Source: a virus | DNA length: 28,391 nt | Virus record (IMG/VR): IMGVR_UViG_3300023179_000402 | Location: 1-28,391 of that record | Direction: 5' to 3' (one strand) | Shown: positions 1 through 28,391 of the stretch, piece by piece | Layout: the number at the start of each line of letters is the position of its first letter | Position numbering within the stretch: the stretch's first letter is position 1 | Translations under genes and position numbers: made by a program | The notes under the pieces: generated by a model | Told to the model about the DNA's origin: nothing | Databases searched by the model: none | Seen by the model: only the letters and a program-made list of their open reading frames with translations

Positions 1-95
1 TTCTTATACAAACTTAAACAATCTATTTTGATTTGAAAAGTATTTTTAGTTGGATTAGTATTTATCCCTAAAAGTTTAGTACTTATACTATTTTT
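1..95. repeat. 95-bp direct repeat, copy 1
   Basis: Positions 1-95 match 786-880 at 94 of 95 bases, with the one difference at 23 (C) against 808 (T). Copy 2 encodes the C-terminus of the UmuD-like gene; copy 1 is not attached to an intact gene. The repeat may extend to the left beyond the window. The two genes at 104-334 and 364-768 lie between the copies. Confidence 0.95.
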
Positions 96-107
96 AATTT
101 TTATTAT
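1..107 (-). pseudogene. Orphan C-terminal fragment of the UmuD-like gene (duplicate, runs off the left edge)
   Basis: Read on the minus strand, this stretch encodes about 31 residues (core KLLGINTNPTKNTF) that repeat the C-terminus of the UmuD-like protein at 770-1123. In that frame an in-frame stop lies at 108-110 and there is no ATG between it and the repeated peptide, so the fragment has no visible start. It overlaps the stop of the next gene by a few bases. It is best read as a leftover of a duplication; the left end is cut by the window, so the true 3' end is not visible. Confidence 0.6.
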
Positions 108-334
108 TTAAATATATTTACGTATCTCCAATTTTTAGAAACAACAATTATATCAGGGTTCATATAAATGTGCATCAAAATACTAGCTTTATCACTATCC
201 AAACCAATTACTTTTTCTTTTATTTCTCCATTTTTATTCTTGTATTTAAAAATTTCAACAAAATCGTGGATATATTCACTTTCTTGCAATAATTGTTGTT
301 TTTCTTCTTCTGTATCAACATAAATTTTAATCAT
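104..334 (-). CDS. Small hypothetical phage protein
   Basis: A 76-residue protein of unknown function. Its start, MIKIYVDTEEEKQQLLQES, resembles the leader family found further along the window (a short beta-like stretch, T/D-E-E, then L-Q-E), so it may be a distant member; but the rest is a compact charged sequence and the match could be chance. No membrane segment, signal peptide or metal-binding pattern is seen. It lies between the two copies of the 95-bp repeat. The ATG at 334 follows a very AT-rich stretch with no purine-rich ribosome site, as is usual for Bacteroidota-type genes. Confidence 0.75.
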   Translation of the reverse strand: MIKIYVDTEEEKQQLLQESEYIHDFVEIFKYKNKNGEIKEKVIGLDSDKASILMHIYMNPDIIVVSKNWRYVNIFK

Positions 335-363
335 AATTTTATTTTTTATTTAAATATAATAAC

Positions 364-768
364 TTATTGTTGGTTTTGTTCTACAATTTCAATTAACTTA
401 TTAAGACAAGTAAGTTCTGTTTCTTCATAGGTTTCAAACAAACTTAAATTTAACCCCAACCAACTATCTACAAAATGCCAAACCATTACAGGTGGATTTT
501 CACCATTTGCAAGTTTTTCAAAGTGTATCTCAAAAGAATATTTTGCATGAGTAAATTTTACAGAAGATTGTACATTATACCTCTCTCTAAAAAATCTAAA
601 TGCTTGTGAGAATGTTGGTGCTTTTACAACAGGAATATCTGTTGAGTTGTAAATTGAATCATATGTTATCATCAAGTGACCTGCAATATAAACTCCAAAA
701 CAAGGTCCATCATATCCAAGTGTTTTGAGTTTAACCGCCAACTCATAAGGTACAAATTCTTTTTCCAT
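364..768 (-). CDS. Hypothetical protein of a Bacteroidota phage/prophage type
   Basis: A 134-residue protein. The pattern VPYELAVKLKTLGYDGPCFG near the N-terminus, a central TFSQAFRFFRERY, and a C-terminal ETELTCLNKLIEIVE are familiar to me from uncharacterised proteins in Bacteroidota genomes and prophages. I know no function for the family. There is no signal peptide or membrane helix. The start at 768 lies one base before the stop of the UmuD-like gene, so the two are probably co-transcribed. The gene supports the idea of a Bacteroidota host, on my memory of the family only. Confidence 0.8.
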   Translation of the reverse strand: MEKEFVPYELAVKLKTLGYDGPCFGVYIAGHLMITYDSIYNSTDIPVVKAPTFSQAFRFFRERYNVQSSVKFTHAKYSFEIHFEKLANGENPPVMVWHFVDSWLGLNLSLFETYEETELTCLNKLIEIVEQNQQ

Positions 769-769
769 T

Positions 770-1123
770 TTATTTATTTTTTAATTTCTTATACAAACTT
801 AAACAATTTATTTTGATTTGAAAAGTATTTTTAGTTGGATTAGTATTTATCCCTAAAAGTTTAGTACTTATACTATTTTTTTGTTTTAGTTTTGACAAAT
901 AAAAATCCCCACCTTTTGGTTCTTCTCCTCTATCAATTACTATAGTGTCTCCCTGATTAACACCAAATACTGTTGGTCCTGAATATCTAAAATAAAATGT
1001 TGTATAATGATCTTTTACAATTAAATCATTTATGTCCAACCTTTTATCAACATAAGTTTCTGCTGGTGAAGCAAATCCTGTTGTTGTGGCATTAATCTGA
1101 ATTGTATTTTGGTGTCTTAACAT
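770..1123 (-). CDS. UmuD/LexA-like (S24 peptidase fold) protein with altered active site
   Basis: A 117-residue protein that aligns by eye to UmuD: TTTGFASPAETYVDKRLDIN matches the UmuD segment just after its self-cleavage site, and FRYSGPTVFG then GDTIVIDRG matches the region around the catalytic serine. In UmuD that site is SGDSM; here it reads SGPTV, so the nucleophilic Ser is not present, though a Thr is in its place. The N-terminal arm that UmuD removes is also nearly absent. UmuD-family proteins regulate or form part of translesion polymerase; this one would have to act without self-cleavage, for example as a partner or decoy. The C-terminal 31 codons are the duplicated 95-bp element. 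No umuC-like gene is in the window. A near-consensus TATATTTT lies 5 nt before the ATG. Confidence 0.7.
   Translation of the reverse strand: MLRHQNTIQINATTTGFASPAETYVDKRLDINDLIVKDHYTTFYFRYSGPTVFGVNQGDTIVIDRGEEPKGGDFYLSKLKQKNSISTKLLGINTNPTKNTFQIKINCLSLYKKLKNK
786..880. repeat. 95-bp direct repeat, copy 2 (inside the UmuD-like gene)
   Basis: This is the second copy of the repeat at 1-95, with one mismatch. It covers the C-terminal coding part of the UmuD-like gene. The match ends sharply at 880, inside the coding sequence, so the copied unit does not respect the gene's start. Confidence 0.95.
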
Positions 1124-1161
1124 ATATTAAAATATAGTAAAAGTAAACTATAAAAAAAAGT

Positions 1162-1190
1162 AAAATCCCCAAATAAATGGGGATTTTTTT
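1162..1190 (-). terminator. Intrinsic terminator after the DUF932 gene
   Basis: A perfect 9-bp stem (AAAATCCCC with GGGGATTTT) with an 8-base loop lies immediately past the stop of the gene at 1190. On the minus strand the stem is followed by a T-rich run. T and A tracts flank both sides, so it could also work in the other direction. Confidence 0.85.
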
Positions 1191-1942
1191 TATATCATTT
1201 CCTCAGCCAACTCCCAAAGTCTTGTGTTCACTTTGTTCAAGGCCATGATGTTCTGTAGACCTCTGAGTTTAGTTCTTCGTCCTTTCGGCGATGACATCTC
1301 CACCCCTCCTCTGACAAACTTCTCTTGTACTACATTTAATACTCTCCACAAATCATCCCCCTCATCTTCTGTTCTGTTTGGTGTTAATAAACCAACCATT
1401 TCTAAATCTGTTAATACTCTGTTCTGACCAAATCTTACTTCAGACGATTTACGTAAAAAATCAATCTTTTCGTCAGTTGAAAGTTCCTTCTCCATCATGC
1501 GATTTACTGACATTTCAATTTTTGGTAATTTAGATGCAAATGACTCAGTCAAACGTTTTACATCGTCAAGTTCAAATCTTTGATGTTTTACCTTGAATGA
1601 TTCGGCTGTTGATGTAGGAACTGTAAGTCCATTAGAACATACTAATCGGTGTAGGCCAGCACTTACACTAAGAGTTGACATACCGTTATGTGAGTTTCTT
1701 ATAATTGCTTCAACCAACGTGTCACCTACTTTTGGTAGTTCTCCGTTACGTAGTCTGATCTCGTGAACTCCGTATTGAGTTTTACCTGTTTGTCTTGCAG
1801 ATGAGATGTCCCAACCTGCGTTTTGGAAGTTCTCCAAAATGTCCATCGTAGGAACAAATACATATTGGTTTGATAATGAAGGTGCCGCTTGTGTGGCAAA
1901 TACTGAAGGTGCTTGTGATTTAAGTTGGTCTAATGTCATCAT
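1190..1942 (-). CDS. DUF932 family protein
   Basis: A 250-residue protein with the hallmark centre of DUF932 proteins (phage- and plasmid-borne, function unknown): RLRNGELPKVGDT, then a region reading NSHNGMSTLSVSAGLHRLVCSNGL. The family is common on mobile elements of many bacteria. Two ATG codons begin the frame; either could serve. Downstream is a strong terminator at 1162-1190; upstream are a tiny basic protein gene and a Bacteroidota-type promoter at 2111-2142, so the two genes probably form one transcript. Base use is a little less AT-rich than the leader-protein genes, which fits a conserved gene. Confidence 0.9.
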   Translation of the reverse strand: MMTLDQLKSQAPSVFATQAAPSLSNQYVFVPTMDILENFQNAGWDISSARQTGKTQYGVHEIRLRNGELPKVGDTLVEAIIRNSHNGMSTLSVSAGLHRLVCSNGLTVPTSTAESFKVKHQRFELDDVKRLTESFASKLPKIEMSVNRMMEKELSTDEKIDFLRKSSEVRFGQNRVLTDLEMVGLLTPNRTEDEGDDLWRVLNVVQEKFVRGGVEMSSPKGRRTKLRGLQNIMALNKVNTRLWELAEEMI

Positions 1943-1960
1943 ATGTTTATTTGGTTTATA

Positions 1961-2071
1961 TTAATAATTTTTTTTATGTTTTTGTTTACGAGTATATTGT
2001 TTTTTACTCTTTTGGATTGATGGTCTAGTTGCTGACCATATTTCTTGTAGTGTTATTTCAATAGTTTTCAT
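1961..2071 (-). CDS. Tiny basic protein, IQEIW-ATRP family (copy A)
   Basis: A 36-residue frame: MKTIEITLQEIWSATRPSIQ followed by a lysine-rich tail KSKKQYTRKQKHKK. It is too small to be found by most gene callers. A second gene at 3020-3160 encodes a clear paralog (same QEIW-AATRP core, same KSKK-x-Y-(S/T)-R-K-x-K-H-K-K tail), and shared protein sequence with differing codons argues that both are real. The basic tail suggests nucleic-acid or acidic-protein binding, but that is inference. It sits between a TTTG-N20-TATCTTTG promoter and the DUF932 gene. Confidence 0.7.
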   Translation of the reverse strand: MKTIEITLQEIWSATRPSIQKSKKQYTRKQKHKKNY

Positions 2072-2110
2072 TTTATATTTTTTTTAAGGTTATTATCAAT
2101 TATTGTTTAA

Positions 2111-2142
2111 CAAAGATAATTACTTTTTTTGAATTGCACAAA
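2111..2142 (-). promoter_or_regulatory. Bacteroidota-type promoter (TTTG-N20-TATCTTTG)
   Basis: On the minus strand TTTG (2142-2139), a 20-nt spacer and TATCTTTG (2118-2111) match the known Bacteroidota -33/-7 consensus TTTG ... TAnnTTTG. It would give a leader of roughly 35 nt before the tiny gene at 2071 and then the DUF932 gene. It overlaps the upstream region of the divergent plus-strand gene at 2156. Confidence 0.75.
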
Positions 2143-2149
2143 TATTTAT
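2143..2149 (+). promoter_or_regulatory. TATTTAT element before the plus-strand leader gene
   Basis: TATTTAT lies 6 nt before the ATG at 2156, on the coding strand. Five minus-strand genes have the same word exactly 4 nt before their ATG. It is the only plus-strand gene with a leader-like N-terminus, so the motif follows gene orientation. Function as a late promoter or translation signal is inference. Confidence 0.45.
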
Positions 2150-2155
2150 TACATT

Positions 2156-2785
2156 ATGAGAGATTTAATTAGAAGAATTTTAAAAGAAGAAGTGGTAGAC
2201 ATCAAAAATTTTACCATTGAGGAGGTGGATTTATCGGATTTTATTTTAAATAGATCGTTAAATGAGGGTAAAACCACAATAAGGGTTTCTGAATCTTTAA
2301 TTAATGATTTAAATCAATATGTACAATCAAAATATAATTGGCCTCCAAATATAAAAAATGAGTGGTGTAGTGACATAAAAGAAAAGGTTTTACCCAAAGA
2401 AAGAATTGTTAAATATTCCTGTAATAAAAAATTTAAACTTAGAGTTTCAAAACATTGGGCAGAAAGACTTTTTAGACCAGATGAACCAGAACACCAATCA
2501 GGAGGTAAATTATCTAATTTAAAAATTTTATATCCTGAAAAATATGAAGGTTTAAATCTTTTTTTTGATTATAAAAACTCAATTAACGACTACCTTAATA
2601 GTTCCTCAGATTGGGCACCAATAGAAACAAAAAATTTTTTACTTAGTTTAGGAAATTATCATGAAATTGTATCAATCAGAAAAGAAGGTAAGGGATATTA
2701 TGATGTAGAATTTATAACACAAATAAAGGGTGAAAAGTTTTTTAATACTGATGAATTAAAAAAAGCCATTCGTTTATTTTTATAA
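2156..2785 (+). CDS. Hypothetical protein with RRILKEE leader
   Basis: A 209-residue protein, the first plus-strand gene of the window. I chose the ATG at 2156 over one nine codons upstream because it gives MRDLIRRILKEE, a leader like the (L)TES-D-L-x-R-I-V-R-R type at 17154 and 17405, ending in L-K-E at a possible prohead-protease site. The body holds KHWAERLFRPDEPEHQSGGK and a C-terminal segment ending in a hydrophobic IRLFL. I recognise no family. It is followed by a strong hairpin terminator. It stands alone, divergent from the tiny gene at 1961-2071 and convergent with the ncRNA candidate. Confidence 0.85.
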   Translation: MRDLIRRILKEEVVDIKNFTIEEVDLSDFILNRSLNEGKTTIRVSESLINDLNQYVQSKYNWPPNIKNEWCSDIKEKVLPKERIVKYSCNKKFKLRVSKHWAERLFRPDEPEHQSGGKLSNLKILYPEKYEGLNLFFDYKNSINDYLNSSSDWAPIETKNFLLSLGNYHEIVSIRKEGKGYYDVEFITQIKGEKFFNTDELKKAIRLFL

Positions 2786-2790
2786 CAAAA

Positions 2791-2816
2791 AAAAAGGACG
2801 GGTTACCGTCCTTTTT
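2791..2816. terminator. Bidirectional terminator between the leader gene and the ncRNA candidate
   Basis: AAAAAGGACGG pairs with CCGTCCTTTTT around a 4-base loop. On the plus strand it follows the stop at 2785 by 5 nt and ends in five T's; on the minus strand it ends in a run of nine T's and would terminate the RNA starting near 2996. Both convergent transcripts appear to share it. Confidence 0.9.
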
Positions 2817-2996
2817 AACTTCATCTCGTTAAGTTTACGCCCATTCAGCTATGTATGGGGAAGCTCATGATCACCACATTTCTGTGTATTCCGGGGATCT
2901 CCCTTCTTTTTCAATCACCCCTCCTAACCCGTGAGTTAAGAGGTGAACTCCTTTTCTATACTTGGGAGCCCAAAAACAAGTAGTTGTTAATTCAAC
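2791..2996 (-). ncRNA. Candidate structured non-coding RNA (about 205 nt)
   Basis: This stretch holds no open frame longer than about 27 codons on either strand, is clearly richer in G and C than its surroundings, and reads on the minus strand from a consensus Bacteroidota promoter (3001-3031) to a strong terminator (2791-2816). Hairpins visible: a perfect 9-bp stem with a 6-base loop (2920-2928 with 2935-2943); CACA-GAAA-TGTG, a GNRA-capped stem (2875-2886); TTGG-GCTC-CCAA (2962-2973); CCCAT/ATGGG (2840-2844 with 2855-2859); AACTT/AAGTT (2817-2821 with 2831-2835). I cannot assign it to a known class; it is not a tRNA and I see no group I or group II intron core. It could be a regulatory or packaged RNA. 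A 27-codon plus-strand frame at 2851 is the main rival reading. Confidence 0.6.
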
Positions 2997-3000
2997 AATA

Positions 3001-3031
3001 CAAAGATACAAACTTTTTTCTAATAACCAAA
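3001..3031 (-). promoter_or_regulatory. Bacteroidota-type promoter of the ncRNA candidate (TTTG-N19-TATCTTTG)
   Basis: TTTG (3031-3028), a 19-nt spacer and TATCTTTG (3008-3001) on the minus strand match the Bacteroidota housekeeping consensus in sequence and spacing. Its upstream half lies inside the 3' end of the tiny gene at 3020-3160. A start about 5 nt past the -7 element would fall near 2996. Confidence 0.8.
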
Positions 3032-3160
3032 CTTTTTCTTGTGTTTTTCTTTACGGGAATATTCTTTTTTACTTTTTTGAACGATAGGTCTCGTCGCCGC
3101 CCATATTTCTTGGATCGTTACTTCTATTTTCCTTAACTTGTTTTGTGTTGTTGTTTCCAT
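3020..3160 (-). CDS. Tiny basic protein, IQEIW-ATRP family (copy B)
   Basis: A 46-residue frame with the core VTIQEIWAATRPIVQKSKK and a basic tail YSRKEKHKKKFGY, paralogous to the 36-residue protein at 1961-2071. It carries about ten extra residues at the N-terminus. Its first 92 bases overlap the end of a small lipoprotein gene in another frame. Codon differences from copy A, with protein conserved, argue that this frame is translated. Its 3' end contains the -33 part of the ncRNA promoter. Function unknown. Confidence 0.7.
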   Translation of the reverse strand: METTTQNKLRKIEVTIQEIWAATRPIVQKSKKEYSRKEKHKKKFGY

Positions 3161-3239
3161 ATGCCTCGCAACTTGCTTTTGATGTTTTACAGGATGCTAA
3201 AATACAAAATAATGTTGTAATTACAAAAAGTTTTTTCAT
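3069..3239 (-). CDS. Small lipoprotein
   Basis: A 56-residue frame starting MKKLFVITTLFCILASC: two lysines, a hydrophobic core and a lipobox (LASC, lipid Cys at residue 17), which together make a signal-peptidase-II signal. The mature part begins CKTSKASCEAYG, resembling small Bacteroidota lipoproteins with a C-(D/E)-A-Y-G motif, as I recall them. It would be an envelope protein; a superinfection-blocking role is possible but only a guess. It starts 5 nt after the thioredoxin stop and is probably in the same transcript. Its last 92 bases overlap the tiny basic protein in another frame, so the C-terminal part may be non-essential read-through. Confidence 0.65.
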   Translation of the reverse strand: MKKLFVITTLFCILASCKTSKASCEAYGNNNTKQVKENRSNDPRNMGGDETYRSKK

Positions 3240-3243
3240 ATAA

Positions 3244-3558
3244 TTAATTTAATAAAAGGTTTGTTACCAGTTCTTTAATGTTTTGTTCGGCAAGAACCCC
3301 AACTCTAGTGTCTTTAACCTCTCCTCCGTCAAACACTTTAATTGTTGGTATACTTCTTATTCCTAAAGAACTAACAAAATCTCTATTATTGTCTATGTCC
3401 ATAGTATACATCTGAACATCGGTATCATTATTTTGTGCCACTAGTTCAAATATTGGTTTCATCATTTTACAGGGTAAACACCATTCAGCATGGAATTCAA
3501 CAATTATTTTATCGCCATTATTAATTTTTTCTTTTAAATTTTCAGTAGTTATTTCCAT
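3244..3558 (-). CDS. trxA: Thioredoxin
   Basis: A 104-residue protein of full thioredoxin length. The active site is W26-C27-L-P-C30-K (the usual form is WCGPC; the Leu is a variant), followed by MMKPIFELVA as in thioredoxin helix 2, the D-I-D strand at 54-56, and the cis-proline loop IRSIPT (Pro71). It reduces protein disulfides in the cytoplasm; in phages it can serve ribonucleotide reductase, glutaredoxin-like roles or polymerase processivity. No reductase gene is in this window. One base separates it from the upstream gene at 3560, and the lipoprotein gene follows 5 nt later, so the three probably form an operon. Confidence 0.93.
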   Translation of the reverse strand: MEITTENLKEKINNGDKIIVEFHAEWCLPCKMMKPIFELVAQNNDTDVQMYTMDIDNNRDFVSSLGIRSIPTIKVFDGGEVKDTRVGVLAEQNIKELVTNLLLN

Positions 3559-3559
3559 T

Positions 3560-3817
3560 TTAGTTTAATTTTACGTATTGTTTAAGTATGTCATGTAATT
3601 TATATGACTGTTGGTAGTAGTTAGCTTTTTTAGTTCTTTTAAGTTCCTTATCGTAGTATCCACTATCATATGCCATATTTACCATATTTTCTTCTTCCTT
3701 TTCAATATTTTTAATATGTTTTTGGATCTCAGATAATACTTCTTTAACCTCATCATTTGATGTGTAATTCTTTTTTTCTTCTAACCAAATATTAAGATTT
3801 TGACGATAAGTTTTCAT
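3560..3817 (-). CDS. Hypothetical charged helical protein
   Basis: An 85-residue protein, rich in Lys and Glu, predicted by eye to be mostly alpha-helical (long KEVLSEIQKHIKNIEKEEEN stretch, possible coiled coil) with several Tyr in the second half (SGYYDKE, ANYYQQSY). It has no leader of the TES type and no cysteines. It lies directly upstream of thioredoxin. A TATTTAT word lies 16 nt before its ATG, a longer spacing than at the other genes with this word. Function unknown. Confidence 0.75.
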   Translation of the reverse strand: MKTYRQNLNIWLEEKKNYTSNDEVKEVLSEIQKHIKNIEKEEENMVNMAYDSGYYDKELKRTKKANYYQQSYKLHDILKQYVKLN

Positions 3818-3845
3818 AATTTTAATTATAGAAATAAATATCTAA

Positions 3846-4454
3846 TTAGTCAAAATGAGTTTCAATAAATTCATCCAACGCATCTTTAATATATAGAAAA
3901 TATCTTTTATTTAAAAAATCAATATAATCAGATAAAGTTTTAATTTTTAAAAATTCAGGTTCATAAAATATTTCTTTAAAATCACCAAAATTTCTTTCCA
4001 CCATTTTAAATTGATCATTGTCATATACAACTTCTTGAAGATCTATTGGAAATATTCTATTTGCGTCCCAAACAAATGTGGCATATCCAATTGCTTCTCT
4101 AATAAATTCATCATTTGGTATATATGTAAATTGAATTGATAGTGACATATAATCAGGATATATCTGTAGTTTGGTTCCGTCATCAAAAACTTTTTTTCTA
4201 TTTAAAATATCACTAGTTAACACATATTCCCAAAAATAATCATGTAACATTTGAGTATCATTAATATCAACTTTTATATGGTCTTTTAATAAAAATATTA
4301 AAATTTCGCGTGAAAGACTGGTGTATTTTCCAATGTCAATTATATCAATTCCTTCATCATACATAGATAAAACTAACTCCTTTGTTTTTTTAAGGTCGTT
4401 GTTACTTTCTTGTAACTTTTTTAATTGTTTTTCTGTTATTACTATTTTCACCAA
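3846..4454 (-). CDS. Leader-bearing hypothetical protein
   Basis: A 202-residue protein whose N-terminus MVKIVITEKQLKKLQES is a clear member of the leader family, with L-Q-E before a Ser at residues 14-17. After it come a helical segment with a helix-turn-like DIGKYTSLSREIL and a beta-rich acidic body ending DALDEFIETHFD. I recognise no family. The start overlaps the end of the gene at 4448-4834 by seven bases, so it is the last member of a tightly coupled series of leader proteins. If the leader is a capsid-targeting peptide, the mature protein would be about 186 residues. Confidence 0.85.
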   Translation of the reverse strand: MVKIVITEKQLKKLQESNNDLKKTKELVLSMYDEGIDIIDIGKYTSLSREILIFLLKDHIKVDINDTQMLHDYFWEYVLTSDILNRKKVFDDGTKLQIYPDYMSLSIQFTYIPNDEFIREAIGYATFVWDANRIFPIDLQEVVYDNDQFKMVERNFGDFKEIFYEPEFLKIKTLSDYIDFLNKRYFLYIKDALDEFIETHFD

Positions 4455-4834
4455 TTAAAGTTTTTTCTTGTGTTATTTTGATTATTGATTGAAACTCGTA
4501 TATTATTTCCAATAATTTGTTTTGTGGCCCATTGAAGTTGTATTTCAAAATCAGATAAATCTTTATATTCTCTAATATAGTTGTAATCAACGTCAATTTT
4601 TACAAGTAAAAAAGTTTCTTCTTTAGTTGTTTGTGTTTTTACAAAAACTTTTTGGACATCTACAACTTTTATTTTTTCTACTGTTTCAACTTCATCGCAA
4701 GTATAAGAATTGATTAGACTATTTTCACAATCATCCTTCAGATCGTCAAAAGCCATATTAATAAGACTTTGCATAGAATCAAGATTTGATTCCAACAACA
4801 TTTTGTACTGACTCTCTGTTATTATTATTTTCAT
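4448..4834 (-). CDS. Leader-bearing hypothetical protein
   Basis: A 128-residue protein. The ATG at 4834 is preferred over one four codons upstream because it makes an ATGA overlap with the preceding stop and starts the leader MKIIITESQYKMLLES (L-L-E then Ser). The body is acidic at first (FDDLKDDCENS) and then beta-like (VVDVQKVFVKTQTT, FLLVKIDVDYNYI), ending in an Asn-rich tail. No known family. The first 26 bases of its coding DNA are identical to those of the next gene upstream at 5385, which suggests recent exchange or copying of the leader DNA. Confidence 0.85.
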   Translation of the reverse strand: MKIIITESQYKMLLESNLDSMQSLINMAFDDLKDDCENSLINSYTCDEVETVEKIKVVDVQKVFVKTQTTKEETFLLVKIDVDYNYIREYKDLSDFEIQLQWATKQIIGNNIRVSINNQNNTRKNFNW

Positions 4835-5385
4835 TCTTCTATCCAAACCGTATTTACTTCAACCATTATTCCTGTCTTCTTTGTTACTTCTTCATATAAA
4901 ATATCTTCAATTACTGATCTAATTTCACTTTCAACTTCCCACCATAAATCTGGATTTTCTTCAATTTTACTTAACAAATGTGTTTCCCCATCTGTCATTA
5001 TTAATGTTACTTTTCCATCACTTTCAATTGGGCAATCAACATATGTTAAATTATCTTCTTCATAATCACTATGTCCTTGTACTTTAAATCTAAAATCATA
5101 TCCACCCACAAAATCATAATCATTAGTGTCAAAAGTCCTATCCATTAACTCGTATGATTTTTCAACCATCTTAATCCAACCACCAAGAAAATCCCTATAT
5201 AATTCGTGAGTTCTACCTATTGGTTTATAATTTATGTAATTGGCAATTTTAGGATCAAAATCAATCTGTCCTGTTGAATCAAGTTCATCTTGCCAAATTG
5301 AAAATAGTGCTTTTTTTGCACGTTCTTCTTCGTTTTCTGACTCTAAAAGTCTATTATATTGACTCTCTGTTATTATTATTTTCAT
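4831..5385 (-). CDS. Leader-bearing acidic protein, paralog of the next gene
   Basis: A 184-residue protein with leader MKIIITESQYNRLLES (L-L-E then Ser). The body is acidic and shares a layout with the protein at 5385-5954: an F-S-x-W helix, a D-x-D segment, then R-x-x-x-x-Y-R-x-x-x-GG-x-x-K-hydrophobic-x-x-K, followed by beta strands and a negatively charged C-terminal half. The two look like old duplicates. Function unknown. It overlaps its neighbours by one and four bases, in keeping with one operon. Mature length after the proposed cut would be 169 residues. Confidence 0.85.
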   Translation of the reverse strand: MKIIITESQYNRLLESENEEERAKKALFSIWQDELDSTGQIDFDPKIANYINYKPIGRTHELYRDFLGGWIKMVEKSYELMDRTFDTNDYDFVGGYDFRFKVQGHSDYEEDNLTYVDCPIESDGKVTLIMTDGETHLLSKIEENPDLWWEVESEIRSVIEDILYEEVTKKTGIMVEVNTVWIEE

Positions 5386-5954
5386 TACAGTATTGATTCA
5401 ACATGAATGGGAACACCATACTTTTCAAATTTAGGTTCTAAAAAACTAAAAATTTCATTTTTTAAAAAATATTCAAAATCTGATGTATCATATTCTAATT
5501 CTTCAAATTGATCCCCTAAACTCATATTAGGAACCATTTCCATTTGTTCAGTTTCTGAATTAAGCACATACCCATCAACAGTCCCATCAAATATTTGACA
5601 AGTAATATCAACAGTTCCACCAAATTCATCAACACCATAAGATTCAATACCATCTATCTTAAAGTTCATTTTAAGATTTTCATTACCTTCCAAATGAAAT
5701 TTTTTATTTAAAAATTCTTCATTTATTTTTTTTATTAACTTCTCATAACCACCATTATATCTATACCATATTGGTCTTATTGATTGGTGATCTTCTCTAC
5801 TATTTTTTCTAATGTCTGTAACTTGAAATATGATATCATCTAAAGATGGATCTTCACCTTGTCTTTTTTGGTTGTTCCAAAATGAATATAAAAACTCTCT
5901 AAGGTTTTCCTCAGTTAGTTGTCTATATTGTGCTTCTGTTAATATTAGTTTCAT
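5385..5954 (-). CDS. Leader-bearing acidic protein, paralog of the previous gene
   Basis: A 189-residue protein with leader MKLILTEAQYRQLTEEN (L-T-E at residues 13-15). The body begins with a helix containing YSFWNNQ, then IRPIWYRYNGGYEKLIKKI, which lines up with the R-x-x-x-x-YR-x-x-GG segment of the protein at 4831-5385; beta-rich acidic sequence follows (FGGTVDITCQIFDGTVDGYV). No known domain. Stop and next start overlap by one base (TAATG). The start overlaps the stop of the SleB-type hydrolase gene by four bases (ATGA). Confidence 0.85.
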   Translation of the reverse strand: MKLILTEAQYRQLTEENLREFLYSFWNNQKRQGEDPSLDDIIFQVTDIRKNSREDHQSIRPIWYRYNGGYEKLIKKINEEFLNKKFHLEGNENLKMNFKIDGIESYGVDEFGGTVDITCQIFDGTVDGYVLNSETEQMEMVPNMSLGDQFEELEYDTSDFEYFLKNEIFSFLEPKFEKYGVPIHVESIL

Positions 5955-6784
5955 TTTTTCTTTTTTGGTTTTGGTACAACATTACCAAAAATATGATTAC
6001 CTATAACCGCAGTTTTAACCCATTTAGTCGTGTCAGTACTTTTAGACCATTCAGGACTTACATAGTCCGCATAATAAAAGTTCGCACCATTGGTTATATC
6101 TTCAATTGATCCCATACTATTAACAATATCAATCGCGGTTTGCATTTGGTCGTGTTTTTTATATTTATTATAAACTTCTTGTTTTGTTATAGAACCACTG
6201 TTATATGAATTCCACATAGAAAACTGTTTATTTGCAAGTGCTTGAGCGACTACCGTGTTTCCTTTACTAAGATGATTGCTTTCCGCTCTATTTTTTAATA
6301 CATTAGCAACTGCTTGCATTCCTTTTTTAGCGTCTGATTCACCACCAGCTTCACCTAAAAGAGTACAAACCAAAACTTTATTATTATCACTTAATTTATT
6401 AAACAATTCTAAAGCCTTATTAGGTTCTACTTTATCTGTTTCTTTTGTTTCTTTTTCTTTTTCAAGTTCCGAAACTGTTTTTGGTCCTATCTTTTCTCCT
6501 GAAACTACCATTGGTTTAAATAAATCAATGATTGCTTGTTTTGTCTTATCACCATAATACCCTTCAGGACTGTATTGGTCCAAAAGTTTTTTGTTTTTCA
6601 ACATTTTTTGTATTTTTACAATGGCCGAGTTAGAACTATTATTACAATACCCTTTTGTTAATATTTTTCCATTTTTAACATCGTCTAAAGTTATTATATC
6701 GCTAGTCTTAGTACCGGAAGGACAAGGATTATCCGATTCCATTATTAACATTTTATATTGACTTTCTGTAATAATTATTTTCAT
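5951..6784 (-). CDS. Leader-bearing SleB-type cell-wall hydrolase
   Basis: A 277-residue protein in three parts. Residues 1-17 are the leader MKIIITESQYKMLIMES (I-M-E then Ser). Residues about 40-110 look like a peptidoglycan-binding domain (SAIVKIQKMLKNK ... GYYGDKTKQAI). Residues about 131-267 match the cell-wall hydrolase SleB family (Hydrolase_2): LLGEAGGE with the likely catalytic Glu145, AVANVLKNRAESN, QFSMWNS, TNGANFYYAD, and IGNHIFG near the end. The family cleaves peptidoglycan glycan strands. There is no signal peptide or holin nearby. A wall hydrolase with the same leader as its unknown neighbours fits a virion protein used at infection better than a lysis endolysin. It is coupled by ATGA to the genes on both sides. 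Confidence 0.88.
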   Translation of the reverse strand: MKIIITESQYKMLIMESDNPCPSGTKTSDIITLDDVKNGKILTKGYCNNSSNSAIVKIQKMLKNKKLLDQYSPEGYYGDKTKQAIIDLFKPMVVSGEKIGPKTVSELEKEKETKETDKVEPNKALELFNKLSDNNKVLVCTLLGEAGGESDAKKGMQAVANVLKNRAESNHLSKGNTVVAQALANKQFSMWNSYNSGSITKQEVYNKYKKHDQMQTAIDIVNSMGSIEDITNGANFYYADYVSPEWSKSTDTTKWVKTAVIGNHIFGNVVPKPKKKK

Positions 6785-8292
6785 TTACAAATTACTTTTT
6801 CTTTTTCATTATATGGGACTTTTTTTACTGTCGGTTCCAATTCATCTTGTTTTCTATATCTATAGGTTTGGATTTCGTTGACCCCCTCTTTTATCTTAAA
6901 TCTAATTGATAATCTTTTTTCATCACAACCTCTTTGTCCTTTATTAGACCAATATAAATCAATATATTCAGTAGGAACTATGGTCTGATAATCATAAATA
7001 ATCCCACCCATTTGTGATTTCACTTTTTCTAAGTATTTTTCAGCATCTGGATTATTTTGAATCCATTCAAATATTCTTTGGATAAGTTCATTATAAAGTC
7101 CAATGTACTCACCCTTAAACGCTATCTTTTCCGTTTCTTTAAAAATTGAAAAGAACTCTGATAAATAACTATCAATAAATGGGTCCATTTTTTTAACCTC
7201 AAAGTTTGTATTACTTGGAAATATGGTTTCACCACTACATGTTAAATCTTTTTGTGTTACAACATCAGCCTTAATATAATAGGACCCTTGTGTGAATGAT
7301 TTTTGAATACATCTTGTTATTTGATCAAATGCAATATCTAATGACCTTTCTTCTGATTTAACAGATGTTAATATGTTAAATAGTGTTTCTTTTGCATCGT
7401 CTTCGCAATAGTGATTCAATCTTAAAAATGTCGCTTTTTTCTTAAAGTGTTCTCCTTCTAAACTTTGTTCATACTTTTGATGTTCTAAAGTCCTAGCGGT
7501 TTTTAATATGTCTTCAAAATTATTAGGGATTTTTTCTGTGTTTCTTTGTTTATTTAGAGCTCTTTTGGTATCTGTTTTATCGTATTTATCATCTTGGATA
7601 AAATCTGATATCAATTTCAAATAGTTTACAGTTCTACCTTCATCTTGTATTGCTAAATCAACAATCACAGGAAGCATCCCGACATTTTTATATCTAAAAT
7701 AGTCATCCAAAACTTCCATCGCAACTTCCAATTCAACTTTATCGTCATCGGCAAGTTTTTCACTTAATTTGTATAAAGTACAAAATGGTTTGTTTTCTTT
7801 TTGATTAACACATAATTTATGTAAAACATTTTTATATTTTTTAGACATCTCAGAAAGAAGTTCATATTGTTTTTCAGATATTATAATGTTTAACCTTTTT
7901 GATTCTTTTATCTTATCTTTTTCTGTTTTTCCTTTATGTGGTATTTCATGCTCCTTTGGTGTAAGATCAATACCTATTTTTTTACCGAATATTATAAGGA
8001 ATGGTGTTAATGGTATTGGTAATGGTATAATTGCAACAATTGTTAAAATTAAAGTCCTAACAACATCTACTGATTGACCTTTAATGAATTTTTTATCTTC
8101 TTCGTTTAAATCAAACTCTCTATCTTTTGCGTATGATTTTACAGCGTGAGTTAATATTTTAACTAATGCCTTTGTTTCTTTAATTTCAGATTGTGCCCTA
8201 TCTCTTACATCTTTAAGTTTAGATAATACTTTTTTAACAATACCTTCTTCACTTTTATCTTTCACCAATAAATCACGTTTTTTAAACTCCAT
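6781..8292 (-). CDS. Membrane protein with LETM1-like segment and an internal leader motif
   Basis: A 503-residue protein. I start it at 8292 rather than 18 codons upstream, because the longer form would translate a terminator hairpin and because TATTTAT lies 4 nt before this ATG. Residues 1-75 are charged helix; 76-107 form a Pro-rich hydrophobic stretch (VVRTLILTIVAIIPLPIPL, then GKKIGIDL) resembling the single membrane segment of LETM1-like proteins. At about 134-148 stands LNIIISEKQYELLSE, plainly the leader motif but inside the protein, with no start codon there. The remaining 350 residues are helical and of unknown function, with several Cys. It appears to be a fusion of a membrane module with a leader protein. 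A cut after L-S-E would free the C-terminal part. It is the first gene of the operon that runs down to 3846. Confidence 0.8.
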   Translation of the reverse strand: MEFKKRDLLVKDKSEEGIVKKVLSKLKDVRDRAQSEIKETKALVKILTHAVKSYAKDREFDLNEEDKKFIKGQSVDVVRTLILTIVAIIPLPIPLTPFLIIFGKKIGIDLTPKEHEIPHKGKTEKDKIKESKRLNIIISEKQYELLSEMSKKYKNVLHKLCVNQKENKPFCTLYKLSEKLADDDKVELEVAMEVLDDYFRYKNVGMLPVIVDLAIQDEGRTVNYLKLISDFIQDDKYDKTDTKRALNKQRNTEKIPNNFEDILKTARTLEHQKYEQSLEGEHFKKKATFLRLNHYCEDDAKETLFNILTSVKSEERSLDIAFDQITRCIQKSFTQGSYYIKADVVTQKDLTCSGETIFPSNTNFEVKKMDPFIDSYLSEFFSIFKETEKIAFKGEYIGLYNELIQRIFEWIQNNPDAEKYLEKVKSQMGGIIYDYQTIVPTEYIDLYWSNKGQRGCDEKRLSIRFKIKEGVNEIQTYRYRKQDELEPTVKKVPYNEKEKVICK

Positions 8293-8296
8293 AATA

Positions 8297-8303
8297 ATAA
8301 ATA
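8297..8303 (-). promoter_or_regulatory. TATTTAT element 4 nt before a start codon
   Basis: Minus strand reads GGTATTTAT-TATT-ATG, with the ATG at 8292. The same word at the same 4-nt spacing precedes four other genes (13605, 15302, 15671, 25443). It heads the 8292-3846 operon of leader proteins. Candidate late promoter or start signal. Confidence 0.5.
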
Positions 8304-8304
8304 C

Positions 8305-8342
8305 CAAAAAAACAAAAAAAGTCAGGAGTTTATCCTGACTTT
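8305..8342 (-). terminator. Intrinsic terminator after the small gene at 8363
   Basis: AAAGTCAGGA (8318-8327) pairs with TCCTGACTTT (8333-8342) around a 5-base loop; on the minus strand it is followed by seven T's, a G and seven more T's. It separates the gene at 8363-8611 from the operon starting at 8292. Confidence 0.92.
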
Positions 8343-8362
8343 CCAAACCTTTAGTTTAAATA

Positions 8363-8611
8363 CTAAAGTCCGTATATTTTTGCTTTTTCACCCATTTGTG
8401 AAATCGCTTCATTAATTGCCTCGTCTTTTGTGTTAAAATTACCTTTTACCAATTTTTTTGCGTGTAATACGTTGTAAACGGTTGATTTAACATCTGCCTT
8501 TGTGAACTTATACTTTGTGTCTTTTTTTGGTTTGAACGTGTCTTTAGCATAGACATCTAAATAACCAACTTTGCAAATGTAGCGTCCCTTGTTTTTTGAT
8601 TTTGTAGCCAT
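8363..8611 (-). CDS. Small basic hypothetical protein
   Basis: An 82-residue lysine-rich protein with no leader motif. It starts MATKSKNKGRYICKVGYLDV and continues with KADVKSTVYNVLHAKKL and EAINEAISQMGEKAKIYGL. No known domain is recognised; the high positive charge would allow nucleic-acid binding. It is a single-gene unit, with a consensus Bacteroidota promoter about 36 nt upstream and a strong terminator downstream, which suggests independent expression, perhaps early and at high level. Confidence 0.8.
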   Translation of the reverse strand: MATKSKNKGRYICKVGYLDVYAKDTFKPKKDTKYKFTKADVKSTVYNVLHAKKLVKGNFNTKDEAINEAISQMGEKAKIYGL

Positions 8612-8646
8612 GTTTTTTTATAAGTTTATAATTGTTAATATTGATA

Positions 8647-8678
8647 CAAATGTAATAACTTTATTTTGAATAATCAAA
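8647..8678 (-). promoter_or_regulatory. Bacteroidota-type promoter (TTTG-N20-TACATTTG)
   Basis: TTTG (8678-8675), 20-nt spacer, TACATTTG (8654-8647) on the minus strand. It overlaps the stop codon of the upstream gene and would give a leader of about 30 nt for the small basic protein at 8611. Confidence 0.78.
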
Positions 8679-9711
8679 TAGTTGTAATATTATATAGTGG
8701 TCTTTTGTTAAATTTAAAATCATATCTAGGTCTCATAAGTACTTCATTTCTGATTCCTAACATTTGAAAAATGTCTAATAACTGCATTCCTATCTCATGC
8801 CAAACTCTACTCATAGTGTCGTAAACTTTATTTTCTTTGTCCACATCAATATATAATATTAACACCGGATCAAAATCACCAATCTTCAATTCATAACCAT
8901 ATAGTTTAAATTCTAATGGAACAAACTCACCAACTGACTCTGAAACTTGAGATAACATTTGAAGTGCTTGTTTTATTTTTTCAATATTATAACCAATTCT
9001 TTTTAGGCTATCTTCTTCTTTAGATTCCGATACAATGGGATGGAAAAACTCCGAATGGGACCGATTAACTATATTAGGAAATGCTCTTTCAACACCATCA
9101 GGAAAAACTGATTTTACAGACATATAACAATCAACATTATCGTTTTCTATAGGAAAATACATTGTATGAACAAACATTATATCATCAAACAAGTTTTCTT
9201 GTTCTTTATAACTGACCCTTGAATAATCTTTGAATTTTATTTTGTATTCATATACTGGTTTTTGTTTTTCAATTTTCCAATCTGTTTCCCTTAAAGATAT
9301 TTCTATACCGTCACACCATTCATAATTTGATGCGTATTCATTGACATCTATTTCAACGGTTTTTTTGAATCTTTCTTCGTTTTCAAATTCTTCATTCAAT
9401 TTCTTTTTTCTTCCTTGACAATGTGCTCTTTGAGAGAATCCTTTTGGATTATTACAGTTAATACTTTTTTTATATTTTTCACTCCATTTTTCTGTGACCT
9501 CTTCTTCTTTTTTATAGTTCTTCCAAAAGTTTTCAAGTTCGTCGTAATTATGTTTTTCTTTTGCTGAATCATAACCACACATATGACATAGATATGGGTG
9601 TTTATCTTCTTTTTCTATTTTCCATGAATGATCGCACTTTTCACAACTAAATTTTTTAGATGTATTTTCTCTAATTTGTTCAAGTTGTTTTTGTGTTACT
9701 ATTACTTTCAT
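8674..9711 (-). CDS. Leader-bearing zinc-ribbon protein
   Basis: A 345-residue protein. Leader: MKVIVTQKQLEQIREN (I-R-E then Asn). Residues 21-48 form a zinc ribbon, FSCEKCDHSW ... LCHMCGYD, with Cys23, 26, 42 and 45. A second conserved block at about 74-104, YKKSINCNNPKGFSQRAHCQ, then basic GRKKK, is one I have seen in other T4-like phage proteins, with two Cys and one His. The last 240 residues are acidic and of unknown fold, ending near GIRNEVLMRPRYDF. The zinc ribbon and basic patch suggest contact with nucleic acid. It is the last gene of a TGATG/ATGA-linked series and ends at the promoter of the gene at 8611. Confidence 0.85.
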   Translation of the reverse strand: MKVIVTQKQLEQIRENTSKKFSCEKCDHSWKIEKEDKHPYLCHMCGYDSAKEKHNYDELENFWKNYKKEEEVTEKWSEKYKKSINCNNPKGFSQRAHCQGRKKKLNEEFENEERFKKTVEIDVNEYASNYEWCDGIEISLRETDWKIEKQKPVYEYKIKFKDYSRVSYKEQENLFDDIMFVHTMYFPIENDNVDCYMSVKSVFPDGVERAFPNIVNRSHSEFFHPIVSESKEEDSLKRIGYNIEKIKQALQMLSQVSESVGEFVPLEFKLYGYELKIGDFDPVLILYIDVDKENKVYDTMSRVWHEIGMQLLDIFQMLGIRNEVLMRPRYDFKFNKRPLYNITTI

Positions 9712-10739
9712 CAGATGTACCCATCAAAATTATCATTTATGTTCTTTTTGGTTAAAGTCCAACTTGGGTGGTCAGGTACTCTAAAAGATAACCAATCCCT
9801 TTCACTATTATCCATCATATATGAAACAAAACCTGTATATGAACCCCAATATTGTAAACTCTGATCTGTCCACTGTCTATCTTCATTTTCACTTAAAAAG
9901 GTATAAATGTCATTATAAAAATCTTTTATTTTAATATATTCGTGTTGGATTTTTTTACCATCATACCTATCCTTTTCTTCATATTTCCATGATTTTGGTT
10001 CAAAGTATTCTGAAAGTTCACTCCAAACACTATTATATATTTCATCAGTATATGCACTGTTATATGCATTATTATGGATAGAATATAATTCACTTTTTAA
10101 TTCATTAAGGTCTTTTTTTAACATTTCATTCATCGCATCTTCATCCTTAATAAGTTCCATAACGTTTTCACTATCTATTTTAAAAAACCCTTCAGTTCCT
10201 TGTTCTTCTGAAAACTGGTGAAATAATGCGTCATTATAATCTTTAAGTGGTAGTTCTTGATTTCCAATATTTTTTACAATATAATTTGCTAGGTGTTGTA
10301 AATTTTGTTCATCAAGGTCTTCAATAACATCTCTATAAATGTCATCAGTTGTGTCCCAATAAGGATCCCAAAAGTCTTCACTTAATACTTTTTCAGCAGC
10401 ATCTCTTGAACTAAAGTCTCTCCCTGAATTACTAAATAAATTTGCCAGTTCTTCTCTTTCTCTTAAATAAAGATAATACCCACCTTCCATTGGATAAACG
10501 TCAGTAATTAAGTTATCACAAATATATTTTAATGTTTCTTCAGGGTATTTTTCTAACTTACGAAGTAATATTATATTTTGCCACTCATCATCAACATTTT
10601 CATAATCTAGTTCACCTTCTAAACCATTTTTTTCTAAATAATCTAAAAAAGTTTCAAAATCATTGTTGAAATAGGCACCAACCTCATCCCAATTTCCATC
10701 GTTAAATTCATCAAGTAGTTCTCTTGCCGCTTCACTCAT
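9711..10739 (-). CDS. Very acidic hypothetical protein
   Basis: A 342-residue protein rich in Asp, Glu, Asn, Tyr and Trp. The N-terminus MSEAARELLDEFNDGNWDEV lacks the TES leader, although L-L-D-E occurs at 8-11. Helical repeats rich in D-(D/E)-x-Y follow, for example ENVDDEWQNIILLRKLEKYP and EDFWDPYWDTTDDIYRDVIE. The C-terminal part has RDWLSFRVPDHPSW. No family recognised. Extreme acidity recalls DNA-mimic or charge-shielding proteins, but this is speculation. It overlaps the zinc-ribbon gene by one base (TGATG). Confidence 0.8.
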   Translation of the reverse strand: MSEAARELLDEFNDGNWDEVGAYFNNDFETFLDYLEKNGLEGELDYENVDDEWQNIILLRKLEKYPEETLKYICDNLITDVYPMEGGYYLYLREREELANLFSNSGRDFSSRDAAEKVLSEDFWDPYWDTTDDIYRDVIEDLDEQNLQHLANYIVKNIGNQELPLKDYNDALFHQFSEEQGTEGFFKIDSENVMELIKDEDAMNEMLKKDLNELKSELYSIHNNAYNSAYTDEIYNSVWSELSEYFEPKSWKYEEKDRYDGKKIQHEYIKIKDFYNDIYTFLSENEDRQWTDQSLQYWGSYTGFVSYMMDNSERDWLSFRVPDHPSWTLTKKNINDNFDGYI

Positions 10740-10742
10740 TAC

Positions 10743-11621
10743 TTAAAACTCTATTGGTGGTTCTTCAAACTGAACCGTGTCTTTATCTAAGATAGTATAT
10801 TTACCAATCTCATTCTTAAATATATAAATATCTTCTTTATCGTTAGATGCAAATATGAAATAATCGACTGGTTTTTTGTCTAAGTTTTTAATATTATAAC
10901 TTTTAACTTTATAGAATTTACCAATCCTTTCAAACTTAGTTAAAGGTTTTACTTGAAACTTTGCTAACTTTCCTGTTTTTACGTGTTCCATAACAAAATC
11001 AACCCCTTCTCTGTCTGTTTTAGAACCAGGAACTGACCTACCTTTTAATTTCCAATTTGGTAGGTTTTCTAATATTTTAGAAAGGTAGTCATATGCCTTT
11101 CTTTCATTTAATTCTCCTTGATAAAGTGATTCAATATTTTTTTCAATTAATGAGTCAAGTATTGGTCCATCTTTGAATATTTTATTTCTATTTGTGGACA
11201 TCCACTTAATAAAATCTTCCAAAACATTAGTGTTATTAAGTAAATTACCGGTTTCTTTTTCATATAATCCAACAATAGTTCTTCTAACTTGTGGGTTAGT
11301 GTCAAAGTAATTAAGTATTGACCAATCACCACCTTCAGAATCGTAATCAGTCAAACCTTTTTTATTTAGTAAATCAAAAACTGTATGAATACCAACAACA
11401 CCTCCACCACCACCAGGTCCTCTACTTCTATCACTACTCCAATTTGTTTTATATAAGTCTTTTAAAATAAAATAAACTTTCTCTTTAAACCTTTTTGTAA
11501 ATTCATCTGAATTGATGTTTATTGGTTTTCCTTCATCTCCATCAAATAAAGAGAGTTGGTCATCATTTTCAACCAACATCAATTTTTTAATTCTATTTAT
11601 ATTTTCTTGTAAATTTTCCAT
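10743..11621 (-). CDS. Leader-bearing PD-(D/E)XK-like nuclease
   Basis: A 292-residue protein. The N-terminus MENLQENINRIKKLMLVEND is a second leader type (N-x-x-R-I-K-x-L-M) ending L-V-E before Asn. A glycine-rich loop, RGPGGGGGVVG, follows at about 67-77. At 164-225 the order of conserved residues fits a restriction-endonuclease fold: Glu173 in GELNERKAYDYL, Asp208 in REGVDFVMEH, then FQVKPL with Gln223-x-Lys225, a known variant of (D/E)-x-K. Strands KPVDYFIFASN and IYIFKN complete the core. DNA or RNA cleavage is likely; the target is unknown. A packaged nuclease could attack host DNA or rival phages at entry. Start and the next stop overlap by one base. Confidence 0.72.
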   Translation of the reverse strand: MENLQENINRIKKLMLVENDDQLSLFDGDEGKPININSDEFTKRFKEKVYFILKDLYKTNWSSDRSRGPGGGGGVVGIHTVFDLLNKKGLTDYDSEGGDWSILNYFDTNPQVRRTIVGLYEKETGNLLNNTNVLEDFIKWMSTNRNKIFKDGPILDSLIEKNIESLYQGELNERKAYDYLSKILENLPNWKLKGRSVPGSKTDREGVDFVMEHVKTGKLAKFQVKPLTKFERIGKFYKVKSYNIKNLDKKPVDYFIFASNDKEDIYIFKNEIGKYTILDKDTVQFEEPPIEF

Positions 11622-12385
11622 TATACTAATTGGTATTTTTTTAATTCTACCGTTTCGCTCTCATCGTAATATTGTTCGTGATATAAACTAATTGTTCTTT
11701 CATTAAAATCTATTACAATTCTTCCGTCAGCTCCTTCATTATTTTCCCAACCACTATGATAAACATCAATTATTTCATACCCTAAATACTCAATATCTTG
11801 TGGTAGATCAACAGGTTCATCAATTTGACCACTATCTCCTCCACCATTATAAACTAATTCAAATACACCACCTTCTCCTTCATTTTTATATTTTTTAATA
11901 AATTCAGGATCCAATAGTTTTTTTAAATAAGTGAATTTTTGCCATGGATAAATAGCTTGTGTATTAGCCCACTCTTCAAAAGTTTTCATATGTTCACTTT
12001 CTTGAGAAAGTGTTAGATATCTATCAGCAAAAGTTGTAAAAATTTGTGTTTCTGAATCATAATGAACTTCAAGTCTTCCTGAACCATTGCAATTATCACA
12101 ATCAAATGCGTCATATAAATCATCTTCAGAATCTTTTGCAAATTCTAATGCCATTTCATCTATTAAAATAAAACCAGGGTCTCTTTCAATTTCATTAATT
12201 TCATTTCTTCTATCCCACCCATTTTTTCCTGCGGGTAACGGTGCTTCAAATTGATCATAATATATACTTTCTTCTGAATAAACATATAAACCCCATTCAA
12301 TTCCGTCACCAAAAACTGCAGTCATATAAGCGTTTGGTCTTACAAGTTTTTGTTTTTGTTCTTCAGTTAATTTAATTTTTTTCAT
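11621..12385 (-). CDS. Acidic protein with DUF6878-like C-terminal domain
   Basis: A 254-residue protein. It begins MKKIKLTEEQKQKLVRPN, a leader variant in which the L-x-E site is lost (L-V-R). A half zinc-finger-like CDNCNGSG lies near residue 96. The C-terminal third, YNGGGDSGQIDEPV ... YHSGWENNEGADGRIVIDFN, recalls the DUF6878 pattern (G-D-S-G-Q-I-E and G-G-W-x-x-N-x-G). The same domain layout is present in the protein at 12856-13605. I know no function for it. It overlaps its upstream neighbour by ATGA. Confidence 0.78.
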   Translation of the reverse strand: MKKIKLTEEQKQKLVRPNAYMTAVFGDGIEWGLYVYSEESIYYDQFEAPLPAGKNGWDRRNEINEIERDPGFILIDEMALEFAKDSEDDLYDAFDCDNCNGSGRLEVHYDSETQIFTTFADRYLTLSQESEHMKTFEEWANTQAIYPWQKFTYLKKLLDPEFIKKYKNEGEGGVFELVYNGGGDSGQIDEPVDLPQDIEYLGYEIIDVYHSGWENNEGADGRIVIDFNERTISLYHEQYYDESETVELKKYQLV

Positions 12386-12852
12386 CTTCTTTTTACTTTT
12401 TCAATTGATTCTACTCTATCTTCAGTTACTTCTGTGTCGTGATAATCAGTATCAAAATGACTTCCCTCCCAATATTCATATTCTCCACTTGATTGTAGAT
12501 CGTACATTATATTTTTATCTAAAGGATAATAACTATTCATTCTTGTATTATAAAATTGAGTTTTATACTCCCTAAGAGATTCTGAATGAAGTACATCGTA
12601 TGTTTCAAGTGTTGGCCTTTTGATTGGTTCTGTTTCAAAATTTGGGTTATCTTTATATAGTTTTACAAAAAATGATTTGTCAGTAAAGTCATTTAATTCT
12701 ATACCAAAATAACCACAAACGTTTTCTAACATTTCCATATTTGTTGAATGAAAAGGGTCTTCATCTAAATTTGCCTCTCCATCATCAATTCTTTCTTGTA
12801 TTGCTTCTAATATTCTAACCAATACTTGGTCTGGTATTTTTTCTAATTCCAT
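12382..12852 (-). CDS. Acidic hypothetical protein
   Basis: A 156-residue protein, acidic in the first and last thirds and ending in a short basic tail (EKVKRR). It starts MELEKIPDQVLVRILEAIQE, a helix with L-E-A but not the TES leader. No domain recognised. It lies between two proteins that share a C-terminal domain, with ATGA overlap downstream and a 3-base gap upstream, so it is in the same operon and may act with them. Confidence 0.8.
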   Translation of the reverse strand: MELEKIPDQVLVRILEAIQERIDDGEANLDEDPFHSTNMEMLENVCGYFGIELNDFTDKSFFVKLYKDNPNFETEPIKRPTLETYDVLHSESLREYKTQFYNTRMNSYYPLDKNIMYDLQSSGEYEYWEGSHFDTDYHDTEVTEDRVESIEKVKRR

Positions 12853-12855
12853 AAC

Positions 12856-13605
12856 TTAAAAATTTAATTCTGCTAATTCTACTTCATGTGAAGATTTACC
12901 ATATTCATTGTGTTCCATATAAATGGTTCCTTCTTTAAAATCTACTGTTATCAATCCACTACCACCACTATCTTCTATATGATAACCTTTTTCATATATA
13001 TTAATCATTAAATAACCTAAATCTTCAATTAAATTTGGAGTTACTGTAATTCCAATATTACTAGTACAACTATCATCAATATATTCATTCCAATTTGAAC
13101 CTTCGTATTTTACATTAAAAATTGCTCCTTGTTCTTTCCATCTTTTTAATTGTTCTTTAACCTCTTCTTTGTCTTGTTTTGAATAGGTATCAACAATATC
13201 AGATATATATTCTATATAGTCTCTTTCTTGATTATCATAATAATCATAAGCCATTAGAATTTTCATCTTATTAAATTTTGGATATAACTCAAAATATAAC
13301 CATCCTGTTTCTGTAACGTCATCATAATACATACTATCTATGTGATCCCACAATTCGTCTGTATTAATATCTTTTTTAATAACATACTCAAAAAAAGATT
13401 TTACTAATCCTTCCATATCAACACCTTGTCCTCCACCATAAAATGTTAGACTATCCCAAAATATGTCGTCTGTTAAAACAAAATCACATTCATATACCCA
13501 ACTATTTGAATCAGAATATGCTTGAAGTAAAAGACAAAACTTTCTAAATTCCATCTTTACTTTATCTGTAAATTGTTTTTGTAGTCTTTCTTCTAATGAA
13601 CTCAT
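12856..13605 (-). CDS. Acidic protein sharing a C-terminal domain with the protein at 11621
   Basis: A 249-residue acidic, Tyr-rich protein. Its N-terminal half (MSSLEERLQKQFTDKVKMEF ... VDMEGLVKSFFEYV) is helical and unknown. From about residue 170, NVKYEGSN ... LIEDLGYLMINIYEKGYHIE and GGSGLITVDFKEGTIYMEH follow the same order as EYLGYEIIDVYHSGWENNEG ... IVIDFNERTISLYHE in the 11621-12385 protein, so the two are paralogs over this part. No leader is seen. TATTTAT lies 4 nt before its ATG, so it probably heads the transcript running down to 8674. Confidence 0.8.
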   Translation of the reverse strand: MSSLEERLQKQFTDKVKMEFRKFCLLLQAYSDSNSWVYECDFVLTDDIFWDSLTFYGGGQGVDMEGLVKSFFEYVIKKDINTDELWDHIDSMYYDDVTETGWLYFELYPKFNKMKILMAYDYYDNQERDYIEYISDIVDTYSKQDKEEVKEQLKRWKEQGAIFNVKYEGSNWNEYIDDSCTSNIGITVTPNLIEDLGYLMINIYEKGYHIEDSGGSGLITVDFKEGTIYMEHNEYGKSSHEVELAELNF

Positions 13606-13609
13606 ATTA

Positions 13610-13616
13610 ATAAATA
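13610..13616 (-). promoter_or_regulatory. TATTTAT element 4 nt before a start codon
   Basis: Minus strand AGTATTTAT-TAAT-ATG (ATG at 13605), in the 14-nt gap after the DUF6915-like gene. It heads the acidic/leader gene block 13605-8674. Confidence 0.5.
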
Positions 13617-13619
13617 CTT

Positions 13620-13973
13620 CTAATCTTCAAACTCTAACTTTTTAGTTTTAGTTGCCCACACAGGACGTTGTTTATTTTCAACAATCATGAACCATTCTTT
13701 AGCTGATGGTATGTATCCGTCACAATCTTCTCGGACATGCTGTTCACCCACGTATCGAGTATAAACGGTTTTCCCATCACTATTTTTAAACTCAGGACCA
13801 AACCTTTGTTCCATCTCAAATATTCCTTCTGAGTGATGTCTCCACATTCTATGATATGAATGTCCATACCATCCCTTCGTCTCATCCATCCAATTATGTA
13901 AATGGATATAATCTTCCCATTTTCCGCCAAACTTTTTGGCAGAACTTTTTGCATGTAAAATAGAATGCGCCAT
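13620..13973 (-). CDS. DUF6915-like protein
   Basis: A 117-residue protein with the pattern MAHSILHAKSSAKKFGGKWE, DYIHLHNWMDETKGW, HRMWRHHSEGIFEMEQRFG and a downstream TRYVGEQHVREDCDGYIPS. This order matches the DUF6915 family as I remember it (HA-x-SSA-x-x-FGG-x-x-EDY, RH-x-x-GI, EQHVRED). It is rich in His and Trp, with several conserved His that could bind metal. Function is unknown; the family is widespread in bacteria and phages. It lacks the leader and is an outlier among the acidic proteins around it. Confidence 0.75.
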   Translation of the reverse strand: MAHSILHAKSSAKKFGGKWEDYIHLHNWMDETKGWYGHSYHRMWRHHSEGIFEMEQRFGPEFKNSDGKTVYTRYVGEQHVREDCDGYIPSAKEWFMIVENKQRPVWATKTKKLEFED

Positions 13974-13990
13974 AATATTTTTTGATTTAA

Positions 13991-14407
13991 TTATAAGTTT
14001 TTTTCTTCTAAAGGTAAATTTTCATATTCATCTTCAGCATAAAAAGTTAGATAAATTGATATTGGTATGTCTTGTAATTTATCTTCATAGATGTTATCTT
14101 CTAAATGTTGGATGTACCAAACATTTTCATTATATCCAATTTCTTTCCATCCAGGCAACATATCTTCACCATCAAGAGTAAATTCAGTTATAATGACATT
14201 AATAGATGCCACTGTCTTGGTTCCTTCACCTAACACTTTACCAACTTCCATGTAATATTTTAAAGTATATTCTTCATAACCTTCTTCAAGTAAATCTTCT
14301 TCTTCTTCGTCATCCCATGAAGTTACTTGATATGTTGTTTCAAACTCTTGGTTTTCAAACATACCTTTTAGTAAGTTTTTTATTTTTATATTTTCTTCTA
14401 TATTCAT
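13991..14407 (-). CDS. Acidic protein with a degenerate leader
   Basis: A 138-residue, very acidic protein. The start MNIEENIKIKNLLKGMFENQ resembles the N-x-x-I-(N/K)-x-I-K-x-L-M leader at 11621, with M-F-E before Asn at 16-19. An acidic run WDDEEEEDLLEEGYEE follows, then a beta-rich part (VASINVIITEFTLDG, IPISIYLTFYAEDE). No family recognised. It overlaps the gene upstream by ATGA. Proposed cleavage here is less sure because the position before x-E is Met. Confidence 0.8.
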   Translation of the reverse strand: MNIEENIKIKNLLKGMFENQEFETTYQVTSWDDEEEEDLLEEGYEEYTLKYYMEVGKVLGEGTKTVASINVIITEFTLDGEDMLPGWKEIGYNENVWYIQHLEDNIYEDKLQDIPISIYLTFYAEDEYENLPLEEKNL

Positions 14408-14781
14408 TTTACAGGTAATACGAAATTTAAAAATGCCCTTATTGTTTTCATTGTTTTTTGTCTATTAGCATCAAAACCTTGATTTCCTCTAAAATCATCA
14501 GTATTTAATTTTTCAGCATATTCTAACATGTTAAGTAACATCCACTCCATGTCTTTTCTACTCATATAACTTGATAAACTATGTCTTGGGAAATCCACAA
14601 AATGAACTTCTTTCCAACTAAGTGGTGGTAAATCATCTTCATCTACCCAAATACCTCTTGGTAGTGTTTTTTCTTCAACAGTATGTCTTCTTAAAAGAAA
14701 GTTCATAAGTTTTCTATCAATATCTTCATGTTTTTTTGATAGGTCGTCTTTTTCTTCTTCAGTTAAAAAAATTCGTTTCAT
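14404..14781 (-). CDS. Hypothetical protein with TEEE leader variant
   Basis: A 125-residue protein. It begins MKRIFLTEEEKDDLSKKHED, like the leader family in its first ten residues but without an L-x-E site. The rest contains RGIWVDEDDLPPLSWKEVHF and a helical C-terminus (KDMEWMLLNMLEYAEKL, then TMKTIRAFLNFVLPVK). No known domain. It overlaps both neighbours by ATGA, so translation of the three is probably coupled. Confidence 0.82.
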   Translation of the reverse strand: MKRIFLTEEEKDDLSKKHEDIDRKLMNFLLRRHTVEEKTLPRGIWVDEDDLPPLSWKEVHFVDFPRHSLSSYMSRKDMEWMLLNMLEYAEKLNTDDFRGNQGFDANRQKTMKTIRAFLNFVLPVK

Positions 14782-15302
14782 AAATTATAAGTATTTTTAG
14801 ATATTAGTTTCGTTGTTTCAATATATGGTTTAAAATTTTCAATAATTCCACTTATGAACAGTTGTAAATAAAATGGTGTTAATTTTTCTAAAATTATCGT
14901 TTTAAAATTTTTACCATCATAATAATAATTCTTAACTAATGCAGAAAATTGTGTTTGATTTTTAATTTTATACAATGAAGAAATAATATCATTTGGTGAA
15001 TTTTTATTAATTGCATTTGTTAATTCAAACGATATGTTTTCTATTTTTTTATAGTCACTTTGTGTTGATGGTAGTTTACTCATCGTATTAATCAAATGTA
15101 TAACGCTTTCTTTTGCGGAAATATTTTCTTTTTTAAATTGTGTCATTCCTGGTCCAAATTCTACACCTGAATCAATACCATCTTGCACTTGTGGTGGTCT
15201 TCCAGCACCCATAGTTGGTTTGTTTAAATTATAAGGGCCAGTTATTTGTTCTGACATACTTATAATATTTTTTAATTGATTCTCGGTTATAATAATCTTC
15301 AT
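14778..15302 (-). CDS. Leader-bearing hypothetical protein
   Basis: A 174-residue protein with leader MKIIITENQLKNIISMSEQ (M-S-E before Gln, a weak site). Residues 22-56 are Gly/Pro-rich and flexible (GAGRPPQVQDGIDSGVEFGP), followed by a helical, Asn/Ser/Lys-rich body that is not acidic, unlike its neighbours. No domain recognised. TATTTAT lies 4 nt before its ATG, so it probably heads the coupled series 15302-13991. Confidence 0.82.
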   Translation of the reverse strand: MKIIITENQLKNIISMSEQITGPYNLNKPTMGAGRPPQVQDGIDSGVEFGPGMTQFKKENISAKESVIHLINTMSKLPSTQSDYKKIENISFELTNAINKNSPNDIISSLYKIKNQTQFSALVKNYYYDGKNFKTIILEKLTPFYLQLFISGIIENFKPYIETTKLISKNTYNL

Positions 15303-15306
15303 AATT

Positions 15307-15313
15307 ATAAATA
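15307..15313 (-). promoter_or_regulatory. TATTTAT element 4 nt before a start codon
   Basis: Minus strand AGTATTTAT-AATT-ATG (ATG at 15302). It fills almost all of the 12-nt gap between the upstream TAA and this ATG, leaving no space for a ribosome-binding site. Confidence 0.5.
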
Positions 15314-15314
15314 C

Positions 15315-15671
15315 TTAGTCATTCAAAAGAGGAAACTCTCCAATCATTTCATTTAACGTAAAACTTACTGGAATGTTTTCTTCGGCAATTACTCTAAAAA
15401 AGTCTTTTGATTTTTTTTCCGTTATCAAATTTACAAAAAACTTTGATAACTCTGATTGAAATTCTTTGTGGTGGTATTGAACTCCTGTGATTTCTTCAAT
15501 TTTACCCCAAACTAAACTTATTTTTACTCTACCAACTCTTCCAATATCTATTGTGTTACTTCTTGTTTGTGATTCAGGAATGTCGTGGAGTATAATTTGT
15601 TTCTGTTTTGGATAATAACTTACCTCATAAAACTCTTTAACATATGTTTTAATCACATTTGATATTGACAT
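15315..15671 (-). CDS. Hypothetical protein
   Basis: A 118-residue protein with alternating beta-like and charged segments: YYPKQKQIILHDIPES, RVGRVKISLVWGKIEEI, and SFTLNEMIGEFPLLND at the end. No leader, cysteine cluster or membrane helix. Function unknown. It lies between two TATTTAT elements (one before it, one after it), so it may be expressed with the same timing as the leader proteins although it lacks their N-terminus. Confidence 0.78.
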   Translation of the reverse strand: MSISNVIKTYVKEFYEVSYYPKQKQIILHDIPESQTRSNTIDIGRVGRVKISLVWGKIEEITGVQYHHKEFQSELSKFFVNLITEKKSKDFFRVIAEENIPVSFTLNEMIGEFPLLND

Positions 15672-15675
15672 ATAA

Positions 15676-15682
15676 ATAAATA
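15676..15682 (-). promoter_or_regulatory. TATTTAT element 4 nt before a start codon
   Basis: Minus strand AATATTTAT-TTAT-ATG (ATG at 15671), in the 13-nt gap after the stop of the gene at 15685. Confidence 0.48.
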
Positions 15683-15684
15683 TT

Positions 15685-15996
15685 TCACATTTCAGTTACA
15701 ACCTTAATTACACCATCTTGATATGTTACAGTTAATGGTTCTTCTCTTTCACTCAATAGATTTAAAATGTCGTTATCCAGTTCCAATTTATCGGGAGTCA
15801 TTACCACTTTATGTCTTTTGGTCATTGATGTTTTTGGTTTTTGAAACAAATTAATTTGATCTTCATTTTGACATTCAACAAGTGTAGGAAATAGTTCACC
15901 TACAGTTATAATTGCTTTATCACCAACTTTTACGTCTTCGTTTATTGTAAGGTATGGTTCGTTTTGAACCACAAATATTTTAAATGTTTGTTCCAC
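15685..15996 (-). CDS. Hypothetical beta-rich protein (GTG start)
   Basis: A 103-residue protein that starts with GTG; stop of the upstream HAD gene and this start overlap as TAGTG. Sequence is beta-rich: TFKIFVVQNEPYLTINEDVK, GDKAIITVGELFPTL, KHKVVMTPDKLELDNDI, EPLTVTYQDGVIKVVTEM. No known family, no leader. Translational coupling with the HAD phosphatase suggests joint expression. Confidence 0.8.
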   Translation of the reverse strand: MEQTFKIFVVQNEPYLTINEDVKVGDKAIITVGELFPTLVECQNEDQINLFQKPKTSMTKRHKVVMTPDKLELDNDILNLLSEREEPLTVTYQDGVIKVVTEM

Positions 15997-16376
15997 TAGT
16001 TTTTAAAATTTAATAAAGTCTCAACTTCTTGATTTTTTGTTTCAACAATCGGTCCCCACTCTCCTTTATATGTTATACCTCTTACAGGTTTATTATCGAT
16101 CCACACGTATTCTTCACCATCCATACATCTTGGTTTATCGGTGATTAGATCATGAAATTTAAATCCGTGTTTCCATAACCATGAAAGCGTTACACCCTTA
16201 TCTTTATATTCTCTTGCGGTAAAAAATACAATAGTGTTACCTTCATCCGCCAATTTATTAATTTGTTCTTTTGAGCCTTCGTATGGTTTAGCATCCTTAT
16301 ATAAATGACTGTCCTCATTTTTAATGTCGTCACACACTGTACCATCAATATCAATTAAATAAACTCTTTTTTTCAT
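15996..16376 (-). CDS. HAD-superfamily phosphatase
   Basis: A 126-residue minimal HAD protein. Motif I is LIDIDGTVCDD (Asp9 nucleophile, Asp11 acid/base), motif II is IVFFTAREYKD (Thr53), and motif IV is VWIDNKP (Asp94). There is no large cap domain, as in small polynucleotide 3'-phosphatase-like or sugar/nucleotide phosphatases. The substrate cannot be read from the sequence; a role in nucleotide or nucleic-acid end repair is plausible given the RNA ligase and kinase in the same window. It overlaps both neighbours (ATGA and TAGTG). Confidence 0.88.
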   Translation of the reverse strand: MKKRVYLIDIDGTVCDDIKNEDSHLYKDAKPYEGSKEQINKLADEGNTIVFFTAREYKDKGVTLSWLWKHGFKFHDLITDKPRCMDGEEYVWIDNKPVRGITYKGEWGPIVETKNQEVETLLNFKN

Positions 16377-16687
16377 AACCTAAGATCGTTTTTAGCATTC
16401 ATAGACATAATATAGTCCAATAAATTACGAACTAAAGAATCTGCATCAACTTTTTTATATAATTCAGGATAACGGTCTTCAAGTATTTTATTTTCTTCGT
16501 ATTCTTTACAACTTGAAAGAATATCTGACAACATTGATTTTAACATATGTTCTTTATCATATGTATCTTCAACTTTTCTTTCTAAAACTTGTCCTTCAAG
16601 TTCTTGTGTATATTCAATAAGTTCCTGTACTTCAGGTTTGTCTAAAAGTCCAGGATTTCTACGAAAAAGTTGTTTTATGTTTTTCAT
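16373..16687 (-). CDS. Hypothetical helical protein
   Basis: A 104-residue protein that starts, in my reading, at 16687 (MKNIKQLFRRNPGLLDKPEV). The longer frame adds a false hydrophobic stretch formed by the terminator upstream. TATTTTTG lies 5 nt before this ATG, which supports the choice. The protein is charged and helical (LIEYTQELEGQVLERKVEDT, EHMLKSMLSDILSSCKEYE), with one Cys; no domain recognised. It is coupled by ATGA to the HAD phosphatase gene. Confidence 0.78.
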   Translation of the reverse strand: MKNIKQLFRRNPGLLDKPEVQELIEYTQELEGQVLERKVEDTYDKEHMLKSMLSDILSSCKEYEENKILEDRYPELYKKVDADSLVRNLLDYIMSMNAKNDLRL

Positions 16688-16692
16688 AAAAA

Positions 16693-16700
16693 CAAAAATA
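16693..16700 (-). promoter_or_regulatory. Probable -7 element TATTTTTG
   Basis: Matches TAnnTTTG on the minus strand, 5 nt before the ATG at 16687. No clear TTTG is found 19-20 nt upstream, so the match is partial. It follows directly after a terminator, where a new transcript is expected. Confidence 0.45.
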
Positions 16701-16723
16701 CAAAAAAATAATGAAATAAAAAA

Positions 16724-16746
16724 CCCCACTCTTATTAGGAATGGGG
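16724..16746 (-). terminator. Intrinsic terminator after the two leader proteins at 16768-17405
   Basis: CCCCATTC pairs with GAGTGGGG (one G-T pair) around a 7-base loop on the minus strand, followed by six T's and further T-rich sequence. It lies 22 nt past the stop at 16768. Confidence 0.88.
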
Positions 16747-16767
16747 GATTTTTTTATTTTAAAAATA

Positions 16768-17154
16768 TTATTGGGTTACTGGATTGAAAGTTATTGTCCC
16801 ATAATTTTTTTCTTCAGGTATTACATTACCATCCGCAGGTGTAAGGTTTAATTTTGTACCGTCATAAACATATTTCCACTCATTATTACCTTTCCAACCA
16901 GCAACTGCTCTACCTTGTGTTTTTGAAAAAACGCTATTATCGAATGTCCAATTGTTAGAAAAAGTAAGACCGTTGTCAGAAATATTGTTAACTTGAGAAA
17001 CTTCGGGAAACCCTTTTGCTGGATTAAATTTTACAGTTCCTGTTTTATTTGTATTAAAATAGTTAGAATCAAAAACTTGTGTTTCTTGTTCTAATATAAC
17101 TCGTCTTACAATTCTTGTAAGATCTGATTCTGTTAGTCTAATAATTCTTTTCAT
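16768..17154 (-). CDS. Leader-bearing protein with RIVRRV leader
   Basis: A 128-residue protein. Leader MKRIIRLTESDLTRIVRRVI then LEQE (I-L-E at 20-22, Gln next). This third leader type (L-T-E-S-D-L-x-R-I-V-R-R) shares the TES word with the MKIIITES type. The body is Asn-, Thr- and Gly-rich and beta-like, with two echoing strands: GTVKFNPAKG near the start and GTITFNPVTQ at the C-terminus. It recalls small beta-sandwich proteins. It follows a second protein of the same leader type 8 nt upstream. Function unknown. Confidence 0.85.
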   Translation of the reverse strand: MKRIIRLTESDLTRIVRRVILEQETQVFDSNYFNTNKTGTVKFNPAKGFPEVSQVNNISDNGLTFSNNWTFDNSVFSKTQGRAVAGWKGNNEWKYVYDGTKLNLTPADGNVIPEEKNYGTITFNPVTQ

Positions 17155-17162
17155 AATAATCG

Positions 17163-17405
17163 TTATTGGTTGATTGTCCCCTTAAAAGTAAGTGTTGCAC
17201 CATCTTTACCAGTCAAAACGATAGTATTACCTTCTATTTTGAATGTTCCGTTTTCACCTAATCTAGGTCCTAAGTTTGAAAAAATTGTTGGTACATTTAT
17301 TGATGACTTCATTACATGTCCTTGATTGATGTTAATTGGTTCACCTTCATTAATTACACGTCTAACAATACGTGATAAATCTCTTTCTGTTAATCTATTT
17401 CTCAT
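17163..17405 (-). CDS. Short leader-bearing beta-rich protein
   Basis: An 80-residue protein with leader MRNRLTERDLSRIVRRVINE (I-N-E at 18-20, Gly next), closest to that of the protein at 16768-17154. The mature part, about 60 residues, is beta-like: GTFKIEGNTIVLTGKDGATL followed by TFKGTINQ. It may be a small relative of the second half of its neighbour. A T4-late-like TATAAATA lies about 30 nt upstream. The two genes are bounded by that element and the terminator at 16724. Confidence 0.85.
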   Translation of the reverse strand: MRNRLTERDLSRIVRRVINEGEPININQGHVMKSSINVPTIFSNLGPRLGENGTFKIEGNTIVLTGKDGATLTFKGTINQ

Positions 17406-17433
17406 AGTATTTTTTTTAATATTTTATTTATTT

Positions 17434-17441
17434 TATTTATA
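17434..17441 (-). promoter_or_regulatory. T4-late-like TATAAATA
   Basis: The minus strand has TATAAATA, the T4 late promoter word, 29 nt before the ATG at 17405. The site is part of a palindromic TATTTATAAATA, so the TATTTAT word is present as well. The region is extremely AT-rich, so chance is a real possibility. Confidence 0.35.
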
Positions 17442-17468
17442 AATATATAAATCAAAAAAAAAACAACA

Positions 17469-18047
17469 TTATTTAAAATAATTTAATATTTTTTCTTTTA
17501 CTCCTGATTGTTTTATACCTTCGTTTGATTTTGGTGTTAAAACAAAATTATCAATTGCCCATTCATCTTTCCACGGCTCACCAATTTTTCCCATATTAAG
17601 ATCATCAATAGAAACCCAATGTGTTACTTCAGGGTGATCGTGAAGGTATTGTTTTATTTCAATTGTTCGGGTTTGTTCCGATTCCCATCGTGGTGACCAT
17701 ATAAAATTACTATCGTAATCTTTACAATTTTGTATGTTTGGTGTTAGAGCAATTGGTCGTTTGATAATCCCTTGACTTTCGTAGTAATCACCAAGTTCTT
17801 CTAATGTTGCGTGTAACTTCCAATCAGAACTTACTACAATTTCACAACCTGTTTCTTCTATTATTTCATTAAGTATCTTAATTGCCTTTTTATCAAAGTC
17901 ATCAAAACGATATTCTACAGGAGCATCTTTTTTATCTTTACTACTGTCAGGGTTTTCACTACGATACTTTGCCCATTTTTTTAATCGCCCACCCCAATTG
18001 TTTGATAGACATATAACTGAGTCGTTATCTAAAAATAATACTTTCAT
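17469..18047 (-). CDS. HAD-like protein (SAK/RNA-repair HAD type)
   Basis: A 192-residue protein starting MKVLFLDNDSVICLSNNWGG (Asp7, Asp9 of motif I). Later motifs are CEIVVSSDWKLHATLEELGD (motif II Ser-Ser-Asp-Trp) and THWVSIDDLNMG (acidic motif IV, Asp148-149). This set, with the short GI-x-x-x-P-I-A-L-T-P segment between, fits the HAD family found in Swiss-army-knife RNA-repair proteins (PF18143-like). It may remove terminal phosphates in RNA repair. Start choice: the ATG at 18047 lies 5 nt after a full Bacteroidota promoter; the longer frame would include that promoter. An RNA ligase and a kinase are encoded elsewhere in the window. Confidence 0.82.
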   Translation of the reverse strand: MKVLFLDNDSVICLSNNWGGRLKKWAKYRSENPDSSKDKKDAPVEYRFDDFDKKAIKILNEIIEETGCEIVVSSDWKLHATLEELGDYYESQGIIKRPIALTPNIQNCKDYDSNFIWSPRWESEQTRTIEIKQYLHDHPEVTHWVSIDDLNMGKIGEPWKDEWAIDNFVLTPKSNEGIKQSGVKEKILNYFK

Positions 18048-18052
18048 ATATG

Positions 18053-18084
18053 CAAATATAATAAAATTATTTATAAAAAACAAA
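18053..18084 (-). promoter_or_regulatory. Bacteroidota-type promoter (TTTG-N20-TATATTTG)
   Basis: TTTG (18084-18081), 20-nt spacer, TATATTTG (18060-18053), then 5 nt to the ATG at 18047. The spacing implies that transcription starts at or next to the start codon (leaderless mRNA). Confidence 0.82.
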
Positions 18085-18108
18085 CCCCCAATAAAAATAT
18101 TGAGGGTT
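18083..18108 (-). terminator. Intrinsic terminator upstream of the HAD gene
   Basis: An 11-bp stem (AACCCTCAATA with TATTGGGGGTT, one G-T pair) with a 4-base loop, followed on the minus strand by TGTTTTTT. It would end transcripts coming from the gene at 18283 and directly adjoins the next promoter. Confidence 0.88.
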
Positions 18109-18135
18109 CTGTATAATTTGATTCAAGAATTGAAA

Positions 18136-18252
18136 ATGGTCAAGTTTAGAGTTTTAAGATTTAAAAAAATGACTGTTGACAATTGGAACGTTATGTTTGG
18201 GACTATTACATTATTAGTATCTTTTATCATCCATTCGGATCTTCGTAGTTGA
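18136..18252 (+). CDS. Possible small membrane peptide
   Basis: A 38-residue plus-strand frame, basic at the N-terminus (MVKFRVLRFKK) with one hydrophobic stretch (MFGTITLLVSFIIH) near the end. It fills the only gap in this area and the minus strand has no frame here. There is no obvious promoter or homolog that I recognise, so it may be chance. Confidence 0.3.
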   Translation: MVKFRVLRFKKMTVDNWNVMFGTITLLVSFIIHSDLRS

Positions 18253-18282
18253 ACAAACCAATAATTTCAATCTTTCCTCAAA

Positions 18283-18714
18283 TTATATTTCTGTGTTTGA
18301 ATTAAATACATCAAGTTTATCTTGGATTTCTTCAATTCTATTTTCTAACTGTTTAATTTTATTATTTCTTTCAACAATATTCATTTCAACAGATAAAACA
18401 ATTTCTGACGAACCATATCTATCTCTATTTGATTTTCCTGATGTACAATCAGTTTTTTTAAGTGCTTGAATTAATGATTTCATTTCAGCCATTAAAAAAA
18501 TATCTTCTAATACAGGTCCATTTGCTCTATGGATTTTTGCTTTTAATTCTGATAATTCTTTTGTGTCTTCAACAATATTTAAAAACAACTCACTAATATT
18601 ATAAGGTCTTTCATTACCTTCTTCAATTGAGTTGTATTGTTGCATCAACTTTGTGTTTTCGCTAATCCCCTTGATTAACTTGTTTTTCTGTTTAAGTGCT
18701 TGTTTTATATTCAT
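18283..18714 (-). CDS. Coiled-coil protein, possibly DIP1984-like
   Basis: A 143-residue helical protein. Its layout, MNIKQALKQKNKLIKGISEN at the start, AKIHRANGPV in the middle, SSEI, and a long C-terminal coiled coil ending RIEEIQDKLDVFN, resembles DIP1984/septicolysin-type proteins (I-N-R-x-N in the middle, a conserved S-E-I, paired helices at the end). Function of that family is not established. It has no leader motif, and ends at a transcription terminator region 175 nt downstream. Confidence 0.72.
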   Translation of the reverse strand: MNIKQALKQKNKLIKGISENTKLMQQYNSIEEGNERPYNISELFLNIVEDTKELSELKAKIHRANGPVLEDIFLMAEMKSLIQALKKTDCTSGKSNRDRYGSSEIVLSVEMNIVERNNKIKQLENRIEEIQDKLDVFNSNTEI

Positions 18715-18738
18715 AGTTCAATTATATAATTTTAATTT

Positions 18739-19047
18739 TTAATAGTCAACATCTTCTGTCAAACAAATTTCGGTTTTTGCTAAATCACTATAAACCCAAA
18801 TTTCATAACCCAAACCACCAGTACCTTTAAACTTATATTCAAAATTACCATACATACCATAAACACCATAAATGTGTCCCATCCATTCGTTAAGTATTTT
18901 ATTTTCTTTTGGGTGAATTGTAAATATCATTGGTTTATATCCATCATCACCTAAATCTTGTCTTGGTGTTGGATTATTTTTTACCTTTTCACCTTTTTCA
19001 ATAATCCGTTCTCTCATTTTGTTTAATCTTTCAATTTCACTTTCCAT
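18739..19047 (-). CDS. Hypothetical protein
   Basis: A 102-residue protein with a charged helical start (MESEIERLNKMRERIIEKGE) and a Tyr/Gly-rich middle (HIYGVYGMYGNFEYKFKGTG). No motif recognised. It lies 9 nt after the gene at 19057 and 24 nt before the coiled-coil gene, in the same direction, and is probably co-transcribed with both. Confidence 0.78.
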   Translation of the reverse strand: MESEIERLNKMRERIIEKGEKVKNNPTPRQDLGDDGYKPMIFTIHPKENKILNEWMGHIYGVYGMYGNFEYKFKGTGGLGYEIWVYSDLAKTEICLTEDVDY

Positions 19048-19056
19048 AACAAAAAT

Positions 19057-19608
19057 TTAATCATTATTTTTTATAACTTCAATAACCTTTAATGACCAAG
19101 GATCAAAAAAGTTATCAGTATCACATATTTCAATTGTGTTTGTAAGAGCATTAAAATAAATGTCTCCATTTTTAATTGGTTCCATTAATTTTTTAAGATA
19201 AGTTTTACCTTCGTATTCAACATATAGTTTTTCATCTCTATGTTCTTCACATAATGTATACACCCACCCATTAATTCTATTTTGTTCTCCTGGTTCTCCA
19301 CAAACTTCGCAAGTTTTGAATGTTTCTTTTTCTGCTTCAATAACAAAATGAAATCCGTTTTCAGGTAGATTATCTAAAAATATACTCATACCTCCAAACT
19401 TTTCTTTAACGTTAACAAAACTTTTATCCCAACCAAGAGCCATTAATGTTTCAAATAATCTTTGGGCAATGCCTAACCATCCATTACCGATATTAAAATC
19501 GTTTCTTGATAGTATTGGACCCTTGTCTGGTCTATATGCTCTTTGAAGTCCTCCGATTTTTTCAAGGAAACTTTCAAACTCTTTGTCTGTTCTATGATTA
19601 TTGTTCAT
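19057..19608 (-). CDS. Zinc-binding hypothetical protein
   Basis: A 183-residue protein; I start at 19608 (MNNNHRTDKEFESFLEK), which reduces the overlap with the upstream gene to 11 bases. It has a pattern I recognise from many phage and bacterial unknowns: a GNGWLGIAQRLFETLMALGW helix, then VKEKFGGMSIFL, then CEVCGEPGEQNRINGWVYTL followed by CEEH, i.e. CxxC...CxxH for zinc binding. The family has no assigned function. The C-terminal part (DIYFNALTNTIEICDTDNFF) is variable. Located between a HAD protein and a small unknown. Confidence 0.8.
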   Translation of the reverse strand: MNNNHRTDKEFESFLEKIGGLQRAYRPDKGPILSRNDFNIGNGWLGIAQRLFETLMALGWDKSFVNVKEKFGGMSIFLDNLPENGFHFVIEAEKETFKTCEVCGEPGEQNRINGWVYTLCEEHRDEKLYVEYEGKTYLKKLMEPIKNGDIYFNALTNTIEICDTDNFFDPWSLKVIEVIKNND

Positions 19609-20032
19609 TCTTATTCCCATTCTTTCTTTGATGTCTAACAATACTTAAAGCATTTGATAATGTCCAGTAAGAATCCCAAAACCCACCTCTATCATCAAGG
19701 AAAATATTTGCATACAACTTTCCATTAATACCATAAGGTCTATCCCATTCTTGGTGCATTTCATTTATTCCGTGAACCTCAATACCTAATGATTCAACCT
19801 GTTCTTTCGCTTTTTTTAATTGTTCTTTACTTCTTGCCGTGTTTATCAAAAAGTATATCCCTTGTTCTTGACATTCCAAAATCAAATCAACCATTTTTTT
19901 ACAGTTATCTTTAATTTCTTCATTATAAGGAATGATTGTATCATCAAGGTCGCAAGCAATTATTATCTTACCGTTTTTCAACCATTCCGTGACTAGTCTA
20001 TTTGTATAAAAATTTGCGTGATGTCTCATCAT
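19598..20032 (-). CDS. HAD-superfamily hydrolase
   Basis: A 144-residue protein with motif I IIACDLDDTIIPY (Asp28, Asp30), motif II FLINTARSKEQL and motif IV ANIFLDDRGGFWD (Asp113-114), without a cap domain. This is the third small HAD protein in the window, after those at 15996 and 17469. Motif set and size fit phosphatases of nucleotides, sugars or nucleic-acid ends; the substrate is unknown. Two Met codons begin the frame. It lies 7 nt after the AAA+ ATPase stop-side neighbour and overlaps the zinc protein gene. Confidence 0.82.
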   Translation of the reverse strand: MMRHHANFYTNRLVTEWLKNGKIIIACDLDDTIIPYNEEIKDNCKKMVDLILECQEQGIYFLINTARSKEQLKKAKEQVESLGIEVHGINEMHQEWDRPYGINGKLYANIFLDDRGGFWDSYWTLSNALSIVRHQRKNGNKNEQ

Positions 20033-20038
20033 AAAATT

Positions 20039-21022
20039 TTAATTTCCAAACCCTACTTTACCTCCGCCTTTAATTGTTGGTGTTTTTTTCAACCCTTCAA
20101 GGTTTTCAATTGTTTCTTCAAAAGTTCTACCCATAACAATAACTGAAATTACAACTTCTTTTAAATGTGATAAAGACATTCCTTCAGTTTTTTTAATCCA
20201 TTCTTCAATATCAATACCTTTTAAATCTTCATCATTTAATTTATGTTGGATGTATGCTCTTCTTATATCGGAGTTTGGTAGTTCTACTTTATATCTTCTG
20301 TCAAAACGAGATGGTCTATTGGTGATTCTTTCTTGTAACTTCTCAGGATAGTTTGTTGTTGCAATATAAACAACACCTTCAATTTGTTTTACACCGTCAA
20401 GTATGTTTAATAGTCTTGCCGTTTGATGTCTACCTTCACCCGCAAGTGAATCAATATCCTCTAATAAAACAATAAGTGGTCTATTAGGTTCAATTTTTCT
20501 AAATGTTCCAATAAATGATGTAAACATTTCAACATCTTCTTCATTTTTTATATTAATCACAATACCATCTTTTTCAATTAGTTGTTGTGATATGAGTTGG
20601 ATAATTCCTGATTTACCGCAACCCGGTTCACCATACATCAAAATACCTCTTTTGTGAATATAGTTATATTTTTTATAGTTGTCTGCTCTATTCCAGAAAT
20701 TATCAATATCTTTTAAGATGTCTGTAATTTCATATGACGGTAAACGGTACAATTCGTCAGTTTTAAATGGTTGTTTTTTTACGGTATATGTTGATAGGCT
20801 ACTATTCCATCCTATTTCATATACGCCCGCAGGAACTTTTGGTACTGTTGGGTATGCCGGGGCGTATTCATTATTTTTTAAACTACTCCAACAAGAAGGT
20901 ATGTCTAAATCTTTTTTTTCTTCTTCCTTATTTATTTTACCAAACCTTCCAGTAATCAAAGGTTCATCCATTCTTTCATCATTAGTATATTCTAATGTTT
21001 CTTCGATATATTCTTCACTCAT
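20039..21022 (-). CDS. AAA+ ATPase
   Basis: A 327-residue protein with one classical AAA+ module: Walker A GEPGCGKSG (131-139), Walker B LIVLLEDIDS (183-192), sensor 1 ATTNYPE (221-227) and the arginine-finger region NRPSRFDRR (235-243), then a small helical lid. This is the FtsH/BCS1-type clade by its NRPSRFDR sequence. The first 100 residues are specific and include a Pro-rich AYPTVPKVPAG. It has no protease or membrane domain, so it may unfold or remodel a protein complex, perhaps with an adaptor. Related AAA genes are common in large T4-like phages of unknown role. A cluster of four small unknowns follows upstream (21046-21943). Confidence 0.9.
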   Translation of the reverse strand: MSEEYIEETLEYTNDERMDEPLITGRFGKINKEEEKKDLDIPSCWSSLKNNEYAPAYPTVPKVPAGVYEIGWNSSLSTYTVKKQPFKTDELYRLPSYEITDILKDIDNFWNRADNYKKYNYIHKRGILMYGEPGCGKSGIIQLISQQLIEKDGIVINIKNEEDVEMFTSFIGTFRKIEPNRPLIVLLEDIDSLAGEGRHQTARLLNILDGVKQIEGVVYIATTNYPEKLQERITNRPSRFDRRYKVELPNSDIRRAYIQHKLNDEDLKGIDIEEWIKKTEGMSLSHLKEVVISVIVMGRTFEETIENLEGLKKTPTIKGGGKVGFGN

Positions 21023-21045
21023 ATCATTTCTTTTTAATATTTCTT

Positions 21046-21246
21046 TTAATTCTTTTCTTCAGTTTCTTTCCATTGTTCTAATTTTTCCCAATCTTCTTTT
21101 TTAACAGAAACTCTTACACCATCAATAGTAAAAAATACTTCCTTAGTAAAAATCATAGGATCCTCTATTTTTTTAGGGTTTATTTTTATACTAGTGTAGT
21201 AAACACTTTCGTTTGCGAATCTAACAAAAACTTCAACTTTTTTCAT
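21046..21246 (-). CDS. Small hypothetical protein
   Basis: A 66-residue protein, MKKVEVFVRFANESVYYTSI ... KKEDWEKLEQWKE, with beta-like first half and a Trp-containing helical tail. No known family. It overlaps its upstream neighbour by 14 bases. Confidence 0.72.
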   Translation of the reverse strand: MKKVEVFVRFANESVYYTSIKINPKKIEDPMIFTKEVFFTIDGVRVSVKKEDWEKLEQWKETEEKN

Positions 21247-21451
21247 TTTTACTTTCTTTAAATGATGAATAAAAAAAACTTAATTCTAAAAAAACTATAA
21301 TAACTCTACCCCAAATATTTTCAATTAACCACCATTCTTTTGGATTCCAATTTAAATAGATTAATGAAAATATCAAGTACCAAAAAAAATTTGTTGTAAT
21401 GAACTGTGTAATCTTTAACCCTAATGGTTTTTTTTCTTTATCTAAGGACAT
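21233..21451 (-). CDS. Small membrane protein
   Basis: A 72-residue protein with two likely membrane segments, FITTNFFWYLIFSLIYL and WGRVIIVFLELSFFY, joined by NWNPKEWWLIEN. The charged ends (MSLDKEKK, ESKNEKS) would both be on one side of the membrane. No signal peptide. It could be a holin-like or membrane-modifying protein, but nothing specific supports that. It overlaps both neighbours by 14 bases. Confidence 0.75.
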   Translation of the reverse strand: MSLDKEKKPLGLKITQFITTNFFWYLIFSLIYLNWNPKEWWLIENIWGRVIIVFLELSFFYSSFKESKNEKS

Positions 21452-21680
21452 AACTATGAATTATTATAACTATTTCTTCTATTCTATTATTTTTCATAAT
21501 GACAGCTCTATCATCTTTGATGATTAGATCCATCATTCCAAGTTCATTTTTCATTCTTTCGGCTTGAACTTTTATTTCTTTTTTTGCATCTGACTCTAGT
21601 TTAAAAAACCCAAAATAAGAATCACATGTCCCTGTTTTATCACATACTGCGTGAATGATTTCTCTTGCTGGTTGTATCAT
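21438..21680 (-). CDS. Small hypothetical protein
   Basis: An 80-residue protein, MIQPAREIIHAVCDKTGTCD and further SYFGFFKLESDAKKEIKVQA; two Cys seven apart and a hydrophobic beta-like C-terminus (IEEIVIIIHSYVLR). No family recognised. ATGA overlap with the gene upstream. Confidence 0.72.
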   Translation of the reverse strand: MIQPAREIIHAVCDKTGTCDSYFGFFKLESDAKKEIKVQAERMKNELGMMDLIIKDDRAVIMKNNRIEEIVIIIHSYVLR

Positions 21681-21943
21681 AATTTATTTGCTATTTGTTT
21701 AATTAATTCTTCATTTTCGTTAGATAGTCTGTGATAGGCATTCCATAACTTTTCAAGAGCCTCTTTAAATTCTTTTTCACCTAGTGAATCATTTTCATCT
21801 CTAACTAATTTTCTAATTTCTGCGTTAGGATGTGAACCTAAAACACCATCATCAAATAACCAACGGGCCATTTCTCTTTTATCGTGTCTATCCATTTCAT
21901 GATAGATTTCATCTAAATCTATATCAATTCTTACGTAAGGCAT
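21677..21943 (-). CDS. Small acidic hypothetical protein
   Basis: An 88-residue protein beginning MPYVRIDIDLDEIYHEMDRH, a pattern I have seen in small phage proteins of unknown role, with a C-terminal helix (LWNAYHRLSNENEELIKQIA) that could form a coiled coil. It is first in a run of four overlapping small genes upstream of the AAA+ ATPase and begins about 30 nt before the terminator of the RNA ligase. Confidence 0.75.
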   Translation of the reverse strand: MPYVRIDIDLDEIYHEMDRHDKREMARWLFDDGVLGSHPNAEIRKLVRDENDSLGEKEFKEALEKLWNAYHRLSNENEELIKQIANKL

Positions 21944-21974
21944 ATTTTAATTTTTTATAAAGTTAATAAAAAAA

Positions 21975-21999
21975 GGTGACTCTATCAATGAGAGTCACC
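21975..21999 (-). terminator. Intrinsic terminator overlapping the end of the RNA ligase gene
   Basis: GGTGACTCT pairs with AGAGTCACC (9 bp) around a 7-base loop, followed on the minus strand by seven T's. The 5' half of the stem encodes the last residues (G-D-S-H) and the stop codon lies in the loop. Confidence 0.92.
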
Positions 22000-23100
22000 A
22001 ACATTATTTTTTTCACCGTATATCAAGTAGTCAGGATTTATCACTTTACTTACTTTGTTACGAACACCAGTTACAGATTTTACAACTATACCTTCATGTG
22101 GGACTTTAGTTCCTTCTATGAAGTTGTTCAAAACAAAACTATCTTGTATTTCTTTATTCCAAGTACCACTGTATAACAATTCAACTTGTGGTAGATCCAT
22201 CACTTCAAAGTGTGCCTTTTCTCTCGTATATGGTTGGTATTCACCATCAACCTCAACATCAAAACCTGCAAATTTTATATCAGTTAAACCGTATTCGTAG
22301 TTTTTCTGTATACCAGCACCATATATTTCTCCATACACTATAAAACCACTTTCAAGATATTCGTAAGTGTCTTTAACGTGTTCCCACAATTTTTCTCTTA
22401 TGTTGTATTTTATCGCAACTTCTTCCCATACGTTAGTGTCGTAAAAACCTTGTGAGTCGGATCCTTTCTCGACATTGTGACTACCTACTACATATTCAAA
22501 TCCAGCCCATTGATCTCCAAAGAACATTCTAACTCGGTCCCATAAAGACATTTTTTTCTTTCTAACTATACCGTAACGAGCATTAGTTCCATGTAATTTA
22601 CGAGTTATAACAACCATATCTTCCTCAGTGAACATATCAGGAACATTCTTTTGATTTGGAAACTTATAATATATGTGGAAGTTTGGATTTTGGTGGTACT
22701 TCATTTTACGACCACCTGAAACCAAGGTCACTGTTTTAACTGGTGGTTCAAACTTGAATATCTCTAACAATTCCATACAATCTGAACCTTCATAACGGTA
22801 TTTTTCAGGAACAAAAGTTATTGGTATTAACAAACATTCAGAGTAAACTCCACGAAGTTTTACGGTTCTAACTCTTTGACCTTTACGAAGGTAATTAGTG
22901 ACACCCAAACCATCAGATAATTTTTGTGGTATAACAGCATCAGTAGTTGCAACAACCACAAGATCATCAACCTTATATTCTCCTTTTTTGGTTATGGCGT
23001 TCCAACCACCAACAGTTACTAATTCTATGTTGTCAGCTCCAGGTATTTCAACAACTGAACCTATTTTTCCTACGTATGCTACGCTATTTTGATTTTCCAT
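21985..23100 (-). CDS. RNA ligase (Rnl5 / DRB0094-like)
   Basis: A 371-residue protein starting MENQNSVAYVGKIGSVVEIP. Residues 8-100 form an N-terminal OB-like domain (PGADNIELVTVGGWNAITKK). The nucleotidyltransferase core follows: motif I ITRKLHGTNARYG with the adenylated Lys168, motif III-like VYGEIYGAGIQK (about 255-266), motif IV HEGIVVKS (335-342) and motif V NKVSKVINPDYL. An N-terminal OB domain before the ligase core is the layout of the Deinococcus DRB0094/Rnl5 type. It seals 3'-OH/5'-phosphate ends, mainly in broken RNA. TATATTTG lies 4 nt before the ATG, and a terminator overlaps its end, so it forms its own transcript. The kinase, phosphoesterase and HAD genes around it could complete an end-healing pathway. 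Confidence 0.88.
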   Translation of the reverse strand: MENQNSVAYVGKIGSVVEIPGADNIELVTVGGWNAITKKGEYKVDDLVVVATTDAVIPQKLSDGLGVTNYLRKGQRVRTVKLRGVYSECLLIPITFVPEKYRYEGSDCMELLEIFKFEPPVKTVTLVSGGRKMKYHQNPNFHIYYKFPNQKNVPDMFTEEDMVVITRKLHGTNARYGIVRKKKMSLWDRVRMFFGDQWAGFEYVVGSHNVEKGSDSQGFYDTNVWEEVAIKYNIREKLWEHVKDTYEYLESGFIVYGEIYGAGIQKNYEYGLTDIKFAGFDVEVDGEYQPYTREKAHFEVMDLPQVELLYSGTWNKEIQDSFVLNNFIEGTKVPHEGIVVKSVTGVRNKVSKVINPDYLIYGEKNNVGDSH

Positions 23101-23104
23101 ACAG

Positions 23105-23112
23105 CAAATATA
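23105..23112 (-). promoter_or_regulatory. Probable -7 element TATATTTG of the RNA ligase gene
   Basis: TATATTTG on the minus strand ends 4 nt before the ATG at 23100. No TTTG is seen 19-20 nt upstream. It supports 23100, rather than the ATG 12 codons earlier, as the start. Confidence 0.5.
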
Positions 23113-23125
23113 ATAATAATTTTTT

Positions 23126-23662
23126 CTATTCGTCACTATCTTCTTCAGAATATTCTTTCTTCATAGATCTTGGTTCAACAAAATCCCACTTGGTATTTTC
23201 AAACTCTTCAATCCATTCTTTCAAATCTTCTCTTGTCCATATTGGACCAAAAGATGGTCGGTACTGAAATGGTACACTATCCCTATTTTCCCATTCATCA
23301 AGTCGTTGTGTTACATCTTCAATAAAATTTTTACTCTTAATGTATTTAATCCACTCTCTATAATCATCTTCGGATTTAATATACATAACATCACCGTAGT
23401 TATAAAACTCCATTTCAGGAAATTCTAAATTTGGATTGTTAGTATAGACATCAACAATGCCGTTGTCTCCGTTGTATTCACTGCAAAGTTCTTTTAATGA
23501 ATATAAACTTGATGGTTTTTCTTCCCAAACACTACCGAACTGACGAACAGAACAAATGTAGATATACCCATCTTCATATGAATGAATAAGTCCCTCAATT
23601 TTATTTCTCAGAGAAATAAGTTCGTCCATTGTTAGTTTTGATAAGTCCATATTAGTTTTCAT
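23126..23662 (-). CDS. Acidic hypothetical protein
   Basis: A 178-residue acidic protein. It may start at the Met four codons later (23650, MDLSKLTMDELISLRNKIEG), which would remove the overlap with its upstream neighbour. The body has YEDGYIYICSVRQFGSVWEE, a central Tyr-rich part and WTREDLKEWIEEFENTKWDF near the end, with a very acidic tail. No family recognised. It is linked with the gene at 23652. Confidence 0.78.
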   Translation of the reverse strand: MKTNMDLSKLTMDELISLRNKIEGLIHSYEDGYIYICSVRQFGSVWEEKPSSLYSLKELCSEYNGDNGIVDVYTNNPNLEFPEMEFYNYGDVMYIKSEDDYREWIKYIKSKNFIEDVTQRLDEWENRDSVPFQYRPSFGPIWTREDLKEWIEEFENTKWDFVEPRSMKKEYSEEDSDE

Positions 23663-24008
23663 ATAATCCGTCTTTTTCGTCGTCTTTCATCATTTTAACT
23701 ATCGCACCTTCTCTTTTGTATTTTCTCAAAAGATTGAAGATTTCTTTGATATCTGTAAATTCAGATGGTGGCGAGTCATTTCTTCCTGGAAGAAACATCA
23801 CAGTAAACCCGTGATTTGCTTGGAAATTTTCTTTAACTCTTATACCATTGATTTCACTAATATAAACCCAAGGAAAGTTTCCTGATAGTTTTACCTCTAT
23901 TCCTATTTTTTTAAGTCTTTCAATAAACACTCCGAGTTTATCTGTGCTTATTTGTGTGCTACTTTTTGTTTCCATTGTATATGTTCCAAATTTAGTTTTT
24001 ACTTCCAT
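23652..24008 (-). CDS. Conserved phage hypothetical protein
   Basis: A 118-residue protein. I start at 24008 (MEVKTKFGTYTMETKSS), because the upstream extension is out of keeping with a small gene that overlaps here. Features: DKLGVFIERLKKIGIEVKLS, then GNFPWVYISEINGIRVKENF, then a QANHGFTVMFLPGR and TDIKEIFNLLRKY ending. I recall this order from many marine and freshwater phage proteins, where it has no known function. It overlaps the end of the small zinc protein gene by 17 bases. Confidence 0.8.
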   Translation of the reverse strand: MEVKTKFGTYTMETKSSTQISTDKLGVFIERLKKIGIEVKLSGNFPWVYISEINGIRVKENFQANHGFTVMFLPGRNDSPPSEFTDIKEIFNLLRKYKREGAIVKMMKDDEKDGLYEN

Positions 24009-24165
24009 AACATTCAAGTTTCTTATCCGTGACATTCCACAAATCTTTTTTTCCTTCCGTCATATGACAGTTGTGTTTCTTTCCGGTTCTTTTTCCAAAA
24101 TCAACGATCATATCATTATGACGATTACGAATAAAGTGTGGACATTCTTTGCAAGGTTTTTTCAC
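23992..24165 (-). CDS. Small cysteine/histidine protein with GTG start
   Basis: A 57-residue protein, MKKPCKECPHFIRNRHNDMI, then VDFGKRTGKKHNCHMTEGKK and DLWNVTDKKLECYGSKN. Cys5, Cys8, Cys33 and Cys52 with nearby His make a probable zinc site. I recall near-identical small proteins in other phages (C-x-x-C-P-H, R-N-x-H-N, T-G-K-K-H-N-C-H-M). The GTG start is fixed by a full Bacteroidota promoter ending 4 nt upstream; no ATG is available upstream in frame. It overlaps the next gene by 17 bases. Confidence 0.78.
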   Translation of the reverse strand: MKKPCKECPHFIRNRHNDMIVDFGKRTGKKHNCHMTEGKKDLWNVTDKKLECYGSKN

Positions 24166-24169
24166 CCAA

Positions 24170-24201
24170 CAAAGTTAAGAAATGTTTTTTAATAAAACAA
24201 A
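24170..24201 (-). promoter_or_regulatory. Bacteroidota-type promoter (TTTG-N20-TAACTTTG)
   Basis: TTTG (24201-24198), 20-nt spacer, TAACTTTG (24177-24170), then 4 nt (TTGG) to the GTG at 24165. Spacing again implies a transcript starting at the start codon. The -33 element touches the end of the metalloprotease gene. Confidence 0.82.
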
Positions 24202-25443
24202 TTATTTTTTGAAATTGTAAGATTTTTGAATTGGTCTTTTACCATACCTTTTTTCCATAAGTTTTTGGTGTAGTTCCCAATCCAATATTGATTCATTTGT
24301 TTGTTCCTTTTCATCAGGAAGAAGTGCATATATTTTTGATATTTTTTTCATAAGGTTTGTTGCAACATAATTGAATCTTTCACATTCGTCAACAAAGAAG
24401 TCCATTTCTCTATTTTGATATTTTGATACGTGATTAATAAACTTTCTTCTAACCTTTTCTTTTTCTTCACTTGGTGGTTTAACTTGTCCACCGAATAAGT
24501 TTGCCCCCATAAACCCACTAAACATTTGTGCCATTTTTTCGGTATGAGAATAAAAGAAGTTATCAAAAGTATCTACTTTGGCATTTACCAAGTTAATATA
24601 AACAAGTTCTAAAACTGATTTTATTTTTTCATCTTCATCCATACTATTAGGATCGCCACCGGCGTGCTCAATCAAGCCATCAACATCACTCATCTGTTCA
24701 TGTAACTGTGAAATTAAAAAATCATATGAAAAATCCCTTATTGATTTTAATTCAGTAAATACTTGATCATTAACCATAAAATCATAAAAATCTTGTTTTT
24801 TAATTCCTTTTTGCATCATTCTTGACGCGATTTCAGTTGGTCTAACAATATTTTCTGAATGTTGTATGAAATAACTATATCTCATAAAATCACTTATTAC
24901 AGGTATTCCAAATCTTAGTGATTGTGATGAGTATACATTATAGTCAGCAGTATTACCAATAAGTTCATGTGTTTGTTTTTGTCTATGAAATCTATGCATA
25001 ACTTCATGTGACATTACAGAAACGTTGTGTTCTTTATCACTGTTATACTCTTTGTATAAATCTTCAGGTTCCCATCCTTCAGGAGCAATAAAATTAATAT
25101 GAAGATTTAGACTACTACTTTTAGCATTGACCTGTAACATAACACCTTCATCAAAATTAAATTCATTACCAACACCCATAGATGCGATTTTTGGCGTATC
25201 AAATGGTAAATCCTCAATTTCTTGAACATTAATAGTTAAATTGACTCTATCAAATGTTACATCAGAAATTTTAAGTTCTACATCATCTATTTCAAAATCA
25301 TAGTTTTCTTCTTTTAAATTGATTTGTTTTAACTCATCGGATACTATATTGTATAGTTCCTCACCTGCCTCTAATATTCCTTTAGGAACGCCAACCGCTT
25401 CCTGTAATATTTTAAATTGACTTTCTGTTAAAATGATTTTCAT
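24202..25443 (-). CDS. Leader-bearing zinc metalloprotease-like protein
   Basis: A 413-residue protein. Leader MKIILTESQFKILQEAVG (L-Q-E then Ala). Residues 20-140 are beta-rich and acidic. A zinc-protease motif, VSVMSHEVMHRFHRQ (His146, Glu147, His150, and another His153), follows, with a possible third ligand in IVRPTEIASRMM (Glu204), as in gluzincin-type enzymes. The rest is helical. Peptidase activity is likely but not proven by motif alone. There is no secretion signal. With the leader it fits a packaged protease, perhaps acting on host surface or host proteins at entry. TATTTAT lies 4 nt before its ATG. Confidence 0.8.
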   Translation of the reverse strand: MKIILTESQFKILQEAVGVPKGILEAGEELYNIVSDELKQINLKEENYDFEIDDVELKISDVTFDRVNLTINVQEIEDLPFDTPKIASMGVGNEFNFDEGVMLQVNAKSSSLNLHINFIAPEGWEPEDLYKEYNSDKEHNVSVMSHEVMHRFHRQKQTHELIGNTADYNVYSSQSLRFGIPVISDFMRYSYFIQHSENIVRPTEIASRMMQKGIKKQDFYDFMVNDQVFTELKSIRDFSYDFLISQLHEQMSDVDGLIEHAGGDPNSMDEDEKIKSVLELVYINLVNAKVDTFDNFFYSHTEKMAQMFSGFMGANLFGGQVKPPSEEKEKVRRKFINHVSKYQNREMDFFVDECERFNYVATNLMKKISKIYALLPDEKEQTNESILDWELHQKLMEKRYGKRPIQKSYNFKK

Positions 25444-25447
25444 AATA

Positions 25448-25454
25448 ATAAATA
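25448..25454 (-). promoter_or_regulatory. TATTTAT element 4 nt before a start codon
   Basis: Minus strand ATATTTAT-TATT-ATG (ATG at 25443), between the phosphoesterase stop and the leader-bearing metalloprotease. Confidence 0.5.
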
Positions 25455-25458
25455 TATT

Positions 25459-25484
25459 GGAGTTGTAAATTAACCTACAACTCC
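25459..25484. repeat. 9-bp inverted repeat at the end of the phosphoesterase gene
   Basis: GGAGTTGTA and TACAACTCC pair around an 8-base loop that includes the phosphoesterase stop codon. On the minus strand the following sequence is AT-rich but lacks a T run, so it may be a weak terminator or an mRNA-protecting hairpin rather than a strong stop. Confidence 0.6.
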
Positions 25485-26123
25485 AACTAATCCATCAAAA
25501 TGGTGATCGTCCAATATTTCAGGAGCAATACTTCTTTTATCCATAATTTTAATTATTTCATCAATACTGTATGGGTCCATTCCGTTTCCATCAACACCAA
25601 CGTCCATTTTTTTACCATTACCAAATTTACGGTGTTCAGGTAGGTGCACGTGGCCATGTAAATGGATCACACCTTTACTCATACCATGCCAACTCTGTAA
25701 TGGATAGTGACACAGAACAAAGTCCCTATCATTTATTCTAACTTCCAAATAATGTTGAACACTTAAAAACCGTTTTTGAACATAATCACGATTGTTATCA
25801 ATATGCTGATCATGGTTTCCTAATATAAGGTGAATGTTATGACATATCAGTCTTTCAAGGAAAATACCAATATTATCAAATCCACCAAATGAAACATCAC
25901 CCAACATTATTAATGTGTCGTCTTGACCAACGTGATGATTTATACCATCAATTAGTCTTTCATTCATTTGTTCTATGGTTTGAAAGTCTCTTGTTGAATC
26001 AATTGGAATTTGACCGTCTTGTGTTCTCCAATTTGTTACTCCGCGACAAATGTTTTTGTGACCAAAGTGGGTATCACTTGTTACAAATACTCTTCCTGTT
26101 GTTAATATTTTTCTAAAACTCAT
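25470..26123 (-). CDS. Calcineurin-like metallophosphoesterase
   Basis: A 217-residue protein with all motifs of the family: VTSDTHFGHKN (Asp17, His19), LIMLGDVSFGG (Asp76), LILGNHDQH (Asn103, His104), LCHYPL (His139) and HLHGHVHLPEH (His156 and neighbours). These bind two metal ions for phosphoester cleavage. Phage members of this size are common; 2',3'-cyclic phosphate or nucleotide substrates are possible. It overlaps the frameshifted kinase gene by ATGA, so the two are coupled in translation. A kinase next to a phosphoesterase, with an RNA ligase 2.4 kb downstream, suggests RNA end processing. Confidence 0.9.
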   Translation of the reverse strand: MSFRKILTTGRVFVTSDTHFGHKNICRGVTNWRTQDGQIPIDSTRDFQTIEQMNERLIDGINHHVGQDDTLIMLGDVSFGGFDNIGIFLERLICHNIHLILGNHDQHIDNNRDYVQKRFLSVQHYLEVRINDRDFVLCHYPLQSWHGMSKGVIHLHGHVHLPEHRKFGNGKKMDVGVDGNGMDPYSIDEIIKIMDKRSIAPEILDDHHFDGLVGVVG

Positions 26124-26543
26124 AATTTTATACTAAATCTATTTTTCATTTGTTCTATTTTATCTTCTGGAACTCCGTGTTGGTTGGTATTTCCATGACG
26201 ATTTTCTACTATGATACTGAATACCATATATCCATGTTCTTTTGCAAGTTCAAAATATGGTTCCATTTCCCACTCCAGTGTGAAAGTATTGGATACCGCA
26301 ATTTTTTTAATTCCCGATGTCATTGCATGTCCAACAAACTCTTGACATTCTTTATGAGCTTCTTTTATTTCTGACGGTACAAAATTATAATTTCCTTCAT
26401 TATCATAAAAATAATGATCCGCCTCAAATACATTTGCAGTTAATTGTTTAGCGAATGTTGATTTTCCTGATCCTAACTCAAGGCACCCCCCTAACAAGAT
26501 ACAAAATCTTTTCGGAGGGTGCTGTATTTTTTAAAGTGTCCAT
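26120..26543 (-). pseudogene. Frameshifted P-loop kinase (NEDD4BP2/AAA_33-like)
   Basis: Two frames together make one kinase. From the ATG at 26543 the frame reads MDTLKNTAPSEKILYLVRGV and P, then TGA at 26480-26478. The rest continues in the +1 frame as GSGKSTFAKQL, then ADHYFYDNEGNYNF, KIAVSNTFTLEWEMEPYFEL and HGVPEDKIEQMKNRF. Joined as RGVP + GSGKST these give a perfect Walker A; the DNA has seven extra bases, TGAGTTA, exactly between Pro and Gly. Downstream motifs match AAA_33/NEDD4BP2-type polynucleotide kinases. A +1 slip at CCT-TGA would yield RGVP-EL-GSGKST, with a two-residue insertion in the P-loop. Initiation at an internal TTG (26497) would lose strand 1. It may be inactive, rescued by recoding, or an assembly error. 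A homing endonuclease gene begins 54 bp away on the other strand. Confidence 0.78.
26483..26522. repeat. Stem-loop just before the frameshift point
   Basis: On the kinase mRNA strand GCACCC pairs with GGGTGC (outer stem), with an inner AAGAT/ATCTT stem (26496-26500 with 26506-26510). The outer stem ends two bases before the TGA. It may be a recoding or regulatory structure, or only a coincidence of coding sequence. Confidence 0.55.
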
Positions 26544-26578
26544 ATATTTATTATTAGAGGTATTCTTGATACTGAATA

Positions 26579-26610
26579 CAAATATACTAAAAAATTATGA
26601 TTATGACAAG
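26579..26610 (-). promoter_or_regulatory. Bacteroidota-type promoter of the kinase gene (CTTG-N20-TATATTTG)
   Basis: TATATTTG (26586-26579) is an exact -7 element; CTTG (26610-26607) is one base from TTTG at the right spacing of 20. It overlaps the first codons of the divergent homing endonuclease gene, and would start the kinase mRNA near 26574, about 30 nt before its ATG. Confidence 0.65.
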
Positions 26611-27484
26611 TTTTAAAAGAAATTGCCCAAAATGTAATTGTGAAATAACTTACAAGAGTAAGTATTCGTTGGTTAATGCAAATAAAAAAAATAGTAAATG
26701 TAAAAGTTGTGGATTAAAGGAAATAATGACAGATGAAATTAAAAAAAGAATGTCTGAAAGAGTTAAAGGTGAAAATAATCCTATATTTGGTAAAACTGGT
26801 AACTTAAACCCTTTTTTTGGTAAAAAACATACAGAAGAAACCAAAAAAAGGATGATTGATGGTCGTGATTATAGTGTTTATAAAACAGAAGAATTTAGAA
26901 AAAAAATATCTAATTTATCAAAAGGTAATAATAATCCGATGTATGGTAAATCTGTTTATGATGTCTGGGTTGAAAAGTATGGGAAAGAGATTGCCGATGA
27001 AAAAATGGTAGAATATAAGAAAAAACAATCATTAAATAGTAGTGGTGAAAATAACCCTATGTATGGAAAACCGGCACCAATAAACGCCGGTAATGGAATT
27101 TGTGGTTGGTATAAAGATTGGTTTTTTAGAAGTTTATTAGAATTGAGTTATATGATATTTGTTATTGAAAGGTTTAATTTTGATTGGGAATCTGGAGAAA
27201 GTGAAAAATACAAAATAAGTTATTCTATTGATGGTAAGAATAAAAACTATTTTCCTGATTTTGTTTTAAATAAAAAATATATTATTGAATGTAAACCAAA
27301 AAAATTAACACAGACCAGTACTAACAAAATTAAATTTGAGTTCGCTAAAAAATATTGTAAGGAAAATGGTTTTATATTTAAAACAAGGGATATACCAAAA
27401 ATAGAAAAAGAAAATTTAATTGAAATGATAAATAATGGGTTAGTCATATTAACTAACAAGTGGAAAAATAAAATTAAGCTTTAA
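26597..27484 (+). CDS. Homing endonuclease with zinc ribbon and NUMOD3-like repeats
   Basis: A 295-residue protein (293 if the second ATG at 26603 is used). Residues 10-38 hold a zinc ribbon (CPKC ... CKSC). Then come NUMOD3-type DNA-binding repeats: GENNPIFGK, GNLNPFFGKKHTEETKKRM, GNNNPMYGK and GENNPMYGK. The C-terminal 120 residues look like a PD-(D/E)XK nuclease: Glu172 in RSLLELSYM, Asp211 in NYFPDFVL and Glu221-x-Lys223 in YIIECKPKK. This resembles free-standing phage homing endonucleases. It is one of two or three plus-strand genes and clearly separate from the minus-strand operons. Its 3' end overlaps the next minus-strand gene by 11 bases, and its 5' end overlaps a promoter of the broken kinase. 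Confidence 0.88.
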   Translation: MIMTSFKRNCPKCNCEITYKSKYSLVNANKKNSKCKSCGLKEIMTDEIKKRMSERVKGENNPIFGKTGNLNPFFGKKHTEETKKRMIDGRDYSVYKTEEFRKKISNLSKGNNNPMYGKSVYDVWVEKYGKEIADEKMVEYKKKQSLNSSGENNPMYGKPAPINAGNGICGWYKDWFFRSLLELSYMIFVIERFNFDWESGESEKYKISYSIDGKNKNYFPDFVLNKKYIIECKPKKLTQTSTNKIKFEFAKKYCKENGFIFKTRDIPKIEKENLIEMINNGLVILTNKWKNKIKL

Positions 27485-27686
27485 TCCAACTTGATTTATT
27501 TTCTGGGTTTACCTTAATTAAACCTTTTTCAATTAAATCATATGCAATACCCCAAGATTTATACGCGATAATCTTGTCTTGTCCTTTTTTATTTTTAGTC
27601 TCAAGAAGGATATAATCAAAATTCCAAACAACACCATCTTTTTCGAGTTTGTCTAAAAATAATTGTTCTCTCTTGTTAACTTCCAT
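27474..27686 (-). CDS. Small hypothetical protein
   Basis: A 70-residue protein that starts at 27686 (MEVNKREQLFLDKLEKDGVV), since TATATTTG lies 4 nt upstream; a longer frame adds five codons that include this element. Charged, mixed alpha/beta sequence with GQDKIIAYKSWGIAYDLIEK. No family recognised. Its 3' end overlaps the convergent homing endonuclease gene by 11 bases. Confidence 0.75.
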   Translation of the reverse strand: MEVNKREQLFLDKLEKDGVVWNFDYILLETKNKKGQDKIIAYKSWGIAYDLIEKGLIKVNPENKSSWIKA

Positions 27687-27690
27687 AATA

Positions 27691-27698
27691 CAAATATA
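27691..27698 (-). promoter_or_regulatory. Probable -7 element TATATTTG
   Basis: TATATTTG on the minus strand lies 4 nt before the ATG at 27686. There is no TTTG at the -33 position. The same geometry is found at 18047, 23100 and 24165. Confidence 0.48.
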
Positions 27699-27707
27699 CA
27701 ACTAATT

Positions 27708-28391
27708 TTATAATTTAACACTATATCTAATAATATCTTCTACTTGATTATTTTTAAATTCACTTCCTGACATCATATATTTAACACCATTTTTTATAAC
27801 ATTTGTTGTGGTTCTTTTATAATCACAATCAACTGGTGAAATTTCTTTAACACCGTCCTCAATAACATCATTTACTAAATATGCTTGCATTTTTCCCTCA
27901 AAAACATACTTAACACCTTTTTTTATTGCCTTTATAGTATTAATTTCAAATAACGTACTGTTTAAAGTATTTTCATATATTTCTTGCACGTTTTTAACTC
28001 CGTTTTGAATGGTGTCTTCAACGACTTCACGCCATAGGAACATCTTTAATTGAGTGTTCTTTACCCCATTTTTAATTGCGTCTCCAACGAATTCAGAAAA
28101 TATGCTTTCTTTCACGTCTTTAACTCCGTTTTGAATGGTGTTTTCAATAATATCTTCAGAAATAAATTTATCTTCATACCACTTTTTGATATATTCAGCA
28201 CCTTCACTTAGTTCCATACCAAATAAAATTAATATGTCGTTAAAGTGTTTATAGTTATACCATAGAGTTTTTTGTTTTGTAAATTCAACAACCCACTTTC
28301 TTTCTTCTGTGAAAATTAACCACATGGAACCATCGTGATTATAGATATCGGTCCCTTTAATTGAATCATCAAACTCTTGAAAGATTAATTT
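27708..28391 (-). CDS. Repeat protein, N-terminus beyond the window
   Basis: A partial gene of at least 228 residues. The frame stays open to the right edge: upstream of the Met at 28325 it reads KLIFQEFDDSIKGTDIYNHD and further, so that Met is probably internal. The N-terminal part has GSMWLIFTEERKWVVEFTKQ, beta-like, then a helix. From about residue 70 there are seven short repeats around (T/A)-I-(Q/K)-N-G-V-K, for example IENTIQNGVKDV, GDAIKNGVKNTQ, VEDTIQNGVKNV, KAIKKGVKYV, DVIEDGVKEI, NVIKNGVKYM and a last worn copy DIIRYSVKL. Two units are close to identical in DNA (near 27990 and 28118). Possibly an elongated or superhelical repeat fold. Function unknown. Confidence 0.82.
   Translation of the reverse strand, partial: KLIFQEFDDSIKGTDIYNHDGSMWLIFTEERKWVVEFTKQKTLWYNYKHFNDILILFGMELSEGAEYIKKWYEDKFISEDIIENTIQNGVKDVKESIFSEFVGDAIKNGVKNTQLKMFLWREVVEDTIQNGVKNVQEIYENTLNSTLFEINTIKAIKKGVKYVFEGKMQAYLVNDVIEDGVKEISPVDCDYKRTTTNVIKNGVKYMMSGSEFKNNQVEDIIRYSVKL

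Follow-up and report, generated by a model that had tools for sequence, protein, structure and literature searches.

A pseudoknotted RNA gene in T4-like giant Bacteroidetes phages, very probably the founder of a new non-coding RNA family

The DNA studied here is a viral record of 28,391 bases (IMG/VR IMGVR_UViG_3300023179_000402), and this whole stretch is called the window. On its minus strand lies a gene for a structured RNA, which faces a protein gene at its 3' end and follows a tiny gene (3020-3160) that is read in the same direction. The features at the locus are as follows.

2787-2996, minus strand: structured RNA gene of about 210 nt, recognised from homologs and covariation
3028-3031, minus strand: promoter -33 element TTTG, read from the sequence, with a 19-nt spacing to the -7 box
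3001-3008, minus strand: promoter -7 element TATCTTTG (Bacteroidetes TAHHTTTG), assigned by its position relative to the RNA start
2791-2816, minus strand: intrinsic terminator hairpin, an 11-bp stem and a T run, found by sequence scan; terminators are kept in homologs
2156-2785, plus strand: convergent gene for a 209-residue protein with a weakly RelE-like predicted fold, linked to the RNA in 11 of the 11 viral contigs that carry the gene

A stand-alone structured RNA gene had been proposed at this place in an earlier note made from the sequence, and the promoter, the terminator, the covarying homologs and the lack of a conserved reading frame all bear this out. The raised G+C content that it described is seen at 2801-3000, where it is 0.42, most nearby segments having about 0.22-0.28, and the strong terminator was found at 2816-2791, where a T run comes after the 11-bp stem. 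Of the borders given, the convergent gene exists, as the 209-residue gene on the plus strand, and the tiny gene turned out to be codirectional and upstream. The note had further placed a full promoter at 3001-3031; a promoter is indeed present, but judged by its sequence it is of the Bacteroidetes sigma-ABfr type and not of the sigma-70 type, and a sigma-70 scan listed nothing at 3001-3031. It reads TTTG-N19-TATCTTTG, with TTTG at 3031-3028 and TATCTTTG at 3008-3001. With G2996 assigned as +1, the -7 box lies exactly at -12 to -5, the position of the Flavobacterium promoter consensus TAHHTTTG (PMC6847099). The box takes this position in seven of the eight phage loci tested (the window and six of seven others), and in L155 it is offset to -19 under the assigned RNA start. 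Promoter and terminator are both kept across the phages. Regulation in cis of the next gene was rejected for the window, since that gene is convergent and the terminator intervenes.

Some other elements of the surroundings may be recorded here. The tiny basic gene (METTTQNKLRKIEVTIQEIWAATRPIVQKSKKEYSRKEKHKK-like) has two diverged copies, at 1970-2075 and 3020-3160 (both minus), which flank the protein-RNA unit; in contig L003 a copy directly abuts a DUF932 gene, and in L002 a homing-endonuclease-like frame is found at the corresponding place by DUF932. In contigs L082-L085 the far side of the protein gene is occupied by another small-RNA-like gene, distinct from the first (about 2760-2975, minus, in L083), with its own TATCTTTG box and terminator and a fold z of -1.9; it may contain pseudoknots. 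A near-identical repeat of about 100 bases occurs in the window at 1-115 and at about 786-880, the latter in the 3' part of the gene at 770-1123. Many proteins of the window (e.g. those starting at 2156, 4831, 5385, 5951 and 17163) share an N-terminal motif of the forms MKIIITESQYKxLLE, MKRIIRLTESDLxRIVRRV and MKxLIRxILxE, which resembles a T4-type head-targeting or protease-cleaved leader, and we infer that these proteins may be packaged. The gene at 26597-27484 (plus), with NUMOD3 and a TnsA-like nuclease, is probably a homing endonuclease.

That the region encodes a small peptide, on either strand, is exceedingly improbable. Open frames do exist in the window, of 42 codons on the plus strand (2855-2983) and of 46 codons from a TTG on the minus strand (2871-3011), which corrects the earlier statement that no frame exceeds about 27 codons; the cores of both are open in the Flavobacteriales locus L102, and the minus core also in L083. 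However, neither frame is conserved in the homologs. In L125 a one-base deletion shifts the minus frame, which is interrupted by stops in L136 and absent from the L132/L135 group, and the plus frame, whose conservation had been named as a possible objection to an RNA gene, is cut in L125. Furthermore, the sequence changes follow base pairing.

Since the folding energy is just moderately better than that of shuffled sequences (z -2.3 for the minus strand, with one of 200 shuffles equally good, and -2.7 for the plus strand) and does not tell the strand, it is weak evidence by itself, and relatives were therefore sought; the comparative evidence is decisive. The RNA was found in 12 other viral contigs, some with two copies, and in three Flavobacteriales genomes, so that with the window the viral carriers are 13 (L082-L085, L125, L132-L136, L151 and L155 being the others). 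The first four, L082-L085, were reached via the convergent gene at 2156-2785, and are 86% identical to the window in the RNA and 66% in the protein; L125, L136, L132-L135, L151 and L155 were added by DNA patterns and a protein profile, and L132-L134 have two units in tandem. An exact 26-base pattern matched one Flavobacteriales metagenome-assembled genome (MAG), in which the covariance model then found two tandem units, and G166 and G414, which belong to that order too, each carry a single unit. Overall the model placed the RNA in 2 of 399 genomes sampled from the order and 3 of 240 from the family, two samples that overlap, with one doubtful match besides; G412 was set aside as a doubtful carrier (E 0.08).

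Neither the RNA nor the 209-residue protein had a BLAST match among 50,697 phage records. The first viral relatives, found via the DUF932 gene, do not have the RNA there, and nine records of 94-322 kb with DUF932 had no match whatever. Three stretches with the pattern GGGTTAGGAGGGGTGA were discarded, since R1 matched nothing in their loci at E up to 10, as was L126, a pattern match that is not a homolog. An anti-Shine-Dalgarno or RegB-substrate role was also dropped, because relatives do not retain the window's anti-Shine-Dalgarno-like CACCUCUU or its GGAG motifs. In Rfam 15 no family matched the window or L102 at gathering scores, in agreement with the earlier remark that no RNA class fits, and relaxing the limit to E 10 yielded nothing beyond chance-level matches, which mostly cover the terminator hairpin.

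The fold that emerges from the homologs comprises four hairpins and a three-way element, the latter placed between two H-type pseudoknots. After the 5' hairpin the order is pseudoknot 1, P3, the three-way element (P4 closing P5 and P6), pseudoknot 2 and P8.

2983-2996, minus strand: 5' hairpin GUUG/CAAC; AUUA/UAAU in L083 and GUUA/UAAC in L136, weak or absent elsewhere
2945-2981, minus strand: pseudoknot 1, with S1 ACUUG:CAAGU, a U-rich loop, S2 GGGCUCC:GGAGUUC and an A-rich loop; in alignment A7, S2 is 94% and S1 84% paired
2920-2943, minus strand: P3, hairpin of 9 bp; eight of nine pairs change on both sides in homologs
2867-2918, minus strand: P4, closing stem of the three-way element that encloses P5 and P6; 100% paired in alignments A7 and A6
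2893-2903, minus strand: P5, hairpin GGG:CCC, the weakest helix, imperfect in L125
2875-2886, minus strand: P6, hairpin CACA-GAAA-UGUG; loops UAAC or UUAG in relatives
2840-2865, minus strand: pseudoknot 2, with K1 AGCU:AGCU interleaved with K2 CCCAU:AUGGG; 99.1% paired in alignment A8
2817-2835, minus strand: P8, hairpin, 100% paired, with three pairs changed on both sides

In A7, five homologs aligned without structure, 96.7% of the cells of a 48-pair model including both pseudoknots are paired and the covariation score is 0.51; 22 pairs are changed on both sides against 9.5 +/- 2.1 in shuffles. When the partners were slid by 1-3 columns, the paired cells fell to 38-49% and the doubly changed pairs to 2-4. 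RNAalifold, unaided, gives the same nested helices. P4, P6 and pseudoknot 2 are 100% paired in eight sequences (A6), and three pairs of P4 are changed on both sides in A7 and likewise three in A6. Pseudoknot 2 retains its 99.1% in 13 distinct sequences (A8), which were aligned with a model from which the K1 helix was absent. The homologs show strong two-sided covariation, seen in 5, 8 and 13 distinct sequences; these are few, counts from shuffles do not equal probabilities, and part of the structure was read from these very sequences. Pseudoknot 1 was recovered by a strict geometry search in 8 of 11 RNAs, few or no shuffles scoring equally high, and needs a bulge or mismatch in L125, L148 and the second MAG copy; it is also seen in a hand annotation of eight RNAs, and its support is less formal than that of pseudoknot 2. 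Its first loop, U-rich, and its last, A-rich, seem to resemble those of triple-helix pseudoknots. The hairpins described earlier are present, including the perfect 9-bp stem at 2920-2943 and the GNRA-capped stem at 2875-2886, a 4-bp stem under a GAAA loop, but the list of hairpins had missed the two pseudoknots. Taken together, 2787-2996 (minus) is almost certainly an independent gene for a non-coding RNA, belonging to T4-like giant phages of Bacteroidetes and founding a new RNA family, one that has no Rfam relative and two pseudoknots, is kept across very divergent phages and also occurs in bacterial genomes. What is new is the RNA family and not a proven mechanism.

We give about an even chance to the reading that such an RNA works in trans, as a rigid ligand of a protein. 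One possible target would be a host translation or RNA-decay factor, for which the RNA would be a decoy or inhibitor independently of the neighbouring gene. The design, trans-acting and with its own promoter, agrees with this, as do the largely invariant unpaired stretches GAAUAC, GAAAAAGA and UGGU and the existence of the RNA without the protein gene; however, the constant place of the RNA beside the protein gene in viral contigs and the copies in bacterial genomes are left unexplained, and we consider such a decoy unlikely.

The protein gene is the more constant companion. Regulation, decoying of a host RNA-binding factor and packaging had been offered as roles in the earlier note; the conserved linkage points first to the neighbouring protein. 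In all 11 viral contigs that have it (the window, L082-L085, L125 and L132-L136) the RNA follows directly behind its stop, tail to tail, and the protein homologs are 36-66% identical to the window copy. The pair occurs in three differing neighbourhoods, namely with DUF932 and the tiny gene (the window, L136), with an RpoD-like sigma gene (L083, L125) and with a DNA polymerase (L132, L135), and this constant pairing in varied surroundings suggests that it travels as one unit. The protein itself was not detected in L151, L155, G001, G166 or G414, and therefore the RNA can stand alone.

No fitting Pfam, PHROG, NCBIfam or PADLOC family was found for the 209-residue protein. For two AlphaFold models (mean pLDDT 75 and 79), RelE, HigB, YoeB and ParE toxins fill most of the top rows of the fold comparison at Z up to 4.2, the best RelE reaching Z 4.0 and 4.2 over 74-75 residues at an rmsd of about 3. 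The closest PDB match in Foldseek is also a RelE, at E 0.02-0.05 and none below 0.02. ToxN-type toxins are not among the matches listed by the fold search, an absence that excludes nothing. Among matches in a viral library, rank 4 is named 'site-specific RNA endonuclease', which we take to be the product name of T4 RegB. Residues H100, R104, R107, E110 and K191 are invariant and, as a suggestive hint, would be compatible with ribonuclease activity. These predicted models make a RelE-fold RNase a weak lead rather than a finding.

Genes for sigma factors form a second group of neighbours. They were located at 4146-4631 in L125, 5663-6463 in L083, 6200-6634 in L151 and 4270-4635 in L155, which represent two unrelated settings among the phages. 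In L125, 43 bp separate the RNA gene from a preceding RpoD-like sigma gene; in L083 such a gene is near, and in L151 and L155 the RNA gene is convergent with a gp55-like late-sigma gene. These positions would fit an RNA with a 6S-like role, which would bind the host's RNA polymerase or a sigma factor (of phage or host) and modulate transcription during infection, the RelE-like linkage being secondary. Like 6S RNA, including the flavobacterial and Bacteroidales forms in Rfam, the RNA is free-standing and about 200 nt long. Unlike 6S RNA, it has two pseudoknots and no single long bulged rod, no Rfam 6S model matches it, and no sigma gene adjoins it in the window, L136, L132 or L135; a 6S-like role is accordingly quite unlikely.

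In the Flavobacteriales MAG (L102, 1077-11347), the two tandem copies are preceded by a type I restriction locus that has HsdM, HsdS and HsdR and a GmrSD-like nuclease gene. This setting would suit a counter-defence or immunity RNA that mimics an RNA antitoxin or other defence RNA, the host copies being the original or a captured antidote, and a phage mimicking ToxI RNA is known (PMC3475682). Against it, no toxin gene was recognised directly beside the bacterial copies, such copies are as rare as the above genome counts indicate, and the MAG copy nearest the phage form is without a promoter box and may be a relic. We regard this explanation as rather improbable.

Because a possible RNase is what most constantly accompanies the RNA, the likeliest single mechanism is that the RNA restrains or guides the neighbouring protein. 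A host-type sigma factor would transcribe the RNA from its own promoter; the transcript would end at its own terminator, fold into the pseudoknots and hairpins and bind protein in trans. The 209-residue protein is the best single candidate partner, and we propose, tentatively, that the RNA restrains or directs this putative RelE-fold-like RNase as its antidote or regulator. Copies without the protein gene, in other phages and host genomes, would serve as stand-alone protection. Several points argue against an antidote. In L151, L155 and the three bacterial genomes the RNA is present but no copy of the protein was detected, so that the RNA need not serve it; the convergent arrangement of the genes differs from that of known RNA antitoxin operons; sigma genes adjoin or lie near the RNA in several phages, which would fit a transcription role; and the RelE likeness is weak, its catalysis putative. 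The explanation as a whole, an RNA gene whose product is a trans-acting regulator or antidote of its neighbour, is the best available, and we place it somewhat short of an even chance. A wider scenario, in which T4-like phages hold a RelE-fold RNase in check with a separately transcribed double-pseudoknot RNA, and hosts or competing phages captured the antidote alone as immunity (e.g. in a restriction island), is distinctly unlikely. The conserved, uncharacterised protein partner makes the function of the RNA directly testable.

Among known systems, the closest parallels are type III toxin-antitoxin systems (ToxIN, CptIN, TenpIN) and the AbiF non-coding RNA, where a pseudoknotted RNA is likewise linked to a protein, here possibly an RNase, and copies can be tandem. 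RNA antitoxins that bind their toxin often have pseudoknots (PMC5086642), and the AbiF-system RNA also neutralises its toxin in trans (PMC12373285); in our RNA both pseudoknots are backed by two-sided changes. In type III systems, tandem repeats of 34-50 nt lie upstream in the toxin operon with a terminator in between (PMC5086642, PMC12373285), whereas here the genes are convergent with separate promoters, so that gene order and repeat form both differ, and the RNA consists of one unit of about 200 nt, doubled in L132-L134. It also occurs alone, and no ToxN or AbiF protein was detectable; for ToxN/AbiQ, Pfam, NCBIfam and PADLOC gave no match to the 209-residue protein, and the fold comparison lists RelE-like toxins instead.

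The small stable RNAs rnaC and rnaD of T4 likewise come from a T4-like phage; unlike the present gene, they sit in a tRNA cluster, and the window has no tRNA. Scanned with model R2 to a limit of E 10, the T4 segment 69000-74500 gave no match.

RegB is a phage RNase with a RelE fold, and the predicted model of the neighbouring protein resembles the fold of such RNases (RegB, RelE, YoeB), weakly, at Z up to 4.2. No sequence similarity between these RNases and the 209-residue protein was found, and for RegB no RNA partner is described in PMC3014915. That review of T4 raises the possibility of an anti-RegB partner encoded by T4 itself (PMC3014915), and the locus described here is a candidate for a phage-encoded partner of a RelE-like phage RNase of this kind.

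Follow-up and report, generated by a model that had tools for sequence, protein, structure and literature searches.

Background

In phage T4, short N-terminal peptides, the capsid-targeting sequences (CTS), are found on the unrelated proteins IPI, IPII, IPIII and Alt and, as a propeptide, on gp24, and the system is completed by the protease gp21. These propeptides are 10–19 residues long and follow an L/I-x-E rule; for targeting, the first 10 residues of IPIII are enough, and it has been proposed that T4-like phages acquire various proteins by means of the CTS (PMC9026906). Giant phages of the SPN3US/phiKZ type likewise carry many ejected head proteins, from which a related protease (gp245) removes propeptides. 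The SPN3US paralogs gp53 and gp54 have identical N-termini, and extra sites inside propeptides are known (PMC5694885). In phage P1, which appears to have no separate scaffold protein, the N-terminal 30 residues of DarB suffice to package a reporter (PMC9024508).

We analysed a 28,391-base IMG/VR fragment of an uncultured T4-like phage (the window), with 53 called genes, nearly all on the minus strand. About 12 of some 50 genes begin with one of four types of N-terminal leader, and larger relatives of the window have 14–61 leader-bearing proteins each, in six types; a literature search found no description of these leaders. As in T4, a short N-terminal peptide precedes unrelated proteins, with L/I-x-E before the body, and a gp21-family protease and a gp23 with an L/I-x-E↓A site occur in the same genomes (arrows mark cuts, known or putative). 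The T4 propeptides, taken from the T4 record (MKTYQEFIAE↓A, MKTFKEFTSTTTPVSTITE↓A and MAKINELLRE↓S), have the same build as the leaders. We interpret the whole as a variant of the T4 CTS/gp21 system that is modular and has been greatly expanded; packaging and cleavage are inferred.

Results

Leader families and their distribution

The six leader types observed have the consensus sequences MKIIITESQYKxLxE (type A), KRIIRLTESDLTRIVRRVINE (type B), MNLQENIxRIKxMMGLxxE (type C), LIRxILKE (type D), EEKNRILxLHE (type E) and LLEEIxRFxR (type G), the last being a small group apart from the cluster of types A to E in the 292-kb relative G019. The leaders named in the initial annotation are present at the starts given there, on the minus strand, including one on a gene that begins with TTG (Table 1). 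Three further variants had been proposed, of which that at 2156 belongs to type D and that of 10743–11621 to type C, while that at 14407 is only a possible type C.

Table 1. Genes of the window with leaders, leader-like N-termini or an internal copy of the motif
Positions	Strand	Leader	Sequence and putative site	Body	Remarks
2156..2785	+	type D	MRDLIRRILKE↓E		
3846..4454	-	type A	MVKIVITEKQLKKLQE↓S		TTG start; ortholog L216:8468-9043 with NLFE↓S
4448..4834	-	type A	MKIIITESQYKMLLE↓S	128 aa	ortholog L216:9336-9743 keeps MLFE↓SN
4831..5385	-	type A	MKIIITESQYNRLLE↓S		body homologous to C-terminal half of L216:9740-10852
5385..5954	-	type A	MKLILTEAQYRQLTE↓E		ortholog L216:9740-10852 with NLTE↓K
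5951..6784	-	type A	MKIIITESQYKMLIME↓S	cell-wall hydrolase	PF07486, E 3.5e-13
6781..8292	-	type A motif, internal copy at residue 137	IISEKQYELLSE↓M		
8674..9711	-	type A	MKVIVTQKQLEQIRE↓N	zinc-ribbon protein	
10743..11621	-	type C	MENLQENINRIKKLMLVE↓N		ortholog L216:14346-15263: RIKQLMLVE↓S
11621..12385	-	leader-like	MKKIKLTE↓EQKQKLV		first L-x-E only
13991..14407	-	possible type C variant	MNIEENIKIKNLLKGMFE↓N		by eye only
14404..14781	-	leader-like	MKRIFLTE↓EEKDDLSKK		body homolog L215:18310-18633 with type D MRKLIRHILKE↓E
14778..15302	-	type A	MKIIITENQLKNIISMSE↓Q		
16768..17154	-	type B	MKRIIRLTESDLTRIVRRVILE↓Q		
17163..17405	-	type B	MRNRLTERDLSRIVRRVINE↓G		
24202..25443	-	type A	MKIILTESQFKILQE↓AVGVP	HExxH protein (metalloprotease-like)	

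Counted with regular expressions, leaders number 61 in G019, 37 in G009, 33 in G004, 20 in G018, 14 in G013 and 12 in the window, as compared with 0–2 per genome for the control expression on internal segments and 0–6 on reversed N-termini, so that the search for further leader-bearing genes, which had been recommended, found them to be widespread outside the window. The genomes used for the counts are also those on which the six types were defined; a set fetched by pattern serves as a partly independent check, for type A only. Gene starts come from a simple calling rule, and none of the contigs used is rated complete. When the first 24 residues of all proteins were compared (ungapped BLOSUM62, score at least 40), 10 of 49 window proteins had a partner while internal 24-mers yielded none, and the claim that unrelated bodies stand behind a common leader was mostly borne out. 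N-terminal pairs reaching this score numbered 13 versus 0 for the internal controls in the window and 233 versus 6 in G019, where the N-termini clustered into a single group of 67 proteins, a few of them chance members. Across 93 tagged proteins, E7 is the sole nearly invariant column. Tagged genes are clustered in certain regions of each genome and almost missing from others. The type B leader peptide, used alone as a query, gave no match in the phage collection. The type A motif inside the 6781..8292 protein is also present at the corresponding place in its G004 ortholog (L250:9244-10791, residue 148, IITEEQYEHLNE).

The junction between leader and body

The proposal that leaders end in L/I-x-E holds as an enrichment, with the motif occurring within 12 residues after the leader core in 56–86% of members: 47/81 (58%) for type A, 25/29 (86%) for B, 20/24 (83%) for C, 9/16 (56%) for E and 5/8 (62%) for G. 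The background is 13% (p from 5e-19 to 2e-3 over the five families), and further downstream in the same proteins the values are 0–25%. In the pattern-fetched set of 45 body families, L/I-x-E was found at residues 10–21 in 32 of 45, and in later windows in 3–8 of 44–45. Unlike in T4, Ala does not predominate directly after the site. In one protein (L213:18618-19178) the Pfam domain DUF6576 begins approximately at the putative cut, at residue 15–16.

The single-site picture must be amended for types A and B, which hold two L/I-x-E sites, ITE/LTE near residue 7–9 and LxE at 15–22. Since there are two, the genes at 11621 and 14404, described initially as having lost the site, do lack the second one but still contain L-T-E (KLTE↓E and FLTE↓E). 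Which of the two sites would be chosen for cutting cannot be told from the sequence. It is conceivable, though we regard it as unlikely, that the tags do target proteins to the prohead while cleavage is partial or takes place at the first site, leaving the helix on the mature protein, with some short type A proteins of G009 and G013 keeping it in a folded domain. ITE/LTE is indeed the more constant of the two sites (TE is present there in 59 of 81 type A leaders, and E7 is the one nearly invariant column of the 93 tagged proteins), and the propeptide removed from T4 Alt is only 7 residues long (PMC9026906). The second L-x-E was found in just 12 of 34 type A proteins of G009 and G013 and is absent from many of the small ones (MKILITENKRKDLAYKLLDD...), which may accordingly be cut at ITE, remain uncut or be otherwise employed. 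Against this explanation, the second L/I-x-E stays at the body boundary across orthologs that differ in leader length, and in types D and G just a single obvious site is seen.

Exchange of leaders between homologous bodies

Leaders are swapped between homologous bodies with the L/I-x-E junction retained. In the metalloprotease-like family of 24202..25443, leaders of 15 to 21 residues precede an invariant E↓A (E15-A16 in the window protein), as in LIKE↓AVGVP, LLSE↓AVGVP and ILQE↓AVGVP, and H146, E147 and H150 are invariant as well. The AlphaFold2 (AF2) model of the window member (overall pLDDT 70, pTM 0.50) has pLDDT below 50 for residues 1–19, with confidence setting in at about residue 21; the PDB gave neither a fold match (at E≤0.001) nor a sequence match for this protein. 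A DHH protein has a leader of either 16 or 7 residues, MKMVITESQYKRLLNE↓SG versus MKQLINE↓SG, both ending in NE↓SG. Pterin dehydratases carry a type C or a type A leader, the type A form being without the second site; the 14404 leader-like N-terminus is replaced by type D in its L215 homolog; and the module KWSEKYKKSINCNNPKGFSQRAHCQG of the 8674..9711 protein follows a type B leader in L215:10979-11296.

Two families adjacent to gp23 behave similarly. The leaders of the RYMFFSNLEQ protein are type D-like in three genomes and type B-like in two; the AF2 model of this protein (pLDDT 54) gave no functional insight. In the second family (A6, the GSRGSY protein), the N-terminal sites alternate between ILKE↓ATSTSG and INE↓STSDGG, in a gp23-like context: in G009 the A6 site INE↓STSDGGGRGS lies beside a gp23 with LINE↓ATSDGSSGS. 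Most A6 members also have L/I/V-x-E↓DLAVWFG as a conserved internal site, and the C-terminus of the family carries a helix like that of type D.

Tagged proteins

Most tagged proteins have no Pfam or PHROG match. Those that do include wall hydrolases, other endolysin-type proteins, a tRNA nucleotidyltransferase, pterin dehydratases and an HD-domain protein. Three further ideas were discarded. Tagged proteins are not unusually basic like the T4 internal proteins, the mean net charge being -0.036 versus -0.023 per residue. The PARP match of L032:3585-4127, a candidate ADP-ribosyltransferase, is below the cut-off (E 0.019) and has no PDB support. The idea that type C leaders mimic the C-terminus of gp22 (RMKDLM) arose from a regular expression, but when 1,411 proteins are ranked by a type C profile the gp22-like ones come 74th or lower.

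The T4-type head module in relatives of the window

A gp21-family protease (PF03420, Peptidase_S77) is observed above the Pfam cut-off in 15 of 22 large leader-bearing contigs, which come from the hits of a DNA pattern for the type A start, and gp23 (PF07068) in the same 15. In gp23 a maturation site of the form L/I-x-E↓A/S lies near residue 60, LINE↓A in nearly all and LLSE↓S in L225; LINE↓A is the counterpart of LTE↓A in T4. Both results support the T4-type interpretation offered in the initial annotation, and the cleavage rule it wished to see checked on the capsid is kept by gp23. The protease, which that annotation expected to be encoded in the complete genome, was looked for and not found in the window fragment itself, but is present in relatives. 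The window shares 30 proteins (55–57% mean identity) with G019, which encodes gp21, a gp22-like scaffold and gp23, the scaffold being named from position and acidic composition only, with no Pfam match. With G004 the window shares 34 proteins at 66% identity; gp21 was not found there, and G004 has 180 proteins in common with the gp21-positive G019 and stops before the head module, its last G019 matches lying shortly before that of G019.

Among 13 contigs chosen by gp23 alone, gp21 is present in all 13 and type A or B leaders in 9 (E≤0.001), while two crAss-like phages without gp21 have neither type A nor type B leaders. T4, RM378, PTm1, Lak-A1 and pT24 have gp21 and are not matched by the type A and B profiles, indicating that these leader sequences belong to this clade and not to gp21 phages at large. 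No named isolate close to the clade was found, the nearest gp23 among the matches listed being those of Rhodothermus phage RM378 and Microcystis phage Mel-JY01.

The co-occurrence of leaders with gp21 also counts against the possibility that the leader is an address for some other place or partner, such as a phage-made compartment, the host envelope or a protease adaptor, with L/I-x-E being coincidental. Several of the tagged proteins are wall hydrolases or lysis-type enzymes, for which a location in the head is not required; however, coincidence would also have to account for the enrichment of L/I-x-E in five unrelated leader families and for the repetition of the gp23 cleavage context in a gp23-adjacent gene, and we consider this explanation very improbable.

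Leader conservation at the peptide level

Within one genome, codons for the same leader residue differ at 55–104% of the codon-usage expectation, mostly above 70%, from which we conclude that it is the peptide that is conserved, the leaders not being newly copied DNA. The strict type A start (MKIIITE-x-Q), searched for as a degenerate DNA pattern, matches at least 120 viral stretches, whereas 257 Gb of cellular (bacterial and archaeal) contigs contain no match. Although tagged genes are often in tandem and identical peptides recur, the idea that a single DNA cassette was recently copied, leaving the leaders as functionless recombination scars, is scarcely tenable, being contradicted already by these codon differences and by orthologs that keep the junction though the leader changes.

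Discussion

The leaders are likely to act as capsid-targeting propeptides in a T4-type head; packaging, cleavage, ejection and cargo function are inferred. Measured against the T4 CTS, a segment of 10–20 residues common to the N-termini of otherwise unrelated proteins is present, and so is L/I-x-E at the boundary between leader and body, save in a fraction of the G009 and G013 type A proteins, whereas similarity to MKTYQEFIAE is lacking: the type A and B profiles miss T4, the T4 N-termini differ, and type D resembles the gp24 propeptide in build only. The leaders therefore probably work like the T4 CTS, but descent from it is not demonstrated. The novelty lies in the scale and in how many tag families there are, as well as in the exchange of tags between cargos and in what appears to be a C-terminal version. 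T4 has only a handful of tagged proteins, in contrast to the 12–61 counted here per genome or fragment; here there are six tag sequence families, none like MKTYQEFIAE, and, unlike in T4, tags are swapped between homologous cargos, a gp23-adjacent cargo family has the type D-like helix at its C-terminus, and the cargos are diverse and mostly unmatched in Pfam or PHROG. The SPN3US/phiKZ-type phages differ in their A-x-E motif, in several propeptides of more than 100 residues and in the processing of about eight proteins, and the P1 Dar proteins in having no common N-terminal consensus.

According to the mechanism that we propose, a short helical N-terminal tag would bind the core or the shell while the prohead core, with its gp22-like scaffold and gp21, is being assembled, and would bring the protein fused to it into the prohead. 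The gp21-family protease would then cut after L/I-x-E, removing the tag while maturing gp23 at L-I-N-E↓A, and the freed protein would remain in the head until ejected with the DNA. Putative head cargos are the wall hydrolases, the metalloprotease-like protein, and nuclease-like and other proteins. At least six tag families would serve the same purpose and be exchanged between cargo genes, by which means a phage could load many unrelated proteins into its head, the capacity of one head being untested. A more far-reaching idea, possible albeit doubtful, is that of a general modular cargo delivery, with up to about 60 genes per genome under interchangeable head-import tags: the tag families, together with C-terminal versions, would be addresses of different kinds, directing for instance core, shell or portal-proximal loading, and the tag would set copy number or ejection order in a host-takeover cocktail.

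If the capsid-targeting interpretation is right, the proteins carried in the head and injected at time zero would be readable from sequence alone in a large class of uncultured T4-like phages. This would provide a candidate list of early takeover and counter-defence effectors, mostly without a known family, as well as a collection of short tags with which to load phage heads with proteins, and the long-standing T4 question of how a capsid-targeting sequence is defined would become testable across six independent tag families.

Leader-like and other motifs

The C-terminus of a gp23-adjacent protein family, KPKNESLRDLIKKVLSE, is similar to the type D N-terminal leader (LIRxILKE), and possibly serves as a head-import tag at that end. 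In window 6781-8292 and its ortholog L250:9244-10791, the type A leader motif is found mid-protein (~500 aa), preceded by an N-terminal region that includes a hydrophobic segment. This arrangement suggests either a cleavage site within the protein or a fusion upstream of the motif. The protein at window 3560-3817 starts with MKTYRQNLNIWLEE and, after the putative cut, K, similar to the T4 IPII/IPIII start MKTYQEFIAE, followed by A; its G019 ortholog starts with MKTFRQELRNWLKE, and the likeness may be due to chance. The plus-strand ORF at window 26597-27484 contains repeated ENNPMYGK/NPFFGKKHTEET motifs, judged, by eye only, typical for NUMOD-type homing endonucleases.

Shared modules and head genes

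Small Cys/Lys-rich modules (KWSEKYKKSINCNNPKGFSQRAHCQG; LCARGKAAAKSKFDVYPSAYANG; DUF5872 HPPCGR) are repeatedly present in leader-bearing and gp23-adjacent proteins, and LCARGKAAAKSKFDVYPSAYANG is found in Pelagibacter and Prochlorococcus phages too.

Coordinates of protein families, module-bearing loci and long gp21-family frames
Feature	Location
gp23-adjacent family	L198:8712-9233
gp23-adjacent family	L210:17229-17948
gp23-adjacent family	L222:14257-14934
gp23-adjacent family	L226:18566-19276
gp23-adjacent family	L232:4243-4929
Cys/Lys-rich module	window 8674-9711
Cys/Lys-rich module	L215:10979-11296
Cys/Lys-rich module	L210:16774-17232
Cys/Lys-rich module	L231:4639-5934
gp21 match, long frame	AP019524 (PTm1) 217856
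gp21 match, long frame	NC_049383 (pT24) 113549
gp21 match, long frame	MK250015 (Lak-A1) 189174

In the single viral contig G005 (268,739 bases), gp21 and gp23 each occur twice, at separate loci (31291-34946 and 233494-237899); the contig either has a second head module or was joined in assembly. Open frames holding the gp21-family match in the comparison phages PTm1, pT24 and Lak-A1 are 531-597 aa, far longer than gp21, and possibly represent the protease fused to another head protein.
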